Part shown: in pieces, positions 1-64,000 of the stretch
How the letters are laid out: each line of letters opens with the position of its first letter
How positions within the stretch are numbered: the first letter of the stretch is position 1
From: a virus
Virus record (IMG/VR): IMGVR_UViG_3300037110_000087
Coordinates: 62,001 to 126,000 of that record
DNA: 64,000 nucleotides
Direction: 5' to 3' (one strand)
Program-made: the position numbers and the translations under genes
Notes under the pieces: generated by a model
What the model saw: only the letters and a program-made list of their open reading frames with translations
What the model was told of the DNA's origin: nothing
Databases searched by the model: none

Positions 1-1662
1 TATGTACCACAGCAATACACTTCCATCACCAATATTCAAGTAGTGACGATGACCAACAACCTCCCAGTCACTATGGGAGTGATTATCACCTGTGAGAACG
101 ACAACACCCTATCGGCTCCTCTAGCTAATGTAAATGTTTCCAAATCCGGGAACATTGAAGCCATTTATGATATGAGAGAACAGAGAATTCTGTTCGAGAA
201 AGAATCCAGTGATATCATTTATGAGGACTTCCATAATCCTCTTAATTTCGACCCAATTGAATCAAAATTTTCTGGTCGTGGACTAGAGAATGGAACCTGG
301 ATGAGTAGACCTTTCAAACTAGCTGCGGGAACTTATAGAATCGTCCTTTCTTTCGATGCTTATGATAATAATAGGCCACCTCAGTTCTATAATAACTTCT
401 TCACTTATGATATCACAAATACCCTGCATCAAAACCCTCAAACAGTAACTGGGGTCATTGGTGATGTTTACTTCGTTGAAATTGGTACCTTTTCAACTGA
501 TCCCGCTGGAGACTTAAACACCACTAGATTGATACTTCAGTGGGGAGATAATAACGCTTGGGTGATTCAGTCAGATATCAGTGGTAATAATTTCAGCTGG
601 TCTAATGGAATCGGAGCACCTGCTATTGGAATCACTTCAGGTGTCTATTACTTGGATACCGCCAATGTCAATTATTGGACTTTCAACAATGGAGCTTGGG
701 TAGAGATCTATAATTCAGCTACCGACAATGTGATTGATTCCTGTCGTGTGGGATATCGTGAGAATTTCTCTTCTCTTTCCCAGTTCAATCAAGAGGTCAC
801 AGCCGGATCCTATCAGTTGGGACCCACTAAACGAATTTACAGTTTCACCCTTACCCCGCAGGATGTTAATACTAATCTGCCTATTCCTGCTGATTGGTAC
901 CAATTTGTGGTATTAGTGCAGGGTGGTACCAGAGTTAGTGGTCTTTGGTTTGATACTAGTGTAGATGAAACAGCTATGCTAGCCGATTTGTCCTTATTGA
1001 AGAGCCAAATGGCCTTATTATCCAAACAGCAAGGGCCGGTGGGACCTCAGGGGCCGGTGGGTCCCGAAGGACCGGCAGGAGTGGGGCCAGCGGGGCCAGC
1101 GGGGCCAGCGGGGCCAGCGGGAACACCTGGAGATACAGGACCGGCAGGACCGGCAGGAGCACCAGGGCCAACCGGCGCGACCGGAGCAACGGGCGCAACG
1201 GGCGCGACCGGAGCAACGGGCGCAACGGGCGCTAATGCTGTCCCTTCTAGTCCCTGGTTGGCAGGTACTCTCGGACCTACTGCTGGATATTTCCCATTGA
1301 GCGTCAACGCTCTTGCTAGCTCCAATTTCCCTGATTTCTTCACCATTGGCACACAGACACTAACCGCGCTTCAACCCTGCACGGTCATGGTTAACTATCA
1401 ATGCGGAGTATACGGTGCAAACAACAGTTATGGCACAACTGCGTCGGTCCTCATTAATGGAACAGCTAGCCCCTTCGATAGTCAAGCGTATGCACTGTAT
1501 GGTCAGGACTTTGGTGAATCAAATATCTGGTCTAATACTCAGGTTATAATTCCTTGCGCCCAGGGTACAGTTTTAGCCTTCAAACAAGTGAATGCTTTTA
1601 GCCCATCGTACAATTTGGGACAGCGCATCAACATTGTTATTTTGAGTTCGTCCGCAAGTTAA
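1..1662 (+). CDS. Collagen-like tail fibre protein, 5' end outside the window
   Basis: The reading frame is open to base 1, so the GTG at 43 is not a convincing start and the gene begins upstream. A non-repetitive N-terminal part of about 330 residues is followed by a Gly-X-Y (collagen-like) block encoded at about 1033-1235 (GPx[14 protein letters not shown]) and a C-terminal domain of about 140 residues, rich in short beta-strand-like segments, that resembles C1q/TNF-like jelly rolls capping collagen stems. The collagen DNA is locally repetitive. Collagen triple helices are common in phage tail fibres and whiskers, so this is probably a trimeric host-contact or appendage protein. A promoter-like site overlaps its 3' end and serves the next gene. 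The structural role is inferred from architecture and neighbours. Confidence 0.8.
1174..1227 (+). repeat. Perfect 27-bp tandem duplication in the collagen segment
   Basis: Two identical 27-bp units lie head to tail at 1174-1200 and 1201-1227 and encode Gly-Ala-Thr triplets. A 9-bp Gly-Pro-Ala-type unit (ggggccagc) is repeated about four times just upstream, near 1084-1121. These are coding repeats that can change length by slippage in whole triplets. Confidence 0.85.
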
Positions 1663-1671
1663 TGCTATACT
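1642..1671 (+). promoter_or_regulatory. Probable sigma70 promoter for the 1690 gene
   Basis: A -35-like TTGAGT (1642-1647) is 18 bp from an extended -10, TG-C-TATACT (-10 at 1666-1671), at the very end of the fibre gene. The next start codon is at 1690 behind an AGGAG ribosome site. Inferred from consensus match only. Confidence 0.5.
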
Positions 1672-1689
1672 AATAAAAGGAGTCCCATT

Positions 1690-2085
1690 ATGCTTATTAA
1701 ATGCTGGTCAGAAGTCAACGAGGGAGTAAACCTAGCTCATATTTCCATTGATAATTTCTCTGGATCCGAGAAGACCCAGGCTGGTCAATTTGGGTCCATT
1801 CAGTTTAATCTTGGTGGTGTCTTTGCAGGTAGTATCGGGACTAGTGATAGTGATCCTAACCCTATCGTTGTCAATTTCGCCGTTGCTCCAATCCAGGCTG
1901 TAATTGATCCGAATGGAGAGGGCTACACTTACGATCGTACTTTCACTGTTTCTCCTGAAACTCCAGTCCCTGGAGCCGCAGCTACCTGTTTCTGTCAGGT
2001 CAATATGGCTAAGATCCAGGCAGCTGTCGCAGCATGGAAGGCATTAACTTCAGCATATGCTGTAAACATTCAGCAGACCGTATAA
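1690..2085 (+). CDS. Hypothetical structural protein, 131 aa
   Basis: The ATG follows an AGGAG ribosome site. I do not recognise the family. The protein is soluble, rich in beta-branched residues, with no signal peptide or membrane segment. It lies between a collagen-like fibre and two further genes that read as virion proteins, with about 10 bp between genes, so a role as a tail or appendage component is likely but inferred from context only. Confidence 0.6.
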   Translation: MLIKCWSEVNEGVNLAHISIDNFSGSEKTQAGQFGSIQFNLGGVFAGSIGTSDSDPNPIVVNFAVAPIQAVIDPNGEGYTYDRTFTVSPETPVPGAAATCFCQVNMAKIQAAVAAWKALTSAYAVNIQQTV

Positions 2086-2095
2086 GAGGTATATT

Positions 2096-3013
2096 TTGAC
2101 TCAGATCCGCTACGTAGGCATCAATGATGATGTAACACAGGAAATGCTACTGATGGTGAGTAGGGCATCAGCCATTTCTAGAGTCATTTCTGGGATGAAC
2201 GCCACTATTCAAGATACTGGAACTCCAGGATCCTTGAATATCAATGTAGCGGCTGGGAACTTAGTCATGCCTGATGGGATGATCATCCAAGAAACTACTG
2301 ATATATCTGTTCCCCTGACAATCGATACGACCATGGGACCAGTTGCCTATCAAGGAACTTTAGTAGCGGAGAAGGGCCTTGGGCAAGGGGCCTTAGAGGA
2401 TGTTGTCATCTATAACGTAATCCTTGGTCTTCACTTCTCAGATACTCTGCCTCAGATACCGGGCCGGATCAGAATGCCCATGGCTTTGATTGTTAAGAAC
2501 ACAGGAGGAATTACTGCCGCTAATTTCTTGACCAAAGATCTTGGTTCTCGTTCTAAAGCCTTCTTTACTGATGAATTTGTTCCTCCTCTACCAATCATTG
2601 ATAGCACTACAGGTATGAACGCCAATGTGATCTTGCAGACTCCTAATTTAGTTCACAGCTTGATTCCTGGTACCAATCAAACTTATTTCCTTCCGGTTAA
2701 TAGTGACGCCGATAGTTTTATATCCAATATCTCATTCCAAGGGACTTGCCCCAGTGGTAATTGTGCTCTAGTAATTACCAGCTTGTCCTATGGGTCTACC
2801 TATTCCAATCTGGTGAATGTAGCGCTATCCTTTGGATCAACTGTCGCTCCAGTTCAGTCCTTCTATTATCCCTATGGTTCGAAAGTGTTCTCTGATGTAC
2901 TCCAGATTCAAGTGGTGAATCTTAACAACATCTGGGCAGCGTCGAATTCGTTCAATCCTTTCTATCTTTCTGGTGTCAATGTAAACAGAATCAACTTGTT
3001 CTCATTAGTTTAA
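2096..3013 (+). CDS. Hypothetical tail/baseplate-type structural protein, 305 aa
   Basis: Starts at TTG 2096 behind AGAGGT; no better in-frame ATG exists near it. The N-terminal half (about residues 1-160) resembles the start of many phage appendage proteins: short helix, then a beta-rich segment with VAAGNLVMPDG- and GRIRMPMALIV-like stretches. The C-terminal half is beta-rich with aromatic residues. No enzymatic motif is visible. It sits in a four-gene run (1-3455) of probable virion proteins with very short spacers. Family not recognised; the structural call is inferred. Confidence 0.6.
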   Translation: MTQIRYVGINDDVTQEMLLMVSRASAISRVISGMNATIQDTGTPGSLNINVAAGNLVMPDGMIIQETTDISVPLTIDTTMGPVAYQGTLVAEKGLGQGALEDVVIYNVILGLHFSDTLPQIPGRIRMPMALIVKNTGGITAANFLTKDLGSRSKAFFTDEFVPPLPIIDSTTGMNANVILQTPNLVHSLIPGTNQTYFLPVNSDADSFISNISFQGTCPSGNCALVITSLSYGSTYSNLVNVALSFGSTVAPVQSFYYPYGSKVFSDVLQIQVVNLNNIWAASNSFNPFYLSGVNVNRINLFSLV

Positions 3014-3023
3014 CGGAGTTCAC

Positions 3024-3455
3024 TTGCCAGTATTTACGGTCTGTAAGTTCATTAAGAATACAGAGGGTCATGACAACAAATTTCCTTTTGTCAGTCGGAC
3101 TCTTGGTAAGATCGTAATTCCTACATTAAATGATCTTAGTGTTGATTTAAATGAGACTTTTGAGACTTTTTGGGTAACAGAGATCAAGGGCGAAACAAAA
3201 CCTGCCAATAAGGGTGTAATCATTGGTAGACCCTTATTCCCAGTCAAGGCAGTTCCTCTAGCTTCTGAAATGTTCACAGTAGTAGTCGAAAACCACTGGG
3301 TTTATTTGCGCTTAATCGAGTCAACATTGCGAGTTCCTTACTATATCCCTCATACCATCAAAGATCCTTTCATCGACAAAAAGTCGGGTGGATCAGTGAT
3401 CTGCGTTCCCTACACAATTGAAGATATTCGGTGTTGGGAAAAGAACTGTCTATAA
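3024..3455 (+). CDS. Hypothetical protein, 143 aa
   Basis: TTG start at 3024 behind a GGAG site, 10 bp after the preceding gene. No recognised domain, signal peptide or membrane segment; mixed alpha/beta composition. It is the last gene of the leading plus-strand structural run before the SET-domain gene. No function can be assigned. Confidence 0.55.
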   Translation: MPVFTVCKFIKNTEGHDNKFPFVSRTLGKIVIPTLNDLSVDLNETFETFWVTEIKGETKPANKGVIIGRPLFPVKAVPLASEMFTVVVENHWVYLRLIESTLRVPYYIPHTIKDPFIDKKSGGSVICVPYTIEDIRCWEKNCL

Positions 3456-3482
3456 GGAAAATCATGCAACAAGGAGGATAAA

Positions 3483-3866
3483 ATGCTTTTGGTCAAGACC
3501 TACGTCAGTGTCTCAGATATTGCTGGAGTTGGTTTGTTTGCTGGGGAGGACCTCCCAAAAGGGACTCTCGTTTGGAGAGAGAACCCCGCAATTGACATTA
3601 GCTTTAAATCCTTTAACTCCCTGCATCTGTCTACTGAGAGCAGGAAACAGTTAGAAGCGTTTACCTACTTTGATGCAAATAGAGAAGTGTATATTCTATG
3701 TGGCGACAATGCCAGATTCATGAATCACAGCGAAGAACCTAACTGTGATGAATTTGAAGATGATGGATTCGGGATCCCTGTGACCCAGGCCAATAGGGAT
3801 ATTAAAGCCGGTGAAGAACTCACCATTGACTATCGGCAGATTCATACTGGTGATCTAGGTTTCTGA
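3483..3866 (+). CDS. SET-domain protein (putative protein-lysine methyltransferase), 127 aa
   Basis: A compact SET domain fills the protein. GVGLFA at residues 15-20 is the N-terminal G-x-G-L/V-F/Y-A motif. NHSEEPNC at 81-88 matches the NHS..PN S-adenosylmethionine-binding/pseudoknot motif, and GEELTIDY at 110-117 matches the catalytic GEE(L/I)xxDY motif with its tyrosine (Y117). Known SET enzymes methylate lysines on proteins; stand-alone SET proteins of this size occur in bacteria and viruses. No post-SET cysteines are present. The start is fixed by an AAGGAGG site. Its last 12 bases overlap the convergent 3855 gene. The target could be a host or virion protein; that is not visible in the sequence. 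Confidence 0.85.
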   Translation: MLLVKTYVSVSDIAGVGLFAGEDLPKGTLVWRENPAIDISFKSFNSLHLSTESRKQLEAFTYFDANREVYILCGDNARFMNHSEEPNCDEFEDDGFGIPVTQANRDIKAGEELTIDYRQIHTGDLGF

Positions 3867-4124
3867 TTTTTCAAAGACTCTACCATTGGGAAACTCTACT
3901 CTGACCTTCTCGCCATTCAGAAACCAAGCTCGATAATTTAGAAGTGGGTCCACTATGGCAGGACCGTCCTCTCTGTGCAGTGCACCATGAAGATACCAAG
4001 CTTCTGCCCCATTACTGCAGATTAGGGCGGGTCCATTAATGCGATGCCATGCTCCGCTCTCAGTGTGCTCTTCTCTGGTGATCTCTCTCCCAGTTGGCTC
4101 TTTGTACTTTTTAGTCTCAATCAT
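3855..4124 (-). CDS. HREDGPA-repeat (MORN-like) small protein, 89 aa
   Basis: Built from imperfect repeats of the type W-x-x-x-G-x-x-H-R-x-x-GPA: WHRINGPAL (about 26-34), then WYLHGALHREDGPAI (about 43-57), then a partial AWFLNGEKV. This repeat is widespread in phage and bacterial proteins of unknown function (the W.NG..HR.DGPA family, related in pattern to MORN/YwqK repeats). The start overlaps the stop of the upstream gene as TAATG, so it is probably translated by coupling. It converges on the SET gene with a 12-bp overlap. Confidence 0.7.
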   Translation of the reverse strand: MIETKKYKEPTGREITREEHTESGAWHRINGPALICSNGAEAWYLHGALHREDGPAIVDPLLNYRAWFLNGEKVRVEFPNGRVFEKSET

Positions 4125-5380
4125 TACAGTAAGAACCGTTGTCCAACCTGATCTGACAGGGTTCCTGCCATTCCAAGTCCCTTTCTGAGAATATCCAGAC
4201 GAGACAGAGCATGCTGGTAAAACTGCTGTCTGATTCCGACAAGTGCGGTCTTCTGAGTTCTTCTTAAGACTAGCTCCTTTGAGGAGGGGAGCTTCTCATT
4301 GATCTCATGCAAGTAAGTATCAATCATGCCACCCAGGGCAGAACTAGGGTCATAGTCTAAGGTGATAGTCTGACCGGAGAAGGCAAATCCTAAATCGCTA
4401 TACATGTTGACCTGGGACTGCAGACCCACTAGACAAGCTGCTGTGACAAGGAAGTGACTGAGGTCTAGACCTCCCCACCATTGTCCACCTATAGGGAAGT
4501 TCTGCAGATTCCAATTAGTAATTTGAGGAGGGGCTATATTGATCATAGCGATCCCTCTCAGTAAGTATTCATGGACATCACCCATACTATAATGAGAAAC
4601 TAGAGTCTGCTTTTTTCTTGCCTTATCTAGAATAGTCATAACTGAGGGATACAGACGCCAATAATTATTAGCGACAATATGGGCCAGCACTATTTCATAC
4701 TGAACACCATGTTTGGAAGGAATTCGATATGAAAATCTAAAAATATAACGACCGGGTTGCCATTTACCAAAGTGCAAAAGACGACGAGGCATCCCACCAT
4801 CCAAATATCCATGTTTGGGAATGTGTCCACCATGGCTCTTGTCATGAGGATTGCCCTGGTGGAGGTCAAGACTTTCTCTAGTGTCAAACTCGATCTCATA
4901 AGTGTAGCCAGCGTTATTGGCATAGGTATTGAAGTCGCTGATTTCCGTAGTACTGAAAATAGAGTGGTCACCCTCGTCGATAATCTCTAATTCGACAGAA
5001 GTGGCCTTTTCAGGTAGACAAAATGAAACCGTTGATTTGAAATCCTCGGGTAACAGTAGGAATCGTTCCGGAAGTTCTTCAGTCTCTTCCACTACGTCAA
5101 ATTCTGTGACAATGTTGATGACCGTACCTTCGTCGGTGACAAAGCTCCAATCAATTGTCCAGCTTTTGTCTGCTGTTGATAGAGCAGCATCCATAGGGAC
5201 GATGAAAGTAACCTGCCAATTTCCACTGTCATAATTGACGCTGGCTGGACCCTGCCACTGTAGTACGCCATTGAGATCTTTGATGCAAACGTCTACTCTC
5301 TTAGCAATCGGAACGAATGTCCCATCTGCATTCTTGAGAATCTTCTCGAAAGTGATTGGTTGCCCTCTGTTTACTTTCAT
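4124..5380 (-). CDS. Probable virion structural protein, 418 aa
   Basis: Starts at ATG 5380 behind AAGGTG. The first 100 residues look like a beta-sandwich (immunoglobulin- or BppU-like: RGQPITFEKIL, VDVCIKDLNG, WTIDWSFVTDEG), as found at the N-terminus of baseplate and fibre-attachment proteins. The middle is beta-rich; the last 170 residues are helical and end with an Arg/Leu-rich tail. No membrane segment or catalytic motif is visible. Assigned as a neck, baseplate or appendage component from architecture only; I do not recognise a named family. Confidence 0.5.
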   Translation of the reverse strand: MKVNRGQPITFEKILKNADGTFVPIAKRVDVCIKDLNGVLQWQGPASVNYDSGNWQVTFIVPMDAALSTADKSWTIDWSFVTDEGTVINIVTEFDVVEETEELPERFLLLPEDFKSTVSFCLPEKATSVELEIIDEGDHSIFSTTEISDFNTYANNAGYTYEIEFDTRESLDLHQGNPHDKSHGGHIPKHGYLDGGMPRRLLHFGKWQPGRYIFRFSYRIPSKHGVQYEIVLAHIVANNYWRLYPSVMTILDKARKKQTLVSHYSMGDVHEYLLRGIAMINIAPPQITNWNLQNFPIGGQWWGGLDLSHFLVTAACLVGLQSQVNMYSDLGFAFSGQTITLDYDPSSALGGMIDTYLHEINEKLPSSKELVLRRTQKTALVGIRQQFYQHALSRLDILRKGLGMAGTLSDQVGQRFLL

Positions 5381-5389
5381 TCACACACC

Positions 5390-6229
5390 TTAGCCCAAAA
5401 TGGTAACATAATTCATTGCTGTAAATTTCACGCCTAGAAGTTCTTTGTGTTCCTTAACTTTACCTCTGATCTTGATTTTACTGCCGACTGCAATAGTAGG
5501 CATCTGCTTATCCAGATTATAGGCCATGAATTTGTTATCTTGAGCATCCTTCATCTTGAATAGAATAATCGGTTCTTCATTATAGACCTTATTATCCATC
5601 CGATATATTTCAACATCCACTGTGATGGGTTTGCCTACTTCGCCCTGGAATTGACTAGCTGAAGTCTCTTGGTTCTTCTTGGTCACTTCCTGGAAGTATA
5701 GATCAGAGAAGAACTTAATTGCTAGATTAGCTGGGCTATCGGCATATTTGGGATCGGCATTCTTGTTCAACCATGCGAAATAGCTTGGATTCTCTAAATA
5801 AACCTTCGCCATGGACAGACCACGATATTTGCCGAAGGTGAATTTAATCTCCTTCTGGGTCTTGCCAATCAGACCATGGCGAGTATCCTCACTGATTAAC
5901 TCAAGCTTGGCCATATTTGGGATGATCTCCATGGCCTTCCTGACTGCAGTAAGCATATCAGTTGATAAATTGCAAAAATACACGGGATTCTTAATCACGC
6001 TCATGAACCTAGGATCAATATCCTTATATCGCCATAGGGTATAGAAAACCTGATATTTGCCAGAGACATCAATGTAATAAAAACCTGGAATTGATTTATC
6101 TATTGTCTGGTTGTGTTCATTCATAAGAGCATAGGCTTGTTGTCTAGTCTCTTCTGGGATATCTTTCCACTCTAGTCTAGCCGCTGCAGCCTGACTCTGG
6201 ATACCGGCCCGAAGGAAAAGTTTAGCCAT
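5390..6229 (-). CDS. ExoX C-terminal-like plus OB-fold protein with leader-type N-terminus, 279 aa
   Basis: I place the start at ATG 6229 (MAKLFLRAGI), after a promoter-like site and hairpin, rather than at a longer upstream option. Residues about 120-150 hold FTFGKYRGLSMAKVYL and SYFAWL, which match the FGKYKG...YL.WL pattern of the exodeoxyribonuclease X C-terminal / DNA-polymerase-accessory module. The last 80 residues (VDVEIYRM ... VGSKIKIRGKVKEH) read as an OB-fold. Together they suggest a nucleic-acid-binding protein; no exonuclease core (DEDD) is present. The N-terminus loosely fits the recurrent leader peptide. The gene is preceded by a perfect 12-bp hairpin. Confidence 0.6.
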   Translation of the reverse strand: MAKLFLRAGIQSQAAAARLEWKDIPEETRQQAYALMNEHNQTIDKSIPGFYYIDVSGKYQVFYTLWRYKDIDPRFMSVIKNPVYFCNLSTDMLTAVRKAMEIIPNMAKLELISEDTRHGLIGKTQKEIKFTFGKYRGLSMAKVYLENPSYFAWLNKNADPKYADSPANLAIKFFSDLYFQEVTKKNQETSASQFQGEVGKPITVDVEIYRMDNKVYNEEPIILFKMKDAQDNKFMAYNLDKQMPTIAVGSKIKIRGKVKEHKELLGVKFTAMNYVTILG

Positions 6230-6263
6230 TAAACACCCCGTACCTTTAATTTTAACAGATACG

Positions 6264-6291
6264 AATTGGCCTCCGCTTACGGAGGCCAATT
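6264..6291 (-). terminator. 12-bp perfect hairpin (terminator-like) between two minus-strand genes
   Basis: AATTGGCCTCCG (6264-6275), a 4-base loop, then CGGAGGCCAATT (6280-6291). It starts two bases after the stop codon of the 6294-6713 gene. The following minus-strand bases are T/A-rich without a clean T run, so termination is likely but not ideal. An extended -10 (TGTTAAAAT, minus strand) follows at 6249-6257. Confidence 0.6.
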
Positions 6292-6293
6292 GT

Positions 6294-6713
6294 TTACCAT
6301 ATGCCTTGCTGTCGTGGCTTGGGGGGTTTGGGGGGTAGAGGCGGGATCTCATGGATTTTAAATCGTTCTATTGCCGCGATTACCTGTGCATTAGAAGGTG
6401 CAAAAGACTTGAATCTAATGTCCTGCTCAGTTTGTTCGTCCATTGTCTTCATCGTCTGCTGATAAACTGCACAATCAATAAAATTAGTCACGGCCTGATG
6501 AGGAGTAGTACCATAAGCTAGTAAATAATCGAATTGAGCATCCAGTAAGGAAGTTGGTAGATCTTTCGCGAGACTGGAGTATTTTCCAGTAACTGGAATC
6601 CATTTGTACAATTCATATTGATGATCAGGATTCCATACTTCTCTAAAATTGGCGACTACCGTCCCATGAGTGAAATGAATTAGATAGCCAGTTTCGGTCT
6701 TAGTTACTTCCAT
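6294..6713 (-). CDS. Hypothetical protein with Pro/Lys-rich tail, 139 aa
   Basis: Starts at TAATG overlapping the upstream stop. No recognised domain. The C-terminal 20 residues are proline-rich (PPLPPKPPKP) and are encoded by two C6 runs that stay in frame, unlike the C-runs in three other genes of this window. No signal peptide or membrane helix. The stop codon abuts a hairpin. Function unknown. Confidence 0.6.
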   Translation of the reverse strand: MEVTKTETGYLIHFTHGTVVANFREVWNPDHQYELYKWIPVTGKYSSLAKDLPTSLLDAQFDYLLAYGTTPHQAVTNFIDCAVYQQTMKTMDEQTEQDIRFKSFAPSNAQVIAAIERFKIHEIPPLPPKPPKPRQQGIW

Positions 6714-7696
6714 TAAAACTCCTTAATAATAGGAATACATTGTTCCTGGATCGCATTAATCTGAATCTTCGCTGCCCAGTCTGTGATCCATTCCCTGTCA
6801 GGCTTGTCTTGGAGAGTGCTGATCTCTAATTCCACGTTCAGTGTCCGCAATAGTTCATCAAGAATGTCAGCTATTTCAGGAGTGGAATATTTTCCTCCTC
6901 TGATATCCAAGAGGAGTGGGGCCTCTGGCCGGGGAAAGGTGATCTTTCCGGTCCTTAGTAATTCAATAGCCTCACTGGTGATCCGAGCGGCATGATACAT
7001 GGCCTTGTAGTCTTTGCCATCTGATTCTGCGGCAGTCTTTGCCCTTTCTCCATATTTGGATAGCATGCCCTCAAGTGGTCCAACCCACAGATTGAATGCA
7101 GTATCATCACCGAAACTCTTACCACATACTTCAATCAGGTGAGTGATATGGTTGGTCGTTCCTCTCTTATCTTCCCAAATGCGGACACCCGCTCTTGTTT
7201 TGAACTCATCACAAAGGAATTGGAATTCCTTTTTGGATGGAACCCGATTCTGATCACCCTGTCTACGAATCAGTGCCACATATTTGATGAACTCATTGAG
7301 AGTGTTGAGTCGTTCACCCTTAAGACTGTATTTGACAGCCTGTCCCCTGGCGTATCCCGCGAAGGGTCCAATATGCTTACTAATTACCTTGTCGCGATTG
7401 GCAATCAAATTCTCCCATTCTGGAGAACTACAGATCCATTTATCTTCAGGAGTGAATAACATATCCATTGCCACAGTCTGGGCCTGTATCAGCAGACTGC
7501 CAAATTTCTGGACATGGAAGAACTCCTCCTCGATCTTAGTGTCACCATGAGGGGTAACAGTGGCAGGAGGTTCAGTCTGACCACGTACGAATTCATCCAG
7601 GGAACTGACAAAGACCGTTTTATAATCGAAATCGCTACCCTCAACATTGACCCCGTAGAGTCGGCTACCAAAAACCGTCTTAATAATGGTTCTCAT
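6713..7696 (-). CDS. Pol-beta superfamily nucleotidyltransferase (RlaP-like), 327 aa
   Basis: The N-terminus carries GSRLYGVNVEGSDFDYK (about residues 10-26), the GS...D-x-D nucleotidyltransferase signature, followed by helical segments as in the RlaP/YcgL-type minimal nucleotidyltransferases found in many large phages. These enzymes are predicted to transfer nucleotides to RNA, protein or small-molecule targets, and some families are linked to RNA ligases. Its ends overlap both neighbours by 1-4 bases. No RNA ligase is visible nearby. The substrate is unknown. Confidence 0.8.
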   Translation of the reverse strand: MRTIIKTVFGSRLYGVNVEGSDFDYKTVFVSSLDEFVRGQTEPPATVTPHGDTKIEEEFFHVQKFGSLLIQAQTVAMDMLFTPEDKWICSSPEWENLIANRDKVISKHIGPFAGYARGQAVKYSLKGERLNTLNEFIKYVALIRRQGDQNRVPSKKEFQFLCDEFKTRAGVRIWEDKRGTTNHITHLIEVCGKSFGDDTAFNLWVGPLEGMLSKYGERAKTAAESDGKDYKAMYHAARITSEAIELLRTGKITFPRPEAPLLLDIRGGKYSTPEIADILDELLRTLNVELEISTLQDKPDREWITDWAAKIQINAIQEQCIPIIKEF

Positions 7697-7941
7697 CCTA
7701 TTACATTCCTATTGCAAGTTCCCGTTCCCTGAAGGAAATGGACCGGCCATTCTACTGTTTGCGGGTGCTGTACAGATAACCAGTCCAAGACTGCCTGCAA
7801 GTTCGACATATCTGGCCGTTGATCCCTTGGGACATCAGCCCACATGAAACTCAACTTAGCAGTAGGGCAAGGTTTTACCGCATATTGACCACCAATGTGC
7901 CTTACTTCCCAATAATCCTTAATTCTCAATTGATTCTCCAT
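7693..7941 (-). CDS. Hypothetical protein, 82 aa
   Basis: Small soluble protein rich in aromatic residues, overlapping its downstream neighbour by 4 bases and its upstream neighbour by 23, which fits a translationally coupled set. No recognisable motif. Confidence 0.5.
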   Translation of the reverse strand: MENQLRIKDYWEVRHIGGQYAVKPCPTAKLSFMWADVPRDQRPDMSNLQAVLDWLSVQHPQTVEWPVHFLQGTGTCNRNVIG

Positions 7942-8308
7942 CCCACATCAGATCAGGGACATTTGGATAAATTCCCATAATTTTTTCAATTTCACAAGTA
8001 AGATTCTGGCCAATTGCAATAGGATCACACCAATTTAAATCTGCTTCATAGATATTATCCCAGATGAGAGAGCCGTCTTCCAATTTACGACGTAGGTCTT
8101 TTCCAACTTCTGAACTAGGATCAAGACAGACCACTATGGCTCTAATTAGACAGTCTTGTACATCCCTCATTGTGATACCCTTGACTTCTTGTTTTCCGCG
8201 TCCTCCACTGTCAGTATGTGGCTGACCATCATAGGGTCTATCATGATCCATAGAAACAGCGGAACTCCCCATGGTAGCGCGGATAGCATTTTCGAGAAAT
8301 TCCTTCAT
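7919..8308 (-). CDS. Hypothetical protein, 129 aa
   Basis: I choose ATG 8308 (MKEFLENAIRA) because it has a strong AGGGGG ribosome site and an ATGA overlap with the upstream deoxyribonucleotidase stop; the longer frame lacks such support. The protein has an acidic helical C-terminal half and a Ser/Asp/Gly-rich N-terminal region. No domain recognised. Confidence 0.55.
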   Translation of the reverse strand: MKEFLENAIRATMGSSAVSMDHDRPYDGQPHTDSGGRGKQEVKGITMRDVQDCLIRAIVVCLDPSSEVGKDLRRKLEDGSLIWDNIYEADLNWCDPIAIGQNLTCEIEKIMGIYPNVPDLMWDGESIEN

Positions 8309-8862
8309 ATGTCCCCCTGGTTGACACTTTTCATTCTCCAAATTACTTCTTCAAGATTTTTACCTTTATAAACAACTGCATTGGGATGATAAAAATCTTC
8401 GTTGTTAGGATGCAGAGGCAGAATTGCCAGACCAAGTGGGTGATTATTAAGCCATCCAATCACATAATCAGGCCAATCATCCACTAGAATATGACCCTGG
8501 GCCTTACTCTTATCATGAGTGATTGTGACTCCAGTCTTGGGGCAGTGCTGGTTGCACCACATCAGTTTTTCTGCCCAGGCACCGGGCTTAGTCTGAGGTC
8601 CTTTGGATAGGATGGACCGATTCATTCCAAGATTCTCTGCTGCTTCAAAGATATCCCATCCAAGCTTGAATTTCTCCAACTTCACCCACCATCCTAATTG
8701 AGAAGTAATGGTATGTCTTCTCTGATCTAGATACTCAGGCATTTCATAATAAAGCGACTCAAAATCTGGTTCAAAAGGGGAGGCTAATCTCTTTAGGTCT
8801 ACTTTGAGTGCCTTATCATAATCGACAAGAGTTCCGTCTAGATCAAATAGAATATCTACCAT
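8305..8862 (-). CDS. HAD-superfamily 5'(3')-deoxyribonucleotidase-like phosphatase, 185 aa
   Basis: Motif I is FDLDGTLVDYD, with D7 as nucleophile and D9 as acid/base. The late motif VDDWPDY (about 127-133) gives the Mg-binding DD pair, and Lys residues sit near 118-120. The order and length fit the NT5C-type 5'(3')-deoxyribonucleotidases common in phages, which dephosphorylate deoxynucleoside monophosphates and can tune nucleotide pools during phage DNA synthesis. The start overlaps the UvsX stop (TAATG), suggesting co-expression with recombination/replication genes. HAD subfamily assignment is by motif only. Confidence 0.8.
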   Translation of the reverse strand: MVDILFDLDGTLVDYDKALKVDLKRLASPFEPDFESLYYEMPEYLDQRRHTITSQLGWWVKLEKFKLGWDIFEAAENLGMNRSILSKGPQTKPGAWAEKLMWCNQHCPKTGVTITHDKSKAQGHILVDDWPDYVIGWLNNHPLGLAILPLHPNNEDFYHPNAVVYKGKNLEEVIWRMKSVNQGDI

Positions 8863-10208
8863 TAGATCATTCCATCATCGTCGGCTCTACCCTTCTTAGC
8901 ACGACGCTTTTCGAGTTCAGCGGCCTGTTCCAAAGCAATTACTTCTTCAGGACTAACAACATCAGCAACACCTGTGGTCTGGACGACACCAAGGATCTCT
9001 AACTGAGCAACAGTAAGACTGCCACCCCAAGCCGCTCCGGTGAATAACTGCTTGACGAACACTTCCCACATGTTCTTTTCACGCAGGACCTGTCCCATGT
9101 CGTCCTTCATGTACTTGCGGGTGGTGTTGAGATCAGGGCGACCAATAATCTCTAATTCATACCAAGCTCCATTCTGCTTGATCTGGCCAGTAACTAGACC
9201 AAAATTCCACATATCGGACATCTTGGAATAGCCTTTACCCATGATTGACATAATGTCGTACTTACGACCAGTAATATTAGCCCAACGACACTTTCTGGAA
9301 GTGACCTTCATATTGTATTGAGTGAGTTCTTCACCAGCCTCAAGCAGCTGCTCGTCCTTGCCCTCTCTGCTGATCCGGAAATTGCCAGAAGCATAGAAAT
9401 AAGGAGACTCACCACCCTTGGTAGTTTCAGGAGATCCAAATAGCACCATTGGCTTGAGCCGGGTCTGATTGACCATCAGGGTGACAGCACCAACCTTATT
9501 ATTCACTACTACGCAAATAGGAAGATATTGGGAGAGCAAACGAGCCAACCAAGCCTGCTGCCCACTCTCGTCTTCAAGCAGCTGCTTGGGAACAAGTAAG
9601 GCAATAGAGTCAATGGCAGTAAACGGAGCGACATATTGATCTAGCAGACCAGCTTCCTCGTGAGCCTTATACCACCCCATAGCAAAGTTCCGGTAATAAT
9701 AGAACCAGTCTTCTCCGTTTTCCGGATAGAACACATTAATCTTGGTAGGGTCAACCCCGCAGCCCTGAACGAAGCCCTCAGTTAAACCACCCTCAGCGTC
9801 ACAGAATACGATTGGGCGGTCTAGAAGTTCTCCATATACTTCCGAACCCCCAGGAAGATAGTTCGGAAGGCTTCCCATGCCCAGCTTACCTAGGCTAGGA
9901 CAATAAAATTGGTTAGCCGCAGCGGCACGATAGCACATCGTAGACTTTCCTGAGCCAGAAGGTCCGAAGAGATGCTGGAGATGCTTAGGTAGGAACCCGC
10001 CATTAAACACAAAATCAAGGAAGATACTACCAGTCCCGAGAGCAGTTGGGATGCGGCCAAAAATTGGTACTAGGTTGCTTTGAAGAGTCCCACCAAGGCC
10101 CTTTTTTGAAACCATTAGAATATCGCCAAAACTGGGCAGATTCTTCTTTTCTTTTAATACAGGCACAGGCAGATCCTGAGCGTCCTTCTTCTTCTTAGCT
10201 TCAGCCAT
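8862..10208 (-). CDS. uvsX: UvsX/RecA-family recombinase, 448 aa
   Basis: Walker A is GPSGSGKST at residues 82-90, and the Walker B-like strand PFTAIDSIALL lies at about 196-205. A RecA-type loop includes NQTR (247-250), then TTKGGESPYFYAS matching the GG....FYAS region of RecA/UvsX. Expected role: ATP-dependent filament formation on single-stranded DNA and strand exchange in replication and repair. It is longer than T4 UvsX, with an acidic/basic tail (EKRRAKKGRADDD). It has a GGAGT ribosome site and is the first gene of the minus-strand operon 10208-3855. RadA- or RadB-like assignment is less likely because no zinc finger or Lon domain is present. Confidence 0.9.
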   Translation of the reverse strand: MAEAKKKKDAQDLPVPVLKEKKNLPSFGDILMVSKKGLGGTLQSNLVPIFGRIPTALGTGSIFLDFVFNGGFLPKHLQHLFGPSGSGKSTMCYRAAAANQFYCPSLGKLGMGSLPNYLPGGSEVYGELLDRPIVFCDAEGGLTEGFVQGCGVDPTKINVFYPENGEDWFYYYRNFAMGWYKAHEEAGLLDQYVAPFTAIDSIALLVPKQLLEDESGQQAWLARLLSQYLPICVVVNNKVGAVTLMVNQTRLKPMVLFGSPETTKGGESPYFYASGNFRISREGKDEQLLEAGEELTQYNMKVTSRKCRWANITGRKYDIMSIMGKGYSKMSDMWNFGLVTGQIKQNGAWYELEIIGRPDLNTTRKYMKDDMGQVLREKNMWEVFVKQLFTGAAWGGSLTVAQLEILGVVQTTGVADVVSPEEVIALEQAAELEKRRAKKGRADDDGMI

Positions 10209-10299
10209 TATAGGACTCCGTGGTATTCTATATTATTAACCACATTCAAGTTACCGAAATATGTTAAAATTAAGAGAATTATGAAAAACCCTCCCCGAC

Positions 10300-10425
10300 A
10301 TGAGAACCAGAAAGAGAATGACCTCCGCAAGAGTTATTTTGATTGCCCTAGGCATACTATGGTGGGTCCTCTCTCTACCCTGGCGACTAGTTAAAAGGAT
10401 ACTTGATGAAATTAAGAATTGCTAA
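10300..10425 (+). CDS. Small single-pass membrane protein, up to 41 aa
   Basis: An open frame of 41 codons encodes a basic N-terminus, a hydrophobic segment VILIALGILWWVLSLPW and a basic tail, i.e. a typical small transmembrane protein. A shorter start at ATG 10318 (35 aa) sits better behind a GAAAGAGA-like site. It overlaps the first 20 bases of the next gene. An extended -10 (TGTTAAAAT) is at 10262-10270. Small membrane proteins in phages may affect host membranes or lysis; no function is claimed. Confidence 0.5.
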   Translation: MRTRKRMTSARVILIALGILWWVLSLPWRLVKRILDEIKNC

Positions 10426-11437
10426 AATCAAAAGTACCAAGATGGCCTTTATCAGAACAAAAGCTATGGCTCAAGGAGACTTATTTAGAGCCGTTAATAC
10501 CGCTATTAAATACGGAGAAGATTATTCTGAATTGGCAAAGTTTGGTAAGAATGGTGGACAGTTCACAGAAGAAGAGAGAGCCTGCTTAATAGAAGAGATT
10601 CGCGCTCTTACTTCCACCAGGGAGAACATAGGAGAGCTTCAGAACCTACTCCGGGTGGTTGAAACTTCCCCGGCCATTAGTGACTTAGGAATGGTTGGTA
10701 AGGTGGAGAAGGAAGCCGGTAGAGAACTAAAGGTAAAAGATCGTAAGAATTTCCGCAGTAGAGATATGAAGAGAGTCTTCCTTGACATTGATGGAAAAAG
10801 TTACCCAGCTTACTCGGAAGATGCTAGCGGTAAATGGCTTACTCCGTATTTCACAAAAGAAGTAGCGGATCAAGTTGTACGCGACTGGAATACCATTGAT
10901 GAGGAAGGCGGTCATCTTGATTATGATGATGACTCCATTGAGGGTGCATACTATGATGAAGAAAATGGCATCCGGTTCGAAGGTGAAGAATGCTACGTGG
11001 ATGGTGAACTAACAATTCTGTTCCCTATAGGTGAGGGTGAATGGGGTTGGGATATTGATTCTGGTTACGAGCGTAGGGAAAGAAACCCTATTGACTATAA
11101 TAAAATAAAAAATATCAGTGGAGATAAGACCCTCGCTCCGGGTGGAAAGATTCCTGGAATCAAGACAGAAGACGAAGGAAGAGAACTTAGTCCAGAAGAG
11201 CTTGAAATTACTGATTCCGACAAGGATTTCTTGAGAGGCATGGGTATCAAGGGCAAGCGCATCCGGGTCGTGGCAGTTAATGATGTCAATGCAGTACCGG
11301 AAAAATTCAAGCCCAAAGAAACTAAGAAACAACCAGCTGAAGTTGTTGAAGGTCTGGGAATCACTACTAATGGGCCAGCTGCGACCACAGAAGATCTAAT
11401 GACTCCTGTCGAATCAGTAGCGAAGGTGAAGGAATAA
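10406..11437 (+). CDS. Leader-peptide protein with GMGIKGK motif, 343 aa
   Basis: ATG 10406 follows AAAAGGA. The N-terminus MKLRIAKIKSTK fits the recurrent leader of this phage. The body is helical, then very acidic, with a DxDG-type segment (FLDIDGKSYPA, about 124-134) and a long Asp/Glu/Tyr-rich stretch. At residues about 267-284 it carries DSDKDFLRGMGIKGK, nearly identical to motifs in the 29180 and 56035 genes. No known enzyme fold recognised. The shared leader and motif suggest the same cellular fate as the other leader proteins, perhaps virion packaging (inference). Confidence 0.65.
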   Translation: MKLRIAKIKSTKMAFIRTKAMAQGDLFRAVNTAIKYGEDYSELAKFGKNGGQFTEEERACLIEEIRALTSTRENIGELQNLLRVVETSPAISDLGMVGKVEKEAGRELKVKDRKNFRSRDMKRVFLDIDGKSYPAYSEDASGKWLTPYFTKEVADQVVRDWNTIDEEGGHLDYDDDSIEGAYYDEENGIRFEGEECYVDGELTILFPIGEGEWGWDIDSGYERRERNPIDYNKIKNISGDKTLAPGGKIPGIKTEDEGRELSPEELEITDSDKDFLRGMGIKGKRIRVVAVNDVNAVPEKFKPKETKKQPAEVVEGLGITTNGPAATTEDLMTPVESVAKVKE

Positions 11438-11438
11438 A

Positions 11439-12644
11439 ATGACGAAAGTTCAGTTCATCCTGAAATGCCGAAGCGGTGGTTATGGGTACGGCGAGTATGA
11501 ATACGACAGCTATGGCGACTATACAGAAGAATATGGCCAACCCTTTCTAGATGAATATGGTGGACCCTATGAGGATCCATATTCTACTTCATACAGTGAT
11601 GTGTATGGAGATTCCTATACCAACACCTACTCTGGATCCTTTAGTTCCGGATTAGCAAACTCTGCTGCTTTCATTGCTGCTGCTTTCAACGATGATCCCT
11701 CTAAAGGAATCCAAGCAGAGGTTTGTTTCGTCCCCGACAATAACTACATCGACAGGGAAGTAGCAAGGTTCCAGCCAGATGTTGTGATCATTGAAGCTTA
11801 TTGGGTCGTTCCTACCAAGTTCGCCGTTCTCACAGCTAAATATCCACGCATCAGGTGGGTGGTAAGGAATCATTCTGAGATACCCTTCATCGCTCAAGAA
11901 GGCGTTGCGATGGATTGGTCCCTGAAGTATCCTAGCTTTCCTAATGTCTATATAGCAAGCAACTCCACTAGATCTTTCAATGACCTCAGTGTTTTAATTA
12001 GCTCTGTCTACCCATCAGAGGCTACTAGAGTTGTCTATCTCCCAAATGTCTACCCAAATGTTACTGTCGGTACCAGAAGCACCAAGGTCGAGGACAACTC
12101 TCTAGATGTAGCCTGTTTCGGGGCTATTCGTCCTCTCAAGAATCATCTAATGCAAGCAGTGGCTTCAATTGCCTTTGCTCAGCAACTTGGCAAGACTTTG
12201 AGATTCCACGTGAACGACTTGGTTAGCGGACCTAATAGCAACGCTATTCTAAAGAACTTAACTTCCCTCTTCAGCCTTATTCCAAATGCTCAATTAGTCC
12301 AACACCCCTGGTATCCTCATGATCAATTTCTATCCGTGTTGAGATCAATGGATATTGGTCTGCAAGTCAGCTTCTCTGAGACTTTCAATGTCGTGAGTGC
12401 GGATATGGCCTACGTGGGTCTACCTATGGTAACTTCTTCGGAAGTCGTATGGGCATACTATCCAATCTGGGCCGATCCAACTGATTGCAAGAGTATTATA
12501 TCCACTATGACCAATATCTGGGCCAGTCGTGCGAACAAGAGAAGCACTGATGTTCTCCCCTTGACTCAGCAGGGCTTAAACAGCTACAGTTCTTCTTCCT
12601 TCAATCAGTGGTTCCTAGAAATAAACAATCTGGCTATGCCTTAA
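11439..12644 (+). CDS. GT-B glycosyltransferase with Tyr/Gly/Asp-rich N-terminal insert, 401 aa
   Basis: After a leader-like start (MTKVQFILKC), residues about 12-65 are a low-complexity Tyr-Gly-Asp-Ser region. The rest reads as a GT-B (GT4-like) glycosyltransferase: an N-terminal Rossmann-like part (VCFVPDNNYID, PDVVIIEAYW, RWVVRNHSE), then a C-terminal part with ACFGAIRPLKNHLMQAVA and the nucleotide-sugar-binding SFSETFNVVSADMAYVGLPMV (E-x7-E-like) near 305-325. Such enzymes transfer sugar from an activated donor; in phages the targets may be DNA, virion proteins or host surface. The AAGGAA site overlaps the previous stop. Its 3' end overlaps the convergent gene by 11 bp. Confidence 0.75.
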   Translation: MTKVQFILKCRSGGYGYGEYEYDSYGDYTEEYGQPFLDEYGGPYEDPYSTSYSDVYGDSYTNTYSGSFSSGLANSAAFIAAAFNDDPSKGIQAEVCFVPDNNYIDREVARFQPDVVIIEAYWVVPTKFAVLTAKYPRIRWVVRNHSEIPFIAQEGVAMDWSLKYPSFPNVYIASNSTRSFNDLSVLISSVYPSEATRVVYLPNVYPNVTVGTRSTKVEDNSLDVACFGAIRPLKNHLMQAVASIAFAQQLGKTLRFHVNDLVSGPNSNAILKNLTSLFSLIPNAQLVQHPWYPHDQFLSVLRSMDIGLQVSFSETFNVVSADMAYVGLPMVTSSEVVWAYYPIWADPTDCKSIISTMTNIWASRANKRSTDVLPLTQQGLNSYSSSSFNQWFLEINNLAMP

Positions 12645-12978
12645 GGCATTTATCATAGAAGTCGTCTAATTTCTCGATTGACCTGGGCTGAATGATCTCA
12701 CGCATGCTTCTGAAATAGCTACAATCTTTGATCTTCTCGAATTCTGGCTTGCTACCGGCGAGGATTTCGGCCAGTTCCGACATACAAGCTTGCTGATCCT
12801 TATAGGCGAAGATAGAGTTAGCGAATTCAATATAGCGTTCTGGCTTATATCCGGACTTGTTGAGTTCTCTTAGTTTGCTCTTTATCGATAAATATGGATC
12901 ATTATCAACTAGGGATAGGGTTATCCAAAGCTTTACTTCATAATCCTCTTCGAATTCGTCAAACGTTGACTTCAACAT
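12634..12978 (-). CDS. Hypothetical helical protein, 114 aa
   Basis: I choose ATG 12978 (MLKSTFDEFE) with a GAGGAAG site over the upstream TTG 12987. Predominantly alpha-helical and charged, with no recognised domain. It overlaps its upstream neighbour by 20 bases and converges on the glycosyltransferase gene. Confidence 0.55.
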   Translation of the reverse strand: MLKSTFDEFEEDYEVKLWITLSLVDNDPYLSIKSKLRELNKSGYKPERYIEFANSIFAYKDQQACMSELAEILAGSKPEFEKIKDCSYFRSMREIIQPRSIEKLDDFYDKCLKA

Positions 12979-13312
12979 CTTCCTCAATCAATGACTGTTG
13001 GGTAAGTCGATTCTCGTAAAATTTTATCTCATTAAGCATCAGGCATCCATACTGAATTGAATACTCGATGGTCTTGGTGATGTCTAGTGAATATCCAAAG
13101 CCTACTCTCTTCAAGAATTCTGGATATTGGAATCCATTAATAGTGGTACCCCACAGGATGACACGAGCCAAGGTTCTGGTAGAAACCATGAATAGGTAAA
13201 GCTTCTCTGCTTCATTAAACGAGTATTTCTCGTTCTGCAGCATCATCAAGGTCCCGACTGCGTTCTCAACGATATTGCGGATCTTTTCGATCTCCTTAAT
13301 GTTTACGATCAC
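12959..13312 (-). CDS. Hypothetical helical protein, 117 aa
   Basis: Starts with GTG 13312 in a GTGA overlap with the nuclease stop, so translation is probably coupled. Mostly helical, no catalytic motif, no signal peptide. Downstream partner of the Cas4-like nuclease; function unknown. Confidence 0.55.
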   Translation of the reverse strand: MIVNIKEIEKIRNIVENAVGTLMMLQNEKYSFNEAEKLYLFMVSTRTLARVILWGTTINGFQYPEFLKRVGFGYSLDITKTIEYSIQYGCLMLNEIKFYENRLTQQSLIEEDVEVNV

Positions 13313-14067
13313 AGCGTATCTCCGCTAGCAGTAGGCCAATTCAATAAGTTTAACTTTTCCTTCTCTTCCCCTGCCATCCCCCGCAAGTATAAATCCTGGG
13401 AACCACAGAAACAAGTATCAGTGAATTCACACTTCCATTGATCTCTATGGTTGCAGATCCCATGCTTCCTAGTCCCGTTCATCAATTCAATGCAGAGTTC
13501 AGCTACCTTTTCATCAACTGCATAATAATCGGACATTTTTGAGTATTTTGGGGTACCCCGATCTATATAAATGACTGCGAACCAACTAATTGGAAGATAT
13601 TGGCTAATCGCATAAGTAGTCAGGTTAGCTTGCAACCAATGTTCTCTGCGGGGCCGATCGTCTGGAATCCAACCGGTGCTCTTGAATTCCAATAGAACCC
13701 AAACGCCATTAACTTGGATCACCATGTCTGGCTTGCAATGTCGGTTGTGATTGGGGATAGGGACCTTGGCCTCAGTATATTTTAGATGATGAATATGTTC
13801 TGGTCTGGTTTGCATTCCTGCTTCTTGATTGCATTCAGCGCAGACCCAATTACCCCAGCAGGTGAATTTTGAGGCAAAGCGTTCCTGAATAACTGCATGG
13901 ATGGTGTTACCTGATTCTTTGAAGATCTCATTAACTACTGTCTCCACCTCAGTCTTTTGAGATAGGAAGATTTTCTTGATAGGGCAGAAAGGGAGTCCAC
14001 TTGGAACTGGTTCATAATATTTGAGGCGTTCAATCTTACCAAGTATATCCCAATCAAACGACTGCAT
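13309..14067 (-). CDS. Cas4/RecB-like PD-(D/E)XK exonuclease with Cys cluster, 252 aa
   Basis: Catalytic pattern: GNTIHAVIQERF (H57), KPDMVIQV (D114), then LLEFKSTG (E127, K129), with Q146 as the conserved QxxxY-like helix position. Cysteines at 28, 205, 213, 219 and 221 are placed as in Cas4/AddB-type nucleases that hold a 4Fe-4S cluster (one N-terminal, three C-terminal Cys). An extra CAEC pair at about 76-79 is unusual. Known relatives are ssDNA exonucleases used in recombination and end processing. Lies in the minus-strand replication run with primase. GGGAG ribosome site. Confidence 0.8.
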   Translation of the reverse strand: MQSFDWDILGKIERLKYYEPVPSGLPFCPIKKIFLSQKTEVETVVNEIFKESGNTIHAVIQERFASKFTCWGNWVCAECNQEAGMQTRPEHIHHLKYTEAKVPIPNHNRHCKPDMVIQVNGVWVLLEFKSTGWIPDDRPRREHWLQANLTTYAISQYLPISWFAVIYIDRGTPKYSKMSDYYAVDEKVAELCIELMNGTRKHGICNHRDQWKCEFTDTCFCGSQDLYLRGMAGEEKEKLNLLNWPTASGDTL

Positions 14068-14085
14068 TGTGCTCCCTACTTCAAG

Positions 14086-14355
14086 TTATTCATTTAACCT
14101 TCTACCAGCTTGGATCCTCATATTGTTGAAGATGTCCTCGTGGCTTCTTTTGTGCTTTTTAGATAGGACGTAATCCATAACCATAGTGTGATTTTCATCT
14201 ATTTTGAAGGCTGACACATACAAATATTGATCATACCCAAGCTTCAGGAACTTGTCGATCACGTTCTCAGGGACAATTGCTTCCTTCGGCCAATAGTCGA
14301 CGTTCACTTCGGAATTAGATCCGCAAATTTGGAAGAGCGGGATTACTTCTTGCAT
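14086..14355 (-). CDS. Hypothetical protein, 89 aa
   Basis: Starts at ATG 14355 inside the end of the upstream gene, with GGGAAG as ribosome site. The basic C-terminal tail could bind nucleic acid, but no domain is recognised. Confidence 0.5.
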   Translation of the reverse strand: MQEVIPLFQICGSNSEVNVDYWPKEAIVPENVIDKFLKLGYDQYLYVSAFKIDENHTMVMDYVLSKKHKRSHEDIFNNMRIQAGRRLNE

Positions 14356-15023
14356 AGCAGCTTCCCAATTTCTTCTTTCAGAGGAACCATCTTATCCTCT
14401 GAGTCGTACCAGATCACTGAAAAGTTGCCGGAACACTTGGAAATTGGAAATTCTGCATCGCAACAAAGAGCATCCCATAATTTCCCGGAGTTCTCTGCTT
14501 TTATTAATAGACTTTTGGTGTCCTCATCGGCCACATCATAGAGGTCTTTCTTGATCGTCTTCAAGATACCATTGACTTTAATCAGCCCAGCTTTGGTAGC
14601 TGGATCAGTCTGATCGTCAAAGATACCTGCAGCGACATATTCCCAGCCTTCTAGTTCCTTGGGCTTGGGCAATTCCATCGGCTCTTCCTTTTCCTCCTTG
14701 GCCTTTTTCTTGATCGGAGTATTGGTCTTAGCCAGTAAAGTCAGGAGAGAAGTACGAGCCTGCTTAGCTTCTGCACCATATGAAGCGTCGAACTCCATAG
14801 AGGCCAGAAGACGTACCACAGACGCAATCTTGGTGGGAGAATCATCTACCCGCTCGAAATATTTGTAATTTGTGTCTTCGATCCTCAGACCATAGATACA
14901 ATCTTCACCCTCTGCCAGGGGAACCCAGCGCTCAATATCACCATCAATCTTGGACTCGACAATTGCGGAGGTCCCTTCTTTTCTTTTGAGGACATAAAGA
15001 GATTCATTTATATTGTCAATCAT
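14343..15023 (-). CDS. Hypothetical acidic/Lys-rich protein, 226 aa
   Basis: GAGGGTG site before ATG 15023; an extended -10 (TGATACAAT, minus strand) lies at 15042-15050, so this may begin its own transcript. The N-terminal 100 residues are a mixed alpha/beta domain, the middle is a Lys/Glu-Pro linker (about 105-125), and the C-terminal part is helical. The linker arrangement resembles modular replication accessory proteins, but no family is recognised. Confidence 0.55.
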   Translation of the reverse strand: MIDNINESLYVLKRKEGTSAIVESKIDGDIERWVPLAEGEDCIYGLRIEDTNYKYFERVDDSPTKIASVVRLLASMEFDASYGAEAKQARTSLLTLLAKTNTPIKKKAKEEKEEPMELPKPKELEGWEYVAAGIFDDQTDPATKAGLIKVNGILKTIKKDLYDVADEDTKSLLIKAENSGKLWDALCCDAEFPISKCSGNFSVIWYDSEDKMVPLKEEIGKLLCKK

Positions 15024-15058
15024 GCAATCACCCTCTAGTTTATTGTATCATTAATTTT

Positions 15059-15277
15059 CTACGACAATCCTATCAAATTGTCTGCCATTACCTCCTTCAG
15101 GTCGATGTTCAAAGATTCGAATAAACTACGAGGCAGTTCCTCCTTACACCAACGGAAATCATACTTATCTATCTCAGGTATGAAAAACTTGACCTCTAGC
15201 TTGATAATAGAACCATACCGATACTGACATGGTAGTTCCTGATAATTGAGGATTTCGTAAGGATAGTCATCCTTCAT
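15059..15277 (-). CDS. Hypothetical protein, 72 aa
   Basis: I choose ATG 15277 (MKDDYPYEIL) because it overlaps (ATGA) the stop of the small upstream gene that reads through the same DNA in another frame with a better ribosome site; the longer frame to 15403 would collide with that gene. Aromatic and acidic; function unknown. Confidence 0.5.
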   Translation of the reverse strand: MKDDYPYEILNYQELPCQYRYGSIIKLEVKFFIPEIDKYDFRWCKEELPRSLFESLNIDLKEVMADNLIGLS

Positions 15278-15450
15278 GGTAGATTTAAGAAGTCCAGTAT
15301 TGCTTGAGGTTGATCCTTTGATTTTAGGCGACCAAAATATAAATACTCTCCCCAAGGCATATGAAACTGCATTGTCATGGTTACCATTACCCCTGGAAGG
15401 CAATTACTTTCTTGGGTCTGAAACTCAGTAATCTGACAATCATCCTTCAC
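15274..15450 (-). CDS. Small hypothetical protein, 58 aa, GTG start
   Basis: Begins with GTG 15450 six bases after a strong GAGGAGG site inside the end of the primase gene, and stops in an ATGA overlap with the 15277 start. The sequence begins MKDDCQITEF and contains a Met/Phe/Trp-rich centre. It explains a gap that would otherwise need a poorly supported TTG start for the next gene. No domain recognised. Confidence 0.55.
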   Translation of the reverse strand: MKDDCQITEFQTQESNCLPGVMVTMTMQFHMPWGEYLYFGRLKSKDQPQAILDFLNLP

Positions 15451-16369
15451 AGGGAACCTCCTCGATTACAGGAGTTGGGTTTAGCTTCTCCTGATGCTGG
15501 GTCCAAACATGGACCTTGATTGATTCAATTAGTTCAGGTGCCAGATCGAATGGATCGTTGTCCTTTGGAAGAGTGATAACTTGAGTGTCAAAGAAATTTT
15601 TCAGTTTGTTGTAGTATTTACGCTGGGCATCCTGGCCTGGGTCATCACCATCCATGCAAAGAAAAATCATCGAAGGGCTTTTCTCGAGCAATAACGATAA
15701 CTTCTTATCAGACCAACTTTCTACTCCAAAGATCGCCATTGCCGGGATACCATTCATGTGGAACCGGATCGCATCCAATGGCCCCTCGACCAGGACAATC
15801 GGACACTGAGGGTGACAGTAATCATAAAGGTATAAGAACTGAGCAAAGTCCGCGCCCTTATAGTTGTTATAGCGCATAAACTCGTCGGTGTCGGTCCGGC
15901 GTCCAACGTAGGCCATCATAATCCCTTTGATATAAACCGGGAGTAAGATACGAACAGCACTTAGCTGCTCCTCCATGACATTATTCTCGTTGGCCTTCAC
16001 CTGGGTGTCATACCACCTAAGAGCCTTGAAATATCTCCACCATTCTTCAGGGACACCTCGATAGGCTCCGGACCATTGCTCCAATCTGAGCGTGGACAGA
16101 TCAGGAAGGTTAGCAGATCTGAACTTATTGGGATCTGGCTTAAAGAGATTGTTGATTTCCATCCCGAAATCAACAGCAATTTTATCCAACGTCCCAACAA
16201 ATCCGCACGACTTACATTTAAAAGGATGAGGCGGTTGGGTACTAATAACACAGGAAGGGTTCTTGTCAGGATGGGCAGGGTTGGGACACTGGGCAAGCCA
16301 ATATTTGCCCATAAACTTGATCGACTTGCCCAATTTTTCAAACAGTGCTTTTACTTGTCCTTCATTCAT
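15440..16369 (-). CDS. DnaG-type DNA primase (CHC2 zinc finger plus TOPRIM), 309 aa
   Basis: A CHC2 zinc ribbon uses C28, H33, C52 and C55 (CPNPAHPD ... FKCKSCG). A TOPRIM core follows: VLVEGPLDAI (E195, D199) and FLCMDGDDPGQDA (D240, D242, D243), the acidic metal-binding residues of DnaG/T7 gp4-type primases. No helicase domain is attached, so this is a stand-alone primase of compact phage size. It would make RNA primers for lagging-strand synthesis. It is the first gene of the 16369-12634 minus-strand run, next to a recombination nuclease; the helicase must lie elsewhere. Motifs are complete. Confidence 0.9.
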   Translation of the reverse strand: MNEGQVKALFEKLGKSIKFMGKYWLAQCPNPAHPDKNPSCVISTQPPHPFKCKSCGFVGTLDKIAVDFGMEINNLFKPDPNKFRSANLPDLSTLRLEQWSGAYRGVPEEWWRYFKALRWYDTQVKANENNVMEEQLSAVRILLPVYIKGIMMAYVGRRTDTDEFMRYNNYKGADFAQFLYLYDYCHPQCPIVLVEGPLDAIRFHMNGIPAMAIFGVESWSDKKLSLLLEKSPSMIFLCMDGDDPGQDAQRKYYNKLKNFFDTQVITLPKDNDPFDLAPELIESIKVHVWTQHQEKLNPTPVIEEVPCEG

Positions 16370-16433
16370 CGAGTACTCCGCGTAGATAACACCCGGTCAC
16401 CTAATAGTAAAAGTTAAACAGTTGGAGGTAAAC

Positions 16434-17048
16434 ATGGATTTAATGGCTGCTAATTCTTTGATCATTATAGAGTTCTCTCATAATGGGACGTTATTGGCTC
16501 TTCACGATATTTTCACCGACTCTAACCGACTCGATATTAGAGGGTTGATACAGTCAGGGATTGAGTTCGTATTCGCTCAGACGAATTCTACCCTCACCAT
16601 CAACAAGTTATCATCGGGCTATCAGGTATTAATTGAAAGTTGCGTAGACAAGGTGAATAGTTCCCTTACCTGCAAATGCTTTGATACTTTTGGCTGGTCG
16701 ATGTTGGATCGATCTAATTTCATTCAGGAAAACATCAGTGGTCGAGAAATTGAATCCACCAAACTGGCCATGGATATCTTCCCTCAAATTCTCGAAGAAG
16801 GGGAATTGTTAGAAGATGGTTCAAAGATCAAAGGGTACACGAAGAGAGAAAAAGGGGATGAAGGGGATGGAGTCTGGGAAGATATTCTACCCTGCTCATT
16901 AACTGAGTTACTTATGAGCCGAGCCTCAAGACTCACTGAGTCCGAGACTCTGGTGTTCAAGATTCCCACCTACCCGATGTTTGAGATCCAGAACATCCCT
17001 AACATGACTTTCACTCAGCACTGGTTGATTAAGGGAAAGAGGTCATAA
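16434..17048 (+). CDS. Hypothetical protein, 204 aa
   Basis: ATG 16434 is chosen because it follows GGAGG at proper spacing; an upstream TTG is less likely. No recognised domain; beta-rich N-terminal half, acidic centre, no membrane segment. Transcribed divergently from the primase run and directly followed by the zinc-binding protein at 17049, so the two may act together. Confidence 0.55.
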   Translation: MDLMAANSLIIIEFSHNGTLLALHDIFTDSNRLDIRGLIQSGIEFVFAQTNSTLTINKLSSGYQVLIESCVDKVNSSLTCKCFDTFGWSMLDRSNFIQENISGREIESTKLAMDIFPQILEEGELLEDGSKIKGYTKREKGDEGDGVWEDILPCSLTELLMSRASRLTESETLVFKIPTYPMFEIQNIPNMTFTQHWLIKGKRS

Positions 17049-17954
17049 ATGATAAGTGCTCTACTTGCTATCCTTGGTGAACATGGCTACCTTCCAGATA
17101 GCTATGATGAAGAATCTATCTGGATCAAGCTGGAACAATTCATCGTCGATGCAGTAGAGCACGATCTATCTGGGCCGTTGAACCGAATTAATAGTTTACT
17201 TGGGATTGATGGCATTAGTTTATCTGATAATTTGTCAGAAGATATTGGGCCAGGGTGTCCCTACCTGGGTGTTAACTTACAGACGAAATGTGGTCTGAGA
17301 AGCTGCCCTAATTGGCAGAAAAATCATGAATGGAACTGTAAGTTCTTAGGCAATGATCTGACACTTAGAGATGATGATATCAGCCAGATTTTAGGAAAAG
17401 TCGGCAAGGGAAGCAGCGCTGAGATCTTAGAAGAACAATTCCCACCCTCCCATGAATATTTCAGGGACCTGGGTTGCTGTGTCCTTTGTGGAGAACCTGA
17501 GGCCAAATTGGTCACTCCCAATCATAGGGTCTGTGACAATTGCCTTACTACTACTTCTGGTGGGATCAATCGGATATTTATAGAACTGAAATTTGGAAAA
17601 CCAGCCAGAGCAGTCCTAGAATATATCATTGCTAGATGGCACTCAACCCCAGAGCAGTCTAGAATCCTTGGTATTTCAACTGAAGAGTTGAACGTGTTGT
17701 ACAAGATGTACTCACTCAACCCGACTAAATATCTAACCAAGGATGAGAAACGATTTGTGAATCCCTTCGTCAATAGCAAGAAGACAGCTAAGAACACCGT
17801 TGATGAATACCTGCAACGGGTCTGGTTTAGATATATTGGATTCCGCAGAATTCAGAGCGTGAGAGAAGAAGTCCTGAAGCTGGGTGAAAATCTCATGATT
17901 GAAGCAAATAGCTTCCTAATCTCCAGGAAACTAGAGGGATTCAAGCAGCTTTAA
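17049..17954 (+). CDS. Cys-rich, probably zinc-binding protein, 301 aa
   Basis: Two cysteine clusters are visible: CPYLGVNLQTKCGLRSC...C around residues 74-98, and CCVLCGEPEA ... HRVCDNC near 138-162, the latter a clear C2C2 ribbon. The C-terminal half is helical with a possible helix-turn-helix (TPEQSRILGISTEELNVLY, about 199-217). This suggests a nucleic-acid-binding or regulatory protein, but no family is recognised. Starts behind GAGGT, and its last 24 bases overlap the convergent gene. Confidence 0.55.
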   Translation: MISALLAILGEHGYLPDSYDEESIWIKLEQFIVDAVEHDLSGPLNRINSLLGIDGISLSDNLSEDIGPGCPYLGVNLQTKCGLRSCPNWQKNHEWNCKFLGNDLTLRDDDISQILGKVGKGSSAEILEEQFPPSHEYFRDLGCCVLCGEPEAKLVTPNHRVCDNCLTTTSGGINRIFIELKFGKPARAVLEYIIARWHSTPEQSRILGISTEELNVLYKMYSLNPTKYLTKDEKRFVNPFVNSKKTAKNTVDEYLQRVWFRYIGFRRIQSVREEVLKLGENLMIEANSFLISRKLEGFKQL

Positions 17955-18164
17955 TTTTTCGTTGCATGCGTCGATGATGAATTTCGCCCGAGTGATATCC
18001 ATCATTCCGGGAGCACAGTGATTGAGGGCCAAGGTGCATCCTCCTGGCATCACCACATAACAGGGATCGTGTTCCCCTGGTTCATCGTAGAAAGAGAAGG
18101 GGATATCTGGCCAACCGCAGATTTCCAATATTTCTTTTTTAGTCATGGCAGGAAGTTGAGACAT
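17931..18164 (-). CDS. Hypothetical protein, 77 aa
   Basis: ATG 18164 directly follows the stop of the upstream gene with an AAGG site. Contains three Cys and a short hydrophobic motif; no domain recognised. Convergent with the 17049 gene. Confidence 0.5.
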   Translation of the reverse strand: MSQLPAMTKKEILEICGWPDIPFSFYDEPGEHDPCYVVMPGGCTLALNHCAPGMMDITRAKFIIDACNEKLKLLESL

Positions 18165-18167
18165 CAC

Positions 18168-18431
18168 TTATACCTTACGGAGTTCCTGAACAGTAACATT
18201 CAGGAGGGAACGAGCTGAGGGATACATCTCAGGAGGCACACAATGATCGATGATCAACAGGCAAGCCTTCTCCCATGCCTTATCCCTCTTATTGAGATCA
18301 GCACAGCGACAGGAATGCCATCCTCCAAGAAGATCACATTCTTTCCGGTGTTCAGCCAACCTAGAATTAGGCCCCTCGCATCCAGGTTTGCCACAGTAGG
18401 GAGTCTTGACTCTAGAATTACAGAGGCACAT
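18168..18431 (-). CDS. Cys-rich small protein, 87 aa
   Basis: Eight cysteines, arranged as C-x-C, C-x4-C and C-x8-C-x-C plus H residues in the first 45 residues, suggest one or two zinc-binding knuckles. GGAG site before ATG 18431. Followed within four bases by the next gene. Function unknown. Confidence 0.55.
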   Translation of the reverse strand: MCLCNSRVKTPYCGKPGCEGPNSRLAEHRKECDLLGGWHSCRCADLNKRDKAWEKACLLIIDHCVPPEMYPSARSLLNVTVQELRKV

Positions 18432-18500
18432 GGGTGCTCCAAATCTTGAATTTCGCTCTTGGGGAATTTCTTCTACCTATCTAACCTGGGATTATTTTAA

Positions 18501-18786
18501 TCAATTGACTGTACAGATAAGAGTACCGGAGATATAAACTGATTTCCCTGTAGCTTTATCCACGAAATTCATACCCTTACCATCCCCATCTGGGGTATCC
18601 TCTGAATCCCATTCTTTGACGGGTCCTGTACCTGAATAAAGCTGAATATGCCAGGAACACTTCTCTTGAGTAGTCTGTTGTTGGGTCTGCTGAGTATGTT
18701 GGTGTTGATCTTGAACCTTAAGAGGGGGGGCCTTTCTCACAACCCATAAGGAGAATAATAGTAGGAATAAGCAAGAATTTATTCAT
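18501..18786 (-). CDS. Frameshifted lipoprotein (signal peptide and body in different frames)
   Basis: Frame A starts at ATG 18786 behind GGAG, in an ATGA overlap with the upstream stop. It encodes a lipoprotein signal peptide with lipobox LMGC (MNKFLLIPTIILLMGCEKG), but stops after the C7 run (18724-18730). The body (Gln/Thr-rich linker, then a beta domain ending in ISGTLICTVN) is in the +1 frame. A +1 shift at the C-run gives a typical secreted lipoprotein of about 94 aa. Possibilities are programmed shift, phase variation by slippage, a broken gene or a sequence error. Phage lipoproteins can act in superinfection exclusion or as outer-membrane spanins; neither is shown here. Confidence 0.6.
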
Positions 18787-19088
18787 TTTGGCTCCATTTT
18801 CCATTGGATTTGCCACCATGACCCATCTCGCTGGTCATCCTTCCACTCGATCTTGAATAGAGCAGCGGCCCAACCTGCCTTCAGGTATTTCTGCGTGAGA
18901 TCGTTCTCGATTTTGGCCAAATAATCACGATCATACCGGAGGTGAGGTTCCCTTGGACCGAGCACAATAGGATCAAGGCCCAAACAACCAGCTGAACCAA
19001 GTTCAACCAAACCTGTATCGATTACACTCTCAGTTTTGTTAACAGTATTCTCAAATTCTATTTTGAGGAAATTGGGACCGATAGCCAT
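18783..19088 (-). CDS. Hypothetical protein, 101 aa
   Basis: Starts at ATG 19088 behind GAAGGAG. Trp-rich C-terminal third, no signal peptide, no recognised domain. Its stop overlaps the lipoprotein start, so the two are probably co-translated. Confidence 0.55.
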   Translation of the reverse strand: MAIGPNFLKIEFENTVNKTESVIDTGLVELGSAGCLGLDPIVLGPREPHLRYDRDYLAKIENDLTQKYLKAGWAAALFKIEWKDDQRDGSWWQIQWKMEPK

Positions 19089-19121
19089 AGGAATTCTCCT
19101 TCTGGCTTAACAATTGTCAGT

Positions 19122-20603
19122 TTACTCCCAATATCCTTCAAATGATACTGAAGAGGTGATAGACTGGGAACCGGTGGCTGTTCCAACTACGAAACGAGCA
19201 GTAGAGGCAATAAATTCACCTGGGTTTACTACGATTGGAGTGGTAAATGTAGCGTTTATATCAGTTGCGTTCTGACCAATTACGGCAGCGATAGGCCAAA
19301 ACTGGGTACCAATTTTGGTGTGACGAGGAGCCTTAGCGTTAACAGCATCAGCAGTAGCCAGGGAAATTGCTGTATGACCCCAAGCGAGACCCCAGAGTAG
19401 AGTAGTTGGAGTAGTAGCAACTGTAGCACCGGTATTGATTGAAGTGATACGAACACCAGTAATAACCAAACGTTTAGACATCTGAGTAGCAGACTGTGCT
19501 GGTATCTGGAAGCTAGTGATGATATTGTCGCCAGCAGCAGCGACGTTAGAACCCTGAGCGTTAAACTGTACAACACCACCTAGACCGGCAGCGTTACCAA
19601 CAACAAGGGCAGTGTTGGAAGCAACACCAGTAGCAACGTAAGCAGTAGCGTTACCAAACGAAGGGGCTGATTCACCGATGGCTGAACCGAAAGGCACGTT
19701 AGCGGCATGCTGCTGCATACCAGAAACAATCTGGGACCATGGTTTCTGCCAATCACAACCATTCTGGGTAATCCACTGCTCAGCAATTTTAATCTGGGGA
19801 GCAAGTGAGACTGCGTTGATGGTATAAACACGCACTAGCTGAGGTGGATTTGGCTGATAGCAAGGACCAGGGAGACCCACAGGAGTGGCTAAGGAGGCCA
19901 CAAGAATCTGATCAATATAGAACTCACAACCTAACTGAGTGGCGACAATAGTGTAACGATGCATTACGTTATCAGTCGGAAGTGTTAGGGGTGAAGTCTG
20001 ATATTCAGTACCGTTAGCAGAAATGATACCAATGAAGGTACCACCAGTTGTCCATCTGAAGCAGAAACCATCCAGCAAGCCCACTGAGGTAGCTGAGGTG
20101 ATTAATCCAGCACCAATCTCAATGCACTTGTTGACTTGGTTATTGGCATTGACAACAAGTGCTTCCATCTCGTAACGAGTCTCGTAACCGCCATAGGTAG
20201 GAATGGTAGTGTAGGTCTGATAAGCAATACCCGTAGTGGTCGCAACGCTCAGACCGTTATTCAACCAGAGGAAACCACCGGCAGTAGAACCTGCGGAAGA
20301 GGTCATGGTGGTAGCAGTCTGCTTCAAGGCATCCTGAGGAATAGCGTTGGCAGCAGTCGCAGAACCAGCGAAATTAACATAGAATACCGGACGATCTACT
20401 GCAGCATGAATTCTACCCTCTGTAGATACTGGAATGGCACGATTCTGAGTTAATCCCGTAGTCCCAAGGATTTGACCGCTGATATTGGCGAATCCAATGT
20501 TGTCGGTCGTAGACTGCGGTAGAGTTACGAATGCATTATTTTCATTGTCAACCTCAATCATATTTCCACTGGTTGCGCCGATTATATTTGATGGTAATGG
20601 CAT
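19122..20603 (-). CDS. Probable tail fibre / receptor-binding structural protein, 493 aa
   Basis: ATG 20603 (MPLPSNIIGAT) is chosen for its AGGAGG site; the longer frame has none. The sequence is poor in charged residues and rich in Ala, Thr, Gly and Asn, with long beta-strand-like stretches. A lectin-like domain (concanavalin A/laminin G-type pattern around residues 110-260: YETRYEMEALVV, FCFRWTTGGTFIG, HRYTIVATQLGCEFYID) suggests carbohydrate binding. It is the distal member of a six-gene minus-strand fibre run (24696-19122). The role in adsorption is inferred. Confidence 0.65.
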   Translation of the reverse strand: MPLPSNIIGATSGNMIEVDNENNAFVTLPQSTTDNIGFANISGQILGTTGLTQNRAIPVSTEGRIHAAVDRPVFYVNFAGSATAANAIPQDALKQTATTMTSSAGSTAGGFLWLNNGLSVATTTGIAYQTYTTIPTYGGYETRYEMEALVVNANNQVNKCIEIGAGLITSATSVGLLDGFCFRWTTGGTFIGIISANGTEYQTSPLTLPTDNVMHRYTIVATQLGCEFYIDQILVASLATPVGLPGPCYQPNPPQLVRVYTINAVSLAPQIKIAEQWITQNGCDWQKPWSQIVSGMQQHAANVPFGSAIGESAPSFGNATAYVATGVASNTALVVGNAAGLGGVVQFNAQGSNVAAAGDNIITSFQIPAQSATQMSKRLVITGVRITSINTGATVATTPTTLLWGLAWGHTAISLATADAVNAKAPRHTKIGTQFWPIAAVIGQNATDINATFTTPIVVNPGEFIASTARFVVGTATGSQSITSSVSFEGYWE

Positions 20604-20614
20604 GTAAAGTCCTC

Positions 20615-21079
20615 CTAGACCCAATTCCAATTAATATTAAAAGTTCCGATCATTGCATCCTTGCATACTGCATCCACTTGAAATCCTGAATCTTCAATTG
20701 GAGCCTCTGCTACTAAATGAATGAAAAGTGCCGCATAAATGTGATCCGTAACAGTGTGATCGGAAGTTGCTACTGCTGCAAGATAAGCATTTGGTATTGA
20801 GGTGCTTTCAATCGATGGACTTGACACTACTACAGATGCGGTGTTAGAGCCAGGAAAAGCACCAAAATCAAGGACAGCGGTACCACCAATTCCAGCGGGG
20901 CCAGTCTCGCCAGTCTCGCCAATTCCATAATAAGGAAGGCTACCCCAGGTTGTTACCCCATCTCCTATTTTTAGTTTACCTGTGTCTGTTTCATACCCAG
21001 GTTCACCTTGACCCAACAAAGTATTACTAGCAGTCCACAGGGCAGCCGTACCACGTCTTAATTGTATTTGTTCGGCCAT
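20615..21079 (-). CDS. Tail fibre-type protein with Mtd-N-like domain, 154 aa
   Basis: Residues 1-50 match the tropism-determinant N-terminal pattern found at the start of many phage fibres: QIQLRRGTAALW, then GEPGYETDTGKLKIGDG and TTWGSLPYY. A short collagen-like GETGETGPAG follows, then a beta-rich C-terminal domain. Probably a small appendage or adaptor protein for the neighbouring fibres. GGAGGA site at ATG 21079. Confidence 0.7.
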   Translation of the reverse strand: MAEQIQLRRGTAALWTASNTLLGQGEPGYETDTGKLKIGDGVTTWGSLPYYGIGETGETGPAGIGGTAVLDFGAFPGSNTASVVVSSPSIESTSIPNAYLAAVATSDHTVTDHIYAALFIHLVAEAPIEDSGFQVDAVCKDAMIGTFNINWNWV

Positions 21080-21468
21080 TAAGGAGTTCCTCCATCGACT
21101 GCGGATATTGCTACAAAATTCGTGCTGGGACTTCCCCCATCAAGATTTCCTATTCCCATTGATTGTACCATGAAATAAGGCAAACTGTTCCAAGCGGTTA
21201 CCCCATTACCAACTTTGATCTGCAATAAGACAGTATCATACGCAAACTGTCCTAGAGCCAACGTAGGATTCAGGGTGGCCCAACCAGTAGTCGTGTTACA
21301 TGAGATCTGTACCATGAAATAAGGAAGACTATTCCAAGCAGTAGTCCCATCACCCATCTTAATCTGATGAAGCAAGGTATCATAACCAAGTTCACCACTA
21401 GCCAGGATGGGATTGATTGTGGCCCAGTTTGTGGTTGTGTCGTTTCTTAGCTGTATCTGTACTGCCAT
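21079..21468 (-). CDS. Protein with two tandem Mtd-N-like repeats, 129 aa
   Basis: Two copies of the same fibre N-terminal module: residues about 4-50 (QIQLRNDTTTNWATINP ... IKMGDGTTAWNSLPYF) and about 54-102 (ISCNTTTGWATLNPTL ... IKVGNGVTAWNSLPYF), followed by a short tail. The same module begins the 20615 protein. Tandem copies look like recent duplication. Probably a virion appendage component. The start overlaps the upstream stop. Confidence 0.7.
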   Translation of the reverse strand: MAVQIQLRNDTTTNWATINPILASGELGYDTLLHQIKMGDGTTAWNSLPYFMVQISCNTTTGWATLNPTLALGQFAYDTVLLQIKVGNGVTAWNSLPYFMVQSMGIGNLDGGSPSTNFVAISAVDGGTP

Positions 21469-21920
21469 TAGCTAGCTCCCCCAGCATTCAGACTTAGTAT
21501 TCCATAGACTGAATTGGCTTTACCACCATCAAGGTAAGTAGAATTTTCATTAATAATGGTCGTACCACCACTTCCACCAGTAGAAACAGAGGCTACAGCA
21601 AGCCATCCTGAGGCACTAGCCTGTAAGGTTACTGAGGCGTTTTGTGCTCCAAGAATATAGTTAGCGACCCCTTCAACGGTGTCAGAGCCACTGCCAACGA
21701 TAGTTACAAGATTAGTTGTAGCGTCAACTTTCTTGACACTCAAAATGATCCCATAAGGGCTATCGAAGGCAGAAGAAATAGGGGGCAGAGTAACTACAAG
21801 ATTTCCAGAGACAGCATTCACAAAAATCCCACTATCCTGCACAGACGCTGAATAATCAGTTGTCTGAGTAGCGACATTAGAGAAGTAGGAAGTTACTTGA
21901 ATACCATTCGGAGCAATCAT
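21468..21920 (-). CDS. Beta-rich fibre-associated protein, 150 aa
   Basis: Contains a segment typical of phage fibre modules (GNLVVTLPPISSA... YGIILSVKKVDATTNLVTIVG...DTVEG), seen in tail-spike and fibre proteins across phages. Gly/Ser-rich tail. AAGGT site. In the fibre run, hence virion role inferred. Confidence 0.65.
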   Translation of the reverse strand: MIAPNGIQVTSYFSNVATQTTDYSASVQDSGIFVNAVSGNLVVTLPPISSAFDSPYGIILSVKKVDATTNLVTIVGSGSDTVEGVANYILGAQNASVTLQASASGWLAVASVSTGGSGGTTIINENSTYLDGGKANSVYGILSLNAGGAS

Positions 21921-21945
21921 TCTGTGACCTTATCTAACTTAACCT

Positions 21946-23991
21946 TTAGCCAACAACCACTACTCTGACGGTGTTGGAAGCAGGAGCAACCCCAAAAGTG
22001 ACTGTAATAGTGTTAGAAGTAGCTGCGGCCCAATCCGCGAGGAGAGCAACACCACCAGAAATGAGCGTAACCGCTGCGACCACATCGGTGGTTCCAAGGT
22101 TATGGGTAATAGTGTAGGTAGTAGTAACTCCATCACCGATAGTAGTAGCATATTTACCAGTGGCTCCCAGATTTGTTCTGGCTCCTGATGCAGAACCAGA
22201 ACCAGTACCACCGTTGACCACAGGAAGAGTTCCTGAGATACCTCCACTGTTGACATTATAAGGGATCTGAGCGATCGAGATAGAAGTGGTATCAATTGTA
22301 ATAACGCCAGTGGTGCTAATATACCAGACAGATCCTGCATAACTGGTACCACCCGCAAGAACCTCTATCTCTACGCCATAGAAGCCGTGGACAGTTGAAC
22401 CGGAAGGGAAATCAAGGGGTCTAGTAAGAGCGGAACCAGAAGAGTTCCAAACCCAGAGTCCATTTTGAGAAGCGGCAGTCTGGCCTGTCAGTAAAATTCT
22501 CTGGGAAGCTGATAGACCTACACCATCAATAGTAGCGCCAGGAGAGGCAATATTAATATTCGCGACAGCAACTGCAACAACAGGAACCTTTTCAACCAAG
22601 GGAGCCTGATTAAGGGCTGCAACATTAACACCAGTACCGCCTTGATTAAGAGGAACGACACCAGCAGTAATCTGGGAGAAGTTAAGGTTGGGAATATCAC
22701 CAGCAGATAAAGTAGTTCCAGAACTGACACGACCATAAGCATCAGTTGTTACCTTGGTATAAGTATTAGCAGAACCAACGGTTGGTAAGTCCGAAGCTAC
22801 TAATAGTCTCCAAGTAGGAGCACCAGAACCATTAACTGGACCAAGAAATCCAAAGCTCTGAGAAGTAGAGGTAAGCCCGGTACCACCATTACCAATAGGT
22901 AAGGTACCAGTAACAATGTTAGATCCACCACCAAGGGCAATAGCACCGTAGGCCGCTTCATTACCTGTACCATTGGAAAGTAAGGGCTGACCGGTGTTGG
23001 CATTAGACTTCACTCTCAAGGCATTAGAAACAGCCTCAAGGGTGGTAGTACCAGTTAAGTTAACATAGATACTAGAACCACTGACGGTAACGCCATTGGT
23101 TCCAGTGTAAGATGCAGACGCACCACTCTGAGCAAAGGTGATACCAGTTGAACCCAAATTGATGGTGCCAACTGTGGTAACGATCCACTGAGTAGCCTGT
23201 AGAGTAGAACCCTGGGCCACAAAGAGATAGGCACCATTCTGGATTAATCCAGGTGTATCAGGAGTAGTATTATCAAAATCATCACTTCTGGTTAGAACCC
23301 AAGGAGTGCCACCAGTACCAACCGTGGTAAGAGTATAAATACCATTATTAGCAGCTGTGGCTTCGTTCTTGACCAGGATTCTTTGGCCAATAGTTCCCAG
23401 TGTAATTCCATCAGCAGAGGGGAATGCACCATTGGCTGAAGCAGTCAGGGTCATTGGCCCGGATGCATAAGTGTTCGTGGGAAGAGGCCCTGTAGTGGCG
23501 CAAACAACATCTGACTTTGGATAAAAACCAGCAGCAATACTCTGTACATAAGCTAAGTTAACACCATCAGTCTGATTGACTGGAGCGTTGGCAATGCTAA
23601 TAGTATTGAACTGAGCATTACCACTGGAGTCCCTCAATACTAAAGTACTACCTGACGCTAGATTAGTAGCAGCATGTAATGTGGTATAATCTGCCGCTGA
23701 CATAGTTCCAGGAACAGAACCTGAAGAAGCCTGAACATTAAGGGTAGGGGCAAGAGCTGTACCTGAATTGGTTAAGGCCGTGCCAGGGGTAACGCTGGTT
23801 ACATATTGATCATCCAGAACGATAGTTCTCGTTCCAAGCTTTACCTTAGCTCGTCCTTGGGAGTCAGCGCCAGCAGAAGTATTGAACCAAATCTGACCAG
23901 TGCTAGGTGACCCAGGATCAGAGGCAAGATTCTGCAATACCACATTTAAAGCTTGATAATTACTAAAATCCAGATTGTTAATTATTTTCAT
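21946..23991 (-). CDS. Large tail fibre protein, 681 aa
   Basis: N-terminal attachment-like segment (MKIINNLDFSNYQALN, then PGSPSTGQIWFNTSAG), then repeated Gly/Thr/Ser-rich beta modules such as LPIGNGGTGLTST, VPLNQGGTGVN and LPVVNGGTGSGSA. It ends with ATGKYATTIGDG...YTITHNLGTTDVVAAV, a terminal domain common in phage fibres. The GGTG repeats are a hallmark of phage tail fibres. GGGAG site at ATG 23991. Confidence 0.85.
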   Translation of the reverse strand: MKIINNLDFSNYQALNVVLQNLASDPGSPSTGQIWFNTSAGADSQGRAKVKLGTRTIVLDDQYVTSVTPGTALTNSGTALAPTLNVQASSGSVPGTMSAADYTTLHAATNLASGSTLVLRDSSGNAQFNTISIANAPVNQTDGVNLAYVQSIAAGFYPKSDVVCATTGPLPTNTYASGPMTLTASANGAFPSADGITLGTIGQRILVKNEATAANNGIYTLTTVGTGGTPWVLTRSDDFDNTTPDTPGLIQNGAYLFVAQGSTLQATQWIVTTVGTINLGSTGITFAQSGASASYTGTNGVTVSGSSIYVNLTGTTTLEAVSNALRVKSNANTGQPLLSNGTGNEAAYGAIALGGGSNIVTGTLPIGNGGTGLTSTSQSFGFLGPVNGSGAPTWRLLVASDLPTVGSANTYTKVTTDAYGRVSSGTTLSAGDIPNLNFSQITAGVVPLNQGGTGVNVAALNQAPLVEKVPVVAVAVANINIASPGATIDGVGLSASQRILLTGQTAASQNGLWVWNSSGSALTRPLDFPSGSTVHGFYGVEIEVLAGGTSYAGSVWYISTTGVITIDTTSISIAQIPYNVNSGGISGTLPVVNGGTGSGSASGARTNLGATGKYATTIGDGVTTTYTITHNLGTTDVVAAVTLISGGVALLADWAAATSNTITVTFGVAPASNTVRVVVVG

Positions 23992-24006
23992 TTAATGCTC
24001 CCAACC

Positions 24007-24696
24007 CTAGGTTAAAACTGCCATACCGGAAAATGCTCCACCAAAAGTCAGTGTGACCTGATTCTCAGAGTTATAAGTCACGTCCCCATAGACCTGCGCA
24101 TTCGTGGAGTCTATTACTACAACACTTGGATATCGATTTAAACTATGATCTATCACCCAAATCCTCGATGGCATGCTTTGTGTAAAAGTATACCATGAAG
24201 AATCCCCAGGAATTCCTTGGGGTCCAGCCGGACCCTGTGGACCTTGGTCACCTTGAGGTCCCACTGTTCCCATTGGCCCCTCTGGTCCAACAGGTCCAGA
24301 TGGTCCAGTCTCTCCCTGAGGTCCAGGTGGTCCAGTAATAATAGTCCACCAATCTGGAGTATCTGCAATATTACTTTGCTGATCTGTTATTGGATTAAAT
24401 ATCGGATGTTCATGCTCGTGTTCATGGTGTGATTCAGGAGTGTAAGTTCCTGTAGAACATCCAGTGATAGGAATTATTATTTGGTTTGATGTCGTCGCAG
24501 ATTTCAGGAACCAAGTCCCAGTGCCTCTGACAGGACAATCAGCGGGGACAATTCGGTTAAGGTTATCATCAGTGCCAGTTATTTGACTGTAATAAATATA
24601 GACGTTCCCATCTATCTCTCTGATATCCCGATCGTGACATTTCTTTGAGGGTATTTGACGCAGGTCTTCGACTGTTTTTACAGTGATGTTAGCCAT
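24007..24696 (-). CDS. Collagen-like tail protein, 229 aa
   Basis: An N-terminal domain of about 90 residues is followed by a His/Glu-rich stretch ([11 protein letters not shown], about 88-98), a Gly-X-Y block ([10 protein letters not shown] ... GPQGIPG, about 121-165) and a C-terminal fibre domain ([20 protein letters not shown] type) shared by many phage tail proteins. The His-rich stretch could bind metal. First gene of the fibre run; GGAGGG site; an extended -10 (TGTTAAACT, minus strand) is at 24715-24723. Divergent from the GC-rich cassette. Confidence 0.75.
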
Positions 24697-24751
24697 GTCT
24701 CCCTCCGTATTTTCAGTTTAACATCCAATTCCCATGGTCCTTGGGAGACTA

Positions 24752-24780
24752 TTGACAGAGAAATCTTCTTGTGGTATAAT
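24752..24780 (+). promoter_or_regulatory. Perfect-consensus sigma70 promoter
   Basis: TTGACA (24752-24757), 17-bp spacer, TATAAT (24775-24780), with an extended-10 TG. The predicted start of transcription falls on or within a few bases of ATG 24787, implying a leaderless or nearly leaderless mRNA for the Gre-like gene. Confidence 0.9.
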
Positions 24781-24786
24781 GGAAAA

Positions 24787-25308
24787 ATGAGCGAACTGGA
24801 CCTCTCCACTTTACGCGAACTCCCGGCCTGGAAGAGCCTGGAAGAGTCCCGGAAGCTCAAGCTGAATGGCCTCCGCGCCCAGATCCTGGCCAAGGAAGGC
24901 AGTCTCAAGGAACTGGCCAAGGAAATACCCCAGAACCCCATGGGAGGGTGGTTTTCCGGTGCAGCCAACGAATCCCTGGAAGTCGAAATGACCTTCGGAC
25001 GGATCAAGAATGATATCAAGGCCCTGCAAGCTGAAATTGCAAAGACGATCCGAATGGATACCAGGGTCCTGGCTGGTGGAGAGAGTGCCCGATATGGTTC
25101 CCTGATTGTCGCCTTGGACCCCTCAGGACACACTACGGTCTACCGGCTGGTCCTGGTCCGCGAGGAACATCTGGAGCGGGGCATCGAACATGTCGAACTG
25201 GGTTGCCCCTTGGCCGACTCCCTGCTGGGAATCACCGAAGGTGAAGAGTTCGAAATGGGTATCTACTACAAGACTAAGTGCGAGGTCCTAAAGGTAATTA
25301 ATAATTAA
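24787..25308 (+). CDS. GreA/GreB-like transcription elongation factor homologue, 173 aa
   Basis: I choose ATG 24787 because a perfect promoter lies just upstream and the longer frame would overlap it. Residues about 20-50 and 64-92 form two long helices separated by a loop, as in the Gre coiled-coil hairpin. Residues 102-172 match the Gre C-terminal FKBP-like domain: YGSLIVAL, TVYRLVLV, the LGCPLADSLLGITEGEEFEM block (compare SPLGxALLGKxxGDEV in GreA), and KCEVLKV. Gre factors bind RNA polymerase and stimulate transcript cleavage through acidic residues at the hairpin tip; here the tip (PMGGWFSGAANES) lacks an obvious acidic pair, so activity could differ. The GC-rich codon use is unlike the flanking genes. 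Confidence 0.7.
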   Translation: MSELDLSTLRELPAWKSLEESRKLKLNGLRAQILAKEGSLKELAKEIPQNPMGGWFSGAANESLEVEMTFGRIKNDIKALQAEIAKTIRMDTRVLAGGESARYGSLIVALDPSGHTTVYRLVLVREEHLERGIEHVELGCPLADSLLGITEGEEFEMGIYYKTKCEVLKVINN

Positions 25309-25321
25309 TAACTGGGATACC

Positions 25322-25350
25322 TTGTGTGAAATCCACGCCTGTGGTATAAT
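25322..25350 (+). promoter_or_regulatory. Sigma70-type promoter, extended -10
   Basis: TTGTGT (25322-25327), 17 bp, TGG-TATAAT (-10 at 25345-25350). The ten bases gtggtataat are identical to those of the 24752 promoter. It precedes the 25373 gene by about 20 bp. Confidence 0.75.
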
Positions 25351-25372
25351 AAAGGGAAGGAGAAATCCATGA

Positions 25373-25762
25373 ATGAGCATAACCACCAAGCAACTTAAGG
25401 ATATCATTGCCGTGAATATCATGGCCTGGGGAGAGAGACTTTCCAGTATGGTGATCGAGGAACCTTCCGCATCCCAAGCAAAGAACTGGGCACGGGTTCA
25501 TAAGTGCAAGGTGGAGTTTCCCACCCCGGAAGAGTTTGAGTCCACCTTCATGGACGCAGAAGAGATCGGGATGATCAGAGAACAGCTTGAAGATGGCCCC
25601 GATGTGGATGGAATTGTCTTCAATGAAAGCTATGTCAAGACGGGCAATAGTTTCATCAGCCGAGTCTTCCAATGCAAGACTTGGGAATATCTCCATTGCC
25701 TATATGTTTTCACGGACGAACTAGATCACAATGTCGTCCTGATAACCATTCATGAGGACTGA
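25373..25762 (+). CDS. Hypothetical cassette protein, 129 aa
   Basis: AAGGAG site before ATG 25373. Mixed alpha/beta, no membrane segment, no recognised family. Base composition is GC-rich like the rest of the 24787-26512 cassette. Has its own strong promoter, so is probably expressed early or constitutively by host RNA polymerase (inference). Confidence 0.6.
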   Translation: MSITTKQLKDIIAVNIMAWGERLSSMVIEEPSASQAKNWARVHKCKVEFPTPEEFESTFMDAEEIGMIREQLEDGPDVDGIVFNESYVKTGNSFISRVFQCKTWEYLHCLYVFTDELDHNVVLITIHED

Positions 25763-25767
25763 GTGCT

Positions 25768-26047
25768 ATGTGGGGTGAACCCAGGGACTACGAAGAAACT
25801 CACTTGGCCTCCCCACAGGAGGCCGTGAATGAATGGGCTAGGAATGTTGGGGCAGAGCGACTTGACTGCCAGTGGCTCCTGCACGACTGGGATGTATGGG
25901 TCCGCAACCCCCCACTACACTGGCCCCGAACAGCGTCACCCCGAAGATACTGGGGATTGGACGGTATGGTCTTTTGCAGATGGAACTCCCACCAGCGTTT
26001 ATGATGATGGGAACTGGAAGCGCTATCGGGATCGCAACTGCTATTAG
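25768..26047 (+). CDS. Small acidic/Trp-rich protein requiring a +1 frameshift, about 92 aa
   Basis: The frame from ATG 25768 encodes a protein-like sequence up to WVRNP, then degenerates. The +1 frame from the C6 run (about 25906-25911) continues convincingly (HYTGPEQRHPEDTGDW ... GNWKRYRDRNC) to a stop at 26045-26047. Reading CCC then skipping one C joins the halves. The 0-frame alternative ends at 26004 with an unlikely tail. Could be programmed +1 shifting, a mutation or a base-count error in the C-run. Function unknown. Confidence 0.5.
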
Positions 26048-26077
26048 AATTCGTGAAGAAGCATATCAGAGGGTGTG

Positions 26078-26512
26078 ATGAGACAGCTTAGCTTTTACTG
26101 CGGTGACTACCAAGCCGCATTGAAGTATTTTAACGCCAACAATCCAAATTCCCACATGGAGAAGCTCACCCAGGATCTGCAGACCGGCGATCAGATGGTT
26201 GAGGAAACCCGACAATATATAGGATCATTCCTCGACAATACCCTGATTACCTATGGGGCCTTCTGGAACCAGGAAACCAGCCCACTCTATTTGTTCTCCA
26301 ATTGTGAGTTTGTGTTCAACACCCTGCGTCTACTGGTTGCCGAAGGGAAGCTGGATCGAAATCAGGTGAACATCCTCTATTTCGAGGATAAAGATGCCAA
26401 TTCCCCTCACATGGGTCTAATGATCGGGAAGAATGGACAGCTTAACTGCTGGCCCTACGGATTCTTTGATACCATGGGGAAGCTGCTGACACGGCTGATG
26501 GAACTGCGCTAG
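26078..26512 (+). CDS. Protein resembling the C-terminal tail of DUF3696/AAA (OLD-like) ATPases, 144 aa
   Basis: From memory of the family, the C-terminal half follows the end of DUF3696-type AAA ATPases. FVFNTLRLLVAEGKLDRNQVNILYFE (about 78-103; quoted only as pattern: helix, LVAEGKL, then NILYFE) corresponds to the stretch after the D-loop and His switch. GKNGQLNCWPYGFFD (about 117-131) corresponds to the DEDGxxxxWPEGFFD tail. The ATPase core (Walker A/B) is absent, so this is a stand-alone tail or remnant. Such ATPases occur in several anti-phage systems, making a decoy or inhibitor role conceivable but unproven. GTG 26075 is an alternative start. Last four bases overlap the convergent gene. 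Confidence 0.5.
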   Translation: MRQLSFYCGDYQAALKYFNANNPNSHMEKLTQDLQTGDQMVEETRQYIGSFLDNTLITYGAFWNQETSPLYLFSNCEFVFNTLRLLVAEGKLDRNQVNILYFEDKDANSPHMGLMIGKNGQLNCWPYGFFDTMGKLLTRLMELR

Positions 26513-28653
26513 CTTCCTATTGGAAATAATTTTACATAAGTCTTTATGTAGCCACTGATATCACTAAGGCCCTCCCACAACCTGTAGGATCCACACTGAA
26601 AATTTACGATCTCTGGATGTTTCTTTAGCCACTGATCCAATTTCGGCCATCTAATCTTATATGTAGCTAGCCAATGGATTCCGGGGATAACAATTTCTGC
26701 AGCGTTATTCTCGTACTTTGAAGGTATTGGTTTAAAATTAAATTGGTTACTAAAGGGATCTAATCGAGATAGCCATAATTTATAACCATCATCTGATGGG
26801 TCAACGTAGTTCAGGAGATGAAGTTTCTCACTTTCTCTGAGTCCGTCATAAGCTTCATTGTAGATTAATCTATATTTTTCCTCTTCATACTGTTGTTTAG
26901 CAAGATCGAATTTAGGAGCGTAACCCAATAAATGTTTCTTCAGATACTCGGTAGAGAATTGGATGGGATCAAACATATCCGCATCATCAAACAATTCAGG
27001 ATAAAATTCATCGGAATCGTTTAAATATCCACTCACAAAATCAAAAACCTTCTTCGTCCCACGAATCAAAGGAACTAATTTATCAAAATCCTTAATCCTG
27101 TTACCCTTGAAATGGTTAATGACACTAAGTATATCACCTATGTGAACCTTCTTCTGAATCAGCAGATCAAGATCCTTTGCTATATAAGATTCATATTCCT
27201 GGCCAGGATAGTCCAAGGGATTCACACTTTGAAGAGTAATCTTTGGTGTCACCCAAGTAGGACCGTTCATTTTTCGCAAGTAAGGAACGCAATTAATCTT
27301 ATTTTGGGCATAATCCATTAATCTTTCGTCACGTACATTTCTACTAGTGGCTACTTCAATCAGGGCGTCTATCATTCCCTTTGCTGCTTTTTGTTTTCTT
27401 ATTTCTAAACATTTATCGAGAACCTCAGGCCAGACATAGCCTGCCTGTTTACAATATTGTCCAATTTTGTCCAATTTTGTATTAGCTCCCCAATCAACAT
27501 AGTCTTTATCAGTTATTGGTATAATGAACCAATTTTGGAACATCTTAGGCTCAATCAACAGTTGTCTCTTCTTGATCTTTCCAGCCTTTAGCATTACCTC
27601 CATCTCTGAAAGAGTCTTGATGGGTATATCTTTCTGGAACTGATCAATATACTGAGCACGAAGATTCGAAGAAGTCTTCTTGATCGCACGTTCAGCTTCG
27701 GGCCAAGCTGCACCAATTACATAAAGGGCATAGCCTGCAGCCCACATACCCTTATTAACAATAGCGGCTTCAACATTAGGATCCCTGGGACCAAAATCTT
27801 CAAACCACCCTCTGATTAGATTTTCCTTATCCATGACCTGAGCATCAAACACCTTTGGTTCAAGTTCTGGATAGCGTCTAATCATAATACGCTCTAGTAC
27901 GCTAGCGATCATGACTACTGACTTAGTACCTAGAATCTTTAGATATTTGTCCGAAGGTTCGACGTAGGGAAGAATCCTCTCACAATAATCAACCATCTCA
28001 GGATCTTTCGTCTTATCCCTTATTTCATGAACTAAGTCATAGACCTGATTATTTTTGAGATGATAACCATCTCTGAAGCTCCGATCCCCACGATCACAGA
28101 ACTGACCTGAATCTGGATGTAACTGGGCGTAGGGTTTCCCATCTCGGTAAAAAATCCATAGGGGTCCATCCTTGAGATAGCTGGCAGCAGTCTTCGTACT
28201 GGCCGCCGTACACCAATTGGTATTTGATCCCAAAACTACCGCAGCCTGAGGGGTTGTTACCCGATAAACAATCCAGGGGTCTTCTTTATATTTAATCTCC
28301 GACCCATTAATGCCTTCGTGAACATTTCGCTTCTCTTGCTTCTTTGAATCACCAAATTCATCCAGAGCTTTAAACAGAGAATTGGGAGTATAGGAACCAA
28401 TGTCTGTACTATGGGATTCTTTAAACTGTGAGTTCTTCAGGCGAGTGAATTTCTCGAGTAGACCACGAATCTTTTCGACATCCTCTGGTATTTTGATATT
28501 TTTTGCTTTAATTTGTTTGACCAGCCAGTCGGTATAATTAGAAGGGGGATCAATCTCATCAGCTTGATCCAAGACCTCTGGACCCACTGAATACTTTCGC
28601 ATCAACAGCTCTTTCTTTCTCTCATTGATAACTGCACTAAACCGGAAGGTCAT
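26509..28653 (-). CDS. Large WCTA-motif protein with leader-type N-terminus, 714 aa
   Basis: The N-terminus MTFRFSAVINERKK fits the recurrent leader pattern. Residues about 126-192 contain WIVYRVTTP, NTNWCTAAS (WCTA at 147-150), GPLWIFYRDGKPYAQLHP and QFCDRGDRSF, a signature shared by large, uncharacterised phage proteins (sometimes labelled PcfJ-like). The remaining 500 residues are helical repeats with many Trp and Tyr. No known catalytic fold is apparent; the invariant Cys and acidic residues hint at an enzyme. AAGGA site. Upstream neighbours (28663, 29180) also carry leaders. Role unknown; virion-packaged effector is a hypothesis. Confidence 0.65.
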   Translation of the reverse strand: MTFRFSAVINERKKELLMRKYSVGPEVLDQADEIDPPSNYTDWLVKQIKAKNIKIPEDVEKIRGLLEKFTRLKNSQFKESHSTDIGSYTPNSLFKALDEFGDSKKQEKRNVHEGINGSEIKYKEDPWIVYRVTTPQAAVVLGSNTNWCTAASTKTAASYLKDGPLWIFYRDGKPYAQLHPDSGQFCDRGDRSFRDGYHLKNNQVYDLVHEIRDKTKDPEMVDYCERILPYVEPSDKYLKILGTKSVVMIASVLERIMIRRYPELEPKVFDAQVMDKENLIRGWFEDFGPRDPNVEAAIVNKGMWAAGYALYVIGAAWPEAERAIKKTSSNLRAQYIDQFQKDIPIKTLSEMEVMLKAGKIKKRQLLIEPKMFQNWFIIPITDKDYVDWGANTKLDKIGQYCKQAGYVWPEVLDKCLEIRKQKAAKGMIDALIEVATSRNVRDERLMDYAQNKINCVPYLRKMNGPTWVTPKITLQSVNPLDYPGQEYESYIAKDLDLLIQKKVHIGDILSVINHFKGNRIKDFDKLVPLIRGTKKVFDFVSGYLNDSDEFYPELFDDADMFDPIQFSTEYLKKHLLGYAPKFDLAKQQYEEEKYRLIYNEAYDGLRESEKLHLLNYVDPSDDGYKLWLSRLDPFSNQFNFKPIPSKYENNAAEIVIPGIHWLATYKIRWPKLDQWLKKHPEIVNFQCGSYRLWEGLSDISGYIKTYVKLFPIGS

Positions 28654-28662
28654 TTGAATTCC

Positions 28663-29175
28663 TTAAGATTCCCACATTGGTGTCATAACCTTAGCCCATA
28701 CTGCACCATAAGAATCCTCACTTGACTGGTTGATCCAAGTTTCGTCAATTCCGGGTCCGGTGATTGCAATCTCGTCGGCAAAATCTTCTGTCAAGCATTG
28801 ACTAATGCCAGTCTTCATTTCTTCGATAGAGCTGTAGTCTTCATCCCAACTGCCACCAGAGTCGGTCTGACGGAATTCCACATGATAACTGCCACTCGAT
28901 GTGGGTTCCAGATCTGCTTTCTTCACCTTGTTCTTCAGAGGCTTGACAGCACTCTTGTCATTGCCAGATTTGTTGTCCTTGTTGAACTTGATCTGAGGAT
29001 ACTTTTTGGTCTTGGCCAACAGAGGATCAGAGAATGGGGTTTCCAACTCTGGAGCGCCCACATTTGGTCCATCGATTAGAGGCAGAACGGCACCCTTGTC
29101 GTTGCCAGAATCATTTCTCTTATTGAACACAATAGTTGGATATTTCTTGACAGATTTGAAGTTTAATTTAGACAT
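28663..29175 (-). CDS. Leader protein with two SGNDKSAV motifs, 170 aa
   Basis: N-terminus MSKLNFKSVKK belongs to the leader family. Two copies of a shared motif follow, at residues about 11-33 (YPTIVFNKRN-x-SGNDKGAVLPL) and 58-80 (YPQIKFNKDN-x-SGNDKSAVKPL). The same motif occurs in the 57247 and 58312 proteins 28 kb away, including 35 identical nucleotides. The C-terminal 75 residues form an acidic domain. AGAGGAT site; the start lies 5 bp after the 29180 gene. Function unknown. Confidence 0.65.
   Translation of the reverse strand: MSKLNFKSVKKYPTIVFNKRNDSGNDKGAVLPLIDGPNVGAPELETPFSDPLLAKTKKYPQIKFNKDNKSGNDKSAVKPLKNKVKKADLEPTSSGSYHVEFRQTDSGGSWDEDYSSIEEMKTGISQCLTEDFADEIAITGPGIDETWINQSSEDSYGAVWAKVMTPMWES
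28931..28965 (-). repeat. 35-nt exact repeat shared (inverted) with 58387-58421
   Basis: The complement of 28931-28965 is identical over 35 nucleotides to 58387-58421; both encode the SGNDKSAVKPLK motif. Because the genes face opposite ways, this is an inverted repeat about 29 kb apart and a possible recombination site. Confidence 0.85.
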
Positions 29176-29179
29176 AATT

Positions 29180-29686
29180 CTATCCTCTTTTCAATTTTAA
29201 CATTTTGGGCTTTAGTTTTCCTTTGATACCCATTCCTTTCAGGAAATCTTTATCAGCATCAGTGATCTCAGGCAATGGCTCAAGATCCATCAATTGATCT
29301 TTGATCCCCTCCATCATTTTCTGATGTTTCTTGATTCTTTCTTCCCTTTCCTCCCTGGTCGCGAATGTGTTGTTAGCACAGTCTATACAAATGGTTGATT
29401 CACCATCCTCACTCACACAGATTGGATCTTCTTCGGTATCCTTGATTCCACCACCACACCAGTCACAATTAATCACATCGCCCAGACCAGCTTTCTTGGC
29501 TTCCAGCATCTCTTTCAGTTCACCGCCCTGATCCTTCAGTTCTTTCTTGTCTTCTTTCTTGGTCGGATGCTTGAGGAATTTCACCAGTTCCTTATGTTCA
29601 TCAATGGCGTCCTCTAAGGACATCGAGTAAGTGTCATTCTTGATCGTGTCAGATTGCTTGACAAATGCTTTTAAATTAAGTTTCAT
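29180..29686 (-). CDS. Leader protein with zinc ribbon and GMGIKGK motif, 168 aa
   Basis: ATG 29686 (MKLNLKAFVKQ) follows AAAGGA and gives a clear leader; the longer frame is unsupported. A helical Lys/Glu-rich part is followed by a C2C2 zinc ribbon (CDWCGGGI ... CIDC, about 79-107), another helix, and ITDADKDFLKGMGIKGK at about 139-155, nearly the same as in the 10406 protein. The basic tail KPKMLKLKRG ends it. Function unknown; grouped with the other leader proteins. Confidence 0.65.
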   Translation of the reverse strand: MKLNLKAFVKQSDTIKNDTYSMSLEDAIDEHKELVKFLKHPTKKEDKKELKDQGGELKEMLEAKKAGLGDVINCDWCGGGIKDTEEDPICVSEDGESTICIDCANNTFATREEREERIKKHQKMMEGIKDQLMDLEPLPEITDADKDFLKGMGIKGKLKPKMLKLKRG

Positions 29687-29688
29687 AA

Positions 29689-31074
29689 TCAGTCCTTTGG
29701 ATCTAGTGTAACATTCAAGACCCATTTCTTTTTGCCAGAATCCCAGATTCGATACCAGCCCTTCTTGGCTGCTTCTTCCTGCTCATTTACACCCGCTGGA
29801 ACTCTGAAGTTGAACTTATGCTTGCGTACCTGTTGTCTCGTGTAGTAATAATCAGGCCCCAGTTCTTTTACACATTCAAAGCCCAGATCTTGATAAAGTT
29901 TCCCAGTATGCAAACGATTATCTGAGAAACTTATTATCTTCTGATATTGATTGAGTTGGAAAATCAAATTAAGTGCTTTCTGATGTGGATTCCAGGTTTT
30001 ATACTGATGGTCGAAACTCGCTCTGGTCCATTCTAGTTCGGCCCCAGGCCGTTTCTTGAAAACCCAAGCTCCGACAACCTTGGATTTATACTTCGCGCAA
30101 ATGTAATGGGTCCCACTACACTGATTATCGCCAAGATAATGGAATTTGCTTAGAAATTCCTTCACATCATTCATATGACAAAATTCATAGGTTGGCTTGA
30201 TACGCTTTTGTGATTTGGGAATTAGTTGATCGATGATAAGCTGCCAATTCTCATCTCCAAAGATCTGGAGCAAACGAATTCCGAACGATTCACATAAGAG
30301 ATGTTTATCATGATCTCTTTTGGGTTCATTCGCTACAGCTTCCGAGTGCCATCTTAATCCTTGATATTCTATCCCAGTTCTAATAGAAGGAATCCAGATG
30401 TCAAGCTCATATGGCTTTATTATGGTTTTGTCTGAAAATAAAGCGTCAGGGAAAGATTTAACAATCAATTCGAAGATCTTGTGAGCGGGGCTTGTATCCG
30501 CCGTCCCTGCAACAACACAACCACAGCTAAGAGTGAACTCCCTCAGCACATCTTTACCAACAATCTCTTTAGAATTCCCACAATCACACAAAAACCGGAA
30601 TTTCTCACCTGTTTTGAGACTGAACTCTCCTTCTGGCAATCGGTCGGGATCGAGTCGTAGCTTACCCCATTTTTCATTCAATATTAAGCGATCAGTAAAG
30701 TTACATCTCCCACAACGATGAACATTACCTCTAACTGCTGTCCGGAATGCTTTTATGGAAGTCCTACCACAATCACAGATGAACTGCACTTTCATAGCAG
30801 ATCCCTGACTCCACTCATCCAGAAGAGGTTGATCTGGATCTAATCTCAGCTCGCCCCATTTTTGTTCGAGCCAATAGCTCTTCGGTTTGTCCTCGCAATG
30901 ACCACAAGATTTTAGTTTTATAACTGCGTAGAACTGTTTGGTCGTTGTTCTACCACAGCTACAAATGAATACAAATTCAGAATGAGATCCTGGACCCCAA
31001 TCGTTGGGAAGGAGCTGATTCGGGTCAAGATGCAGGGTACCAAACTTTGTATTAAGCCATTCTTCGCGCTTCAT
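29689..31074 (-). CDS. EDxHD/VSR-like homing endonuclease with three zinc ribbons, 461 aa
   Basis: Three tandem ribbons (about residues 1-60, 61-125, 126-187) share KxGxLxLDP...W..GS and CxCGR...CxxC. A Vsr-like (EDxHD) nuclease core follows: YELDIWIPS (223-230), GIEYQG (234-239), RWHSE (241-245), KRDHDKHLLCESFGIRLLQIF. A C-terminal GNAT-like fold domain (HYLG ... SFDHQYKTWNPH ... FECVKELGPDYYYT) completes a domain set seen in phage-borne homing endonucleases. It would cut a specific DNA site to promote its own spread. It lies directly downstream of the major capsid gene with no ribosome site of note, consistent with a mobile intergenic insertion. Confidence 0.8.
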   Translation of the reverse strand: MKREEWLNTKFGTLHLDPNQLLPNDWGPGSHSEFVFICSCGRTTTKQFYAVIKLKSCGHCEDKPKSYWLEQKWGELRLDPDQPLLDEWSQGSAMKVQFICDCGRTSIKAFRTAVRGNVHRCGRCNFTDRLILNEKWGKLRLDPDRLPEGEFSLKTGEKFRFLCDCGNSKEIVGKDVLREFTLSCGCVVAGTADTSPAHKIFELIVKSFPDALFSDKTIIKPYELDIWIPSIRTGIEYQGLRWHSEAVANEPKRDHDKHLLCESFGIRLLQIFGDENWQLIIDQLIPKSQKRIKPTYEFCHMNDVKEFLSKFHYLGDNQCSGTHYICAKYKSKVVGAWVFKKRPGAELEWTRASFDHQYKTWNPHQKALNLIFQLNQYQKIISFSDNRLHTGKLYQDLGFECVKELGPDYYYTRQQVRKHKFNFRVPAGVNEQEEAAKKGWYRIWDSGKKKWVLNVTLDPKD

Positions 31075-31105
31075 TAGTAAGTTAACCCAAATTTGTCTAT
31101 ACAGA

Positions 31106-31131
31106 AAGAGGGGAACCGAAGTCCCCCTCTT
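31106..31131 (-). terminator. Strong intrinsic terminator after the capsid gene (UUCG loop)
   Basis: On the minus strand an 11-bp stem (AAGAGGGGGAC paired with GTTCCCCTCTT, one G-U pair) closes a TTCG tetraloop and is followed by TCTGT. It lies 22 bp after the capsid stop codon and insulates the homing endonuclease from capsid expression. Confidence 0.8.
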
Positions 31132-31153
31132 GACCTGTTTATGAACGACTCAT

Positions 31154-32272
31154 TTAGAGTCTGGTGCCCTTGTTCACGCCGTTCGCGTTAACGATGACGG
31201 GTGCGACGATCTCGCGGATGAGCCAGCCACGTGCGGGGATACCCAGGACGTTCTTGTTGATTGGCTCGCTAACGAGGCCCTGGCGAACCAGGAACTGACC
31301 GAGAGTCTTGGGGTGTGAGAAGAAGTAAATCTCACCGGCCTGGAGGACGCGCAGCTGAGAGTTGATGAATGCGTCAGTGTGCATTGTCACACCAAGCAGA
31401 CTACCAAGCTCACCAGTCAGCACGATTTCATGCTTGGTGACGGGATCAAACCAGGAAGCGAAGGTAGGATCAGCTACCAGATCGTTCATGAGGTTGTTAG
31501 CCATCCAGCAATTGCTCACTGGTAGACCGCGATTCTCAACCTGATTCTTCAAGCTCTGATAGACCGCAGGGGTCAAGCTGGAGAAGAAAGTGGGAACGTT
31601 GAGGGTGGCAGCAGCCTGATCAGCCAGGGTCTTCCACTGGCGGTCTTCCTGCACCATGACCATTTCCATACCGTCCTCAAGCTTCTCTTCAAGAAGATCA
31701 GCACCGAGGCGAGCGAGTTCCTTTTCCTCAATCAGGATGTGTGACTCGATGTAATTCTCACGCAGGTAAAGCTCTCTCTGCTTGATGTGAGATACAGGGG
31801 TCTGGCCATCAGTTGACATCGAGAAAGCAAGGGTATCCTGCTTGCGGATGTAGACTTTGCACTCTTCCTGGACCTTGAGTTCACGTTCCTGAGCGAAACG
31901 GCGAAGGAAACCAGTACGGCTGATTGTGGTGCGGATTTCGTTGGTCACTTCTTCACCGATGGTGCCGAAGTTTGCAGCGGAACGGGTTAAGCTAGCGGTG
32001 CGGATATCAGAGGCTAGCTGATCCAGGGTTTCGCGAGCAGAAGCCTGCTTCTGAATCTGGCCCTTCTGAGCAGCACTAACGATGTTAGCAATCTGCTGGA
32101 AGGCATCACGCTTGTTGTAGGCGTTAATCTCGCCATTGCTGTTTGCGACGGCTTCGTTGGACTGGGAATACCCGCCCTTGGAGGTCACGCCACCAGCTTT
32201 CTGCTCTGAGGCAGGAATGTCGGTACCGGTAAGGGTAGCAACAAACGGGTTTCTTTTTGGTGTTACGGCCAT
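31154..32272 (-). CDS. Major capsid protein (HK97-type), 372 aa
   Basis: Length and composition fit HK97-fold capsid proteins. A helical, Gln/Ala-rich N-terminal part (about 1-110) is followed by a shell domain: RELYLRENYIESHILIEEKELARLG (E-loop/spine pattern, given as motif), CWMANNLMNDLVADP, ELGSLLGVTMHTDAFIN, and a C-terminal P-domain strand LVSEPINKNVLGIPARGW. GGAGT site at ATG 32272. Upstream genes (32278-34635) look like head proteins, and a strong terminator follows, as expected for a highly expressed gene. Residues before about 100 may be a cleaved delta-domain; the protease is not in the window. Confidence 0.85.
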   Translation of the reverse strand: MAVTPKRNPFVATLTGTDIPASEQKAGGVTSKGGYSQSNEAVANSNGEINAYNKRDAFQQIANIVSAAQKGQIQKQASARETLDQLASDIRTASLTRSAANFGTIGEEVTNEIRTTISRTGFLRRFAQERELKVQEECKVYIRKQDTLAFSMSTDGQTPVSHIKQRELYLRENYIESHILIEEKELARLGADLLEEKLEDGMEMVMVQEDRQWKTLADQAAATLNVPTFFSSLTPAVYQSLKNQVENRGLPVSNCWMANNLMNDLVADPTFASWFDPVTKHEIVLTGELGSLLGVTMHTDAFINSQLRVLQAGEIYFFSHPKTLGQFLVRQGLVSEPINKNVLGIPARGWLIREIVAPVIVNANGVNKGTRL

Positions 32273-32277
32273 TTTAA

Positions 32278-32829
32278 TTACTCCTTTGTGGAACGGTTAA
32301 GCTTTTCTAAAGCGGTTGCAGCTTCAGTGGCGGTTGCTTGGTGAAGAGACATTACGGAATTATCCGGCAGAACGATATAGCACTTGCCATCTGCATCGTT
32401 GATTACTTCCACTCCCTCACCGTCAATTTTTACATCAATGGTGACGTCCTGGTCTTCTCCTACTCCTAATTCTTCAATTGTGGTTGGAATTGGATTCTCT
32501 ACTAGTGGGTCCAATTCATCTCCCGTTACTGCAGAATCGGGTGTGGGATCTGGGAAGCTTTCCTCAATTTCAGGAAACTCAGCTTCATCATCAGTCAGGT
32601 CGGCAATTACCTTAAGCTCAGAAATGGCATTAGATAACGCGATCTGGAAGAAACCAATGCTGGCATGAGATCCAACATGGGCAATACGAGCCTTAATGAC
32701 CGGATTGGAAGCCCTGGAAACCAGAGCCTCCAGGTCCTTGTCAGTGATACCTTTAGCCAGGGCCGCAGTCGCCTCCAGCTGAGCAATTCGCCCAACCAGT
32801 GACTCAAGTGACTTTGCGACTCGCTTCAT
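32278..32829 (-). CDS. Head-associated acidic protein, 183 aa
   Basis: Helical N-terminus (about 1-80), then an acidic Pro/Glu/Asp linker (about 83-135) and a small C-terminal domain. It sits directly upstream of the major capsid gene with a 5-bp gap. This architecture suits a scaffold/core or head accessory protein. Family not recognised. Confidence 0.6.
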   Translation of the reverse strand: MKRVAKSLESLVGRIAQLEATAALAKGITDKDLEALVSRASNPVIKARIAHVGSHASIGFFQIALSNAISELKVIADLTDDEAEFPEIEESFPDPTPDSAVTGDELDPLVENPIPTTIEELGVGEDQDVTIDVKIDGEGVEVINDADGKCYIVLPDNSVMSLHQATATEAATALEKLNRSTKE

Positions 32830-32841
32830 GGATCACTCCTC

Positions 32842-33507
32842 TTATACGTTGTATTCGATACCGAGGAAAGGATCGGCAGCGGATGGGACCGAGATGCAAA
32901 CGCCGCACTGATTGCCAGCACCAGAAGTGCCAACAAAACCACCAGCCAAGAGTTTGATTGCAGTACCAACGGTATAAGTATCGTTAGCCTTGAAGTTATT
33001 CACGTACAGGCGGGTCAGACTGCGGAAGATAGCGGCCTTACGGATGAACGCGGAAGCGGAGGGGATTGGGCTAATTCCAAGCATTGCCTGCTGCATTGGT
33101 GTCAGCTGGTAGTTGTAATTAACGGTCATTGACTCACCAGCGTGTGCAGCCACGAAAGTTACCTGATTACCGGAAACGGTGAAATCAGCACCGGCAACTG
33201 CGCCGTTCTGATTGAAGAACACCATATTGGTGATGGAGGTAGTATCGGGCAGAACCACGGTCAGAGGAGAGGTGGAAGGAACCTGTAGGGCGTAGCCATA
33301 ACGGGTGCCGAGAGTAGAGGCATGCTTATCAAGGTAGAGGAAGCCAACAAACTGGTCGGCATTGGTGCCACCAGAAAGCAACATGACTTCGTTACCGAGA
33401 GCATCAGCACCACGAACCATGGCAAGACCAGATTCAGTGGGATCTACAGAAGCATCAAGAGCAAGCTCAATGATGTTTGTGTACTGGAGACGGGAAATAT
33501 CTAGCAT
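32842..33507 (-). CDS. Head structural protein, possibly decoration/cement, 221 aa
   Basis: Beta-rich protein with a Gly/Ala/Ser-rich composition. The N-terminus (MLDISRLQYTNIIELAL) and the two-domain layout (Ig-like segment DFTVSGNQVTFVAAHAGESMTVNYNYQ in the middle, described as pattern) suggest a capsid surface protein. It is encoded in the capsid operon with an AAGGAG site. Tail tube or head fibre roles are alternatives. Confidence 0.55.
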   Translation of the reverse strand: MLDISRLQYTNIIELALDASVDPTESGLAMVRGADALGNEVMLLSGGTNADQFVGFLYLDKHASTLGTRYGYALQVPSTSPLTVVLPDTTSITNMVFFNQNGAVAGADFTVSGNQVTFVAAHAGESMTVNYNYQLTPMQQAMLGISPIPSASAFIRKAAIFRSLTRLYVNNFKANDTYTVGTAIKLLAGGFVGTSGAGNQCGVCISVPSAADPFLGIEYNV

Positions 33508-33525
33508 TTTTGTTTTCTCCTTGGG

Positions 33526-34635
33526 TTAGCGACTTAAAAAGCCGGTACGGAAATTTCTGGTTTCAACTGGAACCACTGGGACGCTGGCTTTGTGCAAACG
33601 AGCAGCAAACTCACGGTCAGGGGTGTAATCGGAAGTGGGAAGACCCTTGCCGAAATCGGAACTGGCGCGGGAAACGAACTTCTGGAAATCTTCCTTGACA
33701 GAAGCAGAATATCCGCTGATTTCATCAGTTACTTCCTGAAGAGCGGCAATGAACTCACCGTCGTCGTGCATTACGCCATGGGCGAACACATCAGGCTGGT
33801 CAATGCTTGCTTCAGCAGCAGCTTCGAAAATGCGAGCGCCGAGAGGATTGGTGCGAACACCGGCCTTCAAGGCAGTCCAGGCAGTTGCCATGTCATTGAA
33901 AAGACTGACGCGAGCTTCAGCTTTGATTGCAGCAACATCAACGGGTTCCTGAATGGAAACCACGCGACCCTTGCTAATGAAAACCTTAGCTTTCAGGAGA
34001 GGCAGGACTACTGACCAGCCACTCTTCTCAGCAGCTTTCTGGACCTGAGCGGTAAAGGTAGCAGTATTGTTGAACAATGCCAGTACATCCTCACTCTTGT
34101 CTTCCTGATCCGCATAAGCGACGGTAGCGATGGGGAACCCATCCCTGGTCAGGGTCAGAACTGGGTTCTCAGTGGAACCTGTCTGCACAAAACTTGCCTT
34201 GCAGCCTTCAAGACCTTCCATGCAAGACTTGGTGTCAGCTTCTTCACTGTAAGCTTCTGGCTTATCAGCTGGAGGGGCCTGAGTCTCTAGATCGGTTGGT
34301 TCTGGCTCTTCACCTTCAGTTTCCTCACCTTCGTCGTCATGCACTTCGATGGTAATCATAGTAATGGGTTCGCCATCACCATAATCCTCGATCTGCAGGG
34401 GTTCAGTAGGAACAACTAAAAGATTGCCACTTGGGGTGGTATAGACCTGAGCGTCTAGCTGCTCAGCTCCTTCTGGAATCTCGACATCGCTAGTGAGCTT
34501 AGTCTCAACCGCAGGAACTTCAGCTTCTTCTGTCTCTACATCAACAGGAGGAGGAGCCTGGGTTTCGTCTTCAGCGCGACGCTTGTGATTTCCAGAGGTT
34601 CTTTTGTTCAGTTGTTCAAAGCTTTCTCTTGCCAT
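33526..34635 (-). CDS. Probable scaffold/prohead core protein, 369 aa
   Basis: First gene of the capsid operon, GGAGGT site. Residues about 20-140 are extremely acidic with Pro/Glu/Thr repeats and little predicted order, as in scaffolding or core proteins. Residues about 140-330 are helical/mixed, and the end is basic (RNFRTGFLSR). No serine-protease motif is evident. Scaffold assignment is inferred from position, acidity and lack of other features. Confidence 0.55.
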   Translation of the reverse strand: MARESFEQLNKRTSGNHKRRAEDETQAPPPVDVETEEAEVPAVETKLTSDVEIPEGAEQLDAQVYTTPSGNLLVVPTEPLQIEDYGDGEPITMITIEVHDDEGEETEGEEPEPTDLETQAPPADKPEAYSEEADTKSCMEGLEGCKASFVQTGSTENPVLTLTRDGFPIATVAYADQEDKSEDVLALFNNTATFTAQVQKAAEKSGWSVVLPLLKAKVFISKGRVVSIQEPVDVAAIKAEARVSLFNDMATAWTALKAGVRTNPLGARIFEAAAEASIDQPDVFAHGVMHDDGEFIAALQEVTDEISGYSASVKEDFQKFVSRASSDFGKGLPTSDYTPDREFAARLHKASVPVVPVETRNFRTGFLSR

Positions 34636-34887
34636 TGAACGGACCTCCGTAAAAAGAAATGGTTAATTTGACGAGAAATCGTCTAGTTAATTTTCCCATG
34701 GCATAGATCTTGCATTTTAATAACGTGGGGTAGAAAATTGGAAAAGTGTGGTAAGGGGAAGGTAAACCTATAATAGACAAGGCAAGGTTTACCTATTTCC
34801 AATGACGGTTTGTTGGGACAAAACCTTCTGCTCCATTATAGGAGCCGGGAACTAAATAAAATTAGGTTATGATGTAAAGGAGAATCT
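34636..34887. promoter_or_regulatory. Divergent intergenic region with 10-bp dyad over a -10 site
   Basis: The 252-bp gap between the capsid operon (-) and the 34888 gene (+) holds a perfect inverted repeat AGGTAAACCT / AGGTTTACCT (34760-34769 and 34785-34794) with TATAAT (34769-34774) at its inner edge. That layout fits an operator over a promoter. No convincing gene lies here. Confidence 0.5.
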
Positions 34888-35277
34888 ATGAGCAAAAAGG
34901 ATTTTTGTGGTTGTAGAGTGACTAGAGATAGTGATGGCCAATTAATGTGGTTAGTGCGCTTCGAAAATGATGGGTTTGTTTGTCATAATACAGGTGATGA
35001 AGAGACTAAGATGTTCATTGCTGGGGAGGAATTACCTGAGACATGGTATGACCTTGATGAAATTACTTTCTTTGTTGATCCCATGGACCCCCTTACATCA
35101 ATGATGTCAAAATTACTCGACTTTTTCTCCAATGATTCCCCTAGCAGTCTGCATTATATCAAGAAGTCTATGATCTATGATGATGGTACTTCCGAGATGT
35201 TAGAATGTGGTTTTAAAGTGGTATATCAGGGAGATCTCTGGAAGATCAAGGCTGAGAGGGTCCTAGTGAATGACTAA
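34888..35277 (+). CDS. Hypothetical acidic protein, 129 aa
   Basis: AAAGGAG site before ATG 34888. Acidic, two Cys near the N-terminus (CGC), no recognised domain. The last eight bases overlap the MoxR-type ATPase start, so the two are translationally coupled. Confidence 0.55.
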   Translation: MSKKDFCGCRVTRDSDGQLMWLVRFENDGFVCHNTGDEETKMFIAGEELPETWYDLDEITFFVDPMDPLTSMMSKLLDFFSNDSPSSLHYIKKSMIYDDGTSEMLECGFKVVYQGDLWKIKAERVLVND

Positions 35278-36403
35278 GGGCATAGATATTAAGTCCAAGA
35301 ATTCTGATCTACAAATCTTCGTTAAAGATGAATTAAAAACCTATGGCTGGGAGGATGTGGTACCTGTATTCTTTGCTTCCTGGGTATCTGGGGTACCCTC
35401 TGTATTAATTGGTGATCCTGGGGCATCTAAGACTACATTCCTACAGCGTTTTAGTCTGGCATTGAAGGAAAAAACTGAGACATTAGACCTCAAGTATCTG
35501 ACTCCTACTAGACTTCTTGGTATCCCAAATCCAGATAAACTACGACAGGGGATCCTAGAATATGTAGGTGGTCTGATTGCTACCCGTCCTAGGATTGTTA
35601 TCCTTGATGAATTGACCCGCTGCAATGATGGTGTACAGAGCTTGATTCTAGAGTTCATCAGAGAGGGCCGGTTAGATCAGACTTACATTGCTTGTAAGAG
35701 AGTTTGTACTGCCAATCCCCCTATGAGTGGTCTGGTCCAGGTGAGTTATCTCGACTATGCTAATGCTACCCGTATGGTCCATATCGAAGTCCCAAACCTA
35801 TCCAAGGAATTATTCCCTACCTTCGTGAAGGAATGGGGCCTGAAATGGGAGCCTACTCAAGAAGCCTGCGAATTGGCCAAATATGTGAATGGTCTAGAAC
35901 TGAAGCTACCTGATGCTGAGAAGCTCCAGATGATGACGACCACAATTCTTGGATCGTTGGTTGACTATAACATCAATGGTAGACAGCTAAGCAATCTGAT
36001 GCGTCTATTAGTGGCTACCTACACGATCGAACAGTCTGGACTCCATACCTACACCAGTGATGATATTGGTAGAGTGGCTGTCTCAATCGTGCCATTGAAG
36101 CTCACCAAGAACAAATGGACTACCCAGGCGGATGTACTAGCCTCTGAGGTCGCTAAAGATCTTCCGCTTCTGCCCTGGCAACACAAGGAGAAGGATAACA
36201 CTTCGGTGATTGCATCCCGGCAGGTTGAAGAGATCAAGAAGACCTTGGCAGAGAAACAACCCGAAGAGCTAATCGAAATCATCAAGAGCGGTGATCAGCT
36301 GAATAGCTTTATTGCCTTCGGAGAGCTAATCAAGAATATGGCTGTCAATTCCAGCTGGAATATTCCATTCGACAACTTTGACGCGATTCTTAAAGCGGTT
36401 TAG
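35270..36403 (+). CDS. MoxR-type AAA+ ATPase, 377 aa
   Basis: Walker A GDPGASKT at 48-55, Walker B IVILDE at 109-114, sensor-1 region CTANPP at about 145-150 and an arginine-rich sensor-2 region match MoxR/RavA-type AAA+ ATPases. These usually work with a von Willebrand factor A partner as chaperones or metal-centre maturases. Such a partner (VWA plus HExxH) is encoded at 40206-41507 on the other strand. The stop overlaps the convergent ART gene by four bases. Role in infection unknown. Confidence 0.8.
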   Translation: MTKGIDIKSKNSDLQIFVKDELKTYGWEDVVPVFFASWVSGVPSVLIGDPGASKTTFLQRFSLALKEKTETLDLKYLTPTRLLGIPNPDKLRQGILEYVGGLIATRPRIVILDELTRCNDGVQSLILEFIREGRLDQTYIACKRVCTANPPMSGLVQVSYLDYANATRMVHIEVPNLSKELFPTFVKEWGLKWEPTQEACELAKYVNGLELKLPDAEKLQMMTTTILGSLVDYNINGRQLSNLMRLLVATYTIEQSGLHTYTSDDIGRVAVSIVPLKLTKNKWTTQADVLASEVAKDLPLLPWQHKEKDNTSVIASRQVEEIKKTLAEKQPEELIEIIKSGDQLNSFIAFGELIKNMAVNSSWNIPFDNFDAILKAV

Positions 36404-36811
36404 ATTGCGATCTTGATCTGTTCTGGATAAAAGGCAACCCAGGAATCCGCTCGATCATGAGCGGCTTCATATTCATTTCGATAAACTAACCCATCGTAAC
36501 CGTTCATAGTGGCTCTAATCTTGGGGATCAGGCCCTAGATCTTTCACACGTTGAGGGTTTTTGATATTTAAATAGACTGGTATATAGCGAATTCCTTCTT
36601 CTCCGCGAAAATCCAAACGATCGGCATGTTCATCCACCTGTGAGAGAGTACCAAAATGGGCACCCATTTTTGTATCGAATGTACCAAAGTCATGTGAAGT
36701 GACATGATATAGTTTTAAAGGTTTCCCTTTAGAATCAACCACCTTGCTGCCTGAGAACCAGAATGTATCAAGTTCGGCGGTCTTAAGAAAAGCCCTCAGG
36801 GTGAGTTTCAT
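36400..36811 (-). CDS. Leader-bearing ADP-ribosyltransferase-like protein, interrupted by a +1 shift
   Basis: ATG 36811 begins MKLTLRAFLK, a full leader. The domain reads SKVVDSKGKPLKLYHVTSHDF (H36; motif only), MGAHFGT (49-55) and IPVYLNIKNP (77-86), the order found in polyvalent-protein-type ADP-ribosyltransferases. The 0 frame stops at 36515-36517. The +1 frame from CCC-C at 36523-36526 continues KIRATMNGYDGLVYRNEYE ... AFYPEQIKI, the exact C-terminal half of this family, ending at 36400 in a neat 4-bp overlap with the convergent ATPase stop. The composite is 136 aa. Such enzymes attach ADP-ribose from NAD to host proteins. Programmed shift, pseudogene or sequence error are open. Confidence 0.65.
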
Positions 36812-36812
36812 T

Positions 36813-37202
36813 TTATCCGTCCCTATATTTTTCGCCCAGAGCGTTAAGGGCGAGAAAACCTTTATCTGTGCCTCTCCAATTCTCCCCAGTGAAGGTATCA
36901 ATCAGGAAGACTGTGTTACAAGCACAGTAAGTCTTTAGAAAGTGTTTGACTGCCGCGAAATTAAGGGACAACCTCGGCCCTATTATTTCGAAGACCCCCA
37001 ATCCATCAGTGGAGAGTCTACACCAGCCAGCAGCCTTCATCGTGTCTGCTATGTCACCGAAATCCTTGTAGTCTCTTTTGACAATTTGGTACGCCATATC
37101 ACGATGACCCTCGTAGGCACAAGGTATCATTTCGAGAGTGTTCAAATTGGCCCAGCCACACCCTGATGGTTGTTTGATATTAGCAACCAAATGGAGTTTC
37201 AT
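36813..37202 (-). CDS. Leader protein of unknown function, 129 aa
   Basis: Begins MKLHLVANIKQ, nearly identical in peptide, but not in codons, to the 59189 start. The rest is a small Cys-containing alpha/beta domain (WCRLSTDGLGVFEI, FLIDTFTGENWRG). No recognised family. It sits between two ART-like leader genes with one-base junctions. Confidence 0.65.
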   Translation of the reverse strand: MKLHLVANIKQPSGCGWANLNTLEMIPCAYEGHRDMAYQIVKRDYKDFGDIADTMKAAGWCRLSTDGLGVFEIIGPRLSLNFAAVKHFLKTYCACNTVFLIDTFTGENWRGTDKGFLALNALGEKYRDG

Positions 37203-37624
37203 TACATATACTCCCCGGTCACCACGTTCATGATTTTCACGTGCTCAAAGATCGCGATGCTTCCGGCCTTGTCGCCTTGGACATAAGCGTCGAAGCCTTT
37301 CTTGCGCAGGGTTTCGAAGAACTCAATCGTCGCGTGGTTCATTTTCTCGTAGTGCTTTTCTCGATCGGCCTCAGTGGCGTGATAAGGATTTCTAACATCG
37401 AGCCAGCAGGTGTATAGTTCCCCTTCTTCTCCAATAAGGTTTGATTGGTACTCTTGATTCTTGGTGAACCAGATACCTTCCGGCTTTCGTTTCAATACAT
37501 TCAATTTCTTGGCCGCGCTACCATGGTACATACGACAGTTAATCTCGGTCTTAGGGAATGGACATTTGGACTGTTTGAATTCAGTCTTGAATCCTTTTCC
37601 CTTCGCAACAAAATGGAGTTTCAT
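37202..37624 (-). CDS. Leader-bearing ADP-ribosyltransferase-like protein, 140 aa
   Basis: Starts MKLHFVAKGK. The body follows the small phage ART layout: RMYHGSAAKKL (YHGS 33-36), GIWFTKNQEYQ (50-60), YTCWLDVRNPYH (71-82), then RKKGFDAYVQGDKAGSIAIFEHVKIMNV (C-terminal strands, motif only). In relatives, the first His, the later Tyr and a Glu/Gln position bind NAD; the catalytic Glu is not clear here. The start overlaps the neighbouring stop. Likely host-modifying enzyme (inference from fold pattern). Confidence 0.6.
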   Translation of the reverse strand: MKLHFVAKGKGFKTEFKQSKCPFPKTEINCRMYHGSAAKKLNVLKRKPEGIWFTKNQEYQSNLIGEEGELYTCWLDVRNPYHATEADREKHYEKMNHATIEFFETLRKKGFDAYVQGDKAGSIAIFEHVKIMNVVTGEYM

Positions 37625-38400
37625 TTCTTTCTCCGATAATTAAGCTTCCGACTATACTGGTAGTGATTAGCCTCAATCCAACCCACCACCTTGTCCAGGT
37701 CCGCAGCCTTGAAATAGGGATGACTTTCATCACCCACGTACCACTCGTCGTCATACCCATTCTTTGAGACAGGTACAATATTCCGAGCAGAAGGACCCCA
37801 GAAAATAATCTGCTGCTCTTCATCACCAAAGTGGGAAACTTCGATTCCACTGGCTCGGAAAATAACAGCCTCTGTGCCATACTTGTTGGTCGGATAGTTG
37901 TAATTGATGTCAAAGGCGAAATTGTAACCAATGCCTCGTTTCCTGTTCTTAAACCAAGTGGTCAGACCAAGCTGCTCCATTTCCGCGAAGCCATACTTGA
38001 AACCGTCAGTCGCGATTGCGTAGGGGTCATCACAGAAGTGAATCAACCACCCATCCTTGAACACGCTATCGAATTCCAGATGCATGTAAGAGGGACATTC
38101 TACCGCGTCGTGGTTCATTGCATCATATTGCTTCTCATTGAAGAATTTGACCATGAGCGCATCAGGCATCGAATAGATTGAGTCGTAATTGAAATCCCCG
38201 TCTTCACCAAACAGGGTGATGAATTCACTCACTTCTTCATAAGGTTCTTCTTCTAAAAATTCCGAAAGCAAATGGGGAAAGACACTGGCTAGTTCACGCC
38301 CTTTATCAGCCTCATCCATTTCCAGATAATTCTTAAGATGCACAATTTCTTGGCAAAGGTAAGCCTGTCTGGTGATGTGGGCCTTTAGGTGTAGTCTCAT
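37621..38400 (-). CDS. Leader protein with remote ART-like C-terminal domain, 259 aa
   Basis: Begins MRLHLKAHITRQA. The first 100 residues are helical and acidic. Residues about 104-212 show WLIHFCDDPYAIATDGFKYG (118-137), GLTTWF (145-150), IGYNFAF (157-163), EAVIFRASGIEVSH and EEQQIIFWG (194-202), a series I associate with small phage ADP-ribosyltransferase-like proteins. The match is weaker than for the two downstream genes. An extended -10 (TGATACAAT, minus strand) ends seven bases before the ATG, so the message may have almost no leader. Confidence 0.5.
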   Translation of the reverse strand: MRLHLKAHITRQAYLCQEIVHLKNYLEMDEADKGRELASVFPHLLSEFLEEEPYEEVSEFITLFGEDGDFNYDSIYSMPDALMVKFFNEKQYDAMNHDAVECPSYMHLEFDSVFKDGWLIHFCDDPYAIATDGFKYGFAEMEQLGLTTWFKNRKRGIGYNFAFDINYNYPTNKYGTEAVIFRASGIEVSHFGDEEQQIIFWGPSARNIVPVSKNGYDDEWYVGDESHPYFKAADLDKVVGWIEANHYQYSRKLNYRRKK

Positions 38401-38412
38401 GAACTCATTGTA

Positions 38413-38844
38413 TCATGCCGATCGATCCGCTTGTTCGAGCAAATATTCGGCCAATAACCGATCTTCAGGTTCCCCCAGGATTCCCTTGGACCACCGGGCC
38501 ATCATGTGAAATAGCTCGAATAATTCGCTGATGTAGACGGTATCGCTCTTGAACAAACCGAGCATCCGAGCAATTTCTGATGCCAGCTGCTGGTGCACTA
38601 GCAGATGTTCCTTGTATCGTGGGTATTCGACCTCCCGCATCAATTTCTCTTCGGTAGCGAAATGCAGGTCGAAATATATGACCAGGGAGGCAAACGAATT
38701 CCGAATTTCGGATTCTCTCACCGGGGCTTCAAATGATGCGAGAAATCGGTTGAAGATAACCACCAACTGTCGATGCTGACTATCTATCTTTTCATGACCT
38801 GTTTCACAGCAAGTATGCCAGTGAACCAAATACGGATTAACCAT
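38413..38844 (-). CDS. Bacteriohemerythrin-like protein, 143 aa
   Basis: Four-helix pattern with diiron ligands: IDSQH (H24), HFATEE (H61, E65), YPRYKEHLLVH (H80, H84). Spacing matches bacteriohemerythrins. The last ligand pair (H-I-x3-D) reads WSKGILGEPEDR, so the His is replaced by Gly 121 and the Asp is shifted; five of seven ligands remain. Bacteriohemerythrins bind oxygen reversibly. This is rarely reported in phages. It has an SD-like AGGTGAGG and a near-consensus promoter of its own. Iron binding may be altered. Confidence 0.85.
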   Translation of the reverse strand: MVNPYLVHWHTCCETGHEKIDSQHRQLVVIFNRFLASFEAPVRESEIRNSFASLVIYFDLHFATEEKLMREVEYPRYKEHLLVHQQLASEIARMLGLFKSDTVYISELFELFHMMARWSKGILGEPEDRLLAEYLLEQADRSA

Positions 38845-38873
38845 TTCCTCACCTTTCGGGATTTATTATCAAA

Positions 38874-38919
38874 ACAATAAGCGGATCTTCACCAGTGTAA
38901 CAGAGGATCCGCTTATTGT
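38874..38919 (-). terminator. 14-bp inverted repeat downstream of phoH
   Basis: ACAATAAGCGGATC (38874-38887) and GATCCGCTTATTGT (38906-38919) pair perfectly around an 18-base loop; on the minus strand it is followed by TTTTGATAAT. It would end phoH transcripts, but it also brackets the hemerythrin -10 site, so it could double as an operator. Confidence 0.65.
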
Positions 38920-38922
38920 CAA
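38894..38922 (-). promoter_or_regulatory. Near-consensus sigma70 promoter for the hemerythrin gene
   Basis: On the minus strand: TTGACA (38922-38917), 17-bp spacer ending in an extended TG, then TACACT (38899-38894). Start of transcription is predicted about 43 bases before ATG 38844. The promoter lies inside the phoH terminator hairpin. Confidence 0.75.
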
Positions 38923-38931
38923 GTTAAATCC

Positions 38932-40197
38932 TTAAAGTAAGATGCTAGCAAGCTCGCTCAAAGCGGAACGCTCGCCCTTGGTCAAAATGATGGAGCCAGC
39001 GATAGCACGACCCCTGAATTTCTCAGCGATGTAGGTCAAGCCATTAGTGACCCGATCCACGTAGGGATTATCGATCTGATCAGGGTCGCCGGTCAAGATA
39101 ACTTTAGTGTTCTCACCCGCTCTAGTTAGAATAGTCTTAACTTCTTTCGGGCTGAGATTCTGGGCCTCATCAATGATCATAATCTGATCAGGAATACTGC
39201 GGCCTCTGATATAAGTAAGAGGCTCAATGCTGATATATCCTGCCTCTTCCAAATTGGCTGCACTCATAGATTTCTTGTTGCAATTTCCAATGAAATCCAA
39301 GTTATCATAAATGGGCTGCATATAAGGACGTAATTTTTCATTGATATCACCAGGAAGGAATCCGATATCATTGCCCATGGGAACGACCGGACGACTGACA
39401 AGGATTTTATTATACTTCTCATCCTTTACAGTCAACTGGAGGGCTGCGGCCAGGGCCAGTAGAGTCTTTCCCGTTCCTGCCTTGCCAATTAGGGTGACCA
39501 ATTTAACATCTGGATCGAGAAGAAGAGCGAAAGCACATGCTTGTTCCGGGTTCCGGGGCTTGATGCCATAAATGGCTTCTGGAGTTACTGGGAGGACTAT
39601 TTCTCCCATACATCTACCGATTACCCATTCGTTATCACCAAACTGACAGAAAGTATTGACATGCATTCCTAGGTTGGAAGGAACGCCACCAGCATAAAGA
39701 AGGTTGACAGCGGTCTCAGCCAGATCGGGATCAGAAATCTCCGCTATTACGATCCCGCATGCGACATTATCGGCCTTGTCGGTAGTGTAGTCTTCAGCCT
39801 TGAGATCTACTGCATTGGCCTTAATTCTCAGGTTAGTATCTTTTGACACCAGGATGGCTTTGTGAGCAAGGGCACAGGAGAGGATCTTGTTGTCCACCTT
39901 GGAGCTATTGTCTAGGTCAAAATCATCAGGTAGCAGATGGAACTTTGGATCAACGAGGATCAAGCCACCACTTTCCCCGATAGGGACTCCTTCCCAAATA
40001 TTTCCGGACAGTCGTAGTTTATCCAAACTACGAAGAACTTCCCTGGCATTCCTATTCAGTTCTGAACCACCTTTTTTGAATTCATCGAGTTCCTCTACCA
40101 CACAAATCGGGATGACTAGTTTGTTATCTTCGAATTGGAAAATGGAATCTGGATCATGAAGCATCACGTTCGTATCTAGAACAAAGGTCTTTATCAT
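38932..40197 (-). CDS. phoH: PhoH-family ATPase with N-terminal PIN domain, 421 aa
   Basis: N-terminal PIN nuclease domain (about 1-140) with acidic residues D8, E35/E36, D102 and D120. C-terminal PhoH ATPase has Walker A GKAGTGKT at 238-245, Walker B IIDEAQN at 341-347, and TGDPDQID. This is the PhoH2 (PIN-PhoH) arrangement, known from bacteria as an RNA helicase/RNase; phoH genes are common in phages. GGAGT-type site at ATG 40197. A hairpin terminator follows. Confidence 0.9.
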   Translation of the reverse strand: MIKTFVLDTNVMLHDPDSIFQFEDNKLVIPICVVEELDEFKKGGSELNRNAREVLRSLDKLRLSGNIWEGVPIGESGGLILVDPKFHLLPDDFDLDNSSKVDNKILSCALAHKAILVSKDTNLRIKANAVDLKAEDYTTDKADNVACGIVIAEISDPDLAETAVNLLYAGGVPSNLGMHVNTFCQFGDNEWVIGRCMGEIVLPVTPEAIYGIKPRNPEQACAFALLLDPDVKLVTLIGKAGTGKTLLALAAALQLTVKDEKYNKILVSRPVVPMGNDIGFLPGDINEKLRPYMQPIYDNLDFIGNCNKKSMSAANLEEAGYISIEPLTYIRGRSIPDQIMIIDEAQNLSPKEVKTILTRAGENTKVILTGDPDQIDNPYVDRVTNGLTYIAEKFRGRAIAGSIILTKGERSALSELASILL

Positions 40198-40205
40198 TTA
40201 TACTC

Positions 40206-41507
40206 CTAAATGTTAACTATTTCTACAAGGTTGTTGTCTATCCGGTTTAACTTTGATGTCCCTCTTCTAAGAACAGTAATATTATGTCTTTTAAGAATGT
40301 TCTCAGCGTGTTCCTTCGCGTACCCCTCTAGTGTCCACTCGCCATCAGTAACAATGATCACATCAGAAGTAGGTCGTCGAGCCAAGATTTGTAGAATGGC
40401 CCCAAGATCGGTACCGAACCCAGTCTTGACATAAGCGTACTTCTGATCAAAGACAATTTCTGCAGCCATAGTACTGAATGCCCAATATTCTGCAGATTCT
40501 CCCATGGTTGATCTCACTGATTGCAGCAGACTTAAGAAGGGAAACATGGACTGAGAAACGTCGAAGATTACCAGGACATCCCGTTTGTTCTTACTTGTGA
40601 CTGCCTCTGTCCAAGGGGTGTAGATATCTAATTCCCACATGATCAGATCTTCCACATCAGGATTATGATATCCATCTTGTCTACGATCAGAGCTATCATC
40701 CTCAATTTTGGTAGATAGCTTCTGAAATTCCTCTAAAAGGTTTTGTAAACAACCTGAAGCGTTGAAGTTCCGGAACCGGTGAGAAAGAGGCTGACCATCC
40801 AAAGGAATTTTTAACTCTAGAAAAGACCCGTCACTCTCGTTACCACTTCCTCCTCCATTTCCTTCACAATTCGAATGTTTCTTGTCTTCTTTCGCTGCCT
40901 TCTCGTGTTTCACCATTGTCTCATCAGAAGGAGCTATAGGCATTGAGATGAGGAAATCACAAGCCATCTTGTAGGCGATCATTAATTTACCGAGAGTGTA
41001 GTCTTCATCTCGATACCACTCCACCGCAGCGATCTTGAACATCTCTAGCTTGGAAGTTTGTTCATCGGTCAGGGTCTTGAGGACCTTTATTCTATCAAAT
41101 CCTTCTGGTAATCTCTGTAATAACTGATACTGCCAGTCTGATTTGGCATAGTACCTTTCAATCAGATTAGACGGGATCTCATGAAATAGAGATAAATTAA
41201 TGAAAAGGTCCTCTAAGTAATTAGTCTCCCAACCTCTATTGATTAGAATACTATAACGGACATTGATATCATAATCGAATGCTAACAAGGTGCGAACCTG
41301 TGGATGAGCAGATTCATGACCTAGTACAAATGCAGCATCGTGCACATTTTTGATAAACTCATCAAAGAATCTATCTCCAATTATGACATTTCCAAACTCG
41401 TCCACTTGGGCGGTTTGCACATCTTCAGAGAATTCTATGGAATTCGTTCTCCCTATCTGTTGTTTATACAGGTAGAGTGCTTGGAGCAACAACTCGCGTC
41501 TATCCAT
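40206..41507 (-). CDS. VWA-domain protein with HExxH metallopeptidase-like N-terminus, 433 aa
   Basis: HESAH at 64-68 is an HExxH zinc-protease motif inside a COG3864-type N-terminal region. A low-complexity Lys/Asn/Gly linker (about 197-228) follows, then a C-terminal von Willebrand A domain with MIDAS DVSQS at 316-320 and VTDGEW. In bacteria such proteins pair with MoxR-type ATPases like the one at 35270. The likely role is a two-part chaperone/protease-like machine. The start has no strong ribosome site; it lies just after the stop of the upstream gene. Confidence 0.75.
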   Translation of the reverse strand: MDRRELLLQALYLYKQQIGRTNSIEFSEDVQTAQVDEFGNVIIGDRFFDEFIKNVHDAAFVLGHESAHPQVRTLLAFDYDINVRYSILINRGWETNYLEDLFINLSLFHEIPSNLIERYYAKSDWQYQLLQRLPEGFDRIKVLKTLTDEQTSKLEMFKIAAVEWYRDEDYTLGKLMIAYKMACDFLISMPIAPSDETMVKHEKAAKEDKKHSNCEGNGGGSGNESDGSFLELKIPLDGQPLSHRFRNFNASGCLQNLLEEFQKLSTKIEDDSSDRRQDGYHNPDVEDLIMWELDIYTPWTEAVTSKNKRDVLVIFDVSQSMFPFLSLLQSVRSTMGESAEYWAFSTMAAEIVFDQKYAYVKTGFGTDLGAILQILARRPTSDVIIVTDGEWTLEGYAKEHAENILKRHNITVLRRGTSKLNRIDNNLVEIVNI

Positions 41508-41519
41508 ACATTTATAACA

Positions 41520-43064
41520 CTATAGTTCTATAGCAGTCAAATAAGCATTGGATAATATACAAGATCCAGAGGCGTTTGATACCATGGCAATATCAAACCA
41601 ATAAGTAGTTCTTAAATTCAATCCGACTAATAATGTCTGGAAACAGAAGGGGATTTTCACATCTGTGACGGAGGAATTAATCAAAATTCCAGAAGGGGTA
41701 GTAGGAGGGGTAGCTCCTGAAGTCGGTGGGGTTCCTGTCCCACCTATGATACCAAGCGTCGCAGGAGCAGAAATGGAATCAGACTGGAAATTACCAGTGG
41801 CAATGATTAAGAATTTTCCAGTAGAGGCTGGAATCACCGAAAGCCCCAATCCGGCCATACCAGAGCCATTATTGAACAGGGATAAGGCTCCAGTAGTACT
41901 CATGGCGTCAGTCTTGACTAATTGATTCTGGATATTAGTAACAGTATTTACGAGAGCAGTTATTGATGAATTGGCTCCAGTTAATTGCTCGCTGACCCAA
42001 CCTTTGGAGGGGACACCAAGGGGATCTGTATCACCATCCACGGTTAATTCTGAATCATATTTTGGAACACTTCCATTCAGGGTAGTCTGACCCTGAATGA
42101 TAGTTCCCTGATTATCGCTGCCTGTTAGAACCAGATCAACGAAAGTAGCCTCATTAAAGGTGGAGTTATCAAAGGTGGAATCAGAGACAGTAATTCCAGA
42201 GACAGTACCACCACTGATTGTGGGGGTATTAATTGTGGGGGTATTAATTGTGGGGGTATTGATTGTCGCGGTGCCGAGTGTTGCGCCACTGATTGCTGTT
42301 CCACTCATTGTTCCATTACTGATAGTTGGGGTATTGATTGTGGGGGTATTTAGAACTGACCCAGTAGAGGTCTCTTCGGTGACTGTTGCACCACTGATGG
42401 CTCCACCACTAATTGTTGGGGTATTAATTACTGGTCCACTGAATGTCCCACCACTTAAATTGGTTACAGCGGTTTCCAATTCCATGTAGGTCACATAAGC
42501 ATCTCCATCACTTCCACCATCAGTCCAGATTGGAGGGAAGTTTGCACCCTGGACAATAACTGCTGCTTGGATATAGAAGGGGAAAAGGCCATTATTAGAT
42601 ATGCTGAGATAAATCCCTTTGCAGTTAACGGCCTGCCCCAATATACCAATTCTACTTTCCCCTGTTGCCAGAGAATTTTGACTCGATGCAATATTGCTTC
42701 CAAGACTATCAGTGATGGTTAATAGAAGACTACCAGAACCACTCTGGTTATAAATCTTCACTCCCGCCGATAGAGTGGTTGATATTAGAGTCTTCCCATC
42801 TTCAAGCCAAATTGGAGAAGAAACCTTTACTGTCGTCCCTACAGGAACGTAATATCCATTAGTGGGATCTAGGGAAGCGGTTGTTCCATTTGTAGTTGTC
42901 CATCCCCAGGGGAAACCAGTTCTCGAATCCACTTTAAAAAAGGGGTTCTGAACCAAGTTTACACTACTAATTTTGGTAGTTGCCAAACTTCCAGTAGAAC
43001 TGCTACCCGAATCGCTAATGGCATCAATCGCTAATGCAAGACCTTCCAGTGAGAGTTCAGTCAT
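41520..43064 (-). CDS. Tail fibre-like protein with INTPTI repeats, 514 aa
   Basis: N-terminal adhesion/attachment region with QNPFFKVDSRTGFPWGW, shared in pattern with the 43066 protein ([12 protein letters not shown]). Residues about 205-315 are degenerate pentapeptide-type repeats (INTPTI, SGGTVSG, ISGAT), probably a beta-helix. A C-terminal beta-rich head follows. Structural appendage protein by architecture. Confidence 0.75.
   Translation of the reverse strand: MTELSLEGLALAIDAISDSGSSSTGSLATTKISSVNLVQNPFFKVDSRTGFPWGWTTTNGTTASLDPTNGYYVPVGTTVKVSSPIWLEDGKTLISTTLSAGVKIYNQSGSGSLLLTITDSLGSNIASSQNSLATGESRIGILGQAVNCKGIYLSISNNGLFPFYIQAAVIVQGANFPPIWTDGGSDGDAYVTYMELETAVTNLSGGTFSGPVINTPTISGGAISGATVTEETSTGSVLNTPTINTPTISNGTMSGTAISGATLGTATINTPTINTPTINTPTISGGTVSGITVSDSTFDNSTFNEATFVDLVLTGSDNQGTIIQGQTTLNGSVPKYDSELTVDGDTDPLGVPSKGWVSEQLTGANSSITALVNTVTNIQNQLVKTDAMSTTGALSLFNNGSGMAGLGLSVIPASTGKFLIIATGNFQSDSISAPATLGIIGGTGTPPTSGATPPTTPSGILINSSVTDVKIPFCFQTLLVGLNLRTTYWFDIAMVSNASGSCILSNAYLTAIEL
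42217..42260 (-). repeat. Three tandem 15-bp coding repeats
   Basis: attgtgggggtatta (plus-strand reading) is repeated at 42217, 42232 and, one base short, at 42247. It encodes the INTPT units of the fibre beta-helix on the minus strand. Confidence 0.8.
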
Positions 43065-43065
43065 T

Positions 43066-44808
43066 TTATCCCCAATAAGTGATATAACCAGTTAAAGATG
43101 CTGTAGAGAACCAGTTGAAAACTGTGATCGTGACCGGCTGGCCTTGAACAAATGTGTTCTCGTCCACTTGACCACCAACGGTCGCAGGTCCAATATAATA
43201 AATAAGTCCTGAACTAAGGTTATAATAACCACCAAGGGAAAGTTTTGGCGTGGAAGTACTGGTAGGAACTGCGCTATAAAGGGCGCAATTGTCACTTATT
43301 GTATAATAACCAGTCTGGTTAACTGAGAAATTCACAAATCCTGAAGCATATTCATTTGTGGTGTATTGGCTATAGTCCACTATATTGAAGGCATTAGATG
43401 CCATATTCATGGTTATGTAAGAATGCCCACTACTTAATTCGGTGATGGTTGTCGTAACCGTAGTGGGAGTGCTACCGTTGCCATTAAATACTGAGTTGAA
43501 CTGGACTGTGGCAGGAGGAGTCCAAGCTGGAGGAGTCCAAGCTGGACCCTGTGGACCAGTATCTCCCTGTGGACCCTGTGGACCAACATCACCTTGGGGT
43601 CCTTGTTCACCAGTAGCACCAGTAGCACCAGTAGTGCCAGTAGTGCCAGTATCACCCACATTTCCAGTTGGTCCTGGAGGGCCAGCAGGACCAACTGGTC
43701 CGACCGGACCAGTTGGTCCCATTGAGGTAAAAACAAAAACCCAATTACCTGTTACAACACCGGTTGGTACATAATCCCAAACGACGGTTCCATCTACCAT
43801 TCCCGTCCCAGTTCCACTAGGCCCAGTTCCACTGCTACTAGAGGTACCTGCTGTGGTGCAAATATATTCAGAACCACCATTTGCGCATACCTGACCAATT
43901 GCATAACCAATATTGACAGTCCAAGGGGTATAGAGCCAATAATTTCCTGAAACTGTATCAAAATACCAGCTCCCGAGGCTCCCTAATATAGTAGTGGGCG
44001 CACCTGATCCGCCTTGGATAGGATAACCAACTGTGCCCCTTGGTCCGATGTCGCCAGTTATACCAATTGGTCCCGAAGGTCCTTGTGGTCCTGCTGGCCC
44101 TACTATTCCACCGTTAATGATATCAAAATCATTAAGGCCAGCCATATAAACGTAGGAAGGGATCACATCGCCCACAACTAGTGCAATATAGTGTAGTAGG
44201 ATATTTGAATATCCTGCATTTCCGAAGGAAATTATTACTGATCTGGTGCCAGCGGGAGCAGTAAAAGTGACGCCATAGATATTAAGCTCGGAGATCTGCG
44301 GCTGTGCCGATCCGATTGTGACCTGATTCTGATCCCTTACGGCTATGGACAAAGGGACTGTCGGACCCTCAGCCTTGATTGCGATCGTGAAATCAGTGTT
44401 TCTAATTAGTCCAGATCCATCTTCAAGAGTGATAATCTCGGTTAGTATGGTTCTGTTCATGGCTGGATTTACTACATCCAAGGTCAAGACATTCGCAGGG
44501 CTGGCAGTTTGCGATACTTGCCAATTAGAAGAAATATTTGGAATGCTTCCTGTATTGGCGACAACACAAATATAAGTAATACCAATATAGACTACTCTGT
44601 CATTAATAATATATCCAGTGGTGTTGCTCCAGACTGGAACATTACCAGAAACAGGGGTAATATTAAATCCCTTTGAATTGTCATAGGGAACCCAACCGGC
44701 AACGGGACTATAAATATTTGTATTGGCGACAAAGAAAGGGTTTCTAAGAAGGTTAAAAGAATCCTTGGTTGAAACGCTTTGATTCACACTGGCTAGAGAG
44801 AGATCCAT
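43066..44808 (-). CDS. Collagen-like tail fibre protein, 580 aa
   Basis: A beta-rich N-terminal part (about 1-235) leads to a first collagen-like block ([13 protein letters not shown], about 237-250). Then comes one copy of the fibre module seen in the 47875 protein ([19 protein letters not shown]), a second collagen block (about 368-425) and a C-terminal jelly-roll-like domain. AGGGGC site at ATG 44808. Probably a trimeric appendage, paralogous in parts to the other collagen fibres of this window. Confidence 0.8.
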
Positions 44809-44818
44809 TTATTTGCCC

Positions 44819-45838
44819 CTATTTGTTTTCCGAATTTTCCGGCTTAGGCTTTTTTGTTTTTGACATTTTATCAAGAAGTGCAGAATCCTTTTCTATATCT
44901 AATTTAATTGCGGCTGCCATTTCCGCCTTCTCTGCTGTTGTCTTCTCTGTACGCTCAAGTAATCGTTGTTCAATCGTTGTTAATCTCTCGGCCAGAGCTT
45001 TCTTATCCGCAACATCGGCCAATCCCTTCAGGTATAAACTCAACAGTGCAAACAAAATCAATTGCAAAGCATACTTGGAAAACAACATCGTAATACTACG
45101 GATAATCCACGATTTCACCATTGGGATTAAGCTCATGTACTTGCCATCTTTATCCATGTATTTATCAAAGTACATGAATTCGAGTATTTTATTTACATTT
45201 GCTTCTACATCCTGGACTCTGCGGTCCAGAGCAGTCATACGAGATCCACCAAGACTACAGAATTCCTGGGTGGCAGTCGTCTGTCGTAGGAGATGTAAAC
45301 TGGCATCACAGGACTTGATAATCTGCATGATCACATCAAGTTGATTGGTTACATCAATAGTGTCTTCTGATCTTGATTGAATATCTTTGTGTACCTGTTT
45401 TAATTCGGCCACACTGACGGAGAAGCTATCACTGATCTTCTGGTACTTTTCCCAATTTTTATCATTGGATTCAATAATATACTTAGAGAGATCTTTGGCA
45501 AATTCATCCATTTTCTCTAGGATAGAAATAGTATTTGGGATCAATTGTTCTTCTAACTTTTCGGAAACTCTGAATTGATCTCTGGAAACTTCCTCTAATT
45601 TCTTTCTGAATTCCTCAACTGTAGCTTGTGCTCGTCTTATTTCCTGATTCAGTGACTCATCTTTTACAACCCCAGTGTTCAATACAATGGATAAAACCTT
45701 AATCACTTCTTTTAATGAATCAGTGATCACCGTAATAGATTCCAGAACTTCAGATAGTGACCTGCCTAAATCAGATATAACCGCATTTGGCGAGGTATCA
45801 AATGATCCTGGACTCTGAGGTTTATTGACAAATGACAT
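44819..45838 (-). CDS. Long coiled-coil protein with one membrane segment, 339 aa
   Basis: Residues about 25-160 are heptad-rich (SEVLESITVITDSL, RRAQATVEEFRKKLEEVS). A hydrophobic stretch (ALQLILFALLSLYL, about 256-269) is a likely membrane helix, followed by a charged helical tail. Possible membrane-anchored or tape-measure-like helper; no family recognised. An extended -10 (minus strand) is at 45875-45883. Confidence 0.6.
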   Translation of the reverse strand: MSFVNKPQSPGSFDTSPNAVISDLGRSLSEVLESITVITDSLKEVIKVLSIVLNTGVVKDESLNQEIRRAQATVEEFRKKLEEVSRDQFRVSEKLEEQLIPNTISILEKMDEFAKDLSKYIIESNDKNWEKYQKISDSFSVSVAELKQVHKDIQSRSEDTIDVTNQLDVIMQIIKSCDASLHLLRQTTATQEFCSLGGSRMTALDRRVQDVEANVNKILEFMYFDKYMDKDGKYMSLIPMVKSWIIRSITMLFSKYALQLILFALLSLYLKGLADVADKKALAERLTTIEQRLLERTEKTTAEKAEMAAAIKLDIEKDSALLDKMSKTKKPKPENSENK

Positions 45839-45906
45839 GATTGATTCCTAGGGCTACGGCAAATCTCTATCTCAATAGTATCATGAGCTTGAGAAGGCTT
45901 GCTTTT

Positions 45907-46437
45907 TTAGTTCATAAGCCCCAATTCATGTATCTTTTTGATACTCGTTTGAGCATTCTCCTTGAAATCTTGCAAGGCTAGCTTCAAACTTTCTGATTTA
46001 TATCTCATCTGGTCTACTTGCCTGATAGTTCTGGCAGTACCATATAAAGGATGCGATACATAATTATCCCAATCTTTTAATATTCCGTTATTAAGGTTTT
46101 TTGGAATAATCACACACATTATCATATCATCAAATTCTTTACCAACAATTTTATTAGAGTCATCTATTAAACCGTTGGTTCTGAACTTTGCTATTTCTTC
46201 TTGTTCCCCAGTCCAGGATTTCAAGCTGGGACATTCAAATACTTCCATGATGCATCTCTTGCATCGTTCACCGAATTTAGAGATGAAAGCTGGGTTGTTG
46301 TAAACAATCTCCAGAGTCTTCTTATCAAAAGTACAGGCAGGCAAAGGACAAACATCAAAGGATTCTGGACAGTAATAATAACCTGGAGTCTCCATTGATT
46401 TAAGTAAATTAGTTACTGAGCTAGTAATAGGACTCAT
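45907..46437 (-). CDS. PAS-like domain protein, 176 aa
   Basis: I choose ATG 46437 (MSPITSSVTNLL) with AAGG spaced 8. The segment CTFDKKTLEIVYNNPAFI ... CIMEVFECPSL resembles a PAS sensor core (motif only), and five Cys lie in the first 80 residues. The C-terminal helix is coiled-coil-like. Sensing role is speculative. Confidence 0.5.
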   Translation of the reverse strand: MSPITSSVTNLLKSMETPGYYYCPESFDVCPLPACTFDKKTLEIVYNNPAFISKFGERCKRCIMEVFECPSLKSWTGEQEEIAKFRTNGLIDDSNKIVGKEFDDMIMCVIIPKNLNNGILKDWDNYVSHPLYGTARTIRQVDQMRYKSESLKLALQDFKENAQTSIKKIHELGLMN

Positions 46438-46921
46438 TAGAATGACCTTGGGTTGTGGCATTCGAGTTGACTGGTGGTCTAACAGCTGTCGGGGCATTAT
46501 TTAGGCCCAAAATATTCTTGATCGGGGCTGGTAGACTCATAGACTTCAGAGAGGTTATTCCGTAACCAGCCAAAGTCAGATAGAACAAGTAACTGAGAAC
46601 CTGAGACTGATATTCTAGATTGACGAAAATACTCTTAGGTAACACCATGATAAGGACATGGAATATAAGCATCAATGCAAAAGAGATAGCACTGATTAAC
46701 CTTCCATAGGAAGCTGTTGGATCACTACTAAAGATCCTTTTAATGAAGGGTGCGGGTGGAGGGGGCGGTATAGGAGGAAGGGGTGGTCCTGGGGCTGGAG
46801 GGGCCACAGGAGGTACAGGAGGAACATCTGGGGTCTTTGAATATTCCTCGCAGGTCACAACCTCCCCCACCTTGGTCTTGGACCAAGAAAGAACTATCCG
46901 AGGGGAAGTAAGGTCGCTCAT
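46421..46921 (-). CDS. Pro-rich two-pass membrane protein, holin-like, 166 aa
   Basis: ATG 46921 overlaps the upstream stop (TAATG) with AAAGAG as site. A Pro-rich linker (PPVPPVAPPAPGPPLPP) precedes two hydrophobic helices (ISFALMLIFHVLIMVL and VLSYLFYLTLAGYGI). Small two-helix membrane proteins with such an SxRLI...LGY layout are often phage holins, but no endolysin is adjacent, so this is tentative. Confidence 0.5.
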   Translation of the reverse strand: MSDLTSPRIVLSWSKTKVGEVVTCEEYSKTPDVPPVPPVAPPAPGPPLPPIPPPPPAPFIKRIFSSDPTASYGRLISAISFALMLIFHVLIMVLPKSIFVNLEYQSQVLSYLFYLTLAGYGITSLKSMSLPAPIKNILGLNNAPTAVRPPVNSNATTQGHSNESYY

Positions 46922-47724
46922 TATCTGCTCTTTGGGGTCATTGTCTGAGGGGATTCCAACTGAGCCTTGGTGGCCATGTTGCAAATGGTAATCTTAGAGA
47001 ATCCACCTTCTAGGAAGTTAGAGATCTCATGTGACTCATTTAGCATGCTCATATAATTGGTGAACTCCAAAAGTTGATCGAAATAGACCAATAGGGTACA
47101 ATCGGTTTTGGCTAGAGGAGTTTCTAAAAGGACACTCTCAACCAGACCAGAGAAATACTGGCTAGCATAATTATCAAGAGAAGTCAAGAGGCTCTTCCTC
47201 TTTCCATCAGATAGAGCATAGAACTTGTCATTAAAACAAAGCTCGACAGCAGTGACATACTTGGCATTCAAATAATCATTGGTGTCTCGTTCGGACTGGA
47301 TCCTAGTCAGATCACTCCAAGTGTATCCGGGTACCTGAGGGGTAGCTTCTTCGAATGGAGTCTTGGGGTAGAATCTACTGAAGGTAATTTCACTCATTCT
47401 GCCTCTGATAATATTAGAGGTCAGAAGCTGGGTAGCTGTGTTCCATTTCTTGATACCAACCAACTGAGCTTCGACATGGGTTACTGCCTTATCATCATAC
47501 CAATAGGATAGGGCAAAATCTCCTTCAATCTCGTTCTGAGTGTTTAGAATAATGTAATAGCCAGTGGCGACTTGAATCTCCATTGAGGTCATTCTCGGCC
47601 CCAAAGACAAACGGTTCTCTCTACGAGTTTTCACGGAGGGATCTAGGTCGTAGGTCGCGGGAAATTTGTAGACAGAAAGAACGAAATTCATCTTGGTATT
47701 ACTATTTGTCAATTCTGCAGTCAT
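46921..47724 (-). CDS. Hypothetical structural-type protein, 267 aa
   Basis: AGGAAGGG site at ATG 47724. Beta-rich N-terminal half (NFVLSVYKFPATYDL, MEIQVATGYYIILNT), helical C-terminal half, no enzyme motif. An extended -10 (TGCTACACT, minus strand) is at 47745-47753, so it may start this minus-strand transcript. Virion role is a guess from position. Confidence 0.5.
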   Translation of the reverse strand: MTAELTNSNTKMNFVLSVYKFPATYDLDPSVKTRRENRLSLGPRMTSMEIQVATGYYIILNTQNEIEGDFALSYWYDDKAVTHVEAQLVGIKKWNTATQLLTSNIIRGRMSEITFSRFYPKTPFEEATPQVPGYTWSDLTRIQSERDTNDYLNAKYVTAVELCFNDKFYALSDGKRKSLLTSLDNYASQYFSGLVESVLLETPLAKTDCTLLVYFDQLLEFTNYMSMLNESHEISNFLEGGFSKITICNMATKAQLESPQTMTPKSR

Positions 47725-47874
47725 ATATACCCTTCCTAAGTGTTAGTGTAGCACATGGATCGTCACATGGATCTTAACCTTTTTAATTGAGGTTATTTTA
47801 CATGCGAATCTCCATAATTTCTGAGTCAGACTTCTGCCTCAATGATACCATAGAATCAAGAATGAGGTTTAAAC

Positions 47875-50646
47875 TTGGCCATCCTAACATCCATCAGTCT
47901 AACCGAAAAGCCTTCTAGAGCTGTCCTCCATCGCCTCCAAAACGGAGTTTTCCCTCCAGGAATCTATAATGGAGGATCGGTGACCCCTGGTTCTGGCCGG
48001 AATGTCAATATATCTCAGTTTTCTGGAAAATCCCTTGAAGGATTAACGGTATACTCTAATAGCTCGATGGTCCAACCATTGCCAGAGGTAGCATTAGCAA
48101 ATCCCACCAATCCTTCTGACCCGGCCAACTATACCACTTATTATGTCGTCCTCTATGTTCAGGAATGGTACCAGGGATGTGGCTGGGCAGATAACATGGC
48201 GGAAATCCTCGTAATGGATGCTAATTCCTGGGCTTCTTACACTAACGCCCAGTATTGTATTGTGCTAGCTACCCTCAGATTGGGCAATTCATCAATTCAA
48301 CCTAGTCTGGCCGCTACTGATGTCGATTCCACTGTCGCCCAGGTAATTGATCTACAATATCAAGCTGGAAAATTCATGCTGAGTGGGACTGCTAGCTTTA
48401 ATGGACAGATAGGTACCCTCATCATTCACAATTTGGGCGCTGCCACCAATAATTACAGAGTTTCCGTTACTCCCACAGGTACTTTGCCCTTCGGGACCGG
48501 AATCGGGGATATTTGGGTCACCAAGACCCCAAGCAGTTTTACTGTCTATACTAATGGCAATGCGGTGGGTCTGCAGTTTGACTGGTTGTTAACTACGGCC
48601 CCTTCCGATTCTGCTTCCTTTGCTGGATCTGGAAAGTTACCTTTGCCCCAGTTTTATGTCAATCCAGGGCCTCCATCACCCTCTCTTGGAAATAATTCAG
48701 ATACCTACTTTGACTCTGTTGCCAACAATTTATATATCAAAGTGGAAGGAAGCTGGTATTCGGAAAGTGGACCGGCTGGGCCTAATGGGGCAACTGGCGC
48801 TCAGGGTCCTGCTGGCCCTGCTGGCCCCCAAGGTCCAATGGGATCTCAAGGTATTGCCGGTTCTACTATTTGGAGTGGTGCTGGAGCACCTGCTAACTCC
48901 CTTGGGAAAATTAATGACTGGTATATAGATACTTCTGAAGGTGATTACTACTTAAAGACAGGTTCTAATCATTGGTCCTATCAATTCAATGCCAGAGGAC
49001 CTCTTGGCCCAACTGGTATGGCTACTAGCATTATTACCGGCCTAGGAGCACCCAACGTCAATGTTGGAAGCGTCAACGATTTGTATATCAATATCAACAC
49101 TGGTGATCTGTACAAAAAGACAGCGATTGCAACATGGTCATTACAATTCAATCTGACCGGTCCGCAGGGTTTACAAGGTCTAGCAGGATCCACTATCTAT
49201 AATGGAACTTCCGCGCCTTCGAATGCATTAGGTAATAATGGTGATTACTATCTGAACACTCTCAATAGTAATTTCTATAACAAGATCTCTGGCACTTGGT
49301 CACTGGAAATGAATTTGGTTGGTGCTGCAGGGACAACAATCTGGGATGGAACCGGAAGTCCTCAGACTACCCTTGGTGCAGTTGGTGATTATTACATAGA
49401 CAATGCCAGCCAGAGATTCTATAATAAGATAGGTCCTGCTGCTTGGTCCTTTTTATTTAATCTCCAAGGAGCAACTGGCCCACAGGGAGCAACAGGTGCT
49501 CAGGGTCCTACCGGTGCTCAGGGTCCACAAGGAATTCAAGGAACAGTTGGACTTCAGGGTCCTATTGGTTTAACTGGCCCACAGGGTACTCCTGGGTATT
49601 CCGTGTTAAATGGTGTTACGAATCCTCTCACGACTGATGGAAATCCTGGTGACTTGTATGTCAATATCGCCACCTACACTCTATTTAAGAAGATATCTCC
49701 CACTTCCTGGGCCAGTGAAGGCTCTTTCCAGGGTATTCAAGGAATTCAAGGAATTCAAGGCCCAGTTGGATCCAGCATCCTGACTGGGATTGTTGATCCT
49801 TTGTCCACTGATGGTAACGTCAATGATTTATGGCTTAATACCCTTAGTTGGAATTTATTTAAAAAGACCAATACTGGATGGGTCTCCCAAGGTAGCATTG
49901 AGGATACCCATGGGTCACTCTATGTAAATGCCACCGATACAACTCCAGTTCAGGGTGATTCTTCCCTCACTCTTGATGGGACCTTATCTTCTTATGCAGG
50001 GACTACCTGGACTCCTGCTATGAAACTGGGAAGATGGGATTCAACTATTATCGTTCCAACCTCTCCTCAGATCTACAATTCCACTACCACCACAAGCTTG
50101 GCTAGAAGTTATAGAAATATGACCATTTTTGGTAGGATTAAATCAACTCTATTCAGAACTACTTCTCCAAAGATGACACTAGCCTTACGATCAGTCTATG
50201 GTACTCAGATCTTGGCTTCCAACTTCATGGCAGTTGCCACTCAATTGACTAATTCTGGCGTGGTTTTAAGTAATAACTATGGATCCATCAATATCAACAA
50301 TGGGTTCTATGCCCAATTCTCCTCCCCGACAGTGGGTTCTATGCCTGCGATCTCATCTGGGAATGAGAGTTTCGTCATCAACCCAGACTCCGAGACATTA
50401 ATTACCATCGCTGCTCCTGTGGTGATGGACCAGGATATTCTATTTGCTTTCTATATCCAGGATGTCAGTGCCAACAATGCCATTTCATTCGCTGATTTTA
50501 GTTTCGGAACAAGTGATTTGACCTGTGGTGTTGGTGCTGGGAATTTACTATCCGGGGCACCTTCATTCATCAGTGTCTTCTCAGAGGGCATTTTCACTAC
50601 TGTTGGATCATTATTCCTTGCTAAGGTCTATAGTGATTTTAACTAA
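47875..50646 (+). CDS. Very large collagen-like tail fibre protein with six repeat modules, 923 aa
   Basis: TTG start behind GAGG. A beta-rich N-terminal domain (about 1-270) is followed by collagen blocks alternating with six copies of a roughly 50-residue module (G-x-G-x-P...LG..GDYY.D......FY.K....WS...NL.G, e.g. GDYYLNT, GDYYIDN, NDLYINI), then a C-terminal domain of about 230 residues. This is a typical long trimeric phage fibre that contacts the host. Paralogous module in the 43066 protein. First gene of the long plus-strand tail module. Confidence 0.85.
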
Positions 50647-50657
50647 TCGAGGCATTA

Positions 50658-51395
50658 ATGGCAGAATTGACTGAAGACGGTTTCGTACAAGAAGCTTTCC
50701 ATAGAATATCAGCAAAGATGGCAGATACTAAGAATGTCTTTAAAAAGGTATCTAAGTTAACTGTCTACGAGATGATCAGATATACCCCGATGAATATTAG
50801 ACTGAATCGAAAGAATAACTGTAGGGTGTATTTTTACAATAGTGAATTTATCAAGAGAGAAGGTAAAAGGGGTCTTAGAACATTTGCGTATAAAACTGGT
50901 TGTAATCAACATACTTATTTAACTCAGATTGGATTTCTGGATTATAAATTGAACCTGAAATCCCCCGTATGGGTTAGCTGTCAATGTGACTATTATAAAT
51001 ACCAATTGGAATGGGTAAACACTTCTTATGGAGCGTCTGATCATACCTACGCCCTCAATCAACCTCCAGTGTTTACCAATCCTCATATGGTACCCGGTGC
51101 CTGCAAACATATTCTTTCAGTGGTTGATGATGCTATGAAGCGCACCAGACAATTCGCTAGACTTGATGCAAACAAGGACCTTGAAGTCGAAGATACCAAG
51201 ATTGATAAACGTTGGGATCTTTCGAAGGACTACACCAAGCTGAAGAAAATACCTTCTGGGAAGGATACCGGCCCAACGTTTACCCCGGATGATAATAAAC
51301 TCCAGATGAGGGAGTATAATCCAAATAAGTCAGTCAATCCAGACAGGTTCTTTGAGGCTCCGGAGCCAGAGAAACCCGAGGAGAAAGAGGAATAA
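50658..51395 (+). CDS. SWIM-type zinc-finger protein, 245 aa
   Basis: A SWIM-like CxC...CxH pattern is visible: VSCQCDYYKYQ (C at about 110 and 112), then PGACKHILSVV (CxH about 149-151) with a 35-residue spacer. The N-terminal part is basic and helical; the C-terminal 70 residues are acidic/Pro-rich. Proteins of this type are encoded near tail genes of large phages; role unknown. GAGG site at ATG 50658. Confidence 0.6.
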   Translation: MAELTEDGFVQEAFHRISAKMADTKNVFKKVSKLTVYEMIRYTPMNIRLNRKNNCRVYFYNSEFIKREGKRGLRTFAYKTGCNQHTYLTQIGFLDYKLNLKSPVWVSCQCDYYKYQLEWVNTSYGASDHTYALNQPPVFTNPHMVPGACKHILSVVDDAMKRTRQFARLDANKDLEVEDTKIDKRWDLSKDYTKLKKIPSGKDTGPTFTPDDNKLQMREYNPNKSVNPDRFFEAPEPEKPEEKEE

Positions 51396-51487
51396 TGTTT
51401 GAACACCTAAAGAGAAATAGCTTAGATTCATGCGAAAATTAATAAGAGATTGACTAACATCGAAACTATTGCAAATGGGAGGGTACT

Positions 51488-54394
51488 TTGTCATACCAAG
51501 AAACTCTAACTTTAACCCAGTATATTCGCCCAAGTACCAAGATTGGTAGAGATTATAACGCCAAGACCGTAGCTCTTGGAAATCTTCCCCGTATTCCGAC
51601 CTTCATTGGGCAGGGTGTTCCTTACATTGCTGCAACGAACATGGCCATTGTTCGCTGTTTCGTTCAGAGGGAAGTTCTTACCTTCAGCAGCACTGCTCCC
51701 TTCATCGCCCCCTTGGATCATCTCAGCAACGGTAGCCAACTTCCCTCCAATGGTTCCATCGTTCAGCTATATGACGCCAATAATGTTCAGGTCGATCCAC
51801 TCAAATGGAAGTTCACCAAATCTGATCCTAGTTCACCTAATTATGATCTAGTTCAGATCTTTACCGAGGTATATAGCTCTCAGTCAACTTACTACATTGA
51901 TTACCAGAGCGTCGATACCACCCTGATGGATAAGCTCCCAATCACTGGCCTGAGAACAATCAACTACAGTGGTAATCATGCCTACGAGAATCTATACGCT
52001 CTAGGTACCGATTTCTCAATGTTCTCCTCCATCACCAATCCAGTTGGTAATTCTACCAATGTTGGTACTGGCGTAATTCAGGTGAACACCGAGGCAAGTT
52101 ACACCGCTTGGAATAGAAATTACACCCTGACCATTGAGAGCAGAACTGATGTCGTCACTTCCTCTTTCTTAACAAGCGCATGGACTGCAGGGACCAACAC
52201 AGGTACTGCTTCGATTGCGATTGCTGCGACCTCCGCTTACACTGGGACCGCTGCGACCTACACCCTGAGTGTCTCTTCAGTTTCCGGATCTTCAGTTACT
52301 CTAGCTTGGTCCCGCTCTACTGATTCAAATACTGGCACCATTATCGTGCCCCTTGCTAATCCAATTAATATAACCGGCCCCTACGGAATGACCATTACCA
52401 TGACCAATCCTGATCAGGCCCTGGCTGGAGATACCTTCACCAACACTGCCACTTCAGTTAGTACTCCTAGCATGCAGGTGAGTTGGTTCAGTGACGACTT
52501 TACTGCTGGTTCTGGTCTTTTCACTATTAATAATAGCACCTCTACCTCAGTTGCTATCGAATCTGGAATCCTCCTTGATTTCGGATCAGTCATCGGTGGT
52601 AACTTTGTTTCTGGTGGTCTGGATGCCTTCACTACCGGCGACGTCTTCACCTTTGAAGCGATCAATTCTGATCTCATCGACTGGAACTACACCAGAACAA
52701 ATACTCAGTCCTTCAGCACCAGCAATATCTACTATGATGCCATGGGTATCATTACAGGTACCTCCAGAAGCTATTACATCACTTTGGATTACGTTCCTGC
52801 TGGAGTCGATACGGTTGGACCCAGCTTTAATCAGATCATATCAGGTGTCACCTCTCAGGCTACTCATGTCAGAATCAATTCTGGCAGTGTTTACACTGGT
52901 TCTTTCCCTGATCAGTTCACCTTCACTGTCAGTGGCGTCACTTCAGGCGCTGCTACAATGTCTTGGACTCACTCCGCTAGCTCCGATACAGGGTCTATTG
53001 CTATCACCAGCACTGGAACTACCGGTCTAGCAGGACCTTACGGAATCCTGATTGATGTGGACTTCGCTTCCCTTGTTAACGCTCAGGTTTTCACTCTGAT
53101 CGCTACCCCGGCAGTGAATTTGGTCTACTCCAGCCTGGGAACCAACATCCAGCACGTTAGTATTCCTAACAAGCCCTATGTGAAGCTGTTCTCTTCTCCA
53201 ATCACCAACATTTCTGCTACTTATAGCTACTCAAATTCTCCTCAAGTTGGGCAGCTTTACTACGTTACTGCTCAGTACACCAGACCTTCGTCAATGTACA
53301 ATACCCCTCTGGTCTTTACTGACGTCAATGAGGCTCAGGCTACTATTGGTCTTCCCAGCCCGACTAATCAGCTTGGAATCATGGTTGATTATGCCTTCAA
53401 TGTTGCCAATAACAACATCATCGCTGTCATTCAGATTTCTAGTGCTGATCATTCTGGTGTCTATAATAGCAATGATTACTCAGTTGGAATCAATGCTCTC
53501 ATGCAGAGAAGCGATCTGAGTGATGTCTGCGTCCTTGGATCATTCGATTCACTCAGCAACCAGATCTATAACAGTCAGATTTCCAATGATCCCCTCTATG
53601 GTGCTTTAAGACTCTACTGGATCGGTTACCCACAGGGGTATCAGGTCGGTGGTGGATCCGTTCCGGGAACCATTGCTTACACTAGCAGCCAGATCCTGCA
53701 GGTGTCAGGTAATAACCCAGCCCACGGAACTTTCATCAGTGTTGCCAATCAGTGGGTTCAGAGAACCATGGCAATGGAAAATGGAACTACCGCCCAGCTT
53801 ACCCTGGATGGTTCATTCTTCGCGGCAATGATCTGCTGCTTACAGACTGCGAGTCCAGACCCCAACTTCTTCCTGATCAATCAGGTAGTTCCTGGTGTTG
53901 ATAATGTTGCGACCTTTGTGGATACTGATGTCACAATCCTGGGTAGCACTAGCAATACTTACGCTCTGCAGCCACAGAATAGTACCGTAGTTACCATCAC
54001 TGATGCTGTGACCACTGACAGTTCTTCTAGCTCTCTCCACGAGATTAACGTAATGATTGCCACTCAGTACGTGACCAAGGATATCATCCAGACCTGCAAC
54101 ACCGCTCTGATTGGGTATGTTGCTCAGAGCGTGGATGATGGTATCGCTCGCATCACAAGTGTCATCAGCAACGAACTGATCAGCCTCATCAGCAATGGTG
54201 TAATTGCTCAGTACACAGACGCTACTGGCACTCCACGTCCGCTCGCGAATACCGACATCGACGTCTGGCAGGATGTTGACGACCCAACCAGATATAATTT
54301 CAACTACTGGTTCAATGGACGTTATGGTATTAAGAGACTGATCGGTATGTACAGTGTGGACCAGAACAACTTCTTGGCCACTCAGTCTTCATAA
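51488..54394 (+). CDS. Contractile tail sheath protein, 968 aa
   Basis: TTG start behind GGAGGG. Sheath proteins end with a conserved helical/strand region that here reads IATQYVTKDIIQTC ... IDVWQDVDDPTRYNFNYWFNGRYGIKRL (C-terminal 110 residues, motif only). The very long central region contains several Ig-like insertions with tandem homology (GTASIAIAATSAYTGTA..., GSIAITSTGTTGLAGPYG...). Followed directly by the tube-like gene at 54774, the classic sheath-tube order. It contracts to drive the tube through the cell envelope. Unusually long compared with typical 400-700-residue sheaths. Confidence 0.85.
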   Translation: MSYQETLTLTQYIRPSTKIGRDYNAKTVALGNLPRIPTFIGQGVPYIAATNMAIVRCFVQREVLTFSSTAPFIAPLDHLSNGSQLPSNGSIVQLYDANNVQVDPLKWKFTKSDPSSPNYDLVQIFTEVYSSQSTYYIDYQSVDTTLMDKLPITGLRTINYSGNHAYENLYALGTDFSMFSSITNPVGNSTNVGTGVIQVNTEASYTAWNRNYTLTIESRTDVVTSSFLTSAWTAGTNTGTASIAIAATSAYTGTAATYTLSVSSVSGSSVTLAWSRSTDSNTGTIIVPLANPINITGPYGMTITMTNPDQALAGDTFTNTATSVSTPSMQVSWFSDDFTAGSGLFTINNSTSTSVAIESGILLDFGSVIGGNFVSGGLDAFTTGDVFTFEAINSDLIDWNYTRTNTQSFSTSNIYYDAMGIITGTSRSYYITLDYVPAGVDTVGPSFNQIISGVTSQATHVRINSGSVYTGSFPDQFTFTVSGVTSGAATMSWTHSASSDTGSIAITSTGTTGLAGPYGILIDVDFASLVNAQVFTLIATPAVNLVYSSLGTNIQHVSIPNKPYVKLFSSPITNISATYSYSNSPQVGQLYYVTAQYTRPSSMYNTPLVFTDVNEAQATIGLPSPTNQLGIMVDYAFNVANNNIIAVIQISSADHSGVYNSNDYSVGINALMQRSDLSDVCVLGSFDSLSNQIYNSQISNDPLYGALRLYWIGYPQGYQVGGGSVPGTIAYTSSQILQVSGNNPAHGTFISVANQWVQRTMAMENGTTAQLTLDGSFFAAMICCLQTASPDPNFFLINQVVPGVDNVATFVDTDVTILGSTSNTYALQPQNSTVVTITDAVTTDSSSSSLHEINVMIATQYVTKDIIQTCNTALIGYVAQSVDDGIARITSVISNELISLISNGVIAQYTDATGTPRPLANTDIDVWQDVDDPTRYNFNYWFNGRYGIKRLIGMYSVDQNNFLATQSS

Positions 54395-54403
54395 AGGTAG
54401 GTA

Positions 54404-54787
54404 ATGGCAAACCTTAGGTTAAACTTTGAATCGGGATTTAGTCAGGCGATGAAAAAACATCGTCTGGCTAACCTTCTGGAAATCAAAGAGTTACTTGATA
54501 GGAACAATGAATTAGATCTAAAGCCAAAAAACTTGCAATTACTAGCACAGGCTGCGAAAGAGCTTAATGCATTTTTCCAAAGTAGTGCTGGGCGTTCAAG
54601 GGAATTTAGAGACTATCTTGATCAGATCGAGAACAGCGTAGGTATTATCTTGAAAGAATCTGGGAAGGAAAAATTGCCAAGACAGAGCATCAGAAGCCTA
54701 CAGGCGTCAGTGCAGAAAATAAATCCGATTGTTAGTGGTATACTTAAGAAAGAAATGAGTGGAGGCTATAACAATGTCAGCAGCTAA
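54404..54787 (+). CDS. Hypothetical helical protein, 127 aa
   Basis: Between sheath and tube, ten bases after the sheath stop, AGGTAGG site. Entirely helical, basic and Gln-rich. Possibly a sheath/tube assembly helper; no family recognised. Its end overlaps the tube start by 14 bases. Confidence 0.6.
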   Translation: MANLRLNFESGFSQAMKKHRLANLLEIKELLDRNNELDLKPKNLQLLAQAAKELNAFFQSSAGRSREFRDYLDQIENSVGIILKESGKEKLPRQSIRSLQASVQKINPIVSGILKKEMSGGYNNVSS

Positions 54788-55286
54788 CGAGTTTAACGTC
54801 ACAGTTCCTATTACTGAGGTAACTCTTACTAAGACCTATCATGGTCTTTCTATTATCTCAGGAAGTGGGCAGATTGTGGGCAGAATTCAGAGTTTCCAGC
54901 CCACAGCTTATGCAAGAGATGGAAAACATGTTTACGAGTTAAACGCTTTTACCTTCGGTAGACCAGTAGATTATGTTCCAGGTATCGAGAGCGGTCGTCA
55001 GTTAAACTGCGAACGTGTTGAGATGTGGAATGACGAGTTTGAAATTGAATTTGGTGCCAGTGCCGACGTTCAGAGAAATGGTGGTATTGAGTGGATCGAC
55101 TTATGTGAGCAGACTAGACCATTTATCGTACAGGAAGCGCTGTTCCGTGGCGGTTCTCGTTATCGTACTTGGGAATATCTGGGCTGCTGGTTGAAGGCTA
55201 AGACAATCACAGGGTTCCAAGCTGAAGGTGACGCAAAGGTTATTGTTACCTGTGATATGGCTTTCATCATCAGAAAAGCTCTGTAA
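54774..55286 (+). CDS. Tail tube protein, 170 aa
   Basis: ATG 54774 (MSAANEFNVTV) is supported by GGAGG. Beta-rich throughout (ISGSGQIVGRIQSF, AFTFGRPVDYVPG, GWIDLCEQTRPF type segments), single domain of the size of myophage tube proteins, directly after sheath and helper. Builds the inner tube through which DNA passes. Assigned on order, size and fold pattern. Confidence 0.7.
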   Translation: MSAANEFNVTVPITEVTLTKTYHGLSIISGSGQIVGRIQSFQPTAYARDGKHVYELNAFTFGRPVDYVPGIESGRQLNCERVEMWNDEFEIEFGASADVQRNGGIEWIDLCEQTRPFIVQEALFRGGSRYRTWEYLGCWLKAKTITGFQAEGDAKVIVTCDMAFIIRKAL

Positions 55287-55319
55287 ACTACTGATAAAAT
55301 AGAGAAAGGGAGTCACTAA

Positions 55320-55961
55320 ATGTTATTTAACGCCAACAACATTCTTGCAGCAGTCAACAACAAGGCTGACGTTCTAAATCGTTCAGATTTGGAATGCATC
55401 TCCGTTAAGGCATGTGGATCAAAGGGTGATTCCAAGATCTATATGGTCCGTTACGCTTATGCAGCCGTAGCTGGGGTACCAACTAGAGTTCAGTTCCAGG
55501 CATCCATTAATAAGGATCTTGGTCAATCAGTTACGATTGATCCATGTCATATTCTTGTCGGCCAGTACGCAATCGTTTCCAAGGTTTATAGCAAGTATCC
55601 ACTGACTGAACAGACCATGCCAAAGCAGTATATTGGTGGCATGAAGGCTATTCTTGAAGAGAATCCTACTGATAAGCTGATTGAGATGGGTGACGAAGTT
55701 CGTGGTTTTGATGGTATGTCAACTTTCCTGGGTCAGGTTGTGGGATACGATGACAATGAAGTCAGCCTTCGCACTGGTGCCGTTATCAAGTCAGTTGGTT
55801 TTGATCAGATCATCGAAGTAAAGGCCGCTCCTCGTTTCGCTCCGATCGATCAGGCTTGCTACGATTATTATATTCAGATCTATCCTAAGGAGTTTGTTGA
55901 AAAGCTTACTGCCAAGGAAGACTATCTGAAGAGCCTCCAGAAGAGATCTGCTGAGAAGTAA
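55320..55961 (+). CDS. Hypothetical tail-module protein, 213 aa
   Basis: GGGAG site at ATG 55320. Mixed alpha/beta domain with a KOW/SH3-like beta segment (FLGQVVGYDDNEVSLRTGAVI, about 130-155). It is the last gene before a strong terminator, so it belongs to the tail operon. Family not recognised. Confidence 0.55.
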   Translation: MLFNANNILAAVNNKADVLNRSDLECISVKACGSKGDSKIYMVRYAYAAVAGVPTRVQFQASINKDLGQSVTIDPCHILVGQYAIVSKVYSKYPLTEQTMPKQYIGGMKAILEENPTDKLIEMGDEVRGFDGMSTFLGQVVGYDDNEVSLRTGAVIKSVGFDQIIEVKAAPRFAPIDQACYDYYIQIYPKEFVEKLTAKEDYLKSLQKRSAEK

Positions 55962-55973
55962 GTTTCCTCTTCG

Positions 55974-56015
55974 ATGGCCAAGCTTTCTTCCGACTCTCCA
56001 GGAAAGCTTGGCCAT
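55974..56015 (+). terminator. 14-bp hairpin ending the tail operon
   Basis: ATGGCCAAGCTTTC (55974-55987) pairs with GAAAGCTTGGCCAT (56002-56015) over a 14-base loop and is followed by TTCTCTTATTT. Separates the tail module from the leader-protein block. Confidence 0.75.
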
Positions 56016-56034
56016 TTCTCTTATTTGGTGATCA

Positions 56035-57243
56035 ATGAAACTCCATCTTAAAGCCTTTGTTAAAAAAGCTTATGGTACGGATTACGCCTTTACAACAGGT
56101 GAATCTGTTAAGGTAGATGGGAAGGCGGTTTCCATTTGGTGCATTTTAGTTGTTGATACACCAGACTACATTGGTGGGCGAATGGCCATCAGAAAATGTG
56201 ATCTTGGTCTAGATGAAGATGAACACGAATATTTCGTCATTTTTACAACTAGCAGGAATCTGACCGGCGAAGAAATCGAAGGTGGAATCTATCTTAGAGA
56301 AATGATCGGTGATTGGGATGAAATTTACGAACTCTTGGATTGGAGTGAATGGAGTCCAAGGGACCAGTACAATCTTGGGGAATTTGAATATTTCGAAGAA
56401 ACTGGTGAGTGGCCTGATGCAATGAAACCAGAACTCTCTGAATCAGATATAAAAGAATTAAAGCAATGGGGAATTAAAGGAAGGAATAAAATGGAACTTC
56501 ATCTAGTAGCGACTATTCAGAAGAAACCGATCAAAAAGATATCGGTCCATCGCAAAAAGGGCGCTATTCCTCCTCCAGTTGTTACCCCGACACCTCAACC
56601 GGTTAATCCACCGGCCCAGACTGAAGTAGTGAATCAGAATACACAGACCACGAACACCCAGACTCAGGCTCCTCCTCCTAAGTGGATGGAAAATCCCTGC
56701 TACAATCCTCTATACATTGGTGATACTGGACAATCAGCTGCTTCGCCAGAGAAGGCTGAAGCAGCCGCCAAGGATAGATTGGCTAAGGGTATTATTGACC
56801 AATTTCATAAACAGAAATATTCCTTTAGTGAACAAATAATTGGGGCATGGGTTAAGAAATGGAGCAAGATCGGAATTGAAGGCGTTGATGGTCACTTCCA
56901 AGATCAGGGTTGGAATCGTGCCTGGGCAACGCTGGATGCTAGACAGTATGGCGATTTGGCCAAATATGTTAGAGATCACCCAACTGGTGAACAGAATGGG
57001 CAAAATCTCCAGCAGAACAACAACCAGACTACCCAGAACAACAACCAGAATTCCAAGAATATCGTGTATGATAAGACCCAGACCAAGACTTCTGATAAGG
57101 GGCCTCTGGCACCAGGATTCCTTCCTGATGGTCATTATCCATCAAAACAGGATCTGCTGAAGCAGTTTCCGAATGTACAAAATGACGATAGTTTAGCACG
57201 ACGCCAATATGATCTAGCAAGACACCAACAGCCACAAGGATAA
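56035..57243 (+). CDS. Leader protein, apparently two fused leader proteins, 402 aa
   Basis: Begins MKLHLKAFVKK. Residues 1-152 form a unit that ends LSESDIKELKQWGIKGR, the same end motif as in the 10406 and 29180 proteins. At residue 153 (ATG 56491) a second full leader starts (MELHLVATIQKK), with an AGGAAGG site seven bases upstream. So the frame reads as two leader genes joined without a stop, or one gene with an internal start (250-aa product). The second part has Pro/Thr/Gln/Asn-rich linkers around a helical core (about 245-325). Function unknown. Confidence 0.65.
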   Translation: MKLHLKAFVKKAYGTDYAFTTGESVKVDGKAVSIWCILVVDTPDYIGGRMAIRKCDLGLDEDEHEYFVIFTTSRNLTGEEIEGGIYLREMIGDWDEIYELLDWSEWSPRDQYNLGEFEYFEETGEWPDAMKPELSESDIKELKQWGIKGRNKMELHLVATIQKKPIKKISVHRKKGAIPPPVVTPTPQPVNPPAQTEVVNQNTQTTNTQTQAPPPKWMENPCYNPLYIGDTGQSAASPEKAEAAAKDRLAKGIIDQFHKQKYSFSEQIIGAWVKKWSKIGIEGVDGHFQDQGWNRAWATLDARQYGDLAKYVRDHPTGEQNGQNLQQNNNQTTQNNNQNSKNIVYDKTQTKTSDKGPLAPGFLPDGHYPSKQDLLKQFPNVQNDDSLARRQYDLARHQQPQG

Positions 57244-57246
57244 GAA

Positions 57247-58302
57247 ATGAAGATGAAATTTGTTGCCAAAAAAGTTAAGGTTTACCCAACTATTGTCTTC
57301 AACAAGGATAATAAGTCGGGTAATGATAAAAGTGCTGTTCAGCCCTTGAAGAAGAAAGCAGGGATTCAGGATGACGCTCACAAGTGTGTATTTTGGATTG
57401 ATGAGTTTGATGACAATCCAGACGTAAACCCCGATTGTTTTGTCGATCTCGCAAATCCGGCTATGACCAAAGAATTATGTGCCAAAGCTGGGATTGAACT
57501 GATTGGCTACGATTCGAGCAGAGGGTGTGCCTCAGGATATCTACCCGATGATTTATATAATGAACTCGAAACTACGGGTTCGTTCGATAAGACCGTCCAA
57601 GGAAGCAATGGAGTTTATTATCAGATTCATGCTCCCTTCGAAACCCTCCCTGAAGATACCCTTAATTTCGAGGGAAAGACCAAGAGATACCCAACTATTA
57701 CCTTCCACAAGAAGAATCAGTCAGGTAATGATAAAAGTGCTGTTCAGCCTTTGAAGAAAGCTGAAGTAAGGACCGCTGAGAAATCCACTAAATGTGTCGA
57801 TTGTGGTACCCCAGGTACTGTAAAAGATATGGTGTCTAATAATGAAGGTGCTGGTTACGTTTGCAACAAGTGCTTTCACAAACGCCGTATTGAAGATGAT
57901 AAAGCCAAGAAAGGATCCCCTAAGACCGCCTTGGTGCCCAAAGAACTGAAACTTCCTCCCGAATCTCTTAAAGGACCGCAGGGTCCAGCGAATAAAGAGA
58001 CTGTAGAGAAGCAAAAACTCGCTCCGGTTCCTCATGAACCGATGAAGGCTAAAGCGAGTGCGCAGAATCCAGTATTTGTCACCCTAGAAGAAAGTGAAGA
58101 GAACGAGAACGGGACTAGCATGACCTTCTATTATCACAAGGGAACAGCCACCACAGATGAGATTAAGCAATTTATTATTGATCATGATGGACGTTTTGCC
58201 TGTGGTCTTTCGGTGATGGTTAATGACGGTATGACAGTTGATCTCTGTGAGGAACAGCCTTTTCCAGAATATGATAGGTTTCAAGCTAATCCAGTGGGTT
58301 AG
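57247..58302 (+). CDS. Leader protein with two SGNDKSAV motifs and a zinc ribbon, 351 aa
   Basis: Begins MKMKFVAKKVK. Copies of the motif YPTIVFNKDNKSGNDKSAV-x-PL lie at residues about 13-34 and 146-167 (YPTITFHKKNQ...). A C2C2 ribbon (KCVDCG ... YVCNKC) lies at about 182-208. The first motif directly abuts the leader. A charged C-terminal domain ends it. AAGGAT site. Paralogous in its modules to the 28663 and 58312 proteins. Confidence 0.65.
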   Translation: MKMKFVAKKVKVYPTIVFNKDNKSGNDKSAVQPLKKKAGIQDDAHKCVFWIDEFDDNPDVNPDCFVDLANPAMTKELCAKAGIELIGYDSSRGCASGYLPDDLYNELETTGSFDKTVQGSNGVYYQIHAPFETLPEDTLNFEGKTKRYPTITFHKKNQSGNDKSAVQPLKKAEVRTAEKSTKCVDCGTPGTVKDMVSNNEGAGYVCNKCFHKRRIEDDKAKKGSPKTALVPKELKLPPESLKGPQGPANKETVEKQKLAPVPHEPMKAKASAQNPVFVTLEESEENENGTSMTFYYHKGTATTDEIKQFIIDHDGRFACGLSVMVNDGMTVDLCEEQPFPEYDRFQANPVG

Positions 58303-58311
58303 GAGGATAAA

Positions 58312-59181
58312 ATGACGAAGCTAAAATTCAAAGCAAAGAAAACCAAGAAATACCCTACTATTACCTTTCACAAGGATAACAAGTCAGGCAATGACAAGAG
58401 TGCTGTCAAGCCTCTGAAGAAAAAGGCTTCACCTACCTCCATTCTCTTTGTGGATGAGATTGAAGGTGTACTACACGAACATATTATCAACTGTGAAGCT
58501 ACTGCTCCTCCTGAGGAGATCCTTAGGGCAGTTGATATGGCATGCTTCGAGGGAGATGAAGAAGCACTCAATGAGAGTGGGCCACTCCGCCTAGTCTCTG
58601 ATACCACAATTGATGGTAATCGCGTTATCGAAGCTTGTTTTGGTGATAGAAATCATCAGGCTTGGATTGCAATTGGTCCTACTGCCAAAAGGGCTATCAC
58701 TAAAGCTTCTGATATGGATTTTGAAGCATCCGTCAAGACCGCTCTCAAACCAACCGAAGTGAAAATGAATCCGGGTTCCGAGAAGGGTCCCAAGGGCGAA
58801 CAGAACAAGGAGACTGTTGCTCAGAAGCCAATTATCACAGTCGAACCGGGCGAGAAAGATAAGGTAGAAAAGAAAGCTGCTGGAGAATGGGGTCCCGGTT
58901 CGGGAGCGATTTCCGGATCCTTGGCAGACAGGCTCAATCAGGCGAAAGCTTTCCCTGAGCGAATAAGCAGGGGTAAGTTCGAGCTTTGCAAATTCACTGA
59001 TGAAGTAGATCCCAGCACACAATGCTATGAAAATGACGGTCCTTGCGTTGGTTTCGAGGGTTGTGAGCTTTATCTTGATGATCATCCAGAAGGGTCTGAC
59101 AGAGGTGGTTATGTCGTTTTCTGCGAACTGAATGGGGAAACTGCTCATTTCGATGAAGGCATGGGTGACTGGGTGGACTAA
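58312..59181 (+). CDS. Leader protein with one SGNDKSAV motif, 289 aa
   Basis: Begins MTKLKFKAKKTK behind a perfect AGGAGG; the motif at residues about 12-35 follows immediately. The body holds an acidic alpha/beta domain (about 40-150), a Pro/Lys linker (GSEKGPKGEQNKETV) also recognisable in the 57247 protein (LKGPQGPANKETV), and a C-terminal Cys-rich domain (CKFTDEVD...C...CVGFEGC). Function unknown. Confidence 0.65.
   Translation: MTKLKFKAKKTKKYPTITFHKDNKSGNDKSAVKPLKKKASPTSILFVDEIEGVLHEHIINCEATAPPEEILRAVDMACFEGDEEALNESGPLRLVSDTTIDGNRVIEACFGDRNHQAWIAIGPTAKRAITKASDMDFEASVKTALKPTEVKMNPGSEKGPKGEQNKETVAQKPIITVEPGEKDKVEKKAAGEWGPGSGAISGSLADRLNQAKAFPERISRGKFELCKFTDEVDPSTQCYENDGPCVGFEGCELYLDDHPEGSDRGGYVVFCELNGETAHFDEGMGDWVD
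58387..58421 (+). repeat. 35-nt exact repeat shared (inverted) with 28931-28965
   Basis: Identical over 35 nucleotides to the complement of 28931-28965, inside the SGNDKSAV motif coding region. Confidence 0.85.
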
Positions 59182-59188
59182 CAAAGCA

Positions 59189-59629
59189 ATGAAGCTCCAT
59201 CTGGTCGCTAATATCAGGAAAGCAATCATCACCCAGCATACAGACCTGGGTGGTGAACCCATGAGTCCTATCATGGAAGCCATCTATTGGTGCCTGATCT
59301 TCAATATTGAGCGTTTTGTATCAGTTAGGGAACAAAAACAAGAATGGAATGGGTTCAAAAGCATTGTTCCCAATCCTGATGAAAAGCCAACTCGTAAGAT
59401 GATTGGGAATGAAAAACCCCTCTCCTACCTCATGGTCAAATATTATTGGAAAGCGTTGAAACTCGATCGAGTTTTAGATCAGGAGATCAAGGATCATTAT
59501 CTTTTTGAGATTGATGCAGATTCTGAAGAGGAACTTATTGCTAGATTCGATCAAATCCTACAAATGATTGAAGGTCATGTCTGGGATCTTATCCTCGCCA
59601 GAAAAAAGGCCGACGATTTAAAACCCTAG
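59189..59629 (+). CDS. Leader protein of unknown function, 146 aa
   Basis: ATG 59189 (MKLHLVANIRK) is chosen over an upstream frame that overlaps the previous gene. The leader is almost the same peptide as that of the 36813 gene. The body is helical with many Trp and Lys residues (LMVKYYWKALKLDRVL) and an acidic C-terminal half. No family recognised. Ribosome site weak. Confidence 0.6.
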   Translation: MKLHLVANIRKAIITQHTDLGGEPMSPIMEAIYWCLIFNIERFVSVREQKQEWNGFKSIVPNPDEKPTRKMIGNEKPLSYLMVKYYWKALKLDRVLDQEIKDHYLFEIDADSEEELIARFDQILQMIEGHVWDLILARKKADDLKP

Positions 59630-59646
59630 TCAATAAATGTTAAACT
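59618..59646 (+). promoter_or_regulatory. Probable extended -10 promoter before the 59674 gene
   Basis: TTAAAA (59618-59623), 17 bp, TG-T-TAAACT (-10 at 59641-59646). A GGAG site and ATG 59674 follow. Confidence 0.45.
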
Positions 59647-59673
59647 GGAGGAGAAATCCTCTGGAGTTAACTT

Positions 59674-60372
59674 ATGTCTGATCAGCAAGACCAATCAATC
59701 GATAGCCTCTTAGGTCAAATTGATGATACCTTTGATCCGACCTCTTATATCCCCACCGAACTGACTAACCATGTCTGTTGCGTCTGTGCTCTCCCTATCG
59801 GCCAGAGGATGGAACTTGAGAAGGAATTGTTCGAAACCTTCGATATTGAGGCATCAGTCACTAAGAATGCTCCTATCACTCTCCGAGATATTAGGAAGCA
59901 TCTGACTGAGTGTGTGGTGGAGAGAGATTCCATTATCCAGACTGGCAAGATGATTGGAGAACTTCAGGCCCAGCTCAGTTTGTTTGTCGAGGAGATGGAC
60001 AAATATCGGCTCTTGATTAATTCTAGTGAAAAGAATCCTGATATGATGCTGGCCTATAATGATATGTTTAAGAACTTCCGGACCTCAGTGGACTCAATTC
60101 GCAAGTACAATCCCCCACAGAGACAGGCCGAGGATATTAAGAATAACGCCATTAAGCCCTTGGTAATTCAGCTGCTCAGGACTACTATTGAGCAGTTCCG
60201 TAATACCAAGGACTATGTGGTAAATGCTTTTCCAGAGGCCAAGGACCGGATGGAAGAATCTTTTAGAATTGCCCTGAAGAACTGGGGTGAAATTGCTGAG
60301 TCCCAGCATAAACAATCATTAGTGAAAATGGCCGAGATCCTTGGGGTCCAACCCTCTGATCTAATGAAATAG
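59674..60372 (+). CDS. Helical protein with N-terminal Cys pair, terminase-small-like, 232 aa
   Basis: GGAG site. Residues about 32-80 read HVCCVCALP ... R-ELEKELF ... ITLRDIRKHLTECV, reminiscent of the zinc/helix-turn-helix start of some small terminase subunits (H-CxVC ... RAEIE ... VRRHxxxH). The rest is long helices. A DNA-packaging or DNA-binding role is possible; no large terminase is in the window. Tentative. Confidence 0.5.
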   Translation: MSDQQDQSIDSLLGQIDDTFDPTSYIPTELTNHVCCVCALPIGQRMELEKELFETFDIEASVTKNAPITLRDIRKHLTECVVERDSIIQTGKMIGELQAQLSLFVEEMDKYRLLINSSEKNPDMMLAYNDMFKNFRTSVDSIRKYNPPQRQAEDIKNNAIKPLVIQLLRTTIEQFRNTKDYVVNAFPEAKDRMEESFRIALKNWGEIAESQHKQSLVKMAEILGVQPSDLMK

Positions 60373-60380
60373 AGGTTTTG

Positions 60381-60566
60381 ATGAAAGTACATTTACAAGC
60401 AACAGTTATTAAAACAGGCAGAGGCAAGGTAACTCTCCATACCGAGTTCAAGAAGCTGAAGAATGAGACTCCAGCCTATGTGAAGGACAATATTGGTGTA
60501 GATATCGAGAAAGATATGGACAAGACTGTGGACTACATGAAAGAATCGGGCGAGTATCCAAAATAA
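60381..60566 (+). CDS. Small leader protein, 61 aa
   Basis: ATG 60381 follows AGAGGT at short spacing. Begins MKVHLQATVIK, then a basic segment and an acidic helical tail. The smallest carrier of the leader, little more than the leader plus a helix. Confidence 0.65.
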   Translation: MKVHLQATVIKTGRGKVTLHTEFKKLKNETPAYVKDNIGVDIEKDMDKTVDYMKESGEYPK

Positions 60567-60595
60567 TTCATTAAATCTTGCAAAGGTTAAATACT

Positions 60596-60624
60596 TGACA
60601 ATACAGCTGTCAGAACTTATAATG
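60596..60624 (+). promoter_or_regulatory. Perfect-consensus sigma70 promoter with a dyad
   Basis: TTGACA (60596-60601), exactly 17 bp, TATAAT (60619-60624). The -35 and spacer contain TGACA-N7-TGTCA (60597-60613), a possible operator. It drives the single gene at 60656. Confidence 0.9.
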
Positions 60625-60655
60625 TGATGACTCTTAACAATGTCAAGGAGATTTA

Positions 60656-61300
60656 ATGAGTGGAACCGCTAAACCCGCATCCAAGAAACCAGCAACTGTA
60701 GTTCTTGATCAACTATGCAAAGAAGGTAACGCTGTTTATCTTCGCAATGTCCTGCAGAAGAGCAAGGGCGTGATGGGTGATCTTGTGGTGGCCCTGAAAG
60801 ATCCAATCGCGGACAAGGCCATTACCCTGTCAGTTCCTCGTAATTCCATCGTCTGTGCATCTGATCAAGTTACCAGTGAGGCTCTTAGAGGCTCTACTGA
60901 TCTCCGTCGCTATCTCCGTGAGGGATATTTGGAGATCATGACTCAGGATGAGTATGATGAAATTGCTGCAACTGAACCCCGTTTGATCGAGAAGAGCAAG
61001 ACCGAATTAAACCGCATGAACCGCACTGCTGCTGGCAATGGCAATGGTGATCAGGAAGCACCCAAGCAGGTCGGCAAGGGTGAGAATAAGAAGCCCGATG
61101 CCGCTCCTGATTACATTAGACCGGCTCTGGCCCAGGTCATCTCTCGTGCTCAGTTCGAAGATGGTGACGAAGGCGACTTGCTGCTTGACTTCAAGGCTCT
61201 GATTCCCTTTACCGGGATTGAGATTAGCCATCTGCAGTCCTCAATCAACACCATCCCCGATACCCTGAGAGACATTCGTCAGTTCATTATCGAGATGTAG
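60656..61300 (+). CDS. Hypothetical protein, strongly promoted, 214 aa
   Basis: AAGGAG site at ATG 60656. A basic N-terminal 15 residues, a mixed domain (about 15-115), a Gly/Asn/Lys linker (about 122-150) and a helical C-terminal domain ending RDIRQFIIEM. It is a one-gene unit between a perfect promoter and a strong terminator, so it is expected to be abundant. No family recognised; it could be a head or DNA-binding protein. Confidence 0.6.
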   Translation: MSGTAKPASKKPATVVLDQLCKEGNAVYLRNVLQKSKGVMGDLVVALKDPIADKAITLSVPRNSIVCASDQVTSEALRGSTDLRRYLREGYLEIMTQDEYDEIAATEPRLIEKSKTELNRMNRTAAGNGNGDQEAPKQVGKGENKKPDAAPDYIRPALAQVISRAQFEDGDEGDLLLDFKALIPFTGIEISHLQSSINTIPDTLRDIRQFIIEM

Positions 61301-61343
61301 GCACCAAATCTACCACGACAATGGTAGCTGCAAATGTTAACTT

Positions 61344-61374
61344 GGGGGTCACATCTTAAATTGATGTGACCCCC
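61344..61374 (+). terminator. 12-bp GC-rich intrinsic terminator
   Basis: GGGGGTCACATC (61344-61355), 7-base loop, GATGTGACCCCC (61363-61374), then CTGTTTAG. Ends the 60656 transcription unit. Confidence 0.85.
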
Positions 61375-61391
61375 CCTGTTTAGGAGACACA

Positions 61392-61826
61392 ATGATTACT
61401 GTTCATAGAAACCTCTGTCATCGAGATGAAGCAACTGTCGTCGTTGATCCCAAGGGGCTTGTCTTTTCAATTGATGCTGATGGTCATACACCGGTTGCGC
61501 ATATCATGCAGGCTAAAGTCTATCTACGTACTTTCGCAATTTGTCTACCATTGGAAGATAGTGATCCTTTGGATGAGAACAGAGATGAAATAGAGTTAGG
61601 TAAACATAAAGAGTTGCGGGATAGGTTTGCGGAAAAAGCAAAATTCTGCGCTGCTCAGCATTGCTCAGCAACTGCTAATTATAAAGATGATAAATATACT
61701 GGGGTCATTCTCTTCAGAACTCCACCCACCAGTATCTATATCGAAGAGATTGGCAAATTTTATCATTACGCTGTTGGTGCGGTGATGGCAACAGTTGGAG
61801 AAGTTTCACTAGAGCATTTGCGCTAA
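61392..61826 (+). CDS. Hypothetical protein, 144 aa
   Basis: AGGAG site at ATG 61392. Alpha/beta, with three Cys and several His in the first half; no recognised domain. Its last base overlaps the next start (TAATG). Confidence 0.5.
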   Translation: MITVHRNLCHRDEATVVVDPKGLVFSIDADGHTPVAHIMQAKVYLRTFAICLPLEDSDPLDENRDEIELGKHKELRDRFAEKAKFCAAQHCSATANYKDDKYTGVILFRTPPTSIYIEEIGKFYHYAVGAVMATVGEVSLEHLR

Positions 61827-62017
61827 TGTCTCAAGATTGGGAAGTTGAGCCACTAAGTATGGATGTCTTTGGTAATATTAGTGAGGGTTTCGCCCTGATT
61901 GGACGAGAACCCTTCAGACTAATTCAAATGACCTTCGGTCCCGAGAAAGCTCAACAAGTAGCAGGGACCCTACGCGCTATTGCAGATCGACTAGATCGAT
62001 TGGGAGAACAGAAATGA
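61826..62017 (+). CDS. Small hypothetical protein, 63 aa
   Basis: Start overlaps the upstream stop and the end overlaps the next start by four bases, so it is translationally coupled. Strand-loop-helix composition (amphipathic C-terminal helix AQQVAGTLRAIADRL). No family recognised. Confidence 0.55.
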   Translation: MSQDWEVEPLSMDVFGNISEGFALIGREPFRLIQMTFGPEKAQQVAGTLRAIADRLDRLGEQK

Positions 62018-62559
62018 ACCTTTTCAAGAAATATCTAGACAGACTCATGGGTCGGTCCATGACCATTCAGGCCAACAATGTCTTCCTCGATATAGACTAT
62101 CGACAAGACGGCTTATTAATCACACGGACCACTGATGAGCGAATTGACTGTACTTTTCTTCTGTACAGACATTTAGTCCAGTTGATTCTCCTCCGTGGAC
62201 AATTAGTAGAGAAAGATGTTTTGCCTGTTATTAACAACATCAGGAGTATTGATCTGAGTACCACCCTAGATTCAGTAAACTTTGCTGTTCGTTGGGAAAA
62301 TAAAGAAGTCCAGTCTCAGGCAACCTGGAGGTTGGATTATGGAATGAAAAAGTCAGAATTTGAGGAATACGTCTTTTCCTGGTATGAAACTAGAGGCATC
62401 AAAGTCCCTAAGTTGGATTATTTAATCACGAGAGATAAGACCACACGACAGACCAAAAGAGCGGAACCAGATCCTAATCTTGGACACAAATTAGTGGAAC
62501 GACTTGATGCAAAAAGAGATAGTATCATAGCTCGCAATGGATCCGGAGCCAATGCTTAA
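62014..62559 (+). CDS. Hypothetical protein, 181 aa
   Basis: GGGAG site; ATGA overlap with the previous stop. Alpha/beta protein with a basic Lys/Arg C-terminal third. Cluster position suggests a shared role with 61392 and 61826; function unknown. Confidence 0.55.
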   Translation: MNLFKKYLDRLMGRSMTIQANNVFLDIDYRQDGLLITRTTDERIDCTFLLYRHLVQLILLRGQLVEKDVLPVINNIRSIDLSTTLDSVNFAVRWENKEVQSQATWRLDYGMKKSEFEEYVFSWYETRGIKVPKLDYLITRDKTTRQTKRAEPDPNLGHKLVERLDAKRDSIIARNGSGANA

Positions 62560-62707
62560 GCATTGGCTAAAGCAATTATTCTGCAAGCACATTTTTGTTT
62601 TTGAGAGCAATATTCATGGCGATATGATCAATTACTTCGGAGGAGCTAGGAGTATCTGGATCTGCTCTAAGTGTCGAAAGACCAAGTTTGAGAAATTTCT
62701 CCATTAA
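62552..62707 (+). CDS. Small Cys/His protein, 51 aa
   Basis: ATG 62552 follows CCGGAG and overlaps the upstream stop; ATG 62537 is an alternative start in frame. The sequence MLKHWLKQLFCKH ... ARSIWICSKCRKTK shows CxH and CxxC pairs, a likely zinc knuckle of a kind often seen in small phage proteins. Too short for many gene finders. A hairpin follows. Confidence 0.65.
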   Translation: MLKHWLKQLFCKHIFVFESNIHGDMINYFGGARSIWICSKCRKTKFEKFLH

Positions 62708-62716
62708 GATAATGAG

Positions 62717-62734
62717 AGGGGCCGAATGGCCCCT
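62717..62734 (+). terminator. GC-rich hairpin after the 62552 gene
   Basis: AGGGGCC (62717-62723), GAAT loop, GGCCCCT (62728-62734), extended outward by AATG/CATT with a two-base bulge. An extended -10 (TGTTATACT, 62738-62746) follows at once and may start the next gene's transcript. Confidence 0.7.
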
Positions 62735-62765
62735 CATTGTTATACTAGTATAGAGATACACACAC

Positions 62766-64000
62766 ATGGCCGCTTTTACTGTACCTACTCCACAAAGTCT
62801 AGATCAGACTCGCTTACAAAATATTTCCCAGAATCCACCTGTTCCTACTGATCCTCAATTAGTAGCCCTGGCTCAGCAGCAGCAGTTGATTGGGATTGCG
62901 CAGCCTGCCCAGCCATTGACCTCAGCTACCACTGGTCTATATAGTCTACTGGGAGGAGTATCCCAGCTTCAGCAGACAGTCGCTCAGCCCATTCAGCAGG
63001 TCCAGACCGTTATTCAGACCGCGCAAAGAGCCGGTCGTGATATTAGTGGTGTGATCAACAACTTCAATACCCTCAAGAACAGTATCTTCGGTTCTCCAGA
63101 TAATGCTAAACAAAATGCAGCTATTGCCACGGCTCCAATCAAAGGAAACCCTACTGTAACCTATTCCCCGACTGTTGAGTCTGCGGACTATATTAAGGAT
63201 CACAACAAACAGATCAACCAGTCTCAACTAGCTACAAAACCTCCTGCAGCTACTGCTAGATCGATTATTGCCGGGTCCTCAGTAGCATGGGTCCTTACGA
63301 CATCAGAACGACAGGCCCTTTGTGGTCAGGATAAATCACACATATATGATCCCATTCAGTTTTATGTTAATCCTAGCCATATTATTTATGATTTTGAGTT
63401 GAATGAGTCTCTCGAATTCAGTCAGAAAGGATATTTCTATAGCAATTGGGTTGCTACCGATGTAGCGAATCGTATTCCCGCGATCAAGATTAATTTTACC
63501 TTCCAATCCAGTAATATCCTCCCTGAGACCTATGCTACTGATACCACTATTCATTTAAATGGTAAAGCGATCAATAATGTAAGTGATTATAAGGAACCAC
63601 CAGGAATAGACAATTTCTATCGCATTCTTGATATATTCAATAGTGATCAGACTATGGATGGATCAATATTCAATGATACCAATTTAGGTAAAAAACTAGA
63701 TGGTCAACCCAACTTTTGTATCCTACAAATTTCTACTAGAATCTTCCCTCTACTGACGCTTTATGGATTCTTTACTACTGGATTGAATTTACAGGAAGAA
63801 GCTATTAATCCTTTGGGTTTTGAGACCCAATTGAGTTTTATTGCTCTTAAATCTGATCCAAATTGGTGGGAATTTCAAAAGATCAGTGATAGATATAATA
63901 ATTTCTACAAATCTTGGATCAGCGGATCCCAATTAGCAGGAACAACTTCTTCTCAGATTCAATTTAGTATAAATGCAGCATTGAACACAGCCAATACTCT
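62766..64000 (+). CDS. Probable baseplate/tail structural protein, 3' end outside the window
   Basis: The frame from ATG 62766 stays open to the last base (at least 411 codons). A Gln-rich N-terminal region (about 1-150: QPAQPL, QQTVAQPIQQVQTVIQTAQRAG) that looks helical/disordered is followed by a beta-rich body with many Asn, Tyr and Phe (YDPIQFYVNPSHIIYDFEL, RIPAIKINFTFQS, FFTTGLNLQEEAINPLGFETQL), a feel of baseplate or tail-tip proteins. No catalytic motif in the visible part. The start has no strong ribosome site. Confidence 0.65.
   Translation, partial: MAAFTVPTPQSLDQTRLQNISQNPPVPTDPQLVALAQQQQLIGIAQPAQPLTSATTGLYSLLGGVSQLQQTVAQPIQQVQTVIQTAQRAGRDISGVINNFNTLKNSIFGSPDNAKQNAAIATAPIKGNPTVTYSPTVESADYIKDHNKQINQSQLATKPPAATARSIIAGSSVAWVLTTSERQALCGQDKSHIYDPIQFYVNPSHIIYDFELNESLEFSQKGYFYSNWVATDVANRIPAIKINFTFQSSNILPETYATDTTIHLNGKAINNVSDYKEPPGIDNFYRILDIFNSDQTMDGSIFNDTNLGKKLDGQPNFCILQISTRIFPLLTLYGFFTTGLNLQEEAINPLGFETQLSFIALKSDPNWWEFQKISDRYNNFYKSWISGSQLAGTTSSQIQFSINAALNTANT

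Follow-up and report, generated by a model that had tools for sequence, protein, structure and literature searches.

A short N-terminal leader on about thirty unrelated proteins of a large phage, a candidate tag for packaging into the head

Why do proteins of one phage whose bodies are unrelated begin with nearly the same seven residues? The question arose in a 64,000-nucleotide stretch (the window, bases 62001-126000 of the 307,124-base IMG/VR record IMGVR_UViG_3300037110_000087), where a first-pass annotation had noticed such a start on about 15 proteins and read it as a targeting or cleavage tag of proteins that are packaged in the head and injected into the host. Coordinates are those of the window unless given as genome positions.

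A leader common to about thirty proteins

The leader is common to about thirty otherwise unrelated proteins, far above chance. We read every possible start codon genome-wide, and the strict motif M-[KRE]-[LVM]-x-[LF]-x-A formed the start of 29 ORFs of the whole record; the internal-position control gave a mean of 0.47 and a maximum of 4 in 300 draws, and the ORF starts of nine relatives contained the motif 0-2 times per genome. A profile scan returned 20 starts scoring at least 14 and none on the reversed sequence. Once looser forms are counted, the carriers of the genome amount to ~35. Positions 3, 5 and 7 hardly vary (L, L and A; consensus MKLHLKA) and are followed by a weaker pattern at residues 8-12, [FTN]-[VIL]-K-K-A. 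Among 26 strong leaders Ala7 is invariant, and a single glutamate, at position 2, occurs within residues 1-7. Two look-alikes, the phosphoesterase at genome 203985 and the dihydrofolate reductase of NCTB, were excluded as genuine first strands of known folds. Strict leader DNA patterns searched against IMG/VR gave single matches per contig, barely above the estimated chance level, and no report of the leader was found in the literature searched, outside which most subscription journals lay.

All nine strong leaders of the first-pass annotation were present when we re-read the sequence: on the minus strand at 29686 (MKLNLKAFVK), 36811 (MKLTLRAFLK), 37202 (MKLHLVANIK), 37624 (MKLHFVAKGK) and 38400 (MRLHLKAHIT), and on the plus strand at 56035 (MKLHLKAFVK), 56491 (MELHLVATIQ, internal to a gene), 59189 (MKLHLVANIR) and 60381 (MKVHLQATVI). 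Among the starts it had listed as weaker versions, 6229 (MAKLFLRA), 57247 (MKMKFVA) and 58312 (MTKLKFKA) fit the leader, 28653 (MTFRFSA) and 29175 (MSKLNFKS) fit it loosely, and 10406 (MKLRIAK) and 11439 (MTKVQFILK) do not fit. The carriers had also been described as clustering in three blocks; across the whole genome they are in fact dispersed, with leader-bearing starts outside the window at genome 4629, 20752, 28377, 31365, 32083, 32364, 37003, 143663, 143924, 144206, 173832, 174518, 188786, 211983, 228700, 229952 and 230430, among others.

Selection acts on the leader peptide and not on its DNA, as had been proposed from near-identical leaders with differing codons. The leaders at 37202 and 59189, for example, differ at codons 2, 5 and 6. 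At shared leader residues the same codon was used about as often as codon usage predicts (observed versus expected, Leu 0.18 versus 0.17, Ala 0.25 versus 0.29, Lys 0.59 versus 0.52). By inspection, the 60 bases upstream of the leader starts held nothing common except ribosome-binding sites. Together, codons at the background rate and the absence of a common upstream sequence argue against an RNA signal or recently copied DNA.

Leader genes of the window and their products

Four leader genes lie on the minus strand between 36515 and 38400. The first (36515..36811, leader MKLTLRAFLKTA) encodes an ART-PolyVal domain (PF18760) whose C-terminus resumes downstream in another frame. The product of 37202..37624 (MKLHFVAKGKGF) is ART-PolyVal-like at an E value of 1.8e-5, below the Pfam cut-off, and has a likewise leader-bearing homologue at genome 173832. 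The bodies encoded by 36813..37202 (MKLHLVANIKQP) and 37621..38400 (MRLHLKAHITRQ) are without an assigned domain. On the same strand, the operon of the major capsid protein (31154..32272) contains, downstream of the capsid gene, a leader gene at 29180..29686 (MKLNLKAFVKQS), whose product has a DxDFLKGMGIKGK motif near the C-terminus, and a gene with a leader-like start at 28663..29175 (MSKLNFKSVKKYPT), whose product carries the module KKYPTIxFN..SGNDKxAV twice. The gene upstream of the capsid gene (33526..34635, minus strand) is a core or scaffold candidate by its position. A weak leader (MTFRFSAVINERKK) starts the 714-aa protein encoded at 26509..28653 on the minus strand.

The plus-strand leader block of 56035-60566 lies after the tail-fibre region. 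Its gene at 56035..57243 (MKLHLKAFVKKA) seems to be a fusion of two leader genes, the second leader (MELHLVATIQKK) standing at 56491 immediately after a GIKGRNK motif. It is followed by leader genes at 57247..58302 (MKMKFVAKKVKVYPT, two SGNDK modules), 58312..59181 (MTKLKFKAKKTKKYPT, one module), 59189..59629 (MKLHLVANIRKA) and 60381..60566 (MKVHLQATVIKT, 61 aa). Elsewhere in the window, the leader protein of 5390..6229 (minus strand, MAKLFLRAGIQSQ) has an ExoX-like C-terminal element, and the gene at 10406..11437 (plus strand), with the non-fitting start MKLRIAKIKS, encodes the motif DKDFLRGMGIKGK, found elsewhere only in leader proteins. AlphaFold models of two leader proteins of the window, computed without an alignment, had mean pLDDT values of 43 and 35 and were discarded.

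The bodies that follow the leader are unrelated, as the first-pass annotation had held, and include ART, Nudix, SET and ParB-like sequences. Pfam assigned NUDIX to the carrier at genome 37003, SET to that at 211983, and ART-PolyVal to several others, two of which pass the curated cut-off while the rest stay below it. The genome has seven ART-PolyVal matches, six of them in four leader genes or in the second-frame continuation of one of these; the seventh belongs to an 842-aa protein at genome 191713 without the leader. The carriers at genome 32364, 188786, 229952 and 230430 appear ParB-like by eye, for which Pfam at 0.1 gives no support. The same genome also encodes Nudix and SET proteins that are paralogous to the carriers but lack the leader, so leader and fold can be separated. 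Some sequence elements are confined to this set of proteins: a D-x-x-x-L-x-x-x-GIKG motif occurs in four strong carriers and the 10406 gene, and the SGNDK module occurs in six copies on four carriers. A relative of the module, KKYPEITFNHHCENDKGKV, lies in a 490-aa protein encoded beside the head maturation protease. A database scan with the module gave no matches.

Private leaders of related phages

The capsid protein is ~30% identical to those of PaBG, Lu11, HRDY3, Motura, NCTB, the SNUABM phages and fHe-Yen9-02; a first scan with a single query sequence had given no matches. A closer relative, whose capsid protein is 71% identical, has MKLHLVAFVV at the start of a protein whose body has no match here; the gene lies in the group that follows the capsid gene of that relative. 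In nine relatives we then compared residues 2-8 of all ORFs pairwise, excluding pairs with similar bodies and using no knowledge of the leader (GR7B was covered to 180 of 208 kb). This leader-blind test found private leaders, on roughly 7-15 proteins each, in five of the nine: ME[ML]MLALA in HRDY3, MKIQLAVA in Lu11, MxIQAxARLxA in Motura, MEIxVSLS in SNUABM_1 and MEIxISLS in fHe-Yen9-02. It gave no leader set in PaBG, PhiXhv-12 and the covered part of GR7B and an ambiguous result in NCTB, and an N-terminal recurrence test gave no clear one in K566. The huge phage LR756508 has recurrent MKLKxLLxE-type leaders of its own on many ORFs. Thus the peptide, whose conservation in relatives the first-pass annotation had wanted checked, is kept as MKLHLVA in the close relative, and five related jumbo phages have their own versions instead.

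The relatives' leaders stand on a comparable kind of protein. Among 53 leader proteins scanned were three Nudix, three GNAT, two topoisomerase IB and one ribosome-modulation-factor-like (RMF) protein, whereas 55 controls of matched length, drawn from the same genomes, contained no such protein. The first-pass annotation had regarded a leader on non-virion enzymes such as the polymerase as evidence against packaging; no polymerase or core replication enzyme with the leader was found here, and topoisomerase IB bears one in two relatives. Homologous bodies (for example Nudix, GNAT and large 600-900-aa proteins) retain a leader in its local version, and a Nudix homologue in Motura is without one. 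Mean leader identity was 0.605 on unrelated bodies within a genome, 0.383 on homologous bodies between genomes (28 pairs, not independent) and 0.178 on unrelated bodies between genomes. Leaders that are alike within a genome and divergent on homologous bodies are expected from one shared recognition partner per phage.

Head maturation and the likely role of the leader

The leaders of HRDY3 and Lu11 end in [LI]A[LVTI]A. In each genome we sought [LIVM]A[LVTI]A[AS] across the whole protein set, N-termini excluded. In HRDY3, two core-like proteins encoded between the protease and capsid genes ranked first and second (431 genes), and in Lu11 the orthologous core-like protein ranked first of 348 genes, with 6 sites where 0.28 were expected (p 5.6e-7). 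One such site also lies close to the N-terminus of the HRDY3 protease, and [IV]ATA/SS (slashes mark leader ends or proposed cuts) occupies an identical alignment column in the HRDY3 and Lu11 capsid proteins. The computed removal from the PaBG capsid protein, cut at the aligned RAPSA/REEA, is 19% of its mass; the protein loses about 20% on maturation (PMC7412058). In SNUABM_1, fHe-Yen9-02 and Motura, core proteins did not stand out by the leader-end motif. Targeting may be the general half of the proposal, and its cleavage half draws on a sequence match in two phages.

Leaders on one ART family allow the protease to be compared with the leader end. The HRDY3 protein begins MEMMLALA/GSSVLYHL and its Lu11 homologue MKIQLAVA/GSSVLYHL; in LR756508 the start is MQKLQDLLFE/AVSPLLYHV, in SCTP-2 MNLNE/SLSATVFHY, and in K566 MKKFNEFANELAE/AVNDTVYHG with a leader end of LAE/A. 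Peptidase_S77, the family of T4 gp21, was found in exactly LR756508, K566 and SCTP-2 and was absent from seven clade members, including the present phage. For this one ART family and these three S77 phages, there is a strong hint in the sequences that leader type follows protease type.

A head maturation protease, which the first-pass annotation had proposed to look for, was found at genome 147505-148212 (phrog_18299, E 1.4e-31); where it aligns with its HRDY3 counterpart, the two are 25% identical. Three leader genes in a row (genome 143663-144415) lie shortly before the protease gene. In this phage the motifs [LIVM]A[LVTI]A and L-x-L-x-A gave nothing in core proteins. Candidate cut sites in its leader are Ala7 or Ala12, and the best internal match of the genome to leader residues 7-12 is VNIAFVKKS in a candidate core protein encoded beside the protease (genome 148222-149694). 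This protein has four [LIVF][KR][KRT]A sites where 0.36 are expected, with a motif chosen after inspection, a hint that such sites link it to the leader end.

We consider the leader to be an N-terminal capsid-targeting propeptide on host-modifying proteins that are packaged in the head and injected, and give this roughly three chances in four. It would mark a sizeable, rapidly changing collection of small proteins for uptake into the assembling prohead, namely ADP-ribosyltransferases, Nudix, SET and ParB-like proteins and many without a recognised fold. The tag would be bound by the head core during prohead assembly and removed by the head maturation protease at an alanine-type site; the mature proteins would then exit with the DNA and act on the host as infection starts. 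The packaging idea of the first-pass annotation is thus the best available reading and has gained independent support from the effector-type bodies, the private leaders of relatives, the leader-end sites in core proteins of two relatives and the tracking of protease type in one ART family, although the cleavage link failed in three relatives.

Alternatively, the peptide could sort proteins to a destination other than the virion, such as a phage-made compartment, a membrane or a host complex. Localisation signals are likewise short, shared and lineage-specific, and the failed core-site test in three relatives would suit one. However, a signal for a replication compartment would predict a core replication enzyme with the leader, which was not found here; a peptide of 7-12 residues with charged or polar positions falls short of the length of a Sec or Tat signal; and sorting elsewhere fits poorly with leader ends that match core-protein sites in HRDY3 and Lu11 and with LxE-ending leaders on the same ART body in phages with a T4-type protease. 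We regard it as unlikely. It is distinctly improbable that the leaders do little and are left over from duplicated genes, or from recombination at a start sequence that genes have in common: some carriers are paralogous (genome 28377 and 98811; 143663 and 143924) and the SGNDK and GIKG motifs reveal module shuffling, but the choice among synonymous codons is random where the peptide hardly varies at residues 3, 5 and 7, and leaders differ between phages on homologous bodies yet agree within a phage on unrelated ones.

Two further explanations deserve very little credence. Alternating hydrophobic residues could make the peptide the first beta strand of a common fold, and the true first strands of the two excluded look-alikes are indeed similar, but the carriers span folds as unrelated as ART, Nudix and SET, and the Nudix paralogues and the Motura Nudix homologue do without the leader. 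A signal at the level of RNA or translation (a downstream box or regulatory RNA), with the peptide as a by-product, would suit the location at the start codon and is the most strongly disfavoured, given background codon rates and 60 upstream bases without common sequence beyond ribosome-binding sites.

The capsid-targeting propeptide proposed here is best explained as working like the CTS of T4 without being a member of it. T4 internal proteins are a diverse defence set with only the CTS in common (T4 review, PMC3012670). As with the CTS of IPI-III and Alt, which are gp21 substrates, a short N-terminal peptide stands on otherwise diverse, non-homologous proteins, and like the T4 internal proteins, which act on the host, the carriers here are effector-type by predicted domains. 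T4 IPII and IPIII start with MKTYQEFIAE/A and Alt with MELITELFDE/D in the T4 record, whereas the consensus here is MKLHLKA and the conserved glutamate of the gp21 site (hydrophobic-x-Glu) is absent. Because both this site and a gp21-family protease were tested for and are absent, the genome encoding the phrog_18299 enzyme instead of Peptidase_S77, membership is not supported. The set also differs in size, with about 30 carriers versus a handful, and its packaging is putative.

It is an even bet, in our estimate, that a whole supergroup of jumbo phages has a second, non-T4 code for loading the head, in which each lineage's own address peptides co-evolve with alanine- or serine-type proteases and 10 to 30+ effectors are injected per virion. 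The proteins injected by jumbo phages are a largely unknown set. If the packaging tag is real, the first ten residues of every gene would yield a list of each phage's injected effectors, including many without a known fold whose probable targets are host defence, transcription or translation. Leaders private to each lineage would then form a natural series for the co-evolution of protease and substrate, and could serve as short portable tags to load proteins into large capsids.

In SPN3US and phiKZ, N-terminal propeptides removed by the prohead protease are thought to target proteins into the head, and gp53 and gp54 have identical first 15 residues (PMC5694885). The ejection proteins of these phages resemble the present carriers in that an N-terminal peptide is proposed to target the head and, here putatively, to be removed by the protease. 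Their propeptides differ in being often over 100 residues long with an AxE/SxE cut (here the slash separates alternatives), and do not form one short leader common to dozens of proteins with unrelated bodies. Polyvalent proteins of phages and conjugative elements have ART-PolyVal and ParB-like domains and a predicted co-injected role (PMC5512222). The present carriers have the same domain repertoire and predicted co-injection, but are mostly separate, short, apparently single-domain proteins with a common leader, not one fused polypeptide. Polyvalent proteins are defined by at least two disparate domains per polypeptide, whereas Pfam assigned more than one effector domain to hardly any of the leader proteins scanned. 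The protein at genome 229952 has, by eye, a ParB-like plus ART appearance.

Probable head core proteins and the capsid operon

Beyond the window, an unannotated 490-aa protein (positions 148222-149694 of the whole phage genome) adjoins the head maturation protease. It contains the KKYPEITFN..NDK module, and since this module was otherwise found only in leader proteins, the 490-aa protein is probably a head core protein. In the related phage HRDY3, the proteins at record positions 226749-228724 are annotated as ATPase. They look like split prohead core/scaffold proteins, and ATA|S-type sites are abundant in them. The putative counterpart in Lu11 is a single fused gene (record positions 39347-41251). 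Within the window, an HNH/homing endonuclease gene (29689-31074, minus strand) forms an insertion that separates the major capsid gene from the leader genes downstream.

Apparently interrupted and fused genes in the window

The minus-strand ADP-ribosyltransferase (ART) gene at window positions 36403-36811, which starts at 36811, ends at 36515. However, the ART domain's C-terminal portion resumes in a different frame (genome 98403-98519); a frameshift, gene decay or a sequencing error could each account for the break. The single ORF at window 56035-57243 reads as an in-frame fusion of two leader genes. A second SET-domain protein (window 3483-3866) lacks the leader.

Leader proteins in other phages

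HRDY3 (record position 108378) and Lu11 (154604) each encode a type IB topoisomerase carrying the phage's own leader, which suggests an injected topoisomerase. One Motura leader protein (L124:2823-3056) resembles ribosome modulation factor (E 1.7e-5, below the Pfam cut-off) and is possibly an injected ribosome inactivator.

In the 484-kb uncultured phage LR756508.1, many ORFs (160-300 kb) carry one of two leaders that recur at the N-terminus: M[KR]LKxLLxE or MKLxExxLRxIVREEI. Taken together with the S77 protease of this phage, they look like a large T4-type set.
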